From: Siphonodentalium dalli
Taxonomy: Eukaryota; Mollusca; Scaphopoda; Gadilida; Siphonodentaliidae
DNA: 64,000 nt
NCBI GenBank assembly: GCA_032622095.1
Contig: CP136068.1
Coordinates: forward strand, 10,583,729-10,647,728
Direction of reading: 5' to 3'
This document shows, piece after piece, positions 1 through 64,000 of the stretch; within the stretch, counting starts at the first letter, position 1; every line of letters begins with the position of its first letter. The position numbers and the translations under genes were made by a program. The notes beneath the pieces are model-generated. The model saw only the letters and a list, made by a program, of their open reading frames with translations, ran no database searches and had not been told where the DNA came from.

Positions 1-759
1 ATTAGTGAATTGCCCTTAATGAAATAAATGTATAACAATTAAGAAATACGCGCATAATTCGTCAGTTCTGAGGACAACCCTACATCTGAACTGAACTGAT
101 AATGATGTCATCTTTGTGACGTCATAATTCCCTCCAGTCGCTGACCTATGATGTCTAACAAACTTTTTCCGACAAAGTAAGTGATACCCTATCATACTAT
201 CATAGCCTATGCATGTGTTAACAAAATTCCCACGAAAGTACATAAGCGACTCTACTATCTCGCTGTGGAGAAAGATGAACCATCGAAAATTTCAAAATTG
301 ATATCTGATCACTCTGAGCTTTGATGTGTGGGTTCCTCGACTCGAATCATATATTATTTACCCCAGAAACCAACGAAACAGTAATTCTGATTATGCATCT
401 TTAAATGGACTAATGGTATTCGAAGTGGGCTTCATGCGAAATCAAATACAAGTGTGTAAACAAGTAGATATGCATGGAAATAGATTTACTTTTTTAAATT
501 ATTAATAACTCCAATAATAAAATTGTTCGCATGTCAAAACTATTGTTTTGAATATAATATTTATATCCACTTCATTCCCTATTTCCGTTCGATCACCGCA
601 TCTCTTATCTCGTTAGTGTCTTGTCCTCGGTCACTAGTCTTGCTTGCTGCTCAAAAGACGCCACCTCGGGAAAATTGTTCTCCATATTCCACCCAACTTA
701 AGGCAGTAACTATGTGTTTACTAAGGTACCTCTCTATCTCCATCTCTTCGTTTTAACAG
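1..759. other. Intron (3' part) with a dispersed repeat fragment
   Basis: No coding exon is seen. About 286-390 ('actctgagcttt', 'gggttcctcgactcgaatca') is a diverged copy of the right half of the TTAA MITE found at 14583-15051. The last 35 bases before exon A form a strong pyrimidine tract ending in ttttaacag. Confidence 0.5.
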
Positions 760-911
760 CAAAGGTCCATTAACTGAATCGTTTGACTGTCTTGAGCTTT
801 ACTACGATAAGTGCAAGGAACGTATCAAAGGGACGACCCCGCTGGACATGTCGCTGGTCAATTTCGGTGGAATGAGCTCGGCTATCACCTACACGTGTGA
901 CAACAAGGATG
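760..911 (+). CDS. Exon A: cysteine-rich ectodomain segment (residues 1-50 of the visible protein)
   Basis: The acceptor ttttaacag is preceded by a long C/T tract from 728. The donor is GATG|GTAAGA. The first base completes a codon from an upstream exon outside the window. The frame from 761 encodes 50 residues starting KGPLTESFDC and ending AITYTCDNKD, with Cys 10, 18 and 46. The other two frames contain early stops. The exon ends with one base (g911), which joins TG of exon B to make Val. Composition is GC-richer and codon-like compared with the AT-rich flanks. Extracellular location is inferred from the downstream transmembrane exon. Confidence 0.8.
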
Positions 912-1697
912 GTAAGATTGACACTTCTATATACTAAATGAAATCTCCAATAAGTTATAAAAAGTTTACATTGGAATGGTCTGGATGAATGTCCAGTTAA
1001 TGTAAACAGACGACAGATAATACAACCCCAAATTTGGTCATCATTTTCAACAGTTGGACATTTCGTGCTGACACATGTACGATAGTTGAACATTATGCAC
1101 CACATATTGGTTGAAATTGTTCTGAATATTTGAGTTTTTGACAAGTATTTAGTGAGGAATTTGTCAAATGGTACTTCGCAAACATATCATTATTTTTGTC
1201 TGGTTCAAGGGGGTGTGCAATTGGAAATTTGAAGGTGGATACCTCACTCATCGGAGACCCTCTAGCGAAGTCCCAGGACGTGATATTGACACTCTCGCGT
1301 ATTTCAGGTTTGTGCATGAGTTATATGAAGCCAACAAATAATTGATATCCATCTTGTATTCACTGGAATTGATATAGTTCAATGCATTTATAAACTGAAT
1401 CTCTCAACAGATAAAAAACTTTTACGAAAATAGTTTGTCAGTTTTGAACTCTCGCAGCACAGTGCTCGAATTCTCAATTAAACCCACGATTAGTCTAAAC
1501 GCAGCAACAGTTAAGATGTCCGGCATACATTATATGATGTCCCAGACTCTTTGAAACCCGACGAATATCCTAACGGATGAACGTCTCTAGATGTATCCAA
1601 AGAGTATGTGCATCAATACTAGAGGGTATTAACGGAAACTACAAAAGAATATAGTTAAAAATGATACGAGAAAATTCTACTTTACAAATATAGAGTT
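912..1697. other. Intron 1, start: nothing identified
   Basis: AT-rich sequence without splice-bounded open frames or clear repeats. Small open frames on the minus strand at 770-1317 are shadows of exon A or random. Confidence 0.5.
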
Positions 1698-1823
1698 ATG
1701 CCACATTATAATTCACTACCATATTTCATAGTTTCAGCTGGAAGTATAGAACTGTTCAAAACATATATAGACTCACATTTTCATGATATGAGATACGATT
1801 TCGATGACTCCCATGCACGGTAA
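1698..1823 (+). pseudogene. LINE reverse-transcriptase C-terminal remnant
   Basis: A 41-codon frame ending in TAA reads MPHYNSLPYFIVSAGSIELF and then FKTYIDSHF. This matches the usual last segment of many non-LTR retrotransposon ORF2 proteins (W/Y-N-S-L-P, then S-x-x-x-F-K-x-x-L/I-D). A one-base shift just upstream (about 1690) links it to RKFYFTN, the usual preceding 'FFxxR' element. About 75 bases downstream is a (GAT)n-like stretch of the kind often seen at LINE 3' ends. It is too short to assign a clade, and it is an inactive relic. Confidence 0.5.
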
Positions 1824-2697
1824 TGTGATTACTACTTAAACAATTTGTAAATGTTACCGGAACGAGAAGTCTTGGGACTTGTTCCGCTGAATATGATGAT
1901 GATGACTATATTTCATTTATACGACGACGCGACATTCCCAACATGACGCAATAAACCATTTCCAAATATGCAATGCATTCCTGGCGTAGTAAATGTTTAT
2001 GAGAAACGTAGTATTTAGAAATGGTTATACATACAACAAGATGCTAAAGACAAATCTCGAAGATGATGTCTCCTATATTGCGCGTAGTAAAATGAATTAT
2101 CGATATATCGCCTGTATTCAGTTTTCCAATAATATTTCCGCTTGACAACCCGATCACATGTGTGTGACATGGCGTAAACACTGTAATATAACATTGTGAT
2201 TAATATTGTGATTAGAATAACATTTGCATGCATCGTTATTTAACATGTATATATTTGTCATTTTATATATGCCCTCCTAAATTGATGAGGTTAACAGTAA
2301 ACATAATGCGTGGGTAATTGTCAACACACCATTGATCTCTGATCTGTGAAGTTATCTGTTATGCCATAAACCAATGAAATCATGCGTAGTCTGTGCCACT
2401 CTTCAATGAAATGGAGGGGTTCCATTCAATACAGAACCTAATGTCAATATATAGTTCTAGAGACGTACATCCGACATATGATTTTGGTCTCTTGGATCGG
2501 CAATGCGTCTTCTCGTATTTAAGTATGTGTACACAGGACTGGTGCCATTTTATTTTATTTGAGATGTCTGAGCTCAACGACTATATATAATACGAGTGCC
2601 GCAGTGATATTGACCAACTCCATATATTAACATTGTCTCGCATTGAATTACAATTAAACCAAGATATCGTTTGCTAAATTACCACTTTCGTATAAAG
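1824..2697. other. Intron 1: nothing identified
   Basis: Apart from a short GAT run near 1893-1910, no gene, repeat array or splice-bounded frame is recognised. Confidence 0.4.
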
Positions 2698-2880
2698 TAC
2701 ACTCTAAGAATTAGGGGTTCTTTGGGTTTCTTTGAAGAACTCAAGGGTTCTCTGTAAGAACTCCAAGGTTCCTCGGTGTCAGAAAAGGTTCTCTGTAATC
2801 GATAGGGTTCGTCGGTGTGTAACTAGTGTTCAATTGGATGCTGAAGGGTTCTTCGTGAACAAACAGTAATGCAGTTGATA
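2698..2880 (+). repeat. GAAGAACC-type MITE-like repeat, truncated copy
   Basis: Begins acactctaagaa, the inverted counterpart of the ttctaagagtgt that ends the copy at 16090-16473. The interior is a run of short alternating gttct/agaac palindromes, such as gggttctttggg and gaagaactc. The second end is not found, so this copy is partial. The superfamily is unknown. Confidence 0.5.
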
Positions 2881-3101
2881 CATGCGCCATGGAGCCGCAT
2901 TGAGTGATTAACATGAATAAAACATCAACCAGAGAGAAAGGAGCATGTGTTTGTTCGCAGGGTTGTGGAATGGTAATGTATAATAGTAATTCATTGCAAT
3001 ACATTACATTTCCTCACTTTTCTGCATTATATCATGCAAACTTTTACGCGTAGCATAAATACAAATATGTAGGCCTACTACTAACCAAAAATGGTGTGTA
3101 A

Positions 3102-3185
3102 TCTACTATATATTTTCTCCACTGATTGAGCCCAAACTTCCCATCTAAGGGTAAAAACCCACGGGAAGTGTCATCGCACCGCTTT
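3102..3185 (+). mobile_element. Helitron-like 5' terminus (TCTACTATATATTTT)
   Basis: The terminal motif is followed by 'gattgagcccaaacttccc' and 'gggtaaaaacccac'. The same cassette recurs at 6485-6600 and 7393-7500, and reversed near 25030-25110, 25860-26000 and 26540-26670. A TC start with a TCTxTACTA-like head fits Helitron 5' ends. It lies 0.4 kb upstream of the Helitron replicase relic, so it may be that element's left end. Confidence 0.5.
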
Positions 3186-3261
3186 TGAAAAGGTCCGAGC
3201 ATTCCTTCTCCCTCCCCTGTCATCGCCCTTGGCAGGGAGTGGTTAATCGAGTGATAATTTA

Positions 3262-3520
3262 ATGAGCGTTTGTATATGACGCGTCCCTATAAAAGAGCGT
3301 TTGTTTGCAATATCAACGTTATCGCTCGAAATTTAGCATCGAGCAAATTTAATTTTCTTTCATCTAAAACATAATTACGCGTTGGACTCTGTCAATTTAA
3401 GATTATATAAGTATTACACGCATAAACACCAAGTCTCAGCTTGAAATTTTGAAAAATAAGGGTGTTATCGACATAAATCGATTTGAATGGGAAATCCTAT
3501 GTAAAAATTTAAATGTCAAA
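3262..3520 (+). repeat. Dispersed satellite-like repeat unit
   Basis: Contains 'gtttgtttgcaatatcaacg', 'catctaaaacataattacg', 'accaagtctcagctt' and 'catcgacataaatcga'-type segments. These recur in tandem at 40250-40830, and the left part recurs at 15780-15805. It abuts the start of the Helitron coding relic. Confidence 0.6.
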
Positions 3521-3526
3521 AATTCA

Positions 3527-6450
3527 GCGCCTTTTAGATAAACGGGAGAGGGCTGTTCATGCAAGAGAAGCTGCGACTGGGCAGCAGCGTGAACAGCGCC
3601 TTTTAGATATCCGGGAGAGGGCTATTCGTGCTCAGGAAGTGTAAACTGGGCAGCAGAGTCAACAGCGCCTTTTAGATCTCCGGGAGAGGGCTGTTCTTGC
3701 TCGATAAGTGGAAACTGGGCAGCAGCGTGAACAGCGACATTTAGATCTCCGGGAGAGGGCTGTTCATGCTGGAGCCGTTGAAACCGATGAGCAGCGCCAC
3801 CACGAGACTGATCGTCCACGGCGTTATGCACACGCGATCGTGGAGTGGCAAAACGCCGCTTTCGTTTATGGCACTCACATCGACTACAAGTCGCACCGAA
3901 TTTTGCCGAATGACCGAATTGTGTCAACATTGTCGCGCTTTCAAATGGCAAGGTGAACCACCAGGCATATGCTGCTTGAATGCCAAAGTTATGCTTGAAC
4001 AACATGCTGATCCACATGAACCTCTCCAAGACCTGCTTCGTGGTTCAATCCCAGAATCTAAACATTTTCTCAAGAACATCCAGAAATATAATGCCGCATT
4101 CCAAATGACATCTTTCGGGTGAAATATCATAACTGAAGGTGTGTATATGCCAACGTTCAAAGTTCAAGGTCAGGTTTACCATCACATCGGCCCTCTACAA
4201 CCCAATGATGATGCACAACCTCAATACATGCAGCTATACTTTGTTGGTGATTTCAATAGAGAGGTAGAACTCCGTTCCGCGTTGTCTGATGGCACCAGGC
4301 CTGAAGTTATATATACTCTCCAGCAAATGATCCATCAACACAACTCGTATGTGTCCAGTTTTAAATATGCTCTAGAAACCCACAACACAACAAATTTGCA
4401 GGTAGTCATAGACGCTGACAGAAGACCACTCAATCAACACAGTGGTCGATTTAATGAACCTGCGTCCAATGAGATAGCGGTCGTTTTAGCAGGCGCAGAA
4501 TATGGCAAGCGTTATATTGTTTTAGACCGTCGTGACGACACTATACGTCACATTTGAAAGACACATAGATCGTACGCCCCTCTCCAATATCCCATCCCCT
4601 GTGTCTTCGGTGAAGACGGATATACGTTCGGTATACCACACTCATTCGGCAACAAGAATGTGTCATGTAAGGACTTTTATTCTTCTCATTTCATGGTTCG
4701 TGATGGGTCCTTCAACCGCTTGCACCGATGCCGGAACCTGTTAAGTCAGTTTGCTGTAGATGTGTACGCCAAAGTGGAGGGTGAAAGACTCCTCTATATT
4801 CGGAACAACCAAAATAAACTCCGTGCAGATTCATATAATTATACACCTCTGTGATAGCATAAATAATGATCAGGAGAGAGCCGGAGTCGGCCAACTGGTA
4901 ATCCTCCCGTCGACATTCACAGGTAGCCCGCGATATGTGCACGAGAAGACGCAGGATGCTATGACATCTGTCAGGCACTTCGGTCGTCCGGACCTTTTCA
5001 TCACATTCACGTGCAACCCTGCATGGCAGGAGTTGAAGGTTGAATTGTTCGAGGGCCATGTTTCTAAAGACAGGCGTGACTTGACAGCTAGAGTGTTCCG
5101 TCTGAAATTGACGAAGCTCGTGAACCTTTTGAAGAAACCGCACATTTTCCGCCAACCTGTGTGCGATATGTATGCGGTTAAAGAGAGAACTACCACACGC
5201 ACACATTTTAACGTGGCTTAAACACAAAATACGCCCTGAACAGATCGACAGCTTCATTTCTGCCGAATGTCCTGATCCTGATGATGATCCAGAATTGTTC
5301 GAGACTGTGAAGGCTCATATAATACACGGTCCATGTGGTCCATTCAATTTCAATTCGCCCTGCATGAAAGATGGAAAATGTACGAAGCAGTACACTCGGG
5401 CGTTCCTCTTAGAGCCACAAACTGGCCATGATTGCTATCCACTTTACAGGAGAACACCAGATCATGGCGGAAATGTCGCCAATATCAAACTAAAAAATGG
5501 ACAGGATTTTGTTGCAGACAATATGTGGGTTGTTCCATATTGCCCCATGTTATCAAAAATCTTTAACGCACACATCAACGTTGAGTTTTTCAACTCTGTA
5601 AAAGCTATAAAGTATGTATGCAGATATATCAATAAGGGGTCAGATGCTGCGATGTTCGCCCTACGAGACATGAAAACAAAGGACGAGTTGAATCAATTCC
5701 AAATGGGTAGGCACATCAGTACCAATGAAGCGTTTTGGCACGTTTGACTTACCCATCCACGATAGACACCCAGCCGTCCTTCGACTTGCTGTGCATTTCG
5801 AAAATGCACAGAGACGGTACTCCACCGCACAAACAGCGGCACAAGTTGTATCGGCACGGAAAGAGACGACACTCACTGCCTTTTTCAAACTTTGCCAAGA
5901 TGATGATTTTGCCAAGACAATTTTGTACTGTGACCTATCTTATTTCACCTTTTTCAATAACCGATGGGTCCGCCGCAAGCGTGGTGAACCCGTCAAAGGA
6001 GGAGTCTTGGGCGTGTTCAAACAATATGCTCTCGGTAGGGTCTACGCTGTGTATCCCCATTTTTCTTGAGAATGCTGATGTATGGAGTGGAATGTCCAAC
6101 ATCGTTTAACTCATTATGAACTGTCGACGGCCAATTATGCCTTAGCTACATATAAGCGTGCTTCAAATGGGACTATTGTAAGACGACCACCAATGGGAGG
6201 CAACGATGACAGAGTCAGCCATGTCAAAGTCCTTAGTTTGCGTAGTTTGTTTGCGACTCTCTTGCAAATATGTAGTATTGCAAATCCTCTTAATTTGTGG
6301 CTCCAATTCAGAGAAAAACTCTCGGATGATCTTAAGTACTGGTTGCAGGTTGCAAATCCTGGCATTGATGTTTCATTCAGTGATGATATTTTCAATGCTT
6401 CTCTCATCCAGATCGGAGTCCGGGAGTGTTTTGGACGGGTCAAATTGTGA
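3527..6450 (+). pseudogene. Helitron replicase (Rep) pseudogene, helicase part missing
   Basis: Broken plus-strand frames follow the Helitron protein order. 3527-3800 holds four units of an exact 69-bp repeat (RLLDIRERAVHA-type, 23 aa), as in Helitron N-termini. Near 3915-4122 is a zinc-binding C-x2-C ... CC segment followed by SKHFLKNIQKYNAAFQMTSFG-like sequence. 4141-4557 reads MPTFKVQGQVYHHIGPLQ. 4860-5220 reads GQLVILPSTFTGSPRYVHE and FGRPDLFITFTCNPAW. Near 5190-5215 is LPHAHIL, which carries the HUH metal-binding pair. 5540-5640 reads VKAIKYVCRYINKGSD, with the two-tyrosine Rep motif. Known family: HUH rolling-circle replicase-helicase. At least five frameshifts or stops are visible, and the sequence decays near 6450 before any SF1 helicase motif. 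It is inactive. It lies in intron 1 of the host gene. Confidence 0.88.
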
Positions 6451-6484
6451 CTCCCGACCTGACCTTAACATTCAATATGGTCAA

Positions 6485-7330
6485 TTCTGCTATATCTTTT
6501 GAGACTTCCTTGTATATATTTGTCCTTTATGGACTCGAAAACGACTCAACCGATTGAGCCCAAACTTGCTATATAGGGATACTTTGGTCCGGGAAATGTC
6601 ACGGACTGGTCAAAGCATGACCCCGACATTCAAAATGGTCAATTCAAGGTCAAATCGGTTAAAACTGGCGGATTTTGATGAAATTTGATACCTTGGGTTA
6701 CTTTTGGACGGGTCAAATCGTGACCCCGATCTTACATTGACCTTCAGAATGGTCAATTCAAGGTCAAATCGGGTAAAGCTGGCGGATTTCGTCGAAATTT
6801 TATACCTAGGGGTACGTTTGTCCGGGGAGTGATATGGACGGGCCAAGTCGTGACCCCGACCTGATATTAAACTTCATAATGGTCAATTCAAGGTCAAATC
6901 AGGTAAAACTGGCGGATTTCGACCAAATTTGATAGGGGTACTTTTGTCCGGAGAGTGATTTGGACGGGTAAAATCGTGATCCCGATCTTACATTGACCTT
7001 CAGAATGGTCAATTGAATGTCAAATCGGGTAAAACTGGCGGATTTAGATGAAATTTTACATATAGGTGTACGTTTGTCCGGGGAGTGTTTTGGACGGGTA
7101 AAATCGTGACCAGGACCTGACCTTGACATTCAAAATGTCAATTCAAGGTCAAATATGATATAACTGGCGGATTTCTGACGACATTTGATACCTAGGGTTA
7201 CCTTTGTCCGGGAGTATATTGGACGGGTGATATTGTGACCCCGACCTGACCTTGACATTCACACTGTTCAATTCAAGGTCAACTCGGGTCCAATTTCGCA
7301 TGCACGCGTGTCCTTGCTTGTATACGCTCA
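6485..7330 (+). repeat. 115-130 bp minisatellite rich in TCAAGGTCA sites, behind a Helitron-like terminus
   Basis: 6485-6600 repeats the 'ttttgagacttcc' / 'gattgagcccaaacttgc' terminus. About five to six units follow, each with 'actggcggattt', 'gaaatttgatacctagggg', 'gtccggggagtg' and 'ggacgggt'. Spacing of 'ggcggattt' is about 115, 130, 128 and 127 bp. A reversed single unit lies near 26100-26230, so the unit belongs to the dispersed Helitron-associated family. Minus-strand open frames here are by-products of the repeat. Confidence 0.8.
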
Positions 7331-7334
7331 TATA

Positions 7335-7510
7335 GTCATGTTTCTGACAAAGGCATGGGACGAATCCTGCCAGTGGTGGGCTAATCTACTAGTCTACTAC
7401 ATATTTTGAGACTTCCGTATGTGTGTGTTCTTTATAGACTCGAAAACGGCTCGACCGATTGAGCCCAATCTTGCTATCTAAGGGTAAAAACCCACATGCA
7501 GTGCACTCGG
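7335..7510 (+). repeat. Helitron-like terminus copy, forward
   Basis: Reads 'gtttctgacaaaggc', 'gtctactacatattttgag', 'gactcgaaaacggctcgac' and 'gggtaaaaacccac'. Reversed copies lie at about 25000-25165 and 25860-26040. A TC start precedes 'tactaca', as expected for a Helitron left end. Confidence 0.55.
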
Positions 7511-7599
7511 ATCATTCGCGAGCTTCAACAGCCACCGTAATGCGGACTGAGTTAAATACTTCGCCTACATCATACAGAAGCAAGTGATGGCAGAATTCG

Positions 7600-7660
7600 C
7601 GTTTTTGATGAAAAGTTACCAAGTTTTCTCCACTAGATTTTCTTAAAATATACCCTAATC
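7600..7660 (+). repeat. Left part of the repeat into which the LINE inserted
   Basis: 'accaagttttctccactaga' and 'cttaaaatataccctaatc' match the uninterrupted copy at about 34068-34112. The repeat resumes after the LINE at 15657. Positions 7645-7660 form the left target-site duplication. Confidence 0.8.
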
Positions 7661-7920
7661 AAAAAACTTCCGGTTATGACGTTGCAGCGATCGGACGCAT
7701 TTTAAAACGAAGTCCATTTAACTTAATAAGTCAGCTGCGAAAGGGGGATCGGTGTTCCTAATAGACAGGAATTGCTTCAGACACTAAGAGGTATGAGACA
7801 CTCGCGAAAATACATTTAGTAGTGGAACAGTGATGCCCTATTTCTGCGTTTAATTGCGGACTTCAGTGACCGCCCAGTGGCCGCCATCTTGAATACACAA
7901 AGATAAATAAACAATACCAA

Positions 7921-8865
7921 ATGACAAACAAAAGAAAACAAAACAAGAAGCACAGTAATAGTGATAAATCTAACTCAACACTGGAGAGTGACGACAGTTT
8001 CAATCCGGAACCTAAAAAACAACTAACAATGGAAGACTTTATGGGAAAACCGGGTGCCACCCCTCCGTCTCCAATTTTGGGTGATATCCCTAAACAACTT
8101 GAGAATTTAATTGCTAGAGTTGACACACTTACAGAAACGTCGACAAAGAATCACGATTCATATTCCAAGGAACAGCAATCGCAGATACAAAATTTTGGAC
8201 ATATTGTTAGTAAATTTAAAGAAGAGATTCTTCAGGCTTTCAATGAAAAGGTTATTGCGTTTGAAAATAAAATAAAAGTACTGGAAGTGGAAAACAATAA
8301 CAAAATAACAGAGTTCGAAAAAAGAGAAAATGATATGTCAGAAGAACTGGATAAAATGAAGTACAGATATAATGACTTAGAACAACAGGGGAGAAAGGAC
8401 AGTATTCGCATTTTTGGCATAGAGGAGTCGGACAGTAAAGAGACGGCTAAAGACTGTAGAAGGAAAGTGTTGGAATTGTTTAAGAGACGTCTTAACTTAG
8501 ATCTACATGTGAGTGAAATCGACATGTGCCACAGGATAGGAAAACATTTCAAAGGTACATCACAAGTGAAAGACATTGAGGAACAAAATAATCAGCGACG
8601 TAAACCGAGGGCTATTATTGTTAAGTTTGTGAACAGATTCACTAAATATGACGTCATTGAGGCCAGGAGTAACCTGAAGAAATCAGGCATTTCTATTGTT
8701 GAGGATGCCACACAGCTGAATCATGAACTGCTTACTAAGGCTTTCAAATCTACGTGTGTTCAAAACTCTTGGCTCACAAATGGCAAATTATACCTGAAGC
8801 TCTCATCTGGGAAAATTGAAAAATTCCATACACATGAAGAGCTAAACAAAATAATTGACAATTAA
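7921..8865 (+). CDS. LINE ORF1 protein, L1-type nucleic-acid chaperone (314 aa)
   Basis: Intact 314-codon frame. Residues 1-40 are Lys/Ser-rich and basic. About residues 60-160 form heptad-rich sequence (NKITEFEKRENDMSEELDK) consistent with the trimerising coiled coil of L1 ORF1p. LEQQGRKDSIRIFGI at about 156-170 matches the start of the RRM-like domain of the Transposase_22 (L1 ORF1) family. DMCHRIGK and KPRAIIVKFVNRFTKYDVI follow, and the C-terminal domain ends near residue 310. Known role: binds LINE RNA and aids target-primed reverse transcription. ATG 7921 is the first in the frame and follows a 260-bp 5' UTR. No CCHC zinc knuckle is visible, unlike Tx1-type ORF1. Confidence 0.85.
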   Translation: MTNKRKQNKKHSNSDKSNSTLESDDSFNPEPKKQLTMEDFMGKPGATPPSPILGDIPKQLENLIARVDTLTETSTKNHDSYSKEQQSQIQNFGHIVSKFKEEILQAFNEKVIAFENKIKVLEVENNNKITEFEKRENDMSEELDKMKYRYNDLEQQGRKDSIRIFGIEESDSKETAKDCRRKVLELFKRRLNLDLHVSEIDMCHRIGKHFKGTSQVKDIEEQNNQRRKPRAIIVKFVNRFTKYDVIEARSNLKKSGISIVEDATQLNHELLTKAFKSTCVQNSWLTNGKLYLKLSSGKIEKFHTHEELNKIIDN

Positions 8866-10623
8866 TATGTTGAGATATGCTCAGATGCTAGCTGTGTATG
8901 TAAATATGTTGTATTTTTGTAGCATGTGACCTAATGATGTAATGATTTTGAAAAATGACCTAATCCAATCACAAGATATCTTGTGATCCAAACACCCCCT
9001 TACCCAATATAATTGCTTTAATAGAATCCCTAAAACCCCAGTTGTGGCAAATTATATAATCCCCAACACTAAATATCCTTTAAAAAATAAGCCTTATTTC
9101 ATAGCTTAAAGACGTGACTTCAGAATTACACTTGATTACATAATTATATCATATATATTTAACTACAAAGTATATATAACACCGAAATGTCGCCCTGTTA
9201 AACTCGGCGATTTTCAGCAAGCATCCTACCCCAATGTAAGCTACTTTTATAGCTGGAATGCAGTCACTTGACATGCAGTGACATGAGTTCAGTGTTATTC
9301 TTGATTAGATGGTTATATTAGATACATTGTTTTGCATATTATACATATTTTTATAATATACCAAAAAATACCCCCCCCCCCCCCAATAATGTAGATTCTC
9401 GTGAAATTGAATAGTCTTTGACCCTTTGACATACAATTTGTTTGAATAGTACATTCCTCCAGCGGCTCCACGCCATGTATGACGCGAGCAGTGCCACCTA
9501 ATATCTACTTTGGATTTACCTTAAATAGCTGTTAAACATTCGACCTTTTTAACTTTGTAATCCCGTCAATCTCCAAATAAAACAATTCTTAGGGTTTTTC
9601 ATAAATGAAGTCATCCTTTAAAGTAATCCTGACATAACGTTTGTTCAGAAGAGACACAATATGATCCATAGTAAATCCAGAATTACGAATGATACATTAA
9701 ACTCCACATCTTATTTTGACACATTCTGAGTCAGCACAGACGGAAAGCACAATGAATAACCTGACTTTTGGCCTAATTATTTGTGTCACACGAACACTGT
9801 TAACAATAATCACCCGTCTCTACTAAGTGTTAATAATTGTTGGAATTTGTCCATTTATCGATCGGTTTGCCGAGTATCTAAATATAGCGGACTGACTGAA
9901 GTCAACTATATGCTCAAAACGTCCAGATTTAACAAATGTGCTGTCATTTTCTCCATGAACAGTTTCATTTTATTCAAGACTTGAAAGGCACTCTGTATTA
10001 CATATAATATAATGTAGAATATACCACACTTTCAAACAGGGTGCTGATATTGACCCCTGTCTTAATTGGTATTTCGTGCTATGTAGTTTGTTCTGCCTGG
10101 AGCACCACTTCACATGACTAAAATAGATAATATAATACTTACTCAATAAATATATGTATGTGCTGACTCGTGTAGGTACTGTGGTCAGGATATATCATGG
10201 TATAAATAATTATGTTATTATAACAGGTAATCAGAATCTCTTTCACTATACTTTAATGTATTCGTGTATATGTATGTTGCCTCAGACACCCCCCCCCCCC
10301 CTTTTTATTTATTTTTTATTTTTTATTATATTTTTTTTCCCGGGGTTTTGGCAAGCCAATTGCCCTAACCTATATTATATATTGCCACCACTGGGCGGTC
10401 AGTGTTGTCCATCCAAGCTGACAACAACCTTCAACCGGTATGTATTTGTCTTTGTTTTTGCTATTTCTGTACTCTACCTTTGTTATGCATGTGTCTCTTT
10501 TCTTAGTGCGAATGAATGTGACATCAAAATGTACCATAATGTTATATGCATATATGTACCGTATACATTACCAAATAGTACACATTTCTGGTTCGGCAGC
10601 TAGGGCGTCCGCATATAATATCA
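8866..10623. other. Long LINE inter-ORF spacer (1.76 kb) with two poly-C tracts
   Basis: L1-type elements usually have short inter-ORF gaps. This one holds poly-C runs at about 9371-9384 and 10290-10301 and a pyrimidine-rich stretch at 10300-10345. It also holds 'ccactgggcggtca' near 10386-10399, the reverse complement of 'tgaccgcccagtgg' at about 7867-7880 in the 5' UTR. No supported coding region. A nested insertion between the poly-C runs is possible, but no ends were found. Confidence 0.6.
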
Positions 10624-13600
10624 ATGAGTACTATTAAAATTTTGTCTCTGAACTGCCGTGGACTTAACCAAGCCGAGAAACGCCGAGACGTCTTTCACCA
10701 CATTCGTAACATGGAGGGCTCGATATATTGCTTGCAAGACACACATTTCACTAAACACATGGAAAGGTGTATTGAAACAGAATGGGGATGCAAAGCGATA
10801 ATGTCATCTTATACTTTCCAGGCTAGAGGTGTAGCTATTCTATTTAGAAATAACTTTGAATATAGTATCCACGAAACACATAAAGATTCTGGTGGAAATT
10901 TTATTATACTCGACATAACCATAGAAAATATACGTTTAAGTTTGGTGAACTTGTATGGGCCAAATGAAGATAATCCAGCATTTTACTCTAACCTAAAAAA
11001 TTAATTACCCAGATTGGGAACACGCAAATAATCATGTGTGGAGACTGGAATCTGGTACAGAAACAAGACTTAGACACTTATAACTACAAACATTTAAACA
11101 ACCCCCGCGCCCAAAATGAAGTTGCGGACCTTTCCGGCAGCCTCGAACTAGTTGACGTGTGGAGATTATTTAACAAACAAGAAAGACGCTATACGTGGAG
11201 AAGAAAATCCCCAATTAAAATGGCGAGGCTAGATTACTTTTTAATTTCGGAGGACCTCCTTAATCTAGTGGGAAAAGGACCGACAATTTTACCCGGATAC
11301 AAAACAGATCATTCTATTATTTCACTCCCATTAAACGTCAGTGACATCAAGACTGGTCCAGGTTTTTGGAAATTTAATAATTCTCTGTTATACTGTAGAG
11401 AATATGTCGACTTAGTAAAAGGAATCATAGCTGAAAACAAAATAAGATATTCTTACTCCTCAAATGAGGAAAAAAACATTAAAAATTGCTCCATTGGAAA
11501 ACGACTATTTCTCGACGCAGTGTTGCTTGATATCAGAGGCGATACTATACGATTTTCTGCAAATCGAAAACGTGAGCGAATAAAAATTGAGAAAAATCTA
11601 ACATTAAAAAAGGCAAAAATTATTTCTGATCTTGAGCATCCATCATATAGCTCTGAAGAAAAGCAAAAAATAATGGAAGACTTAGAAAAAGTAGAAGTCG
11701 AAATGGAAGCAATGCGAAGAGAAACAATCCGCGGAACCATGGTTAGATCTCGTGCAAAATGGATAGAGGAAGGCGAAAAACCAACAAAATATTTTCTAAA
11801 TTTAGAAAAACGTAATTACATTTCCAAAGCCCTGACCAGCCTGACAGTGGCGAATGATAGTACAATCACAAAACAAACCGATATCATGAAAGAAGTCCGA
11901 AATTTTTATCTTAATTTATACTCATATAGGTCAATGGACGATCGCGATTTAAAATCCCTTCTTAACGATGGAACCGTTCCTAAACTAAGCAACATGCAGG
12001 CCTCGAGTATTGAAGGACCTTTAACCTTGCAAGAATTAACAGATGCGCTTAAGACCACAAAAAATAATAAAAGCCCAGGGCCATCCGGATACACTTATGA
12101 ATTTTATAAATTTTTTTGATCTGACCTTGGCCCCTTCTTAACAGAGTCGCTCAATGAATCGTTTTCAATGGGGGAGCTATCAATCACACAAAAACAAGGC
12201 ATTATAACGTTGATACCAAAAAAGGATAAAAATAGGCAGATGATAAAAAACTGGCGTCCCATCACCCTCTTGAATACATCCTACAAACTAGCCTCGTCAT
12301 GCATAGCTGACAGAATAAAACGTGTGCTCCCATCTATAATCAACTCCGATCAAACTGGGTTTCTAGCTGGTAGGTATATAGGTGACAACACCCGACTTAT
12401 ATATGACATAATTCACAGGACAAAGCAAGAAAATAAATCTGGCCTACTACTCCTTATCGATTTTGAAAAAGCATTTGACACTGTTTCCTGGTCATTTATA
12501 AGAAAATGTCTTGACCTTTTTAATTTTGGAGATGCAGTAAAAAAATGGATATCAATTTTGTACGAGAATGCCAGTTCATCTATTCTGATTAATGGTCATA
12601 TTTCTCAGAGCTTCATGTTAGGGAGAGGCTGCCGCCAGGGTGACCCAATATCCCCGTATATCTTCCTCCTCTGTGCCGAAGTTTTAGGGCTAATGATACG
12701 ACAAAACAATACAATTAAAGGGATTTTCCTCGGCGGTTCAGAGTACAAAATAACACAATATGCGGACGACACGACGCTCATACTTGATGGTTCTGAAAAT
12801 AGACTACGCGAATCGTACTTAACACTGGACGAATTTGCTCGGGTATCGGGTCAGCGCATAAATCCTGAAAAATGTCAAGCAGCGTGGATAGGGATTGAGT
12901 CACAAAATAAAATACGACAAGTGCTTTCGGAATTAAACCTGTCTACCGTAAACACCTTTAATTTTCTAGGCATTCATTTCGACACTAATTTAACAAACAT
13001 GAATATAAACTACAGTTATAAACTCGAAGATATTGATAGGACCACAAAAATTTGGAAACACAGACTCCTGACCCCTTTAGGTAGAATAACAGTTATCAAA
13101 TCACTAATCTTACCTAAATTGACACACCTATTTATAGCTCTCCCAAGTCCGGATACAGCCTTTTTGAAAGGCCTAAATACCTGTCTATATAATTTCATTT
13201 GGAATTCCAAACGCGATAGAATAAAAAGAAAACAATTATGTGCTGACCATATGTACGGAGGTTTGAAGATGATTAATGTTGAAAACTTTGATGCCGCCAT
13301 GAAAATTACCTGGATACGACGTTTGATTTGCAAACAATCGAAGTGGGCTTCACTATGCAATACCACCCCTCTCTTAAACGACCCACTCCTTCTCACATAC
13401 CACGCAAATTATATTGTAAAGCAAACAGACAAGTTCGCAAATCCATTCTGGAGAGACGTCTTCCGCGCATGGTGTAAATTTATGCGACTAAATAATGCAA
13501 ATGATAATATTATGACCTCAACTATCTGGAATAATCCGAACATAAAAATCGGAGGTTCGTCGATCAACTTGAAGTCGTGGAAAGATGCGGGAATATATTA

Positions 13601-14405
13601 TATAAATGATCTATTCCAATCAGATAATAAATTCCATACCCCATTCACATTATATGCAACTTTCAACATCCGCGTCGATTTCATAACAATCAACAACATA
13701 AAGCGTCAGATTTTCTCATTGGCAAGTTCTCTTAATCAACGCTTAATCCGTATGCCATGTCCATTCCTACCCAACAATCTCGCTCCGATACTCCGTGACG
13801 TAAAAGGCGGGCAATTATTTTACAAAACTCTAACAAATGGGAAAAATATGCCGAATGCATGCCAAAAATGGGAATACGAAATAGGCGAGAAGATAGAAAA
13901 TTGGGAAGAACATTTGAGCATGCCCTTTAAAACGACAACGGATACGAAATTACAGTGGCTCCAATTCAGAATAAACACACGAATTATTAGTACCAATAAA
14001 TTTCTGAAGATGGCTAACCTTAGACTCGACGATTTTTGCAATCGCTGTCAAAATGTACAGGAAACCATATCTCATATTTTCTGGGATTGTCCCCACGTCC
14101 AAACCTTTATACTAGAAATTAAAACATGGACAAGAAACAACCAATTTCCAATTGATCTAACAAAAAAGATTATAATTATAGGTATCGATCATGAATACAG
14201 ATATTCAAAAATTAACCTTTTCCTACTAGTGTTGAAACAATATATATATAGGACCAAATTCACACCGACACAGATGTCGCTTCGCCCGTTCCTTTGCGAT
14301 CTTCAATTTAGGTATGAATGCGAGAGATACAACGCAAAATGCAACATGAATCACGACTTCGATAATCAGTGGGTGGCACTGCGAAATGCCTTAAAAATAA
14401 AATAA
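10624..14405 (+). pseudogene. LINE ORF2: APE endonuclease + reverse transcriptase + zinc knuckle, one frameshift and one stop
   Basis: 10624-11004 opens with MSTIKILSLNCRGLNQAEKR, then LQDTHF and NLYGPNED (APE endonuclease). The frame shifts near 11000 at an A-run ('ctaaaaaatt') and continues 11010-12116 with MCGDWNLVQ, TWRRKSPIKMARLDYFLIS and TDHSIISLP (catalytic D and H). One in-frame TGA lies at 12117. From 12120 the same frame runs 762 codons, with IITLIPKKDKN, NWRPITLLN, SDQTGFLAGRYIGDN, LLLIDFEKAFDTVSW, GRGCRQGDPISPYIF, the catalytic YADDT near 12760, and FNFLGIHF. The C-terminal knuckle is C-N-R-C-x8-H-x4-C near 14037-14088. Known role: target-primed reverse transcription. With only two lesions, this copy is young but probably not autonomous unless the lesions are assembly errors. 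Confidence 0.92.
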
Positions 14406-14582
14406 TATAATATTATATTAAAAACCCTGTTTGTTACAGACTCAAAGTATACCCTACCTTAACAGTGACCCTGAACAACACACAGCATAAATCAATTACC
14501 CGGTACCCGAGCGATCATTCTCATTCTTATTGGTCCAGTAATACAGTCCACAAGAACGTCAATATATACATGGTATGCTTAA

Positions 14583-15051
14583 AGGTACTCAACCCGATAA
14601 AACTCCTCTCAATTGCTATTTCAATGGCTTCGGGGGTCAAAAGTGTTTGGTTCGAGTCGAGGAAGTCACCCATCAAGTCTCAGATTTGTTAGATATCGAT
14701 TTTAGAAATCTATTATTTTTCATTATCGGGAATTCTTTCTGGCCCAGTACGTAGTCAATTATTACCACTTGATTATAGAGTTATCCATCCTTGTCTGTTT
14801 GAATAGAATTTTGGCGTAAAATCTCGAGCATGTTACCAAATTGACGGCAGTTATAAGTACTCATCTCGAGAACATAAGAATTTTCAAAAATCAATATCTA
14901 ATAACTCTGAGCTTTGTTTGATGGGTTCCTCGACTCGAATCAAATATTTTTTACCCCCAAAGCCAAAGAAATAGTAATATAGGACCCTCTGATCGGATTG
15001 TTGTTGTTGGAATCTGTTGAGATGGGGACCCTCTTTACGGGTTGAGTACCT
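14583..15051. mobile_element. 469-bp MITE with TTAA target duplication inside the LINE 3' UTR (Kolobok-like)
   Basis: TTAA at 14579-14582 and 15052-15055 brackets AGGTACTCAACCCG (14583-14596) and its inverse CGGGTTGAGTACCT (15038-15051). Long subterminal inverted arms are also visible: 'ggttcgagtcgaggaa' at about 14649 against 'ttcctcgactcgaatca' near 14926. TTAA duplication with termini starting AGG fits the Kolobok superfamily, whereas piggyBac ends start CC. No ORF. A related half-copy lies at about 286-390. Confidence 0.85.
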
Positions 15052-15536
15052 TTAACCACATCACAACATTTTACAATCACAGTCCCAAACGCAATTCAAG
15101 CGAGCGTTGTGTATTTTTCCCCTTTGCTATCGAACCAGGCAATATTCACAATATTTACAATACGGTCTCAATATGGTTAAATTTACTAATTAAACTGTTT
15201 ATGTTAAATTCAGAACTTAAATCAATTAAAGCTGCACATAGTGTTGGAACATTGAATTTGCAAACCTTAAATATTGCAAACCATCGACCACTTTAGCCGG
15301 TTAATAAGGGAAATTTAAAGTTAATCTGAAGACAAACAAATAATCTATTGTTTTTTATTATCATTGTTGTTGCTAAAGAAAGTCCTTTTCAGGCAAAAAA
15401 TATATCAAGGTAGTACCTAGTATCGATTATTGGTCTTGCTTTTAAGTTGAACGATGACTGTTAAAATTGTCCTAACACATAGTGTGGCTTTAAATATTTT
15501 CTAATTGCATGTCACAGGTAAGAAAGTAGGCCAGGG

Positions 15537-15561
15537 CATGGAAGAGTGAAACTCTTCCATG
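15537..15561 (+). promoter_or_regulatory. Perfect 11-bp stem-loop in the LINE 3' UTR
   Basis: CATGGAAGAGT, loop GAA, ACTCTTCCATG. It lies about 95 bp upstream of the A-rich tail. In stringent LINEs such a 3' stem-loop is bound by the element's reverse transcriptase; that role is inferred here. Confidence 0.6.
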
Positions 15562-15656
15562 TTTTGGACAGAGAGCATGAATGAGTGAATGTATTTTGTC
15601 TCTTTCTTTTGTTATTATTCTTCTTTATCAATAAAAAAATTATAAAAAAAAAAATA

Positions 15657-15805
15657 AAAATATACCCTAATCGGTTAAATTCTTTCGATAATACTATCTA
15701 AATAAATTGTAGCTATTATTCGGATCAGCTCTCCCCGTCGAAAAAGTGATAGTTGGACCAAAACGAGACTTGAGAACAGTTTGTTTACAATATCAACGTA
15801 TTGAA
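15657..15805 (+). repeat. Right part of the LINE target repeat
   Basis: Begins with the right target-site duplication (15657-15672), then 'cggttaaattctttcgata', 'ctattattcggatcagct' and 'gtttgtttacaatatcaacg'. It continues the repeat broken at 7660 and matches 34098-34210. Confidence 0.8.
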
Positions 15806-16089
15806 TAACTGGAGCCGACAACGCACGTCCGTCGGCTAATCGTAAAATACACACATATTTGTCAAAGTGCAGACTAATTCACAACCTTCGTGTATTCAAG
15901 AAAATGAATCACAACAAAATTAAGCGAATTGTACATCGAATGTGTAGGTATAATCTTCCATGTGTATATCATTCCATAAATACTTCAATATCATGACAAT
16001 CTATTAATTATTATAAAAAAACTCAAAGTTTACGGAACGTCGAAATATACGCAAGAGCGCAAACATACTATATTACCATCGCACGCTAT

Positions 16090-16473
16090 TCTGGGGTTCT
16101 TATAAAGGTTCTCTGAAGAACCATGTTGGGTAGATTATGGTTCCCTTAAGAACCCTGTTCTGATATATGAAAGCTTCTATGAAGAACCCTCGTGTGATCC
16201 TTATGATGGTTCCTCCGAAGTACCATCTTGGGTTCTTATACAGGTTCCACGAAGAACCATGTTGGGATATATTATGGTTCCCTTAAGAACCCTGTTCTGT
16301 TATGAACAGTGTTCTCCGAAGAACCCTCTTGGAGTTCTTCTGTGGAACATTATATGGTTCTTCAGTAGAACCTTATGATGGAGTCCTTTGTAGCACCAAA
16401 TAAGGTGCTCCAATTGTGAAAAGGTGAAGAACCTTTTTGGGTTCTCTGAAGGACTTCTGGTTCTAAGAGTGTA
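16090..16473 (-). repeat. GAAGAACC-type MITE-like repeat, longer copy
   Basis: About 380 bp of alternating ggttct / agaacc blocks ('gaagaaccatgttggg', 'cccttaagaaccctgttctg'). Two near-identical stretches begin at about 16093 and 16219. It ends in ttctaagagtgt (16462-16473), the inverse of the start of the copy at 2698. Such sequence can fold into many small hairpins. Confidence 0.65.
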
Positions 16474-17464
16474 AGATAAGTTATTTTCTAATGTTCTTTA
16501 AAGCACACATTGGTGTAGGACAACCTACATATATAGATAAAAATAGACAGAGGAATACATGGTATATATGTGATATACATATACCAAGTAACAGATTAAT
16601 ATGAAATTGTAAACATGTAGATTATATACTGGACATAGGTCACCTACGGAATGATGTGATGTACCATATGGTACATTACCACTTCCGCAGTCGACCAATA
16701 CCCACCATCAGTATGGCGTTTATACAGGGTATAAGACTGTAAAGGAGTTGTCCGGCACTATCATGTAACCAAAAACATTCGGGGATAGCATAACACAGTC
16801 CTAAAACCAGTTATTTCCATAATGGTCCCCAATGGATTCAGGCCACACGAGAGACCGGAACACACACATACACTTCCTATCATCGCAAACGTAATTCGTG
16901 CATGTCGTTTTAAGATTAACTGTATCAAACGCCGAAAGTAATGTAAACCATGATTTTCATAACAGTGCCAAAAGTCCATGCGCAGTTTTCAGCTCAAACT
17001 CCCCCGTAAATACTTAATTAAAAGGTCGCTGACAAAAATGTCCGTGACGAAGTTGGCAGGGAAGAGTTGATAGCACCAATTAGTCCAATATGATACAAAG
17101 TGCATATTTACTAAATATGTTGCATATCTGCAATGCGTCAGTAACAATGTCCTAAAGTTTTAGGTAAACAAGAAAATCGGCAGAAATGGCAAGAACTCGT
17201 CAAAATGGGCCCAACCAAACTCAGAATCGCAGGTTCCAATGATGGTTAATATCAGTGCCAAGATTTTTAAAAAATCACTGGAAACTTACAGATTATAGGT
17301 TCGGACAGATGCATCCCCGGATATATATATGTCGAAAATGTCCGAGAAAACTCAAAATCGCAGGTGCGCAGGATCCATTGTTTATTGATGTATGTGGCAA
17401 GTTAAAATTGACCAGAAATTGGCGGAATGTCGGGGGACAATAACTGATGGGCACCATAAAACAG
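16474..17464. other. Intron 1: nothing identified
   Basis: No gene or clear array. Small open frames at 16761-16979 (minus) and 17255-17443 (plus) have no recognisable motif or splice context. Confidence 0.4.
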
Positions 17465-18409
17465 TGATATTAATTTTCTCATGCAGAGTTCATCCATACA
17501 GTTCAGGCAATGACAACGACATTCCCATGCAGTGTACATCGCTGCATTGTATGTAGTGGCATTGGCATTTCCATGAAGTTGTCATCACTGCATTATATGT
17601 AGTGATATTGACATTCCCATGTAGTGCTCATCGCTGTATTGTATGTAGTGACATTGACATTACCATGCAGTGTCCACCCCTGTATTGTATGTACTGACAC
17701 TAACATGCGCATGCAGTGTTCATCGCAGCATTATAGGTAGTGACATTGATATTCCCATGTGGTGTTCATCACTGCATTATAGGTAGTGACGTTGACATTC
17801 CCATGTAGTGTCCATACGTGCATTGTAGGTAGTGACATTGACATTCCCATGCAGTGGTCATCACTGCATTATAGGTAGTGACATTGACAATCCCATGCAG
17901 TGCCCATCTCTGCATTGTAGGTAGTGATATTGACATTTTCATGCAGTGTTCATCACTGCATTATATGTAGTGACATTGACATTCCCATGTAAAGTCAATA
18001 CCAGCATTGGAGGTAGTGGCATTAACATTCCCATGCAGTGTTCATTACTGCATTATAGGTAGTGACATTGACATCCTCATGCAGTATATATCCCTGCATT
18101 GTATGTAGTGACATTGACATTCCCCTGCAGTGTTCATCACTGCATTATAAGTAGTGACATTGTCATTCCCACGCAGTGTTCATCCCTCCAGTTCAGGTTG
18201 TAACATTGACATTCCCTTGCATTGTCCATCCCTGCATTGTAGATAGTGACATTGACATTCACATGCAGTGGTCATCCCTCCAGTTCAGGTAGTGGCATTG
18301 ACATTCCCATGCAGTGTCAAATCCTGCATAATAGGTAGTGACATTGACATTCCCGTGCAGTGTTCATCACTGCAGTATATGTAGTAACATTGACATTCCC
18401 ATGTATTTC
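17465..18409. repeat. About 46-bp minisatellite, roughly 20 copies, reaching the acceptor of exon B
   Basis: The unit is approximately 'cattcccatgcagtgttcat' followed by 'cactgcattataggtagtga' and 'cattga'. Each unit carries GCAGTG...CACTGC, a small palindrome. Copies are diverged (C/T and G/A changes). The final unit changes to 'cattcccatgtatttcag', which is the functional acceptor of exon B. Confidence 0.9.
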
Positions 18410-18411
18410 AG

Positions 18412-18526
18412 TGTTCCTGAATCCGAACAGCGCACAGTGTCTGGTACAGAAGAAATCCGACTTCGTGCAGTGTTTTGAAAAGATTCCATCCCCACGTCGT
18501 GGAGACCTCGACTCCGTTGTTTGCGG
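18412..18526 (+). CDS. Exon B: cysteine-rich ectodomain segment (residues 51-88)
   Basis: The acceptor atgtatttcag is followed by TG, which completes GTG (Val) with the last base of exon A. The frame encodes FLNPNSAQCLVQKKSDFVQC and ends GDLDSVVC, with Cys 60, 71 and 88. The donor TGCGG|GTAAGC leaves two bases that join G of exon C to make Gly. The exon is GC-richer than its surroundings. Its acceptor is the last, modified unit of the upstream minisatellite, so the pyrimidine tract is poor. Phase fit on both sides is the main support. Confidence 0.8.
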
Positions 18527-19060
18527 GTAAGCTTAAAGCGAAACGCAATGGACCTTTCCACAGCTGTTAATAATATATTTATTAGCGGATATTTCCGCCC
18601 AGTCAGCGACTAAGCCGGCCAATTGCTGCATTGGACATTCTGATGCCATCTTTCTTCAGTCTAATTTTAATATCCATGCATACATTCCGTGTTAAATTGG
18701 TTATATTCAAATAACTTTTGTGTTGCCAAATCATAATATAGTGTGATTTATATTTGCGCCATGTTATACATTTATCCGTGATTATAACAATGTCCGAATC
18801 ATTCCAAATATGCCAGGAGCCGTAACATCTCCGTTTTTCTACCTGGTGTTTATAAACGATTTGCTTAACAATTGTTTTCTATTTTAAGACATGACAGTTC
18901 TGGTCTGTTTTTGGATTTTCCTGCGGTAATTTTTCGCAGCACCTCCAGTGGGAGTACAATATCGATTCCAATAATGAGCATCGTGGTATATACATTGATC
19001 CTTCTTGAATATAAAGTTTATAATATTTAGTTATAGTGTAGGGAAGTGAGAATGGCTTCG
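18527..19060. other. Intron 2, start: nothing identified
   Basis: AT-rich sequence with no recognised gene or repeat. Confidence 0.4.
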
Positions 19061-19063
19061 CCA

Positions 19064-19121
19064 GCCCGCTGTAGCGGGCCGCCGGGTTGTACGTAAATGA
19101 CATCGTGCCCGCTACAGCGGG
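19064..19121. repeat. Two GC-rich hairpins of opposite loop orientation
   Basis: GCCCGCT-gt-AGCGGGC at 19064-19079 and GCCCGCT-ac-AGCGGGt at 19107-19121. They are strikingly GC-rich in AT-rich DNA. The two loops are reverse complements, so the two hairpins can also pair with each other. Confidence 0.6.
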
Positions 19122-19129
19122 TTGAAAGA

Positions 19130-19830
19130 GTTAATGAACTGGGATCTTCCGGTTATGGTATGCGCATTGTCAACGCGAACTGCACATTTCCGACAACGGC
19201 TGATGATATTTGTATCATATCCATGCACAAGTTCAGTTATGGTTTTCAACGAGACAAAACGCCATCACGATCGTGTTAACCGCACATAGTGCCTAGGTAA
19301 TCAGGTGCTGTCAGAATCAACAGAATGTCGTCATCTGGGTATTACTCAAAATAAATCCAATCACTCGTCCAATCGCGCGAATGAGATATCCAATTCTATG
19401 AGGAAAATCTACTTTTCAACAGCAGGAAATAAATCTCTTCAAACGTGTACCCCGCTAACATTGTCAAAGCTCCTATATAGTATAGTCCTTCCGAGAGCTT
19501 TATATGGTTCAGAACATCTCTACCGAACAGGGAGGCAGAGTATACAATTGAAAACTAATTTCGGACATGTGTCAAACACATACAATATCTCCCCAGCAGA
19601 GCTGGCACAAATGTGTCACTCAGTCTTCTGGGCCACTTACCTATCCAGAGACAGATACACATAAGCAAACTTGCATTCCACTCGACCTGACAAATCAAAA
19701 GAACTGAAACACTTAGCACTGCTGTTGAACAGAACACTGTTCAGAAGAAATAATTCCAGTTGAAGCGCATGTGGACTGTCATTCGACAATGAGATGGAGA
19801 AAATAACTAATTCACGCAATGTTCACCCAA
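19130..19830 (+). pseudogene. Degenerate LINE reverse-transcriptase fragment (YADD to thumb region)
   Basis: 19148-19270 reads GMRIVNANCTFPTTADDICI in one frame, with ADD as the polymerase catalytic motif. 19305-19664 reads RHLGITQNKSNHSSNRANEI and then LTLSKLLYSIVLPRALYGSE, the usual post-catalytic 'hLG' and 'lyxxvvlPrllYGsE' segments of non-LTR ORF2. Many stops. It is probably the same family as the fragment at 21171-22660, but it lies upstream of it, so the order is scrambled. Confidence 0.65.
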
Positions 19831-21170
19831 TGCATCTTCTCCGATACCAATTTTGGACAATTATCTTGGATCGTTTTGGTATAGAATGTTTTGTGTTCTT
19901 GGAATATATGCAGTACGATTGTCTCTGAGAATTCCTGCTAGGAGGAATTAACTTAGACCCATCTGTACATGTCGCGGATTCCTGGCCCGACATTATAATA
20001 TTTCTACATCTCCGTTGCGCAGTAACATGTATGTAATATATTTTGTGTATATATATTTGTCTAGTTTGTGTGTGCAGACGACATAGTGCCTGTAACACAA
20101 TACATATAAGTTATGTTTGCTCTTCATTACTGGAGATTAATAAACAAATAAATTTATATATTTATCCGTGATTATAATAATGTTTTTCATTTAGCATGAC
20201 ACTTTTAATGGCAAAACGAATGTGTGTTCTCTGGTGTTGATGTATTAAAGAGTTCAGAGATCTCGTGCCCCTAGTTCCATACTGTCCTAAGTAACATTTG
20301 TTACGAAACGTCGTATGGGATATTGTTGTAACTGGAATTCCAAGCTCTACAAGATGGTCGCGGTCCCGACAATGAATCATGCATACTAACGCCACAAATG
20401 TCATTTCTTTCTTGTCCGTTGTGCTCCAAAGTCTATGTAGTTGCGGACCGACTTGTGCTATGTGTGTTTGCAACGCGCATCTCTAAGTCTACTTTGTCCT
20501 GTGTGCTCCATGTCGAGAAAATGCAAAGTTCCACCTTGTTCTAAGTACAATACGGGGAAATAATTTGTCACTTAGAACAATTTGAAATTGATAATTTAGT
20601 TCCATTCTGTTCTAAACGCCATACGAATGGTGGATTCGTCACATAGGACCATATGGATGTAACTATTTGAAGCATAACCTCGCATGAGGACCATCATATT
20701 TTATGAGGGTTAAGTGTTAAATACTTTAACAAAGGGACTTTTGGGCACACTTTACGTTTTATTGTATATTTCTAGGAGTGTATTTTCGATTTATCATAGA
20801 AATCGAAACCACTCGGTCTATCTCCAACTGATATAGGACGTTCAAGGAAGCCTTGTAAAAGCGAGGTATACGGGTCATACATATAATCATTTCGTTTATT
20901 AGAATTCGACCAACGTGTGGTGGAAAGTTTTATTTTAAAATGCACCAGATATATTTTACTCAACTATTGAATTAAATCAAGCAAGTCAAAGTTGTTGTTT
21001 GCTCGCAAGCCTTATGTTCACATATAAGAAAACGTGAATAGCCCATCCCTCTTACTATGGAATACCCTCAGCTGTCAGTTATCAGAGTTCTTAAGTACAA
21101 GATAAAGTGTGTGTTCCTTGCTTGGGAAGTCCGTAACGTGCGAATAAATACATATTGTCATACAAAGGCT
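19831..21170. other. Intron 2: no gene seen
   Basis: 19840-20100 may be the 3' tail of the preceding LINE relic. 20525-20660 ('gttctaagtacaatac', 'cacttagaacaa') recurs in diverged form at 27090-27190. Otherwise nothing is recognised. Confidence 0.35.
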
Positions 21171-22660
21171 CAAATTTGGCAAAGCAAGCGGTCATGACGG
21201 CATAACAAATGAACATATACAGCAAGGACCTGATTCACTATTGTTATATTTGTGCAAACTGTTCAACTCCTTCCTCGAACGCGAATGGATTCCAGCATCA
21301 CAAAAGGCCGGAACTATCGTTCCACTTTACAAAGGAGCACCGAAGCCTGCTACTCTTTCATATAGTTACCCTGCGATACCCCATACATCCCGTGATATAC
21401 AAACTTTTCGAATGTGTATTGCTAAGACGATTTATGGATAGCGACAACATGGCTGTATTCCCAAATGAGTTACATAATGGATTTCAAACCAGAGTAGGGT
21501 GCAACTTGACAACTGTTGTCCCCAGGAGGCCATTTCATATGCACGAGAAAACAATTCCAAAATCAACGTAGCCTTCTTAGACGCTCAAAATACAAAGTAT
21601 GGAATACTGGCCTCCTATTCAAGTTCATTCGCCTTGTTTTCTCAATAAAAGCCGTTTGCATGCTACATTGTATATACAGTGATATAACAAGTGAAGTGCT
21701 CTACAAAGGATGCCTGTCAAATTCCTTTTATATTCGCCAAGGAACACGGCAAGGGGTTTAATCTCACCTTTCTGCTATATTATCTATACCAATGACCTCC
21801 TTGGTTCGCTAGCGACCACACAGATGGGACTTACCTTAAACAACATCCATCTTCGGCACCGACTACGATGGACGACATTACGATTATATCTCTATCATTT
21901 CATCTCAATCTGGTCACGACATCATATGCTACCAATTATAATATAGTATCAGGTGGCGATTTTTTTTTCTCCTAGACCAAAAGCGGTGTAATGGTATTCA
22001 ACGATTCGAAGGTTTCTCATTCAAATGCATACATGATGTGGTATTTGGGTCCAAGCGCAATTCTTGAATAAACATATGGTACTTTAGGAATTGTACAAGA
22101 TACCTTTGCCGCATGGAAATCTCATTCACTTACCTATGCATCACCAAACTCCACTCATAATCTTAAAGCTCACCAACAACGTCTATTCAAAAGGTCAACG
22201 CCTGGTTATATGTATGATATCTTCCAAATTCTTGAAAAAGATAACCTCATGATCTACCTCACAATTTCTGGGCGACGGATTATTCCTAGCAAAAGACGCA
22301 AGGAAGAAGCTTAATACAAATGCCGTTCAAGATCATTATTCACACCCATGGCTCGGTGCAGTAGCCTCTGACCCAAACTTCCACACTTTGTCAAAAGTGC
22401 ACGTAAATCCTTTAGATTGTTGGACGATTTGGAACCGAGCGCGTGCACATCTTTCAGAAAAATACCTTAACTTGGGCCAACCGCTACACCGGACCACATT
22501 CAATAATCAAACATTCTGTAACATTTGTTCTGTTCACTATGAAAATTAAATCGTCCACATCACGTGTTCCTGCCAATCCGGCACTATGGTGAACTCTTGC
22601 AACCGGTATTGGGAATTTATCATAAATCGCTTTGGAATTCCCATATATTCTGACTTCTCT
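21171..22660 (+). pseudogene. Degenerate LINE ORF2 (fingers/palm and C-terminal zinc knuckle)
   Basis: Starts GKASGHDGITNEHI near 21177, then LLYLCKLFNSFLEREWIP, QKAGTIVPLYKG and LFECVLLRRFMDSDNMAVFP. It continues with NELHNGFQT, RQGTRQGG (near 21738) and SPFCYIIYTNDLL, followed by a run of frame breaks. The far end near 22508-22620 reads QTFCNICSVHYEN and VHITCSCQSGT, a C-x2-C ... H-x3-C knuckle. This is the order expected for a jockey/CR1-like ORF2. At least eight frameshifts or stops make it a dead copy. The YADD block is absent here and is found instead at 19190. Confidence 0.75.
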
Positions 22661-22969
22661 CGCTGATAATGACTTATTTGCCATGTTTCTTGGTTCTGAG
22701 AATGACACGACTTTCAACCCATATAATAAGACTCTAGATACTGTCGTTGACCCACCGCAACTTTCCTCTTGTTCGCAAGCAAAGCAATCAAAGGAATCGA
22801 ACATACTATTATTAGTATCTAATGGCTTCGCTTGTCGATCATTATTGCTCGATAGCCGAATTCAGTCTAAAAAAATGTATTGACGCAATTTATTTCTGGA
22901 ACTAATGCTTAGTCACACGTAGTCGGTAGCAGCAGCCATCACTTTATGCCAAATATATACGCAAACTAT

Positions 22970-23275
22970 GTTTGTAACCACTTGCGTGTGATATAGAACT
23001 AGTGTACAGCGTCCCGTTACACTATATGGTATAGATAATTTCTAACCACTTACATGTGATATAACTTTCACCTACACGATGGACGTGCATGTACCCACTT
23101 CTCCAGACTACCTGCTCACGCGAAATGTCATCCGTACCTTAGAGACAATTCTAATATAATAGTCCCTCCTTCGCAATAAGACAATACACACTCTAAACAC
23201 ATGCCTGTCATATCGCAACAGTTCACCATTGTTCTAAGTTAAAATTTACTCTAACCACTTACGTGTGATATAGTA
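22970..23275. repeat. Three spaced copies of a 20-bp motif
   Basis: 'aaccacttgcgtgtgatata' near 22977, 'aaccacttacatgtgatata' near 23044 and 'aaccacttacgtgtgatata' near 23254. They may be part of the 3' UTR of the LINE relic upstream. Confidence 0.5.
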
Positions 23276-24050
23276 TCAATCCACCGCAAATCATGGCATA
23301 GAGTTTCAGTTTCACTGCCTCAATGTATGAATTATATTTCATTCTCCAAATGTATTTACACACAATGTACGCATCACATACCTTTACACTATAATATTAT
23401 GTGCAGGGTCTTATTTATGTCTGCTTATTGCTGTTTTTGTGTATTTGAAGGTGTATTTTGTGGGTTTGTTTATTTTTTCTTTTCCTTATCTGTTTGTTTT
23501 TCTTTCTCTCGTTATTGTTTTTTTTTCTATCTGTGGTTTTATTTTTAGGCGCTCTATCAGTCTATCTCATTTGGTTTTCTTGTATAAACATTATTAAATA
23601 TACATGATCATGAAGCATGTAAATACCAGTACAGCTGTATATATACTCTCCTATGATGGGTGTCAATAAAACATCAAATTCTCTGACCTATATACCGCTG
23701 TTATCAGTGTTTACCAATGTGATTATTAATACATGTCATGTCCGTGCAGATATATACCGCCAGTTTCCAGTGGGATCGATTTCCAGTTACGTTTCGCTAT
23801 CTTGAATTCATATATGTTCGACAGTATGTTTGTTCGAAATATGGCTCACGTTCACACCACTAGCGACCAAGTTAGTGCGTCTGGCTAATGATATCACCAA
23901 GATCGTATATAGATATATAGATTAATATATTTATTAGACACAATGATGTGGAAGTGAAAAGTCTGTATTGTGAGTAATAAAGGAAATACACTGGATAGCA
24001 CGTCGAGTAACAGTGGTAAGATACTTTGTCATCTATCACTTGGGTGGGGC
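23276..24050. other. Intron 2: nothing identified, T-rich stretch
   Basis: 23455-23560 is strongly T-rich on the plus strand. No gene is recognised. Confidence 0.35.
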
Positions 24051-24059
24051 GGGCGATCG

Positions 24060-24545
24060 ATCTAGATGCACACCGATACGGGTACGAAATTACAATTTCA
24101 TGGCTGGTTGGTTTGTTTAGAGTCATATTCGGATCCTCATTTGTATAGGATACAGATTCATGCATATACCAAATTTAACATTGCCAACGTTGGTGTATGT
24201 GTGCAACAGTGTCACGTGTGATTCCGCGTGCATATATGACTCTGACCAGAAACAACCAGCCATGATACATGCACGTCGAGCCGGTCACCCCCGTGTTTGT
24301 ATACACCATATACTGTTTATTAACGGAATTGCCACAAACCCATATATGCAATCAACAATAGAAATTTCGCAAGCATATGTATACACGGATGGCAATGGAT
24401 CCGGATGCACACCGATAAAATTACGGATTCATGGATTTTGTTTGTGTTCACATATACGGATACATAATCATATATTCGGATGCACGCTGGTATAGGATAT
24501 GGATACATGGAGATGCCATGGCAATGTTAAATTTGGTATATGCAT
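24060..24545. repeat. Duplicated segment ending in a perfect 25-bp inverted repeat
   Basis: 24161-24185 (starting tgcatataccaaattt) is exactly inverted at 24520-24544. The flanking text 'gatgcacaccgata...' with 'ggatacagattcatg' at 24065-24165 recurs diverged at 24411-24508. Possibly a MITE or hairpin element; no target duplication was seen. Confidence 0.55.
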
Positions 24546-24994
24546 ACACCCGAAGCCTGTACCAGTGTGCATAATTGTACCTGTATACATCATTAAAAAC
24601 GCAAACAATCAGCTATGAATTCGTATCCGTAGCTATATGCACCCAGATTAAGCGCCACCCATATATGTATGTAATCCTGAATTATATAAATTAAACAAAC
24701 AAGTTTGCATATGTGCCAGAATATAGACCTTTTCACCCGAAACCCGTTCATGTTACACTATTAACTTACATATATATAGTGGTTTACCCGACCAATATAT
24801 AATATACTATATCGTATGTGGCCGACTACGTCCGGGCTATTTAGGGATTTATTTGTGATCGCTTCCGTCTGGGCAGAATATAGTCTGGACTAAATCTTTT
24901 TTGTGGACGTTGCGAAATTAAGTCTGATGGGGAATTGCAAGTTTGAAATGAGTGCCTAATTCTATGCCTCATTATAGACATTTTTTTCATATTG

Positions 24995-25165
24995 TTCCCT
25001 GGATCAAAGTAGGCCTACATACCAACTTTGAGTCGGATCATTCGAGCAGTTTTCGAGTCTATAACACATGCACACACAGACAGAAGTTCCAAAATATATA
25101 ATAGACTAGCAGGTTAGCCCGCCACTGGCGTGATTGGTCAGAAACGTGACATTTAAAACAAAAAA
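24995..25165 (-). repeat. Reverse-oriented Helitron-like terminus
   Basis: Reverse complement of the cassette at 7335-7510: 'gttttcgagtctata', 'gaagttccaaaatatata', 'agactagcaggttagcccgc', 'gtcagaaacgtgac'. It is followed by an AT-only low-complexity tract (25165-25350). Confidence 0.55.
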
Positions 25166-25349
25166 ATATTTTTTATTTAATTTTTGTTTAATTTTTTAAT
25201 ATTTAATTTATTTTTTATTTTTTAATATTTATTTAATTTTTTAATTTAATATAATTTAATTCTTTTTTTTTAATTTTATTTTTTATTTTTTTTATTTTTA
25301 AATTTGTTTTATTTTAAATTTTTTAAATAAATGTTTTAAATTAAATTTT

Positions 25350-26680
25350 TTATTTTTCAATGAGTTAATTCTGCCTTTTTCGGGCGGAAAAAACTGACCC
25401 GATGAAATCCCCCCCTTCCTAGGAACGACAGACATAACAATCACACAACACGCATTTTTTGTTTTTCAATGAGTTAATTCTGCCTTTTAATCAAGAGAAA
25501 TTATGGTACCCGTCCCTAAAAGAGGTATGATTTAAGGTACATCGGGCGGAAAAAACTGACCCGATGAAAATTACCCCCGTTCCTATGAACGACAGACATA
25601 AGAATCACACAAAACGCATGTTTTGTTTTCCAATGAGTTAATTCTGCCTTTTTAATCCAGATAAATGCATTTCGCGTTTTGCATCCGTAGTTTCGTACGC
25701 ATGTGTAACCGTTTAGCAACAACGATGGCAATAAAGAGTGTTAGTCGGTTAACAACTCCAAATATGGTCAATATAAAGATCGTTGATGCCTTAACCCCCG
25801 AAGTGCCGTTTGCGGTGATTTTGATGATTGGGTGTGGATAATGAGTGCTCAGAGCTTGTCCAAAATACGGCGATGACCATCCCCGTGGGTTTTTACCCTT
25901 AGATAGGAAGGTTGAGCTCCATCCGACCAGCCGTTTTCGATTCTATGAAGTACCCACATACACATATACGGTAGTCTCAAAACATATAGTAGACCAGCAG
26001 GTTAGCCCGCCACTGGCGGCGTTCGTCAGAAACATGACAATTTTTTATTTTTTTAATTTTTTTTTTTAATTAAAATTTTTTTTAATTAATTTTTTAATTT
26101 AAATTTTTTTTTTTACCCGATTTGACCTTGAATTGATTATTTTCAAATTCAAGGTCAGGTCGGGGTCACAATTTAACCCGTCCACGACACTTCCCGTTGG
26201 TAGCAAGTTTGAGCTCAATCAGTTCGAGTCTATAAAGGACACGCACATATATATAATTTGTGGGTACCCGTTTCAAGGTTAAGATCACCTAGGGCGGAAA
26301 AACTGACCCGATCCGCGTTCCTAGGAAGCCCTAAATACGTAAGAATCACACAACACGCTCATGTATGTATACTAACGCACACGCCCAGACCCAGACGTAA
26401 GAATCACATTACGCACATATCAACTACACTGCGGATATGAACGCTCTTTAACTATCAACGCGACTAACCCCGCAGTGCCGTTTGCGGTGATTTTGATGAT
26501 CGGGAGTGGAGAATGAGTGCTCAGAGTTTGTCCAAAACGCGACGTTGACCATTCACGTGATTTTTTACCCTCAGATATGAAGTTTGAGCTCGATCTGACC
26601 AGCCGTTTTCGATTCTATAAATTACACACACACACACACATATATTTATATACGGAAGTCTCAAAATATATAGGAGATGA
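25350..26680 (-). repeat. Two tandem non-autonomous Helitron-family copies
   Basis: A block with 'cgggcggaaaaaactgaccc', 'cagacataacaatcacac', 'tgccgtttgcggtgatttt' and 'gaatgagtgctcagag' occurs twice, 25360-25960 and 26285-26640. Each ends in the reversed terminus ('cgttttcgattctat' ... 'tctcaaaa-atata-gtaga'). Between them, 26100-26250 holds one reversed unit of the 6.6-7.3 kb minisatellite. Confidence 0.6.
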
Positions 26681-28454
26681 ACCATGCACGACAAACGTGA
26701 TATATATACATGTACCGTGCATATAGTACAGACAATATACCATGTGCATGTCATGGTTGTATTATATCGGCATGCCAGTCCAACACATTCTCCAATATAC
26801 AGGGAACTACACTCGCCCAGTACCGTTCTTAACTTCACCCAATATGAGACAATAAATATGGTATTACGTATTGTGTCAACACCATATAAAAACGAGGAAA
26901 ATTCAGGGAATATATGTAAACTTGCCATTACATAGAATGCTTTCATATCATGGGAATGTACTAGTACATGTACGGATTCCTAGTCAGAATTCCATCTGGG
27001 TACAGGAAGAAACATGCACATGGAACACAAAAGACTCAAAACTATTCTCGATTCCATAATGTTATTTGCGCACTTTTAACGATTGAGAGAATGTGATATG
27101 TTCTAAGTACAATATCCACAGGAATTATGTGACTTAGAACAAAATAGTCCTAAAAAGTATTCCAATGACCATGTTGTTACTTTAAAAATAGTACAAGAAC
27201 CATATTGTTACTTATAATATCGATCAATACGTTTAGATCCAAGTTGTTCTAGATGCCAAAAACAGGTCACCAGTTTTATCCAAATATTCCACAAGGAGCA
27301 TGTTATGATGCCGATGTTAACTTTCGGTGTCAGATAAATTATTGGGCTACCAGGAGACGCCAGAACATGTGCTGTATCTACAATATACGAGCCGTGTCAC
27401 CTTTTCAAACTTTAAAATTCGATTATCTCGGAAAAATAAAAAGTCACTTAGGACAGTTTGGAACTCGACGCAAGATATGTCTGTCTGTTCTGGTTTGTTC
27501 ACGACTTTTCTTCCAAAGCCCTTTACCGATTTCAACCAAATTTGGTGTGGTGCCTCTGGGTACCCCAGCAAATGTTACAACGGCCGTATTCTTTAATTAA
27601 CATTTTTAAACAAATTAAATTTTGTATTTAATTTGTTCTTCAAAATTTAAAAATGTTTAGCAAGAAGTTTAAATCTAATAATCTAAAAAGCAAAACTCAA
27701 AATTTAATCCAAAAAATTTTAATGTTCCAAATTTGCACGAATCATATTCATGAGCCTGTTTCAGCTAATGCAATTGCTAATGTGTTTACTTCGGAAGTAG
27801 ATCTCGCGTAAGGGTACGTTCACACGCTGTCAAAATTGCACTGCAAAGTGCAAAAATGCCATGTCCGATTATCGTTCAGTTAGCTGTCATTTTTGCCGGC
27901 TGCCGACTAGTTTGTGCACTGTCGTGGCTTGCTGACAACAATCAACGATGATTTATGATAATGGCGTCTACCTCCTTGTCAGTGCCCACAAAACTAGGCC
28001 ACTAACAATAATTAGAAGTGTCCGTGTTTTCCTTGGTTCGAATTGTATATCTGAGTGAGGCATTGATAGAACAATTTGTTCTCAGCTATTGTCATATTCA
28101 TACTTAATTGTACATGTACACATGCGAGGAATCTCATGACGTGGTATAAAGAGTTCCGAAAGTGGTACTTTTCAGAAATGTTGGAGCTAGGGGAAGGGGG
28201 CTTGCAAAATGGATACAAAAATTGTCGCCAACTTCACCAAAGATATATCAAACTTATGGATGCACGGTCTCAGTATGAGTATTCGTTGTTTCAAATGTGC
28301 TTAATTCAGTGAACTTGAACATTTTCTCATTTATTATCGACATTGCCACCTATCGATCGGAATGACACATTGAGAGGTCCAGATTTTCGCCCGTGCCAAC
28401 ATATTATAACGAACCAAAGCCACTTTGGGTCGTATATAGGCTGTATCTGATTTT
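26681..28454. other. Intron 2: no gene seen
   Basis: Contains a diverged repeat at 27090-27190 (see 20525-20660). Near 27530-27560 is a 'caaccaaatttggtgtggtg' segment typical of dispersed invertebrate repeats. Open frames at 27253-27600 show no recognisable domain. Confidence 0.4.
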
Positions 28455-29345
28455 GTGATGTCACCAATTATTAACAAATACGACGATCTAATTTTTTAAT
28501 TTGGGGAGCACTTTTGTCGCACAGTAGATTGGTGGGCCTAAAGCATTATTGTCGTAATCGGCTGTCAAGAGGCCAACACAAATCAGTCGATGTGCAACAT
28601 TCTCCTATTTATATAAACATACAATCATGTATGCGTTTTGTTATTTATAAAGTCAGAATACCGAGTTTATAAAGTCAAAATTCCGAGTTATAAAGTCAGA
28701 ATTCCGAGCTTAAAAAGTCAGAATTCCGAGTTAAAAAGACCGAATTCCGAGTTAAAAAGACCGAATTCCGAGTTTAAAAAGTCAGAATTCCGAGTTAAAA
28801 AGACAGAATTCTGAGTTAAAAAGACAGAATTCCGAGTTAAAAAGACAGAATTCCGAGTTAAAAAGACAGAATTTTTCCGAGTTAAAAAGACAGAATCAGA
28901 CAGAATTCCGAGTTAAAAAGACAGAATTCCGAGTTAAAAAGACAGAATTCCGAGTTATAAAGTCAGAATTTCGAGTTTATAAAGTCAGAATTCCGAGTTA
29001 AAAAGACAGAATTCCGAGTTATAAAGTCAGAATTCCGAGTTTATAAAGTCAGAATTCCGAGTTATAAAGTCATCATACTTCCGCGTTAAAAAAACATAAT
29101 TCCGAGTTAAAAAGACAGAATATCAAGTTTATAAAGTCAGAATTCCGAGTTAAAAAGACAGAATTCCAAGTTGGTAAAGTCAGAATTCCGAGTTAAAAAG
29201 ACAGAATTCCGAGTTATAAAGACAGAAAATTCCAAGTTGTGACATCATCAATTATTATCTAGTACGACGTTGCTGTTTTGAATTTTAGACCACGTTTGTC
29301 GCACAGTAGAATGGTGGGCTTAAAACATTAATGTCGTAATAAAAA
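28455..29345. repeat. 21-bp GAATTCCGAG array flanked by about 100-bp direct repeats
   Basis: 28645-29235 is about 27 units of AAAAAGACAGAATTCCGAG / 'aaagtcagaattccgagtt', with GAATTC in nearly every unit. Flanks at about 28455-28560 and 29236-29345 are diverged direct copies of each other: 'tgatgtcaccaattatta' against 'tgacatcatcaattatta', and 'tttgtcgcacagtaga' in both. Confidence 0.85.
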
Positions 29346-31329
29346 TATTTTGTTACTGTGTCTTTTGATTACTGGTATTGTAAATGAGAATTATGAATAT
29401 TGAATTAAAAAGTTCATTCGTAGCGGTAGTTTACATTTTATTGAGAAATAAGACACAATAAATAACGACACTATAATAACTACAGTCTACACCTATCGGG
29501 GCGAGTGAAAAGTGATCGAAATTTCTGATGTGAAATAATAAGAATGTCACCACGAATTTACCTTTCTACTGTGCGAAGAGGGCCTTTAATGCACATCACT
29601 TGGTACTGTGCGAAACGAAACAATATATATTTAATATGGAATTAATTGTTATCATAAGACTACATACATGAATGTGATAATCCATAAATATCATACTATT
29701 TTCTGGAATCGAAAGAAAACATAAGTGTGAACAAAGCAGAAGATACATTCGTACAGGTTCAGGCGAACTCGGTCAACGCGGAAAGTTACACGATGAGGTT
29801 GTTCGTCGATTTTCGTTAAAATCGACACGACACATTGAGAATGAAATGAACAGCTATGAAATGGACACGCTTCTCCATATAGTCTCTCAGCCCCAGCGCT
29901 CACCCAGCGTCAAGAAAATAAATAGACAGGTTGAATTAATTAAACAATTTCCCGCTCCCCTCTCGACAAGGTATAACTATTTTCACTTTGAAGTTGGTAG
30001 TTTATACCATGTATAGTCTAGCTGTCAATCAAGACTACGCGAAAGTACGATTCGCCTAATTTTACTCTAATTACTTTTACTGATAATCAACCCAGAAAAT
30101 ATAGGCTAATGTAAATTTTATTTGAAGGCAATACCAGGGAATATATAAACAGATTTTGATAAATAAAAAACAAACAAATAAAACAAAAAAGCCACAGCTA
30201 CCCTCATGTGAGTGGTTTTGCCTTGGTTCGTTAATTACGCTAGCGTATGGTCATCTTATATATAGTATAACCCAAATTGCGATGATCGTATCCACTGTAT
30301 TGATTTAATATTGTTCTTTTGAAAATGATGTTGCTTGTGTCACGGTGGGGGTCTTGACAGTTGTGGTAATGGTTCTTCTTTCATGCATGACACAACATTA
30401 ATTGGAATTTTCCGACTAAAATAGTGTGAATAGGTGGTGTTACGATGGGAAATTTCCAATAGTTGGAAACTTTGATAATACAAAATCAGATTAAATAATG
30501 TATGCATGTTACAATGGTGAGTTTGCATGTACCCAGTGGTTATTTGTGTGTATGAATTGCCATTCACGCATATTAGGTTAGGAATTTCCACCGACAGTTT
30601 GAAAGCTTGTGATATCAGTTAAAAACACCAATACAAGGCGGGCAGGAATGGGATTTCTCGAAGTCTGAAAGTCGTCGGGTTTCTTCGTTGAGCTAAGTGC
30701 GGACCCACCATCTCTCTAGGTGACAGTTGTGCTACTCATATATCAGTGGCATCCCACCGATGGAGCTGGCCGTTACGATTTCACATTCCAACACATCAAT
30801 TGACATTATTTTGACTGCATAAGAATACCAAAACAAACTGTTCTTAATATATCGCAAACATATCAGCGATATCAGCAATCACGTACAAAAAAACGTGGTC
30901 GTACATGATGACTACTAATGCTGATTTGTTGACAACTGGCAGAAATTAATCCGTTTTGGTAATTTTGCAGCTGGAATTTTTGCAGTTTGCAATGCAATAT
31001 TGTCAGTATATCAATGAACCCTAATAGTGTTTAGTGTTTGCAATACAATTAACTATGTTTAATACTTTGACGTTTTGCTGGGTGTTCGGGATCCCAAAAA
31101 AAAGTAAATTGCATGTGTCAGCTAACCCTTTAATGACGGGAGCTGCGCTGTTGCAGAATTACATATCATGTATCAGTGCATTCTCTTATATATGGGAGTC
31201 TCACATATGGAGCATCCCACATATAAGATAATGGACTGGCTTATAAGTTCAAGGTAAATATTGTTAGGCGAATGCGTTGTCTTATATATGCCTATGGGAG
31301 ACTCACATATATAAGAGGGTGCAGTGACA
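29346..31329. other. Intron 2: nothing identified
   Basis: No gene, strong repeat or splice-bounded open frame was recognised. Confidence 0.4.
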
Positions 31330-32390
31330 CATACATGATTTTTCGCAAATTTCTATACATTCTATAACAATTTTTATAATTTAGTTCTTATATTCTTAAA
31401 CAATTTTATCATTTTTGATTAAATTCTTTAACAATTTTATCATTTTTTCCTACATTCTTTTTCATATCTCTTTAACAATCTTTAAAGGGGTACTGTACGC
31501 CAAATGTTGTTGTTGGTTTTTATAGTCTCCGAGTCGGAGAATAAGGTAACATTTTTTTCATTATTTGAAAGTCTGTTGTGTACGAAGTAGTGTTACGGAT
31601 GACAAATTTACCGGAATGCAAAAATACAAATTGTCGTTGTCGAGTAATTTTTGTACAGTTTTCAACCAAATGAATCAAATAAAAGTTATATTATATGCAT
31701 ACTAGTCCCATATAATCATTTAAGTTATTGTATCGTCGCTAGCCAGTGAGTGGCTTGAGTGTTCTCCCCGTATCATCATAATATTTTAAGCGATCGTGAG
31801 TGCGATCGGTTTAACAATCCAGTATCCCTCAATTAATTTATATGATTACGCAAATTCGTAATTTAATTGACGCCATTTTATGGCTCCAGTCATAAATTCA
31901 ATTTATATCAAATTATTAACTTTTAAATTATTAAATTTTAAGATAGCCGATTAACCTGAGCGTTTGCAGAATACATCTTCGACTCAAATTACTTATGTTT
32001 CTATATATTATCGATATTAGATCGTTGTTGTCACCGGAAATTTAATGAAATTGGCGTACAGTACCCCTTTAACAATTTTGATAACATTTTTATCATTATT
32101 TCTTACATTCTTTAATAACAATTTTTATTATTTAATCATTATTTTCTTACATTCTTTCAAAAAAAAATTTTATCATTTTTTCTTATATTCTAAAACAATT
32201 ATTATAATTTTGTCTTATATTCTTTACAATTTTATCATTTTTTCTTACATTTTTTAACAATTTTATCATTTTTTATATTTTTGTTTTACATTCTTTATCA
32301 AATTTTATAATTTTGTTCTTATGTATTTCTTACATACTTATCAATGTTTTATCATTATTTCTTACATTTTTTAACAATTATTTAAATTTC
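31330..32390. repeat. AT-rich array of TTTAACAATTTTATCATT units, split by a MITE
   Basis: Units of about 25-35 bp ('ttctttaacaattttatcat', 'tttttcttacattc') occur at 31330-31485 and 32069-32390. The two halves were one array before insertion of the element at 31486-32068. The array ends about 10 bases before a cryptic acceptor and about 115 bases before exon C. Confidence 0.8.
31486..32068. mobile_element. 583-bp MITE with TTAA target duplication (Kolobok-like)
   Basis: TTAA at 31482-31485 and 32069-32072 brackets perfect 18-bp terminal inverted repeats, AGGGGTACTGTACGCCAA (31486-31503) and TTGGCGTACAGTACCCCT (32051-32068). No coding capacity. TTAA plus AGG termini fit Kolobok. A different family from the MITE at 14583, but the same target rule. 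Confidence 0.9.
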
Positions 32391-32504
32391 AGGAAGTTCC
32401 AGCCATGGAAAGGGTAAAATCACCTGTGTGCAGAGAAAGTTACATCTCCATTCGAATACGTTGTAGAGATTGTTGTATCCTTCGTAACGTTGTATCTATT
32501 TCAG

Positions 32505-32740
32505 GAATTATGTTGACGCAGCTCTGTGCTACGACCTCGCTGGAGATTGCAGCCAAGAACTGGTCGCTGTTGCCCAAAGAGCGATTGGCAAAATGAAGCC
32601 CGCTTTCTGTCGTGTTGTTACTGGTGTCTCTCGAGAGGTAACTACGTCATATGTCTCTCGAGAGGCAACCACATCATATGTCTCTCGAGAGGCAACCACA
32701 TCATATGTCTCTCGAGAGACAACCACACCAAGCTCGTACG
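32505..32740 (+). CDS. Exon C: last Cys-rich segment and VSREATTSY mucin-like repeats (residues 89-167)
   Basis: The acceptor tgtatctatttcag is followed by G, which completes GGG (Gly) with exon B. The frame encodes NYVDAALCYDLAGDC, then KMKPAFC (Cys 97, 104, 124). Four repeats follow from 32626: VSREVTTSY, VSREATTSY, VSREATTSY, VSRETTTPSSY. The donor GTACG|GTAAGT is perfect consensus and leaves one base in the codon. The 27-bp repeats are near-identical and each contains ctctcgagag, a perfect palindrome. The Ser/Thr density suggests an O-glycosylated stalk, which is an inference. The antisense strand is also open here but has no gene context. Confidence 0.88.
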
Positions 32741-34049
32741 GTAAGTCAAATACACGTTTCGTAGGTATGCGTTAAAAAATGGCCGATTAATAAGAATATC
32801 TTAATTTTACTGTTATGTATGGGACAACACCAATACCATTTCGGGAAATGAATACCTTATCTATAAATGCATGTAGCTTTAATTCAGGTACGATATATAT
32901 GGGAAACTCGGTACCTAGTGTGTGTTATTTTGGGTTTCTGCTATCTTTTCTGTTCCTATTATTTATGATAGTTCATTACAATAAATACTTTAATAACTGG
33001 GTGGGAGAATCCATTTAGTAGATAGCGGGTTACTCAGGGATGGGTACACGCTACATGGTAGTAGTACGGCTGAATTTGTAAAATTGGACCACAAGATTTT
33101 AGTGCATGCAATACATTAGAGAAACTTATCTTTTAAACAAGTTTGTTCACCCAGTGACTGACGCGCGAAGCGCATCCAGTGGGTGTGTATAATCGTAGGA
33201 CTTATACGTTTCTGCTGAATTGAACTAGTGCCTATGCATTTCTGCTGAACTGCACTGACGTTTGATCGCAAAATAAAATTATAATCATTATCAAAGCACA
33301 CGTTCGGATAACACCGCCATAAACAGTGACATATTACGATGTTGAGCTCGTATCGTCAATAAAATTAGAGTTATAACTTATAAAACTAAGAATTACTGCT
33401 AAAGTATTTCTACCAATTGGGTAACTAGATTCGTGTGGAGCTGGAACTAGAGAAATTTCAATTTCAACCAATTGAAATGCCGTTGATAACCGAAGGGTTA
33501 AGCGATTATCGCAATAGGATATGGGAACACCGTGTGCGTAACGTAACTATCACAAGTATAACGTACTCTGATAACAACTTATCGCCAAATTCATCCTTCA
33601 AAAAGTTTAAACATGTCATCTTCGGCTTCGTTTATTTTATTTTTATGAAGATGAATAATAAATGGGGTGATAAATATGTATAATATGTATATAACGACAA
33701 ATAGAGTAAAATTAGCCATTTTTCCGTGAAACTTAGGATAGGCAAGCCAGGTACAAAAATTGGTGAAATATGAGTACGAACGTAAAAGTGTTCCCCTATC
33801 GTATTGCGATAATTGCCAACCGTAACTGCGAAGCGAAGCCTCCAATGGCAATTATTAATTAATTCATTTCGGCAGTTCAGTCTTCTAAGCTATTAAAACT
33901 TTCTTGGATATCTTGGAAGTTGTTTTGGAAGGATTGTTCTGATATATAAATGTTGGATTAACCTTCCAAAAAGATGAGTTTGACGCCTGCATTTCTTGGC
34001 ATGAATATTAACGAGCGCTCGTCTGCAAGTACAGTCATTGCCGAATCGG
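32741..34049. other. Intron 3, start: nothing identified
   Basis: No gene recognised. Small open frames at 32815-33018 and 33435-33683 lack motifs. Confidence 0.4.
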
Positions 34050-34218
34050 TGTGTTATTGTGAAAATGTCACCAAGATTTCTCCACTCGATTCTCTTAAAA
34101 TGCACCCTAATCGGTAAAATTCTTTTGATAATTCAATCTAAATACATCTTAGCTACTATTCGGATCTGCTGTCCTGGTCGAAAAAGGTTTAGTTTGACCA
34201 AAACGGCTATTGACAAAA
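34050..34218 (+). repeat. Uninterrupted copy of the LINE target repeat (left of the foldback element)
   Basis: 'caccaagatttctccactcg', 'cttaaaatgcaccctaatc', 'ctactattcggatctgctg' and 'ggtcgaaaaag' match 7615-7660 plus 15661-15770 without the LINE. The repeat is broken after 'accaaaacg' (34203) by the foldback element and seems to resume at about 40248 ('gcttgtttac'). Confidence 0.75.
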
Positions 34219-37159
34219 TAGACTGGTGCGAGTCAAGAACAATCTAAAAAAATTTGCTGTCAAACTTTTCAGAATATTTTTGGATATAATGATCATTACT
34301 CTTCAAAATAAAAAAATGGGCCACCTTGAAAATGTCCTTGAATCCAAGATGGCTGCCAAAATCCAAGATGGCCACCATAAGGCCAATTTTCCTATCTTGT
34401 ATCACATTGATGGTGCTGAATTTAGGTTTTATCAGCATGAAACCTTAATATATGCATGACCAAACTATTGTCAGATAATAGCCTGATAAAAACACTAACA
34501 ATCCAACCATATTGATGATGATTTTGATCCAAAATGGCCGCCAAAATCCAAAATGGCCTCCATAAGGCCAAGTTTCCTATCATGTGTAATGTTGATGGGA
34601 CTGAAAGTTAGTCTTATCATCATGAAACATTCACTATGTACATAATAATTATTCTTAGATGATGAATTAATCCAAAAAATTAATTAACCACATTAATGAT
34701 GAATTTATTTCAAAATGGCCGCCAAAATCCAAAATGGCTGCCATAAGGCCAATTTTCCTATCTTGTATCACATTGATGGTGCTGAATTTAGGTTTTATCA
34801 GCGTGAAACCTTAATATATGCATGACTAAACTGTTGTCAGATGATAACTTGATAAAAACACTAACAAACCAACCATATTGATTTTGATCCAAAATGGCAG
34901 CCAAAATCCAAAATGGCCACCATAAGGCCAACTTCCTTTCATGTGTAATGTTGCTGGGACTAAAAGTTAGTCTTATCAGCATGAAACATTGATGTATGTA
35001 CATCTTAATTATTCTTTGATGATGAATTAATAATAAAAAAACTAATATAATAACCACCATTAATGATGAATGTTATTTCAAAATGGCCACCCAAATCCAA
35101 AATGGCCGCCATAACAGGCCATAAGGCCAATTTTCCTATCATTGTTGCATATGTTGCTGGGTAGGAAAGTTAGTCTTGTCAGCATGACGCATTGATGTAT
35201 GTTCGTCTTAATTGTTCTTAGATGATGAATTAATAACTGATACTAATAAATTAACCATATTAATGATGAATGTTAGTTCAAAATGGCCACCAACATCCAA
35301 AATGGCCACCATAAGGCCAATTTGCCTGTCGTGTGTAATGTTGCTGTGGCTGAAAGTTAGGCTTAGCAGCATGAAACAGTGATGATGTGTGTATGTCTTA
35401 ATTGTTCTTACATGATGAATTAATAACAAAACTAAAAAGTTGACCACAATTATAATGAATGTTATTTCAAAATGGCCACCAAAATCCAAAATGGCCGCAA
35501 TTTGTTTAATTTTCCTATCATGTGTAAATGCTGGGACTGAAAGTTGGCCTTGTCAGCATGAAACCTTGATGTATGTATGTTTTAAGAGTTCTTAGATGGT
35601 GAATTAATATAAAAAAAACCTAATAAAATGACCACATTGATAATAAATATTATTTCAAAATGGCCGCCAAAATCCAAAATGGTCGATATATGTTCAATAT
35701 ACCTAACATGTGTAATATTGCTGTGACTGAAAATTAGTCTTATCAGTATGAAAAATGTATGTATGTCTTAATTGTTCTTAAATTATTAATTAATACCAAA
35801 AAATTGATCACATTAATAATGAATTTTATTTCAAAATGGCTGCAAAAATCCAAAATGATGAATTCATAAAAACAACTAATAAATTGACCACATTAAGGAT
35901 TGATGTTATTTCAAAATGGCCGCCAAAATCCAAAAACGGACACCATGTGGTAAATTTTCCTATCATGTGTTATGTTGTTGGTACTGAAATTTAGTCTTAT
36001 CAGCATGAAATATTGATGTATGTCTTAACGATGGTCTATCTCTACATATAACAAGTTGTATATAGTTTCATGGGTATACAATAATAAATATGAATATAAC
36101 ACATCTGTTCGGAAATGTATAGAACTATCAATTGATTTTGATTTTATTTGTAATAATTTGTTATGCGATTATTAGATGGGACATACATTTGTTACTATTT
36201 TAGAACAGACCGTTCAGACGATATCAGGTAGCGATTATTCGAGTTTACCCATTGCACCGAACGTCAAATGTCCCAGATTGATTGTTTGTTGTATTATATA
36301 TCTATAATGCGATAATGAGTCTAATTAACGTTTATTTATGACAAAATTACACAATGCCATTTCTGGTCTCTGTTAACAGTAACTATTGGTGGTAAGATAA
36401 ACGATCACACATGTTTATTATCAGTTTATACCAGAACATGATCAAAATATAATCAATATTAATCGATAGAAGAGTGGATCTTCAATACATATATAATATA
36501 TTATACCATGGAAACTATATACCACGTGCTTACAAAGAGATAGACCACATTTAATTGTTCTTAGACAACGAGTTAATAAAATGAAAGTGTCAATGACACT
36601 GTAGCTCAACGAGGAGAGGGGATAATGTCATATCTTACAGTCAATGGAGCGATAAGCAATGTGGAAAGTTTAAATGTTTAAGTTACCAGTATACTAGATG
36701 TCAAACAAGAGAGACATCTGAAGCTCAATCGGATGTAAAAATAATGTTGGCTGTATTGGGCAAGACGAGGGATTTAGTCATGCAAAATGTAATATCAAAG
36801 ATTGCTGTTGGCGGCCATATTTTTCATTGAAATTCAGAAAAAATATTACAGCTTCAATGAAGTTTGGTGATTTGTGCAGAGGTGAGTAAATGTTTAGCGA
36901 AATAAATACCAGACAGTTCTACCGAATTGTCGCCTGCTGGTTCATGGAGGGTTACGATGACGATATGTTGAAGATCGCGACGACATTGATTATATGTGGT
37001 GGTGATGATGATGATGATACCGATGTTTATTATTATGACAATGAAATTGATGATGATCACGGTGATGATGAAAATATTCATTATGGCGCTCGCTGTACAT
37101 GTATATTTTGTACATTCAAATTTCTTCATTCTATCTATCTTTTGTATTTAATTTAATTT

Positions 37160-37390
37160 TCTCGTGTCAAATTGGATCAGAGACTAAAGCAATTATGACG
37201 ACAATATTGGTTGAGAACACCGCTTTACCCGCCATACCTCTTCCCAAAAATGGCAGTGTGATCAAGTCCTATAGGGAGATAATGTTGGCGATAATTGATA
37301 CCCTTGAATTGGAGCACATCTTCGTTCGTGCTGAAGAGGCCATCAACAGCAAACTTCTGATAATGTTATGGATAGAGCATGGAATATAGT
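37160..37390 (+). pseudogene. Transposon-type protein fragment in the foldback spacer
   Basis: An open frame reads TKAIMTTILVENTALPAIPL, PKNGSVIKSYREIMLAIIDT and LEHIFVRAEEAINSKLLIMLW, then stops. Its DEAL/YxKLxxxxW-like end resembles the N-terminal half of the invertebrate transposon proteins whose C-terminal half is seen at 49862-52107. That link is tentative. It cannot be an exon of the host gene in this form, because the frame stops at 37387 without a usable donor in phase. Confidence 0.4.
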
Positions 37391-37449
37391 ACGAGATTGA
37401 TCCTTCTGAAATACGCCTTCGCTCTAATACGCCTTATGACTCACAGCCT

Positions 37450-37628
37450 TATTGAATCCACCCATCCAGCCCTGTTCCATTTTTAGTTCTACATGTCAAA
37501 GTTCTGGAGTAGCATTCCATGTTTGGAATTCATGAACATTCAAAAGCTCCACCTATGGAATGCTACTCCAGAACGTTGACCTGTAGCACTAAAAACAAAC
37601 GGAACGGGGCTGTGTGGATCCAATATTA
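37450..37628. mobile_element. About 180-bp palindromic MITE
   Basis: 'tattgaatccaccca', 'ccctgttccatttttagt' and 'gttctggagtagcattccat' (37450-37522) pair with 'atggaatgctactccagaac', 'cactaaaaacaaacgg' and 'gtgtggatccaata' (37555-37628), around a loop of about 35 bp. No target duplication is clear. Confidence 0.75.
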
Positions 37629-40247
37629 CCACGACCCAGTGCAAAGGCTTATTAGGCCGTCTCAAGCATGGTGGACGAAGGTTAACCACATGCGTTATGT
37701 CAGCAGCTTCTACATATAATCCAGAAAATGAATTATCCGAAGATATCAGTCATAAGAAAATTGGACTGTTAATAAAACCCCTTTGTTCCTCGAAGACAAC
37801 CTGTTCTGATATATGCGGTGCCCAAACGCTCATACACCATGGATGAATTAGTCGATCTTCATGTGCATTGATATAGGGCTTCTAAAATGTGGAGCCAGAG
37901 AGCCGTTCGAGTTTTGCTGTACGAGATCAAATTGGGAGTCAGTGAGTGGGACATTAAACACTCGTTCATCACAATATTCCTAAAAGAGCTTCAAATTTTG
38001 CACATTTTATTTTTATTTTGGATGACCATGTTTCCACGAAATGACGTGAAACAAATAAAGTATAACATCGACGGACTCAAATCCACTGTTCAAATGAATT
38101 AAAACTCGTGAAAAACAGCAACAGATATCAGACAGGATTTCGGCATCCATGAAAGAAGACATGTTTATGACTGGCCTGAGATTTTTTGATAGCAGTTAGT
38201 TTGATAATGGCTTATAAGTGCTCACTGGTCTCGCCTATTGGAATTGTCCGATCGCGCGCATGAGACTAATGCTATCAATGATTGGTGTGACCATGTAAAA
38301 TATATGGAATACATGAATTTTACATACAGAAATTACATGCATGTGTATATCCACCCTTAAGCAGTTTCTTTTCCAAAAGGGATGTGATTGTTCTCTGATT
38401 CTACACATATAAACTCATTATAACTGGCATGGCATAGGATGGAAGTGAAAGAAATTACTTAGACAACCACATTCCACTTGTCAAACAATTATATATATGA
38501 CGACCATGCAGTCAGTACAAAGTGTATTTCAAGATGTATTACCATTTATCGGTGTTCACGAGATGTTTTCTACAACAGATTGTCACTTACTAGTTTCCAC
38601 ATAATGTATGAGTGGCCATCATTGGTGTAATTTTAATCACGATTTCATGGGTTTTCAATCACAAATGCAGCAATGACGTAGCCATATGGTGGCCAACTTG
38701 GATTATGGGGCCCATTTTGAAATAACTTTCATCATTAATATGGCCAGTTTATCATTTTTTTAACTGATTCATGATCCAAAAACAATTAAGACATACATCC
38801 ATCAAAGTGGCATGCTGATAAGACTAATTTTCAGTCTCAGCAACATTACACTTGTTAGAACACATTGACCACATGGTTCCCATTTGGGATATTGGTGGCC
38901 ATTTTGAAATAATATTCATTATTAATGCGGTCATTTGATTATGTTTTATTAAATTAAATTCATCATCTGAGAACAATTTAGACATACAAAATTGGCCTTA
39001 TGGTGGCCATTTTGAATTTTAGCTGTCATTTTGAAATAACATTCATCATTTTTTGGTCAATTTATTAGTTTGTTTTTATCAATTCATCATCTAAGAACAA
39101 TGAAGACATACATGCATCAATGCATCTTTCAGTCCCAGCAACATAACACACGATAGGACAATTGACCATATGGCGTGCGTTTTCGATTTTAGCTGCTATT
39201 TTGAAATAACATTCATCCTTTAGTTTTTTTTTCAATTCATCATCTAATAACAATTTAGACATACAACATCAATGTTTTACGCTGATAAGACTAACTTCCA
39301 GTCGCAGCAACATTTCACATGATTGAAAAAATTGGCCATATGGCGGCCATTCTGGACTTTGGCGGCCATTTTGAAATAACATCAACCCTTAATGTGGTCA
39401 ATTTATTAGTTATTTTATTATTTCATCATTTAAGAAAAATTAAAACACACATACATCAATGTTTCATGTCGCTAAGACTAACATTCAGTCCCAACAACAT
39501 AACAAATGATAGGAAAATTTACCATATGGCGTCCATTTAGGATTTTGTCGGCCATTTTGAAATAACATTCATCCTTATTGTGGTCAATTTATTACTTGTT
39601 TTCATTAATTCATCATCTGATAACTATTAATACATACATACTTACATCAATGTTTCATGTTGCTAAGACTAATTTCAGTTGCAGAAACATTACACATGAT
39701 TGAAAAATTGACCATATGGTGGCCATTTTGTATTTTGGCGGCCATTTTGAAATAACATTCAACCTTAATTTGGTAAAGTTATTAGTTATTTTATTAACTG
39801 ATCATTTAAGAACAATTAAGACATACATACATAAATGTTTTATGCTGATAAGACTAACTTTCAGTCCCAGCAACATTACACATGATATGAAAATTGGTCT
39901 TATGGAGGCCATTTTGGATTTTGGTGGCCATTTTGGATCAAAATCATCATCAATATGGTTGGTTTGTTAGTGTTTTTATCAAGATATCACCTGACAACAG
40001 TTCAGAAATGCATATATCAAGGTTTCATGGTGATGAAACTAAACTTCAACACCATCAATGCGACACATGATAAGAAAATTGGCCTTATGGCGGCCATTTT
40101 GGATTTTGGTGGCCATCTTGGATTCAAGGACATTTTCAAGGTGGCCCATTTTTTTATTTTGAATTGTAATGATCATTCTATGCAAAAACGTTCTCAAAAG
40201 TTTGGCACTAATTTTTTTTAGATTTTCTCTGGCATGCACCTGTCTAA

Positions 40248-40830
40248 AAGCTTGTTTACAAAATGCGTGTACTCGATGACCCGTCCACGCTGTAAATTTA
40301 TTATCGAAAACAAATTCAATTTCTTCCATCAAAAACATAATTAAGCGCTGAACTCTGTCATTTTAATAATATATAAGTATTAGACACATACACACCAAGT
40401 CTCAGCTCAAAATTTTGAAAAATGACAGTTTTATCGACATAAATCGATTTTAATGGGAAATCCTGTGTTAAAATAACTTAAATTTTATCATCGAAAAAAA
40501 TTCATTTCTTCCATCTACAAAATAATTACGTGCTGTACCCTGTCATGTTAGGAATATTTTAGTATTACACACAGACACACGAAGCCTCAGCTAAAAAAAA
40601 TGAAAAATGAGAGTTTTATCGACATAAATCGATTTTAATGGTAAATGCCATGTTAAATGTTTAAATATTTCTTCCATCTAAAACATAATTACGTACTGTA
40701 CCCTGTCATTTTAGGAATATATAAGTATCCCACGCAGACGCGCCAACTCTCAGCTTAAAATTTTGAAAAATAAGAGATTTATCGACATAAATCGATGTGT
40801 ATGCAGATCCCATGTTAAATAAATTTTAGG
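40248..40830 (+). repeat. Tandem repeat, about 163-185 bp period, three to four units
   Basis: Each unit has 'ttcttccatctaaaacataa', 'ccctgtcattttaggaata' and 'cgacataaatcgatttta'. 'aaatcgat' recurs at 40441, 40626 and 40789. A single unit is at 3350-3520. Together they look like a low-copy satellite also used in dispersed form. Confidence 0.75.
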
Positions 40831-40839
40831 GTTGTTCCA

Positions 40840-41660
40840 TATGGGCACCAGCGTCCATATTTGACCGGTTCTACCTGATAATTGTGCGACAGTACAGTCG
40901 CTTTACTTTATACGTCAACATTGGTCATTATTACCTGACAAATTTATTTCGGTCTATCGTATCAACCCCTATTTTCCACTGCGTGGCCTGACTAATTGTC
41001 AACATTGGTCTTTATCGCTCCACTGATTTGTATCATTTCATCGATATGAATTCCATATCCAATTATCCACATATAACCAACCCAACCTCTAATTCTGGTC
41101 CAATTTATTAATTTTTTCATCGCTATAGTCACGTTACGTAATATTTTATAGTGTGATACTTATACTTATATGTTTATGGTATTACTATAGAATACCGTGT
41201 ACGTATATCAATTGCTATTCCTTTCTATAAAATCCTGGTGCCATCTATAGAGATAGAGATAATTTCAGACCACCCCTCCCCAATATTAAATCACTGCTTT
41301 AGTACAGTCGCGATGCATTACATGGCAACATCGCTCCACTAATTTATGTCAGCTCATCGGTACGAACCCCTTTATCTCCGAGTCCATATAAACAACCCAA
41401 CATCTTATCCCGTACCACTATAGAAGTCCATAATGACTATTCTGGCACTATATAGAGATGACTAAGATTCTGACCCCCCCTATTTTATAGCCTTGTTGCA
41501 ACGGTAAAATTGAGATGCATAATATGTCAACATTGGTCGTTATCGCTCTACAAATTTATATCGGTTCAACCCTTAGTTCCCTGTATCGCCCACCCCTCCC
41601 TCAATTTATTTTTTCATTTGTATTATAGTCTCGTTACGTACACATTTTATCTCTTGTAAC
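40840..41660. repeat. Diverged tandem repeat with 'gtcaacattggtc' motif
   Basis: 'acgtcaacattggtcattat', 'gtcaacattggtctttatcg' and 'tatgtcaacattggtcgtta' recur with 'ctccac-aattta-tatc' and 'gtatcaaccc'. Three to four units of roughly 130-250 bp, heavily diverged. Confidence 0.5.
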
Positions 41661-41877
41661 TTTTGCTTCAACACGCCGAGTTCCGCTGCAGATAATACAA
41701 AACTGACAACATTTTGAAATTTAAGCAGGCTTCAAACTCATCTTATCCAAGAAAAACTCTGGCTACATAAGATATTTGTGTATAAGGTGTACGCGCATTA
41801 GTTGCGTAAAAAACCAAAGATCCCAAGTCAAGGTCCAAATCCCCAACACACTGATGTGAGGTTTAACTCCATCTAAA

Positions 41878-42010
41878 TACAGTAATGTCCAAAGTAATTT
41901 ATCACTTAACCACAGCAGAATTATGGGTATTTTTTCAGGATTTTAAATCCTGAAAAATTACCCATAATTATGCTGTGGTTAAGCGGTGAAATACTTTGGG
42001 CATTATTGTA
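41878..42010. mobile_element. 133-bp palindromic MITE, mariner-like ends (first of six in the triplication)
   Basis: TACAGTAATGTCCAAAGTAA pairs with its inverse ending 'ctttgggcattattgta', and the arms meet at 'ggattttaaatcc'. TA borders and a CAGT start suggest a Tc1/mariner-derived MITE. Repeats occur at +643 and +1286. Confidence 0.8.
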
Positions 42011-42052
42011 ACCAATATAAGGATTTGAGGTTTAATGATAACTCAATCCTCA

Positions 42053-42185
42053 TACAGTAATGTTCAAAGTAATTGACCACTTAACCACAGCAGAATAATG
42101 GGTAATTTGTCAGGATTTTAAATGCTGAAAAATTACCCATAATTCTGCTGTGGTCAAGTGGTCAATTACTTTGGGCATTACTGTA
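42053..42185. mobile_element. 133-bp palindromic MITE, second type in each unit
   Basis: TACAGTAATGTTCAAAGTAA ... ttactttgggcattactgta, with arms meeting near 'ggattttaaatgc'. It shares about 90% of its sequence with the first hairpin and lies 43 bp downstream. Repeats occur at +643 and +1286. Confidence 0.8.
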
Positions 42186-43839
42186 ACCAATATAAGGATG
42201 TGAGGTTTAATGAGAACTCCATCCACATAACAAATAAATATGTGTGAAAATTAAACAAACACAAAATAAATTCCATGATGGCGTCCAATATGGACTGCCT
42301 AATTCTGCTCCAAAAACATGTATATTGAATAGATGGATGTTTATTGGGGTAAACCGATTATTTCAATGATATTTTCATTAACTGGGATCCAAAACCCGAC
42401 CTACGGGAGCGTTCTTCGCGCGCGACTGTATCTTAAGCATATGTGCATATTTAATAAGCCAACAAATGGAATCCCAACAGAGAAGACTGGCAGGGGTCCC
42501 GAGGTTTAACTCCATCTACATACAGTAATGTCCAAAGTAATTTATCACTTAACCACAGCAGAATTATGGTTATTTTTTCAGGATTTTAAATCCTGAAAAA
42601 TTGCCCATAATTATGCTGTGGTTAAGTGGTGAATTACTTTGGGCATTATTGTAACCAATATAAGGATTTGAGGTTTAATGATAACTCAATCCTCATACAG
42701 TAATGTTCAAAGTAATTGACCACTTAAACACAGCAGAATAATGGGTAATTTGTCAGGATTTTAAATGCTGAAAAATTACCCATAATTCTGCTGTGGTCTA
42801 GTGGTCAATTACTTTGGGCATTACTGTAACCAATATAAGGATGTGAGGTTTAATGAGAACTCCATCCACATAACTAATAAATATGTGTGAAAATTAAACA
42901 AACACAAAATAAATTCCATGATGGCGTCCAATATGGACTGCCTAATTCTGCTCCAAAAACATGTATATTGAATAGATGGATGTTTACTGGGGTAAACCGA
43001 TTATTTCAATGATATTTTCATTAACTGGGATCCAAAACCCGACCTACGGGAGCGCTCTTCGCGCGCGACTGTATCTTAAGCATATGTGCATATTTAATAA
43101 GCCAACAAATGGAATCCCAACAGAGAAGACTGGCAGGGGTCCCGAGGTTTAACTCCATCTACATACAGTAATGTCCAAAGTAATTTTTCACTTAACCACA
43201 GCAGAATTATGGGTATTTTTTCAGGATTTTAAATCCTGAAAAATTGCCCATAATTATGCTGTGGTTAAGTGGTGAATTACTTTGGGCATTATTGTAACCA
43301 ATATAAGGATTTGAGGTTTAATGATAACTCAATCCTCATACAGTAATGTTCAAAGTAATTGACCACTTAAACACAGCCGAATAATGGGTAATTTGTCAGG
43401 ATTTTAAATGCTGAAAAATTACCCATAATTCTGCTGTGGTCAAGTGGTCAATTACTTTGGGCATTACTGTAACCAATATAAGGATGTGAGGTTTAATGAG
43501 AACTCCATCCACATAACTAATAAATATGTGTGAAAATTACACAAACAAAAAATAAATTCCATGATGGCGTCCAATATGGACTGCCTAATTCTGCTCCAAA
43601 AACATGTATATTGAATAGATGGATGTTTATTGGGGTAAACCGATTATTTCAATGATATTTTCATTAACTGGGATCCAAAACCAGACCCACGGGAGCGCTC
43701 TTCGCGCGCGACTGTATCTTAAGCAAATGTGCATATTTAATAAGCCAACAAATGGAATCCCAACAGAGAAGATTAGCAGGGGTCCCTTGCGCATAGACAT
43801 CGTTGATGATCTCTATGGGAAACCACATTGACATTTATT

Positions 43840-44420
43840 AGAGAATTTCGATTAACTGCAATAACTTAAGGAATCTCTAATTAATGCTGCACGGTAATGA
43901 AAAAAAACATATCGAATAACTTAGTATTTAACTAACCGAATAACTAATTGCGCTCAAGCCCAATAAGAATATTCCTTAAGTTATTGTGCTTAAGCGAAGT
44001 TAAAGATACTTTATTGCGCTTAAGCACAATATGATATTCCTGTGCAATAAGGAATATTTTTATTGCGCTTAAGTGTAATAAGACATTCCTTGTTACACAT
44101 AAGCGAAATTACATCCATATTGCACTTAAGCACGATTAATATATATCTCATTAGATCGCCCTTGCGCAAATAGTAGAATAATCCTATATTTGTTCCACAC
44201 ATTGTACCATGGGAATGGACTACACCACCTGAATTACAGGGAGTTTATGTACACGATATAATATATTCCTTATTAAGAGATACCTTATTGAGTTTTATTA
44301 TCTAAGCGCAATATGAAAATTCCATCATTGCACTTAAACACAGTTAAATACTACCATATTGCGCTTAAGCTCAATAGAGATTCCCATATTGCACTTAAGC
44401 ACTCTTCTTGTGCTTAATTA
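43840..44420. repeat. GCTTAAG-rich irregular repeat
   Basis: Roughly a dozen blocks such as 'attgcgcttaagcacaat' and 'attgcacttaagcac' occur in both orientations, alternating with 'aagaatattcc' blocks. CTTAAG is palindromic, so strands can pair locally. Confidence 0.6.
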
Positions 44421-44660
44421 AAAAAAAATTGTTATAATTGTATTTTAACTATTGTTTTGTCCTTTAATATTTCCCATACATCATGTAGGCCCTACACATA
44501 TATTATGCTAGAAAAGTAGTACTATTGTTACTAATAGTACTCGTAGTAGTTAATACCACTTACTGTCAATATTCTATCATGGTTAGTTTCAAAATCATAA
44601 CGTTAAATGTTATTACTATTTGTGTGTCTTGTACATGTACAACAGTCATCAATTAACAAA

Positions 44661-46308
44661 CTTAAACAGAGCATGATTGAATATCTACCATATATGGTGG
44701 GTTAGTCCCATCTTCAAGCTGTTGATGTCATTGAGACAATCAATGTTATTATACTATTTTGCATGCGAACTAGTAGACCCTCCAATAGCTTATCATTACC
44801 ACTCGGGATAGTGGGTGTTTTTCCTCAATTAATTGAATTTCTTTTTAAAGGTACACTCAAACAAATTTCATCGTAATATTACGACAGAAACTGTTGGCAG
44901 CAATGGGACCATCAGTAACTGTCGAAAAATTACGACATCATCGTAATGTGAATTTACGGTCTAATCGTAAAATTACATGGCCAATGTAATCTGACATTTA
45001 CAGAAGCTTAGATCCTGGTTTGATTCGAACTGTGGTGGGGTCTCAAGCCTATCTACCCCTCCACATTATAAATAAATATTACAGAAGTAGCTTGAGGAAG
45101 GATGTGATCCATCTTAGCACAGAAAATTCATCCAGGTCCACAGGTGCTCAATGTCTGAAATTACACCTACAATTATAGATCCAAAACAAGAAATTCAATT
45201 AATTGAGGAAAAACACCCATTGTCCTGAATGGTATTCATAACCTATTGGATGGTCATCAGGAATGGTATAAATGTCAATTCAACTAAAGAATGGGTATAT
45301 TTACCCAGAAGTATAGTATAATGATAGTATGAATGCACTACCATCCACAAAACAGTGTGGGCTGGACGTTTGTTTATATAGAGCACGTACATCGTGAGCG
45401 ATAAGCAATTTTACACCATGGCGATTTTTCAAGAGAGAGACTCACGGTGATCCATTCAACACCAAAATCTTGAGAGGCGAGGATTAGCAAATGATAAAAA
45501 CCTCTACGTTGTAAACAACTTAGTGGCGTTTCTAACCAAAGAACAGTTAGTGGGAGGTTTCCTCAGTGCTGAGTGCGTTGTTTATTGCATAGTATTTCCT
45601 AATGTTTGTTTACATAACACGCAGTACTAGTACGAACATCACAGTAACATGGTAATAACATGCAATTCATGCGATCTTTATGATTGGAATAAGAACAGAA
45701 TTTGTCAATAAATTAACATTATTTCTGTTCATGACAGTTTTAATGGATGTGACTATGTAAACAGCAATACCGTATGCCAACACTTACTAGTACCCTATAA
45801 TTAATGTCAGAAGGTGGTACCATGGACATCTTAATGACATTAAATTATTATTAACATTTACTAAAATATTTATATAGTGTTAGAATTATAAGTGGGTCAC
45901 TGGTTCCCAGTAATGCCCGTTAAACTTTTACGTAGCTCATTTCTCTGAGTAGCTAACATATTTCCCTGAAAGTAATATAAATTTATATTTATATCATCAC
46001 ATCGGGCTTTTTAAAGTCTTTAATTTAAGCTAATCTGTATCTCTGGTCCTCATGCACTACTAGTACAGGAAGAAATGATATGTCGTCAATCATAACTTAT
46101 ATGAAAATAATGCGTTTGGCTAAATTGTATAAGTTCAGATACAAAAAATTTAATGCCTGGAGTGAATGTATATACCACAGGGTCTTAAGCAGTCTACCGC
46201 TTCGCGTGCAAAATAGCAAAATAACATAGAATGTTTCAATGACATCAACAGCTTAAGCATGGGAATGACCCACCATATATGGTAGATATTCAACTGGGCT
46301 CTGCTTAA
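44661..46308. mobile_element. 1.65-kb inverted-repeat element with a nested MITE
   Basis: Outer arms of about 120 bp: 44661-44780 ('cttaaacagagcatgattga', 'atctaccatatatggtgggt', 'gctgttgatgtcattga') are inverted at about 46190-46308. Inside, 44776-45255 is a second palindromic unit whose perfect 31-bp inner arms start TGGGTGTTTTTCCTC (44812) and end GAGGAAAAACACCCA (45219). No coding region. It ends about 100 bp upstream of exon D. Confidence 0.75.
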
Positions 46309-46407
46309 GTTAAAACTTAAAGTTTAAACTAAATTCAACACATTATAAAATATCAGGTTTTTATTTGATGACTGATATACATGTACAGGTGCCTTGTCTC
46401 TTTGCAG

Positions 46408-46464
46408 AAACACTTCCAAAAACAACAACAACAACAACAACGACAACGACAACGACAACAACAG
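46408..46464 (+). CDS. Exon D: polythreonine stalk (residues 168-186)
   Basis: The acceptor ccttgtctctttgcag is strong. The two leading bases complete GAA (Glu) from exon C. The frame reads TLPK then 14 Thr codons (ACA/ACG mix), so it is more than a plain CAA microsatellite read in one frame. The donor ACAG|GTCAGC is weaker than consensus and leaves one base, which becomes GCT (Ala) with exon E. It extends the Ser/Thr stalk begun in exon C and would be heavily O-glycosylated if expressed (inference). The microsatellite nature makes length variation likely. Alternatively it is a simple repeat without function, but acceptor quality and phase at both ends argue against that. Confidence 0.7.
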
Positions 46465-46689
46465 GTCAGCGAACACGTGTCCCCCACAAGGTGGATTTTT
46501 AGTAATTTTTTTAATTATGTCAAAATTCACAGTGACCAACTTCAAACTTGGCATTTGTCTTCTGAAATTTGAACTACGTACCACATACCAAGAGATTCAG
46601 TTGAATTTAAAAACAATCAGATACCTAAAAGTAAAGTTATCACCCGGAAACCAAAATAATAGTCAAATTCTAAGCCGACAAGGACCATA

Positions 46690-46985
46690 ACTCCGGCAAA
46701 ATGGTCGGACCGAACCCATATTCGCAATTTACCTGTATTTGGAGCTCATAAACTCACATACCAAATTTGGTTCAGATCCGATCATACAATCTTTAATTAT
46801 CATCCGGAAACCTCAAAACGACAAAGTGCTAAATCGAAAAAGGGGCCATAACTCCGGACCTAACTTGACCTGTATTTCGAGCTCATAAACTCACAAACCA
46901 AATCTGGTTTCGATCCGTTATCCTAAAAATGAAGTTCTCATCCGGAATCTTTCCGCACGGACGGACGCACGGGCGTCCCAGCGAC
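46690..46985. repeat. Dispersed 'ccataactccgg' invertebrate repeat
   Basis: Two half-copies: 'ccataactccggcaaaat', 'ggagctcataaactcac', 'accaaatttggttcagatcc', then again 'ccataactccggaccta' and 'accaaatctggtttcgatcc', ending 'ggacggacgcacgggcgtcc'. This type of sequence is widespread in mollusc and other marine invertebrate genomes (recalled, not searched). Confidence 0.6.
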
Positions 46986-49244
46986 AAAAAGAATAGAAAC
47001 TCGTTCGTAGACATATTTCCTTTATTGCGCCTAAACATAAACAGGAGAAACGCACACTATTACATATAATTTACTTAACAATTTCATAAAATAAAATTAC
47101 TTTCAGAATTGTTATACAGTTCTAATAATAGTCACAATTCCTGTCCCAGTTTATACTAAAAATTAAAAAACAACCATTGCCCAGTGACATATGCTAAATT
47201 GATTATCCCTCTGGCTGAAACTTCTTTTGTTATACCTATCCAACAATACAGAAACTTTAGGAACTGGATCTGTCAAATGTACGTGTACGCGAAGAGAAAT
47301 ACTGTCCTCAAGAAACAACAATATGATATGTGCTCAGTAATTGTTTGCATGTCGTAACTTTGTGAGAAAGAGATGTTAAAATTTTGAGCAGATAACTGTA
47401 TTTAGGTAATGTGAATCCAATACAATATCTTGTGTTAGCCCAATAATTGTTTCAACATGATTATGGCGTTAGATGTGGACATGTAAAAACTACTCCGCAC
47501 ATATGTAGAGAACCGGAGCCACCGCGAGTAAGTTGCAAAGAATCGGAGCCCTCAACAGAGAACCGGAACATTCACCATATTTTCATTATAGCTTCTTTTC
47601 TCAAAACAAAAAATGCCAGTTATAGTTAATTTTTTAAGCATCCCCCAGTGTATGTCAGGGGCCTCGTATTTTAACTTTGCTCGGTAGAGAATGTAAATAA
47701 AGCTCGATAGAGAACCAAATCGTGAGGAGTAGTTCCCCCACAGTGTTTATTGGCGAAGTATTTTCATTACTCGTAAAATACAACTTGACTGATGCAGTAT
47801 ATGAGTACATCAGGTCTGCCGTATTTCCCTCGATCGAGTCGTGGAAGGCGCTGACGATAAATAATATTTGAACCACATTCGAGTCAGAATGGAAAATTCG
47901 AACGGAAATTGACCCATCATTCAATCGGTTTAGGAAGGTACATGACAACCTAAACTTGTCTGATCTTTGGCGACTCTGTCGGTAATTTTCTTATAATAAG
48001 CATTCCTATATAACCACATCTCTTGTGATCGACGCAACAACGTACTTAAACGAAGCACGAATACAGTGTCCTAACTGGTATAAAATGTACCTTGATAAAG
48101 TACAACACGTGTTCGTTGAACGCAGTTCTCTGACATCACTACGACATAATAGCAACCACCACAGCGCCGCAGGCGCTGTGTTGCTTTTCAAGTTTAGGCG
48201 TGAATGACGTCATTAATTTTTACAATACCATGAAACAGAATTTCGACGCGATGAAAATCCGGACAAGAAAAATGAGTTAAAAATCACGTGACTTCCGCCC
48301 CGCTTTTGCGTAGCATCATGGGAACAATAATATCAAATTGTGAAATCACGGAATCGGAAGTGGACCAAGTGGGATGGTTATGAAATTAGCAACTTCAGTT
48401 TTTCTGAACAATTCCTATGTTATGTAGCCTTATGAATTAGTTTCATTTTGACCATTTTCGTTGGTTAGCTGACCGAAAACCAGCGAAGACGTCATGACAT
48501 GATCCATGACGTCATTTACGTCAGTTGGTTTTGTGGGCCAGAATCCAGACACATGTGGTCTTTACCGGAAACACCGATTTCACACCACTAGACTAAACGC
48601 AATTATATATACAAAATGGCCAAAGGACATTTTATATACAATATGCACACAATAAATATGGGATCCCTCCCTACAAACGTGTTGTTTGTTTGTTTGGTTT
48701 TCATTGTTCCTTTTTTGTTTGTTCTTCTTTTAAAACTAGTGAGTGCATATAAAACTATATTCTTCATCATGTTTTCAAATGTCATTTTGACTATCAGTTT
48801 GAATTTTTGACCATGCAATGAGCTAATTCAGCTGACTTCCACAATATATACACTTAAATGTAATTAAGAGACTTCTCTAAAGACCATTTTCTAGAACAAT
48901 ACAGACTGGATTAAAACGAGAGATGTTTTTTATTGACAAGAGCTAGCTAGCTAGCGCATGAAACTGTTCTCGCGAAAGAATTCCCCAGTGATATTTTGGG
49001 ATATAGCGCCCATGTAAACATTTATATTTGTCATGCATAAACATGGGAAGATGCTAGATTTAGTTTGGCATGGATGTGTATTAGTTGTTTTAACGAGATA
49101 CGTGGTGGCAGGGTCGTTGTACTGTAGTGTTCCTCGGAATCCGCCCCTCCAACTTTGGTTAAAGTATTCAACATTTTGAAATCCCATGACTGACACAGAA
49201 ACAGTTGGAAACTACGTAATAGTCATGTTCGAAATGGAATAAAT
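46986..49244. other. Intron 4: no gene seen
   Basis: Open frames at 47655-47948 and 48006-48207 have no recognisable domain or splice context. 48170-48182 has a small 'gcgccgcaggcgc' palindrome. Confidence 0.4.
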
Positions 49245-49861
49245 GTGAAAGGTGTGGGCATTTTTCTTTCAGAAGCTTTTGAGAATTGTTTCTAAAGGTA
49301 TTTTCTATGCTGATTTCAAAAACCAATGTTGGCAAGTCGAAAAATTACTATTTCTGACCCAAAATGACAATTCAAAATGGCCGCCATCAGAACAAAGTAT
49401 AGATTTTCGTTTACTATTATATGTTGTTCTAAGACGTTTGAATATTATGCATTTCCGTAATTTTGAACGAATTGTGACAAGAGACACTATATACAGAACA
49501 TATGTGGTAATTTAAAGTGAACATGTTTGACATTTAACCTAATTTATGCCCAAAAATGGCAAAAACGTGAATTTTATAAATTATTGCCTCTTAAATGGCG
49601 GAAAGTGAAGTATACCGAAACTATATCCTTCAATTGGTTGAGACAGTTGTGTCTAAATGTAATTTGTAATCTGATTCCAAAATAAAAACAATGTTGGCAA
49701 CTCGACCAATAATTATTTCTGACCTAAATGACAATTCAAAATGGGCGATATAATAACCAGTTAAAATTCGAAAATCATCCGTAATATTATGAAACAGGTT
49801 CATCAATACCCAGTGCGACATAATTTGCCATCCTATAGCCAAAAATGGTCACAAAAAATCC

Positions 49862-51049
49862 TTATTTATTATTGCAGTCAGTTCCACAATTGCAGAGTGG
49901 TGTGCAGGGTAACTCTGATTTTCCGCATATACACATTGCAGTTACACACCCCTTCTTGCACCCATATTTGATTATTTCGAGACATGATTTTGGAACGGTT
50001 TCTAGTGACATGGTTGGATCCAATCGACCATTTTCTTCTTTCCATCTCATTGTTGAAGGGTCCAGTAATGTTTGCACATGAATGGTTGCTTGTTTCCAAA
50101 CTAAAACCTGGTAGTTTGTTCTCAAAAGGTGGTACCGGTAATGAAATGAGTCACTGGTTGGTGGAAGTTTTTCAGGAGATTCAGTCGGAGGGAACATCCT
50201 GAACCTTGCATTGTTGAGTTTTGCATCTGAAACTCCATACAACTTGCATACAAAATGTTCAGCACTTTCAATTGTTTCAGTGAATATTGCAATATTACCT
50301 ATACCCGTTAAGAGTTCACAACATTCCAGGCTAATCTTCCATGCAGATCGTTTAGACACCCCGTATGAACGAAATTGAATCACACCCCGTTAAAGCATGA
50401 AACGCAAGAATATAGTTCAGAGCGTCGCTCGGTATTTGGGTGGCAACACCCCTGATGGGTATAATTTTAGGGTTTTTGAACGTTCCAGCCATCATGAACA
50501 CATCACAATATGCAGGAACTTTGTCTAGGTAACCAAGCAATACCACTAGAAGATCGACCTCCATACTTACCACTATAACTTGTTTCAGATTACACCCCAT
50601 GCTGGTATCAAGTGAATGAAGGATCAGTCTGGTGTCAGCCTCTTCGTGATTAGACTCTAACCCTTTCAAGTCTGTTCCATCTACCGAACAATATACTCTT
50701 CAATCTTCGGGGACCCCCCTGCAACAACAACAGAAACACCCTATGTTTTCGGTTTGGTAACAAGTTCTCGAGACAAGAAACCATTCAAATCGGACTTGTT
50801 GTCAGACAACAAAATTAAACTTTTTTAATTTATTGGGATGGGAACATCACGATTTGTTATTGTACGTCGGATCAATGGTACATTGCGACTTCTTCTCGAT
50901 CTGGTGGCAGTCTTGATAGATTTATCCGAGTATCTGTCGAACAATACATCAATCCAGACATAGCCTTCGCCCTTCTTCAACACGCACACTGATAATACAT
51001 CGGCCAAATATTCAAATGTATTTATCTTTTCCGGTCTATCTATAGCCAC
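49862..51049 (-). pseudogene. Transposon-type protein with C-terminal CXC-like cysteine cluster, left copy
   Basis: Read from 51049 down: FDRYSDKSIKTATRSRRSR, then NHEEADTRLILHSLD, VDLLVVLLGY, LAFHALTGCDSISF, AEHFVCKLYG, LPPTSDSFHYRYHLLRTNYQ and, at the end, GCKKGCVTAMCICGK with CTPLCNCGTDC. The order 'EEADTR ... HALTGCD ... Cys-rich tail' is that of a repeated protein family in invertebrate genomes that I associate with DNA transposons; the superfamily is not certain. The Cys tail resembles a tesmin/TSO1 CXC motif. Frame breaks near 50700 and 50390 make it inactive, but the last 174 codons are intact. Confidence 0.7.
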
Positions 51050-51145
51050 AACAAGGGCAGTGTTTGCAAGTTGACTGCCCTGTCGGCATGAAGGGCAACT
51101 ACAAGACGATGTAATACACTGCGATATGTTTTACAACATGAACTC

Positions 51146-51331
51146 ATGCCTGTTCCAATTGCATTATGCGAGACAAATAAAACGTTTAGAACTGGAAACA
51201 AAGCAATTCGTATTGACGCTCTGGTCGAGAAAGTATCCTGCCTAACAAGAATGACACCATCTCCCCGTGCAGGTATTGTAACTGACGGTCAGGCCCTTGT
51301 TGTGACCATAGGCACAGTCCGATTTGAATAG
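51146..51331 (+). pseudogene. N-terminal fragment of the same transposon-type protein
   Basis: Reads MPVPIALCETNKTFRTGNKA and IVTDGQALVVTIG, the type of segment expected just before the FDRY...RSRRS region found on the opposite strand at 50825-51049. The N-terminal half is therefore split between strands at the centre of the palindrome. Confidence 0.5.
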
Positions 51332-51419
51332 TTTCTTGTCTCGAGAACTTGTTACCAAAGCGAAAACAGAAGGTGTTACTGTTGTTGTTGCAGAGGGGTC
51401 CCCGACGATTGCAGAGTAG

Positions 51420-52107
51420 ATTGTTCGGTAGATGGAACAGACTTGAAAGGGTTAGATTCTAATCACGAAGAGGCTGATACTAGAATTATCCTTCATTCAC
51501 TTGATACCAACGTGGGGTGCAATCTAAAACAAGTTATTGTGATAAGTAGGGACGTCGATGTTCTAGTGTTATTGCTTGGTTAACAAAACAAATTCCCTGC
51601 AGATTGTGATGTGTTCATGATGGCTGGAACTTCCAAAAGCCCTAAAATTTTACCCATCAGGGATTTTGCCACCCAAAATACCGAGCGACGCTCTGAACTA
51701 TATTCTTGTGTTTCATGCTTTAACGGGGTGTGATTCAACTTCGTTCATATATTGGGTGTCTAAACGATCCGCATGGAAGATTTACCTGGAATGTTGTGAA
51801 CTCTTAAAGGGTATTGGTAATAGTGTAATATCCACTGAAACAATTGAAAGTGCTGAACATTTTGTATGCAAGTTGTACGGAGTTTCCGATGCAAAACTCA
51901 ACAATGCAAGATTCAGGATGTTCCCTCGGACTGAATCTCCTGAAATGGTCGATTAGATGGTCACTAGAACCCATTCCAAAATCATGTCTCGAAATAATCA
52001 AATGTGAGTGCAATAAAGGGTGTGTAACAGCAAGGTGTACATGCAGAAAATCAGAGTCACCCTGCACACCACTCTGCAACTGTGGAACTGACTGCAATAA
52101 TAAATAA
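51420..52107 (+). pseudogene. Transposon-type protein with CXC-like cluster, right copy
   Basis: Mirror of the 49862-50720 copy: SNHEEADTRIILHSLDT, DVDVLVLLLG, VFHALTGCDSTSF, AEHFVCKLYGVSDAKLNNAR and, at the end, CNKGCVTARCTCRK with CTPLCNCGTDC. It has a stop near 51582, frame changes near 51660 and a small deletion near 51950 relative to the left copy, which keeps LPPTSDSFHYRYHLL. The two copies differ at many positions, so the palindrome is not brand new. Confidence 0.7.
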
Positions 52108-53539
52108 GGCTTGTATGTGACTATTTTTGGCTATATGATGGCAAATTGTGTCGCATTGGGTGTTGATGAACCAGTTTCATAATATTACTGATGATTTTCG
52201 AATGTTTAACTAATTATTATATCGGCCATTTTGAATTGTCATTTTTGGTCAGAAATAATTATTGGTCGAGTTGCCAACATTGTGTTTTGGAATCAGATTA
52301 CAAATTACATGTAGACACAACTGTCTAAACCATTTGAAGGATATAATTAACTTTCTGCCATTTAAGACCGCAATAATTTATAAGTTTTTGCGTTTTTTTT
52401 TTAATTTTTGGGCATAAAGTGGGTTAAATGTCAAACATGTTCACTTTAGATTACCACATCTGTGTATAGTGTCCCTTGTCAAAATTCGTTCGAAAGTACG
52501 GAAATGCATAATATTCAACAACATATAACAGTAAACGAAAATCTAGACTTTGTTCTGATGGCGGCCATTTTGAATTGTCATTTTATGTCATAAATAATTA
52601 TTTGTCGAGTTTCCAACATTGTTTTAGGAATCAGGTTACAAATTACATTTAGACACAACTGTCTATTCCATTTGAATGATACGTTTCCAGCATATTTCAC
52701 TTTCTGCCATTTAAGACCATAATAATTTATCAAATTCGCGTTTTTGGTCATTATTTTGCCATAAATGGGGTTAAATATCAAACATGTTCACTTTAAATTA
52801 CCACATATGTTCTGTGTATACTTCTTCTTGTTCCAGTTCGTTCGAAAGTACGGAAATACTCAATATTCGAACGTCATAGAGCAACACATAACAACAAACG
52901 TAAAGTTAGACTTTGATTTGATGGCGGCCATTTTGAATTGCCAGTTTTGACCAGAAATAATAGTTTGTCAATTTGCCAACATTGGTTTTTGAAATCAGCA
53001 TAAAAAATACTTTTAGAAACAATTCTCAAAAGCTTCTGAAAGAAAAATGCCTGCACCTTTGTTTCTAGAGACGTTTTTAAATTTAGTAAATTGTTGTGAT
53101 AGTTTGATGTATTTGTGTGGTTGCTCCACTACGTGTCACGTGCGATCATATTATGTGTTTTTATATTATGTATTAATATGCGAAATGATATTGCTCCATT
53201 TGACTCATATTACTGGCGATATGCGTACAGCAGTTGATGATATAGACGCCTTTCTATAATTCATGGTAACGATGACTGCCAAATTATGGATGTGGTACAG
53301 TGCACTCTTGCGGAGAAATGTTTCCTAGTCCATTGAATAATCCAAATCAGTCAGTCCAAACAAACAGAGAAGACATTTCTATAATCAAATACGCTCAATC
53401 ACGGACGACAATATTATAGACATTGTGACTGCATGGTATGAAGTAAACTGAATCTAGCTTTGACCGCTGTTTATTATACCTACTCATAAGTGACCACCAT
53501 CTTCATCAGCACTAGCAGGTACATCGGTATACAATAGGT

Positions 53540-54090
53540 AAATCCTGGAAGTTTGACTGTCGTGGTTTAAAAGCAATCCGTCTAACGCAGAGCTTGCATC
53601 GGTGTGGGTTGAGGCAAATTCGAGTATATCTCACAAAGTATAAACAAATGGAGAAATCGTGAATCGAGATAGAACAAATTTGACGAGTGGATGTGGTGGG
53701 TACTATCCACGCGCAAATTCGGTGAAATTTTATAATTTTTCAAATAAATGCGCAATGAGTTAATCAGGATTAAGTGCCCGATATTACATGCATTCACATG
53801 TTACATAGGAAAATACCCCCGGATTACTGTATACTCTATGATATTTAATGCAGGGACAGGTATGTCGGTATACTGACAGATTGCCAACAAATTTTGACCG
53901 CTATGCTATAAAAGCAACCTGCCCAACGTAGAGTTCGCTTAGGGATGGTTCAAACGTTTTACAAATTCCACTGAAACTCAATTGGAGGGGGTAAAAATCG
54001 CGAATCCAAACAAAACAAAATTGACGAAATTGCGGTAGTATCTATGTGCAACTTTAGTGCGATTTTCTACGTTTTTGAGCCAACGAGTAT
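53540..54090. repeat. Diverged tandem pair of about 300-bp units
   Basis: 'aggtacatcggtatac', 'aaaagcaatccgtctaacgc' and 'caaatttgacga' at 53518-53690 recur as 'aggtatgtcggtatac', 'aaaagcaacctgcccaacgt' and 'caaaattgacga' at 53858-54030. No coding content. Confidence 0.5.
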
Positions 54091-56553
54091 AGAATGTTGC
54101 ACGGCCGTAGCATTAATATTAATGATATATCTTAAGACTTTAATGGCGTACATTGGTATGTAGTATTTCGTATAAATTAACAACCAGGGTCGTGACATAT
54201 TGCATAATATTAGTATCAATACAACAATCATAACAAGGGTCTAAGGGCAGTAATCGCCATGACCGTTTTAACAAATAAATCCTCATATATCATTAATAAT
54301 ATACCCACAAGTCGAAATTCTGAACTACAATCCTTGTCTACGATCTTTTTCTTATTCATTTCTTTTAATTATTTAATACATAATTTCAATATAATATAAA
54401 GATTGTGTTCATTAAAAATTAAATATTCCATGGAAGTATAAAATTTCTGGTATTTCAGAAATTTAAATCCTAGTTAATGATATAATTTTTAAAGCTAACA
54501 GACCTACCTTTAAAAAGGTCGGATTTGGATAACAATGCCTCCATAGTCCATGTCCAGGCATTGTGCAGACCCCAATGAGTCAAATACATGATACAAATCC
54601 TAAGAGCTTCCCTGGACTCGAGCTAGGCATTGTGGCAACATCGCCAAAATCCTCATCAGAATTCAGATATCACTTCCTTTAAGTTTAATGGACTGATCGA
54701 ATCAGATAACTGTCGATTATGTTGACGTTGAGAAAACGTAATTCTTCACGAAAACAAGCGAGTAATTAATCTACTCTCGAGCTGTCATTGTCAAAAATGA
54801 AGGTGAAGGCTGTTTCAGACTATGGGATGGTAGCAATTTCTGGATCAAGTAAATGCTGTGAGCCGGATGGCAGGGCGGTCGCTAGACGAGGAATAATTAA
54901 TTATTATGCGTATAATATAGGCCCTACCAGTGATTTTTATCAAATGAAAAGGCTGTAATTAATCCTCGGTATGAACTGATTATCCAGAATTTTATCAGTT
55001 TCTGCTGGATTCTGCTCAGTGACAGACCGGAAGTCACGTGTTAATTTTTCAAAATAACGTACACGCTTCCTGAATTTCATCTCATCGTATAGAATATACA
55101 GAAAAAATTATATGACGGCATCATTCACACGTGCCTTAGGTATAAACACCCATCGGGAATTAAACCTCATCAAGAGGAATCCGATTGTAGTACTTGTAGC
55201 TCTTATCAAATAAGCGCATCTATAGCCATAAACTATTATATTGCAACATAATGCATTGCCATCATTTACCTTGTTCGGTATTACAATTACCATTACTTGT
55301 AAAATTAGTTGCCATTAACATTGTGTTGGGTTCTAAACTAAATCAAATACTTGTTTGTTTGTGTTCTCCCTGCCTACACAAAAGTCACGTCGATACTAAT
55401 TTTGTATCTACATTTATAAATGCTAAATTATTTTTTTCTACAACAATCTAAGCCTTCGTGGGTTGCAGGGCATATGAGAATGAGAAAATGACAGTAGTAT
55501 TTTCCTTATATAACACGATAGATTGTATAAGCATTATAATATTTGAAATGAACTGTTAACAAGAATAATAGTTGCTTAATTATTTATACCCAGTGTAAAT
55601 GACGACAATCTTATTTCCCCCATGAACATTTATTAGTGATAACATATCAGTCTGTGGCATTGTATCAATGTTGCAGATAGATAGACATCTCGGTACTCTC
55701 GCTTGGCAATAAAAACAATACATAACATACTCATACTAAAATCAACTAAGACAGTAGCAATTACTCCAAAACATGTGACGAATAACCCGAGCTCTTTGCG
55801 ACAGTGTGTGTGCCCTACTTATCTCGCACCCATTAAGGGATTGTTAACTAACTGATGCTTGTGAAGACAATGATCATTGAGCTAGTGAGAAACCTATTCT
55901 GGAGTTCGAAGTGATAACTCTACATGCATCTACTTGTATATGATACTACAAATCATACAATTTGCACACATCAGTTAAGATGGCTTCCTTGCACAACTTA
56001 ATAAATACTGTAAACTTTGGGAACTGTATTTTATTGGAAAACGATAAGAGAATTATATATATATTGATTCACAATTACTGTTAAAGTTGGGCAAAACCTT
56101 CTTTACCAAAACCCCATATGATCATTGTATCGAACCGCTACGTGGGGCAATCAGCAAACTGTAAAGTAGTATAACACAAACAGATTATATGGATAATAAA
56201 GTCATACAAATTGGTAAATTATAATAACTCTTAGATTAACTATTGTGATCTAATCGGATGTCACGTTTAGGTATAGCCTGGTATTCAATCTGAATAACAC
56301 ATGAAATATGGTGTTTGATCAAATGTCAGAACATTGCTTACCAGTATACACGTGCACTATATTCGGAAGTGGGATAACAGGAGCCAACCATTATCTTATC
56401 CTTAATAATATAATAAATGGTAGGTGCATATCCTTGCTCAAAAGCCATGGCTTAGACGACTGTTCAGTGTGTCACATTTGATTATATTTTTCCTCGGGTG
56501 ATCTATTCGCGTTTATCTGGAATAGGTTGTACAGACTTCATGATGTTTTGCAG
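54091..56553. other. Intron 4, end: nothing identified
   Basis: AT-rich sequence with small motif-less open frames only. The acceptor of exon E (acttcatgatgttttgcag) closes it. Confidence 0.4.
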
Positions 56554-56658
56554 CTATTCCAACAACTGATGCATTCACGATTCCTATCATAGGAGGAGTT
56601 GCCGGCGGCGTTATGTTTGTCGCTGGAATCATTGTTGCTGTACTGCTATGGATGCGAA
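56554..56658 (+). CDS. Exon E: transmembrane segment (residues 187-221)
   Basis: The acceptor gatgttttgcag is followed by CT, which completes GCT (Ala) with exon D. The frame reads IPTTDAFTIP, IIGGVAGGVM, FVAGIIVAVL, LWMR. Residues 196-220 form an uninterrupted hydrophobic helix with GGxxGG, a small-residue pattern known to favour helix packing in membranes. The donor CGAA|GTATGT leaves one base, which makes AGA (Arg) with exon F. The Thr just before the helix continues the stalk character of exons C and D. A single-pass type I topology is inferred. Confidence 0.88.
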
Positions 56659-57148
56659 GTATGTATCTACCAGATTGGGACAATATGTGATAAAAACTTG
56701 AAACTGAAGGGTACATGTAACGATATATGGTATTTGCAAATATGTAACATAGACTCTGCCATACGTCGTTTAGACAGTGTTTATTGTAGCCATACCGCAT
56801 CCAGTTCGAACCTATAAATTATGTCACCTGACAAACACATTCCGCTCCATCCCTGATCAGACGAAAGTACTCGTTTGGTGAATCAGTTGGTATATTGGCT
56901 TCTTATTCAATCAACTATTTTCAATAATTGTCATTCGCATAAATAAAATCTACATATTCTGACAGTACTCTAACTTATTGTAAATACATGGAATAAGTAG
57001 GTAACAATTGCTGTCATGCACATGTAACAACATCACATTTGCATGAATGATTTTACCTCATATATTAAATAATATGTACACTTAATTGAGTTATTAAAAT
57101 TGAGTATATCTATGGTATATATACTGATAGCAATTATTTTAATTTCAG
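56659..57148. other. Intron 5: nothing identified
   Basis: 490 bp, ending in ttattttaatttcag. Confidence 0.6.
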
Positions 57149-57176
57149 GAAGGAGAGCTCACCAGCGTAATGCCGA
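57149..57176 (+). CDS. Exon F: 28-bp microexon, juxtamembrane basic segment (residues 222-230)
   Basis: ttttaatttcag|GA ... GCCGA|GTGAGT. The frame reads RRAHQRNA after the split Arg codon. With exon E this gives RRRR, a classic cytoplasmic stop-transfer after the helix. Both splice sites are close to consensus and both phases fit. Confidence 0.8.
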
Positions 57177-58518
57177 GTGAGTATGTGCATAGTGTTAACC
57201 CTCGGTTTTTGTCTGATATTTAATGTTATACAGTTCAGCACTGTCTTACTATGTTTTGCTAGAAGCATAATTGTTTGTGATTTACCAAATAACAAATGAT
57301 TTGGTCTACATGTTGCAGAAACTTACTGAAGACCCTCTTACAAGGGAATGTTGAACTACAATATATGTAAACAGGATGCCAGAGTATTTACAATTGTTGT
57401 GTATTACATATATTGAGTTATGAAGTGCATATACTGTTATAAAACAGGAAGTATGACTGCAAACACGAAAATTAATCAGAGCCAAATCGAAGGAAGACAG
57501 AAATGGGACGATTGTACACGCAATCACTCACACCACGATATGTCGCCGAACAGTTTATCACTCGGAAATGTATCTTAGCAAGGGCTATTTCAAATATGAA
57601 TTGTCGAAGCTAAAGAAACTTCACATATATACTGTAGCTTAAGAGGAAAAATAATTATTTCCTCGAAAATATACGAAAACAAAATAGGTGAATATACTTA
57701 TACGATGGTGATCTTTGTTAACGCTGATAAATACGATGAAGATAACGACGATGCTGATGACGATAATGACGCTGGTGGTTTTGATAATGACGTGTGTGTC
57801 TCAGACGGATTTATGACTGGTGTTCCAATTACATATGCCAGTTATAATACCTGCACCCTAATTATCCACTGCAATGTCGCCAACTTTATACAATAATGGT
57901 CACTGACAAGTATCAAACTATATGTATATGGATGCTCTGTGACTATGTACAAGCAGTATATTGCCAATACTTCAATAATTCCAGTTGCACGTCGTACGTG
58001 TATCTAGCGCACAATTGACATTGTTAAACTGGAACCCTTTGCTGCATATCAGATACTCCAAAATGGAAAATTTAATTTTCTTGAACAACAATTGAGAAAT
58101 ATGGATGTGATGGCGCTCCTGATTCACAATTACTGTGCTCAATGTCCGGCGAAGCATCTTTTTCCAAACGCTCCTATGGTCGTGTATTGTTTAAACTTCG
58201 ACTTGTAGATAACCATCATTATTCCCGAAAGACACGGAGGAAATATTTGAAAATTATTTCAAAACGTAATGAAAAAGTAGTTGAATTACATGACGTTTGG
58301 TGAAATAATACACTACTCTGAATTAATGGAAAACAGGACAAATTACACATTGCTGTGCATTACTTGCGCAACAGTAATGCGTTGTAATGTATTAGCATTA
58401 CATATCACCATTACCGGGCCCTGACAAACAACGCACGCTCATATATATACAAGTATTGTAACTTCATATTCTGAAAATGACATGTTATTCCTTCACCATT
58501 TGCGTAATTATCTTTCAG
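57177..58518. other. Intron 6: nothing identified, GAT-rich patch
   Basis: 57735-57790 is a degenerate GAT/GAC run ('gataacgacgatgctgatga'). No gene is recognised. It closes with aattatctttcag. Confidence 0.5.
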
Positions 58519-58604
58519 TGCACAACATTATGATCACAGCAGACGAGAAACAGAACCAGTGTGTCATTATGATGATCTAGCAGCAAGAGACAGCAGAACA
58601 CCTG
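58519..58604 (+). CDS. Exon G: cytoplasmic tail with HYDH and HYDDL (residues 231-259)
   Basis: The acceptor aattatctttcag is followed by T, which completes GAT (Asp). The frame reads AQHYDHSRRETEPVCHYDDL and then AARDSRTP. Two tyrosines lie at 235 and 248, the second in YDDL (a YxxL motif). The donor CCTG|GTAACG leaves one base, making GCA (Ala) with exon H. The open frame continues past this donor to at least 58660, where 'ATG|GTGTGT' is an alternative donor, but that phase does not join exon H in frame. Confidence 0.78.
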
Positions 58605-60432
58605 GTAACGAAGTTAATCATGATAATCCGACCACAACCGACCAAAAACAGCACATGGTGTGTTTGTTTACTGATACTTAATTGAATATACAATCAACAT
58701 TATGTTGATGAATTAGCATCAAGAATAATCTAATGTATATATCCCCATATAAGTCTACAGTTTTAAAATGTCATAGATGTAATTAATCTGTATAGTTTTA
58801 TAGGGATATACATGTTATTAATGTTAATTACATAGCAGAGAAAAATTTAAATCGTTCATGCTATTTTGAAATTTATAGTAACGTAGCTGTGACGTCGCAT
58901 GTTGTCACGACGAAATTCCAACTCTAACGTTCAATTATGAAATGATGTAATGATCCATTTAAATATATTAGAGTTCTATTAGCAACTGCGAAATACTTTG
59001 TAACATGACGTGGATATAATTATCGTTCGGCACCACATACTGTGGCTATACGATTATTTGTTCGTGTATACAATAACACCGATAAATATTATTTGCGCTA
59101 TCCGTGAAGGGCCAAATCACTTCAGCGTTAGTGTGCTCGTGGATCTGTGAATAAATTAATCCTGATAGCACCGTCATCATCCGTGACACTGTGTCTGTTA
59201 ATACTATAACAACATACTTTAATTGTGTAAGACATCCGACGCATGATGGAGGGATATTAACGTACGTGCGAAGAGCGAACATCCGCTAAATATATCACAC
59301 ATATTTGAAGGTGGCAGTGAACAAATTGCATGGTTTAAAATGATAAATGTGTTAGGGTAAGTGTACATGTACCTCTGTAATAGTTAAGTACATCGTCCTT
59401 TAATTGTCAAACACTAAAACATTGGGTATGAGAAAGCTTTACTATGAGTCTAGGGAAATAATGACAACGTTCATAGGTATCAAGTCCTATTGTCTACACA
59501 AGCCATTGCAGCAGAAATGTGGATTTTCTTCCAACTGCTAACATCTAGCGGAAACCGTCGATATGTCTTCGGGTTGATTCGTTCTTCTTCGCTTGATAAT
59601 ATCCATATACAGAAAGAGTAAATCTAAATTTATGTAGCATTATAATATATTTGAATTACTCTCTGTTGATAATGATATTGAGAGCTTACGGACTCCGTAG
59701 CATATTGCAATACATCGCTTGATACACGCATGCAGGCATATGCCGACTACATGTTAGACATATATATATATATCGGTCACCATTGTTCGTGCATTTAAGT
59801 CCACATATTTTCAAGAAAAGTATGCAACTTCTTGATTCGGGAACTGACCAAAACAATCACTGCAACGCATTGTTGATTTTTTATAGGTTGCACACAATTA
59901 CGGAGAGCAGTTACAATTGTTGTTAGGTTGATACACCATCTAATTATGCGTTTTTCTACATTTAGCTGTAAGGGCATAACCGTCGAAACATATACGGTAT
60001 CAATTTCCTCGGTGTGTACCACAACCTGCATTTGAAGATACAAATACTCAATCAGATAGTGTTATTTTATCACATGTATATCACTTATCAATCATCTGGA
60101 AAACATAAAAATTGACCTGTTGAAAAAATGAATACCGTACGTGTTGTGCTAGATGTGGAAGTTTGTGCAAATCCCATTGCCCACGTTTTACTTGCGTGTT
60201 GAATTATCCTTATCGTCATCATCATATTTGATAACGAATGTTCGGCCTAATAGCTAAATCTAGTCGTATTTGCAGTGAGTTTGTGAAACCTCTCTACAAT
60301 CTTCTCCGTCCATTGGCAAACATACAGTAGTCACTCAAATAACAACGCATTTTGGTGTCGGCATTTATGCATTTATCACTAATATTATTCATGCTGACCT
60401 ATTTTAAAAGTTAAGTTATTGATATGTTGTAG
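58605..60432. other. Intron 7: nothing identified
   Basis: 1.8 kb of AT-rich sequence. Open frames at 59046-59282 and 59795-60043 (minus) have no motif or splice context. Confidence 0.5.
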
Positions 60433-60457
60433 CAAATCGTCGGAGCCTTCCTGTCAC
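60433..60457 (+). CDS. Exon H: 25-bp microexon (residues 260-267)
   Basis: ttgatatgttgtag|CA ... GTCAC|GTGAGT. The frame reads NRRSLPV after the split Ala codon. The donor is strong. The acceptor has a weak pyrimidine tract, so this is the least certain exon. Without it, exon G (phase 1) could not join exon I (needs phase 2) in frame, which supports its reality. Confidence 0.65.
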
Positions 60458-61143
60458 GTGAGTACCAATATCATAGCTCGCGATTTGTATTGCAATTGTA
60501 ACAGAGTTAGTACCAAACAATAATACACGCGTTCTAGAATCATTCGCTGTTGTTTGTTCAAGATATCATGAACGTCCTTGGTCAGGTAGTAAAAGATCAT
60601 CGATAAATAATTGCATAGCCGGTTTGCTAATGTAACTCATGTCCCGTGGTTGGTCAACTGTCAATTTTTGAATTAATTGTCACAACCAAGACAAACCCAA
60701 AGTCACATATTGTTAACCTGTAATTTCGCTATTGTGGATCGAAGAACCTTCGCGTTGGTCATGTTTCAAAGGTTCATTTCGAAAGGTAACCTGATTGTGC
60801 TTCACATACAAACATTGAATTTAATACATAATTAATCAAATTTCAGGAGATATATGGACAAACTGACTTTGTACTTCGTCAGATGTCAGTCAATGTTAGT
60901 TATGAGATGGGCAGATAATTATCTCATAGCTAATGCAGTACAACGGGAAGTCCATTACGACCGTTCGAACATATACTCTGGTTGTATCTCTATATGAACA
61001 ACTATTACTGCATTCGAAAAAATTAGCCTTTGTTTGGGAATGATGGCACACATTGAGGTAACATTCTTGTAACCGTTAACAATACTTATACCTTTGACAA
61101 ACTTCTCTGTTAATCAAACTATCGACTTATGCTTTGTGTACAG
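60458..61143. other. Intron 8: nothing identified
   Basis: 686 bp, closing with atgctttgtgtacag. Confidence 0.5.
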
Positions 61144-61238
61144 TCCAATAGATCCAAGCACTTACGAGACATTGGATGCTGAGCAGACTGACGAAAATAA
61201 ACAATATTGTGGACTGGATGGCGTCGTATTAGATATTG
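61144..61238 (+). CDS. Exon I: cytoplasmic tail with ITIM-type STYETL (residues 268-299)
   Basis: The acceptor tttgtgtacag is followed by T, which completes ACT (Thr). The frame reads PIDPSTYETLDAEQTDENKQ then YCGLDGVVLDI. S-T-Y-E-T-L (273-278) fits the ITIM consensus (S/I/V/L)xYxx(I/V/L). Y289-C-G-L gives a second YxxL after a 10-residue gap, near the spacing of an ITAM under its broad definition. The donor ATTG|GTAACG leaves one base, making GGC (Gly) with exon J. The open frame runs on to 61321, so intron retention would add a short alternative tail. Confidence 0.8.
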
Positions 61239-61945
61239 GTAACGTCCAGGCTGCATACATGTATACCGACTGCAAATCTATGGGTGAGAATTACTATCGT
61301 ACTACAAACATTAACTGCTGATTTATTGTCGGATACTACACATATACCCGTGATAATTACTGACGTAATACCAATCTAATGGAGTTAACGTATTGTCATA
61401 CTAAGACTGTTATGTTGAGCATTTATTGTCGTATTACATATATACACGTGGTGATATACAGTCGTACTTCAAATCTAATGTTGAGAATGTGTTATCGTGC
61501 TACATATATACTGGTGCGAATTAACTGTTGTACTACAAATCTACAGATGACCATTTACTGTCCAATTTATTTATCGTACCATACACGTATAATAAATTGG
61601 GATGGCATATCCAACTTGTTGGTGGTTCTTATATATACAATATTCGCTCGTATCTCATTTCAACAAGATATTCCAGGCAGATTTTGGTGATCCATTTTGA
61701 AATATCACGATATTTTGGCGAAAACATACGTCTTACCTTTAATACGGTTGATCGCGTGAAGCTAAAATCTCACTGCGAATGATTAGCTATGATGCGATCA
61801 ATAATCCTGCTTACAGTCGCCAAACAGTTTTCCTCTTCATACGTATTGGTTTAAAATAAGTCAAATAAGCTGTTTACTTTGGGAATAGAACATTTACACC
61901 CAATTCCCTCTATTTTCACATAACACCCAAGTCGTTTACATTTAG
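61239..61945. other. Intron 9: repetitive
   Basis: 61310-61560 has irregular repeats of the type 'ttgtcgtattacatatatac' and 'gtactacaaatctaatg'. No separate gene is seen. It closes with gtcgtttacatttag. Confidence 0.5.
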
Positions 61946-62085
61946 GCTCTGTGAATCCATCCAGTTCACAACATTGTGACCACGCCGGGATGGAACCGAA
62001 ACCGGAAAGTCACTATTCTGTTGCCTATGGAACACAGGGCGAAGTCGCGGATACCGAAAACACCTACATAGAACTCACTGACTGA
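61946..62085 (+). CDS. Exon J: C-terminal tail and stop (residues 300-345)
   Basis: The acceptor gtttacatttag is followed by GC, which completes GGC (Gly). The frame reads SVNPSSSQHCDHAGMEPKPE, SHYSVAYGTQGEVADTEN and TYIELTD, then TGA at 62083-62085. It has tyrosines 323, 327 and 340, the last in YIEL. The remaining frames have early stops. A polar, acidic C-terminus with clustered tyrosines fits a phosphorylated receptor tail (inference). Which kinases or SH2 partners bind it cannot be read from sequence. Confidence 0.82.
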
Positions 62086-63320
62086 CCATTGACGACCTGC
62101 AGTCGAAAAAGGTGTGTTTAAAATATATGTGTAAATCCTAGCAACAGTAGATACTCAAATGTATACCATATATGAAATATATGATCAGGTGGATATTGTT
62201 ATCATACATGCACATACCATTTTCCTCTCTTCCGATTGGCTGGTGGCGGGTCACATCACTACTGGAGGAATTGTCATTAAACAGGCATCAATATGGCATT
62301 AACATAATATCATTAAAACATCGTTAAAAATGTCTCAAATTTCCTGTAAAAAATCATGAATATATCATTAATATATCATTAAAAAATCTTCAAAATGAGA
62401 CAAAATTGATGGTATTAAATTGCCATCAATTCACCGTTAATGTATCCATTAAAAGTCTAATAAAATGATAGTATTTTTAATGCCGAAATTTAATGCAAAT
62501 TTAATACTATATTAAGAACGATCGCATTAAATCATTTATCAAAGGGGTTATGTGCATTATATTTTAATGCTGTGTTATTTGACGTCATTATTAATGCAAT
62601 GAAACTCCAGGTTTAAAATTATATATATTTTAATGCTTTTCATTTTAATGATATTCTTTTTAATGATATTCTTTTTAATGATATTCTTTTTAATGATGTT
62701 CTTTTTAATGATATTCTTTTTAATGATATTCATTTAATGGTATGTATTGAATGATGGCCATAATTTTAATTCCGTTAATATGAAAGTGTCTGTCAGAAAT
62801 GGGAAGCCAGTTTCACAGCGCCAATCATACAACTGTTTGGTCGCTTACACGTAGATCCTATAAGAAAACATCCATTAAGAGAAAATGAGCCCCATATCGG
62901 ATAGGAGGAACGAACTCACTTCTTCCTTGTTCAACGGTCGTCGCTCATATGACTTCCTGTTAAGTTTGCAACATGTTAACAGTCACATTCAAATTGCATA
63001 TTACTACGCTTATGCTAATCGAATAAAGTACGATTGGTGCTCTCGGATTCGTCTGCAATCTACACAGGGGGCGTGTTCAAGGCATTGCTTGTGTGAGGCA
63101 CTATTAATACATCGTTTTCGCACGCCCGCTAATGAAACATTTCATATAATTAACTTGAGAGATTTACACATTCGCCGAGGATGGAATATACTATGCGACA
63201 ACCGTTGTTTCGTATTGGCCTTAAGGGTCAGCCGAACGTTTTCCTTATCATGATTGGTAGTTCACTTGAAAAGCAGTTTTACAGTATAAATCAAACATCA
63301 AATAAAAATAAAACGCCATA
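62086..63320 (+). other. Presumed 3' UTR of the receptor gene
   Basis: No further in-phase exon is needed after the stop. Tandem AATAAA at 63301-63306 and 63307-63312 are candidate polyadenylation signals. The interval also holds an ATTAA-rich region (62270-62780). The open frame at 62885-63253 has no recognisable motif and is not called. Confidence 0.3.
62646..62735. repeat. 15-bp tandem repeat TAATGATATTCTTTT, six copies
   Basis: Units start at 62646, 62661, 62676, 62691, 62706 and 62721, nearly identical. They lie inside an ATTAA-rich stretch (62270-62780). Confidence 0.85.
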
Positions 63321-64000
63321 AAATGAGAGATTATATATTATATTATACACTATTGAAATAATTTTTATGGACATTTTTTTAAAATATGACTTTAATTCGG
63401 ATTTGCATATAACACCCTTTAAGCCGCGGACAGACGATCACAATATTATGGATTGTGTCATGTGTACGTGTGTCCGGGTCCCAAATAATATTATTACAAA
63501 GGATTAAGTCCAACAGTTATGTTTGTCCGCACTGGCTAGCAGGCGTCCTTGTCGTCAGGGTGATCGGAATTGAGATATGCTCAGTTGCGTTCACCGGATC
63601 AGATTTACCGGTCATTATCGACGAGAACTTTTATACACAAACAGGCCTACAGGGGCATACGCATCGTGACCTACCGGGTGTCCACCACATATTTCGTCCA
63701 CAACAATCACCCACTGAAAGGGACGATTCTTTCTGATCAAACTCTATAGTTACCAAGAAGAACTTTTATTTACATAACTTGGCGCACATAAAGGGAAGTT
63801 ACAAATGCACCCCAACCCACTCTACTTCATTCTTCCTGTCCGAAAAATCCAACTGTATACACAATGCACCAACACTGAGAGCATTTGTTTGAAATGTGCC
63901 CCATCATAGATTTCCATTGGAAACACAATACATGGGATATCGGATACCACCCCAGGGTCCACCCCATAGAATAATTGGAAACTTGGACCCCGAAACTGGA
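63321..64000. other. Downstream region: nothing identified
   Basis: No gene is supported. The open frame at 63455-63736 lacks motifs and splice context. Confidence 0.35.

Follow-up and report, generated by a model that had tools for sequence, protein, structure and literature searches.

A candidate chimeric receptor gene in which a GPI-type Cys-rich ectodomain may have been joined to the transmembrane and tyrosine-rich tail exons of a second family

We lean, by a modest degree, towards reading this locus as a chimeric receptor, in which a gene for a GPI-type ectodomain has been fused onto transmembrane (TM) and tail exons that belong to a family on contig C8. The window that we analysed is a 64,000-nucleotide stretch of that contig (C8:10583729-10647728), and the genome searched comprises 2.23 Gb in nine contigs. 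Nine exons were recovered on the + strand between positions 760 and 62085, giving 1,027 nt in a single frame (342 codons and one base), with an AG acceptor at all nine, a GT donor at all but the last, and compatible phases. A preliminary description had counted nine joins over 345 codons; its canonical ends and single frame hold, and the count becomes eight internal joins plus an acceptor at 760, over 342 codons. Position 760 is not where the gene starts, because a further ectodomain exon lies outside the window, about 9 kb before it. The total model therefore has ten exons, all with canonical ends and in one frame:

Exon 1: -9058 to -8854, ectodomain; upstream of the window, at about C8:10574670-10574875.
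Exon 2: 760 to 911, + strand, ectodomain, SKGPLTESFDCLELYYDKCKERIKGTTPLDMSLVNFGGMSSAITYTCDNKD; phase 2 in and phase 1 out, canonical splice sites, paralogous exons on C7 with identical ends.
Exon 3: 18412 to 18526, + strand, ectodomain, VFLNPNSAQCLVQKKSDFVQCFEKIPSPRRGDLDSVVCG; phases as in the paralog at C7:180.06 Mb.
Exon 4: 32505 to 32740, + strand, last Cys block (to about 32620), Ser/Thr stalk repeats and donor GTAAGT.
Tandem repeat in exon 4: 32621 to 32728, + strand, four imperfect 27-bp units, standing where the paralogs have their GPI-type C-terminus.
Dispersed-repeat fragment: 32729 to 32794, + strand, includes the donor of exon 4 (at 32741); about 40 copies scored in the genome.
Exon 5: 56554 to 56658, + strand, juxtamembrane segment and TM helix, AIPTTDAFTIPIIGGVAGGVMFVAGIIVAVLLWMR; both C8 and C2 carry paralogous TM exons.
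Exon 6: 57149 to 57176, + strand, 28-nt microexon AHQRNAD that completes RRRR; too short for a homology test.
Exon 7: 58519 to 58604, + strand, tail, AQHYDHSRRETEPVCHYDDLAARDSRTP; a 58% match at C8:13111243, correctly ordered relative to the tail exon of that locus.
Exon 8: 60433 to 60457, + strand, 25-nt microexon ANRRSLPVT; required for phase.
Exon 9: 61144 to 61283, + strand, tail, PIDPSTYETLDAEQTDENKQYCGLDGVVLDIGNVQAAYMYTDCKSMG; more than 40 genome copies.
Exon 10: 61946 to 62085, + strand, last coding exon, ending in YIELTD and a stop; an 85% relative at C8:7501058.

The joined model encodes 409 aa. Its ectodomain has 14 Cys and is followed by a Ser/Thr stalk, the TM helix, RRRR and a nine-tyrosine tail, so that the order described earlier (Cys-rich region, stalk, helix, RRRR, tyrosine tail, stop) is borne out by the joined exons. 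The stalk, which is 47% Ser/Thr in this model, is built from the units VSREVTTSY, VSREATTSY, VSREATTSY and VSRETTTPSSY, and the TM helix (IIGGVAGGVMFVAGIIVAVLLWMR) is followed by RRR (RRRR in all). Tyrosine motifs in the tail are STYETL, YCGL, YDDL and YIEL. An ITIM or ITAM is conventionally recognized by the consensus [SIVL]xYxx[LIV] or YxxL-x(6-12)-YxxL; in exon 9, STYETL conforms to the former and YETL-x10-YCGL to the latter. These ITIM/ITAM-like motifs fit a tail that would act in tyrosine signalling. Exon 1 opens with YVTAVSA and then ECSD, which resembles the point where a signal peptide ends, and another exon is therefore expected further upstream; a search of 41 kb on the upstream side and a comparison of two paralogs turned up no signal-peptide exon that has a plausible donor.

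Neither the window ectodomain nor its paralog at C7:180.06 Mb gave a Pfam match up to E = 10, and a profile search of the PDB with the ectodomain matched no family. PDB profile matches to TAL-effector repeats covered about 35 residues; no single stretch among them was significant, and they were set aside as a repeat artefact; one further PDB match (E = 1.8) was dismissed as chance, and a match of the TM and tail region to EphA2_TM fell under its cut-off and was a generic TM match. The initial view of a receptor-like gene model amid transposons, with an unrecognized ectodomain, is supported.

Relatives of exons 1-4, with their order kept, occur on C6 at 191.77 Mb and at five sites on C7 (154.55, 154.75, 169.38, 180.02 and 180.06 Mb), and weaker relatives lie at 165.6-165.8 Mb on C2 and at 11.1-11.2 Mb on C9; some of these copies showed only part of the exon set, and exon 2 of the copy at C7:180.02 Mb is broken. 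In the paralog at C7:180055997-180068626, all four exons are found in the same phases (exon ends 2, 1, 2) and together encode an open 216-aa protein that stops inside exon 4, directly after a hydrophobic C-terminus (...GCTMTGLSAIVLLILSLAARFFHD and stop, also given as ...KPAAGRGCTMTGLSAIVLLILSLAARFFHD and stop) of the GPI-attachment type. The same kind of C-terminus is present at C7:154.56, C7:154.76, C7:169.38 and C6:191.77 Mb, making five clean copies altogether, and on the basis of these termini the C7/C6 paralogs are probably GPI-anchored surface proteins. GPI-anchored proteins combine a signal peptide at the N-terminus and an omega site with a hydrophobic tail at the C-terminus; of these features, the hydrophobic tail was seen in the paralogs, and no exon for a signal peptide was found. 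The window ectodomain is about 50-55% identical to this family at the amino-acid level and shares intron sequence with it. All 12 cysteines of the family framework are kept, and the window copy has two more in exon 1 (C49 and C61 of the joined model).

The relationship to the C7 copies is also visible in DNA. Shared intron sequence, mostly 80-90% identical and interrupted by insertions, extends from about -10.3 kb to 32621, where homology breaks off within exon 4. On the 3' side of this break are the 27-bp units, followed from 32729 by the dispersed repeat with GTAAGT; nearly all of its roughly 40 scored genome copies start near the base that corresponds to 32729. The hydrophobic C-terminus and stop of the paralogs are thus absent from the window copy, which has the stalk repeat and a donor instead. 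A tblastx match at 39137, considered as a surviving GPI tail further downstream, has no DNA-level support and sits in repeated sequence. Exon 4 stays open in frame through the stalk repeat as far as its donor, which is strong and agrees in phase with the TM exon; left unspliced, exon 4 would continue for about a dozen codons, reach a stop and lack an anchor.

The TM and tail exons have their relatives elsewhere. Those of the TM exon lie on C8 at 10.39, 11.34, 15.15 and 16.21 Mb and on C2 at 144.26 and 167.98 Mb (including C8:10390229, C2:144258258 and C2:167981390), with 47-61% aa identity. Exon 9 (the tail exon PIDPSTYETLDAEQ...) is found in more than 40 copies, mostly at 54-74% aa identity, that cluster on C8 (7.5-16.4 Mb), C2 and C3. 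Order is preserved in several places: at C8:10.390-10.403 Mb, tail copies follow a TM exon; at C8:13.11 Mb, exon 9 follows exon 7; and at C8:7.50 Mb, exon 10 follows a weak exon 9 match. Many family members carry tandem arrays of the tail exon, whereas a single one is present in the window and the 40 kb downstream of it. Upstream of the TM exon, the DNA that the window has in common with other C8 tail genes consists of dispersed repeats only.

No relatives of the TM or tail exons were detected in the 110 kb surrounding the C7:180 Mb copies. Given that these exons are absent there and recur on C8, C2 and C3, the two halves come from two families, and the preliminary assumption of one origin for all exons does not survive, because exons 1-4 and exons 5-10 match separate families at different places in the genome. 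The suggestion of an undescribed surface-receptor family holds in part: the ectodomain is new to Pfam and the PDB, but its relatives are GPI-type and the TM and tail exons derive from another family. Two options follow for the window gene: a one-off chimera, or a pair of neighbouring genes, an alternative that the preliminary description had itself raised. The putative fusion of this ectodomain to a TM segment and tail is unique in the genome, with no paralog that has the same join. The putative splice from exon 4 to exon 5 (32740/56554, spanning 23.8 kb) is phase-compatible and well signalled; because its exons come from two families, what argues for it is phase, orientation and splice signals, and the phases of exons 4 and 5 had a 1 in 3 chance of matching.

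The ectodomain exons have diverged quickly. Compared with the C7:180.06 Mb copy, the window copy shows 70.5% identity in exon 2 and 88% in the introns that flank it; exon 1 is likewise less conserved than the introns, and exons 3 and 4 show this to a lesser extent. Per site, exon 2 has a nonsynonymous divergence of 0.34, compared with 0.118 in introns (Fisher p = 1.6e-7, based on 49 codons). Measured by synonymous sites, which are few, dN/dS is 0.95 for the entire ectodomain (bootstrap 0.69-1.32) and 1.6 for exon 2. A pseudogene would drift at the intron rate, and because exon 2 has changed faster, the ectodomain has probably been under selection; the pattern suggests that this selection is diversifying. 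Gene conversion with divergent copies could be a partial source of the excess divergence in the exons. Rapid change is expected of recognition proteins, and the divergence fits a recognition role for the ectodomain.

Under the chimera reading, a copy of a GPI-anchored, Cys-rich gene with its home cluster on C7 would have landed about 24 kb upstream of the TM and tail exons, in the same direction. Its last ectodomain exon would have lost the hydrophobic GPI-attachment tail, and an in-frame Ser/Thr-rich repeat (the stalk), together with a donor within a dispersed repeat, would have taken its place. Splicing from this donor to the TM exon would then turn what was a lipid-anchored binding protein into a receptor of type I, whose ectodomain may bind a partner while under selection for change, and whose YxxL motifs, once phosphorylated, may recruit SH2-domain proteins. 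A more specific version, in which a transposable element supplied the donor and a repeat-derived stalk turned a fast-evolving GPI-anchored recognition protein into a tyrosine-signalling receptor by capturing the tail of a neighbour, is one that we put forward tentatively and regard as rather unlikely; it would amount to the traceable birth of a receptor of the immune or allorecognition type. The position of the exon 4 donor inside a dispersed repeat could be incidental.

The preliminary description had argued that the agreement of nine phases was very unlikely to be due to chance. The window's reverse strand, where no such gene was seen, nonetheless gave a chain of 31 phase-compatible exons totalling 2,807 nt when ordinary acceptor and donor thresholds were applied and the choice of sites was free. 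Because the reverse strand yields longer chains than the proposed gene, phase agreement alone proves nothing, and the exons are credible because of homology and not because their phases match. The ease with which chains of this length are found in any 64-kb sequence is what speaks for an assembly of exons out of noise, a reading that we nevertheless consider highly improbable: at the protein level, relatives of exons 2-5, 7, 9 and 10 exist at other places in the genome, and these keep their order where several are seen and their boundaries where readable. For individual exons other than the microexons at 57149-57176 and 60433-60457, a noise origin is refuted by such relatives.

Two separate genes are a more serious contender, although we place their probability well short of even. 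Here, a displaced and partly broken copy of the GPI-type ectodomain gene (760-32740, starting upstream) would lie beside a TM/tail gene at 56554-62085, which is either a remnant or has its 5' exons hidden in the 24-kb gap. Consistent with this idea, the families of the two halves are otherwise unlinked in the genome, the gap is filled with repeats, and at 44607-44700 there is a weak candidate for a first exon that resembles a signal peptide and ends in phase 1. However, the interval 32741-56500 contains no convincing alternative ectodomain or first exon, its few weak candidates looking like chance; exon 4 lacks the GPI tail but retains an in-frame Ser/Thr stalk and a donor of the right phase; and the ectodomain exons bear the marks of selection and not of decay. 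It is improbable, by contrast, that a single ancestral receptor family gave rise to both, with the C7 GPI-type copies derived by loss of the TM segment and tail. The two extra cysteines in exon 1 of the window copy (14 versus 12) may be ancestral, as that history would have it, but one GPI-type C-terminus is common to all five clean relatives, which makes one change on the window branch the simpler account, and tail exons recur with no detectable copy of this ectodomain nearby. A chimera therefore remains the reading that we prefer.

If the join is real, a GPI-anchored binding protein has become a signalling receptor, with each step readable in one genome: the donor family, the recipient family, the break point within an exon and the likely source of the splice donor. 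A rapidly diversifying Cys-rich ectodomain family without a Pfam match, together with a large multigene family of tyrosine tails, would then join the few known invertebrate recognition systems. If the join is false, two multicopy families of surface proteins are still documented, and the locus shows how easily a phase-matched exon chain links unrelated genes.

Events of this kind are known, although we could not match the ectodomain, this instance or the apparent donation of a splice site by a repeat to anything described. In vertebrates, the CEACAM family includes GPI-anchored and TM members within one ectodomain family, the TM members having ITIM or ITAM tails, and CEACAMs and similar paired receptors undergo lineage-specific expansion and evolve fast; ITAM-bearing receptors related to CEACAM1 have reportedly been found in dog. 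The CEACAM ectodomain consists of Ig domains, unlike the Cys-rich ectodomain of the window gene, which has no Pfam match. Another parallel is FrLRR of amphioxus, an immune gene formed by readthrough fusion (PMC10199209, doi 10.1016/j.jbc.2023.104689). As in the reading proposed here, it concerns an invertebrate surface protein of immune type, in which a gene for a folate-receptor-like GPI-anchored protein has been fused with the exons of another gene, and the fusion affects the single last exon, which codes for the GPI site (PMC10199209). FrLRR keeps its predicted GPI site and adds LRRs, whereas the window gene would lose its GPI-type tail and gain a TM segment and a tyrosine tail. The domains of the two genes differ, and their likeness lies in the kind of fusion.

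One 140-nt exon of the cytoplasmic tyrosine tail of the window gene (exon 9, 61144-61283, + strand) is present in more than 40 copies, which lie in tandem arrays with a spacing of a few kilobases (C8:7.5-16.4 Mb, C2:15.9-39.4 Mb and C3:116.68-116.70 Mb). In the window this exon is asymmetric, being entered in phase 2 and left in phase 1, and adjacent copies therefore could not be joined directly in frame by splicing. The arrayed copies would be either mutually exclusive tails or units that each combine a microexon with a tail exon.

Two of the clusters on contig C8, at 15.15-15.26 Mb and 16.21-16.36 Mb, have near-equal identities match by match, with corresponding matches some 1.06-1.1 Mb apart. 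This pair would represent either a recent large duplication or one haplotype retained twice in the assembly.

Transposon-related sequences and a direct-repeat array were annotated in the window:

3622-6450, remains of a Helitron, including a Helitron_like_N domain
7870-14405, long non-LTR retrotransposon encoding a coiled-coil ORF1, an endonuclease-like region and reverse transcriptase
17500-18410, direct-repeat array of ~46-bp units (CATTGACATTCCCATGCAGTGTTCATC...), immediately 5' of exon 3
49862-50389 (-), transposon-like ORF, copy one of a related inverted pair
51332-52104 (+), transposon-like ORF, copy two of that pair

The transposon-like ORF of the inverted pair carries a Cys-rich C-terminus (CTPLCNCGTDCNNK), and the ~46-bp array is common to the window and the C7 ectodomain paralogs. 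In the GPI-type genes, relatives of exons 1-4 that end in a hydrophobic C-terminus, the GPI-coding segment is itself repeated 3' of the stop, as a ~65-bp tandem array:

C7:154762128-154762580
C7:180068629-180068753
C6:191772251-191773093

Exon 1 of the window gene, which lies upstream of the window (-9058..-8854), contains CLIMKPKFDIELCVQM, which is missing from both C7 copies read. This segment resembles CLVQKKSDIEQCVQM in exon 3 of those two copies (window exon 3, 18412-18526), and its presence in exon 1 would reflect either an internal repeat or a conversion, adding a Cys pair.
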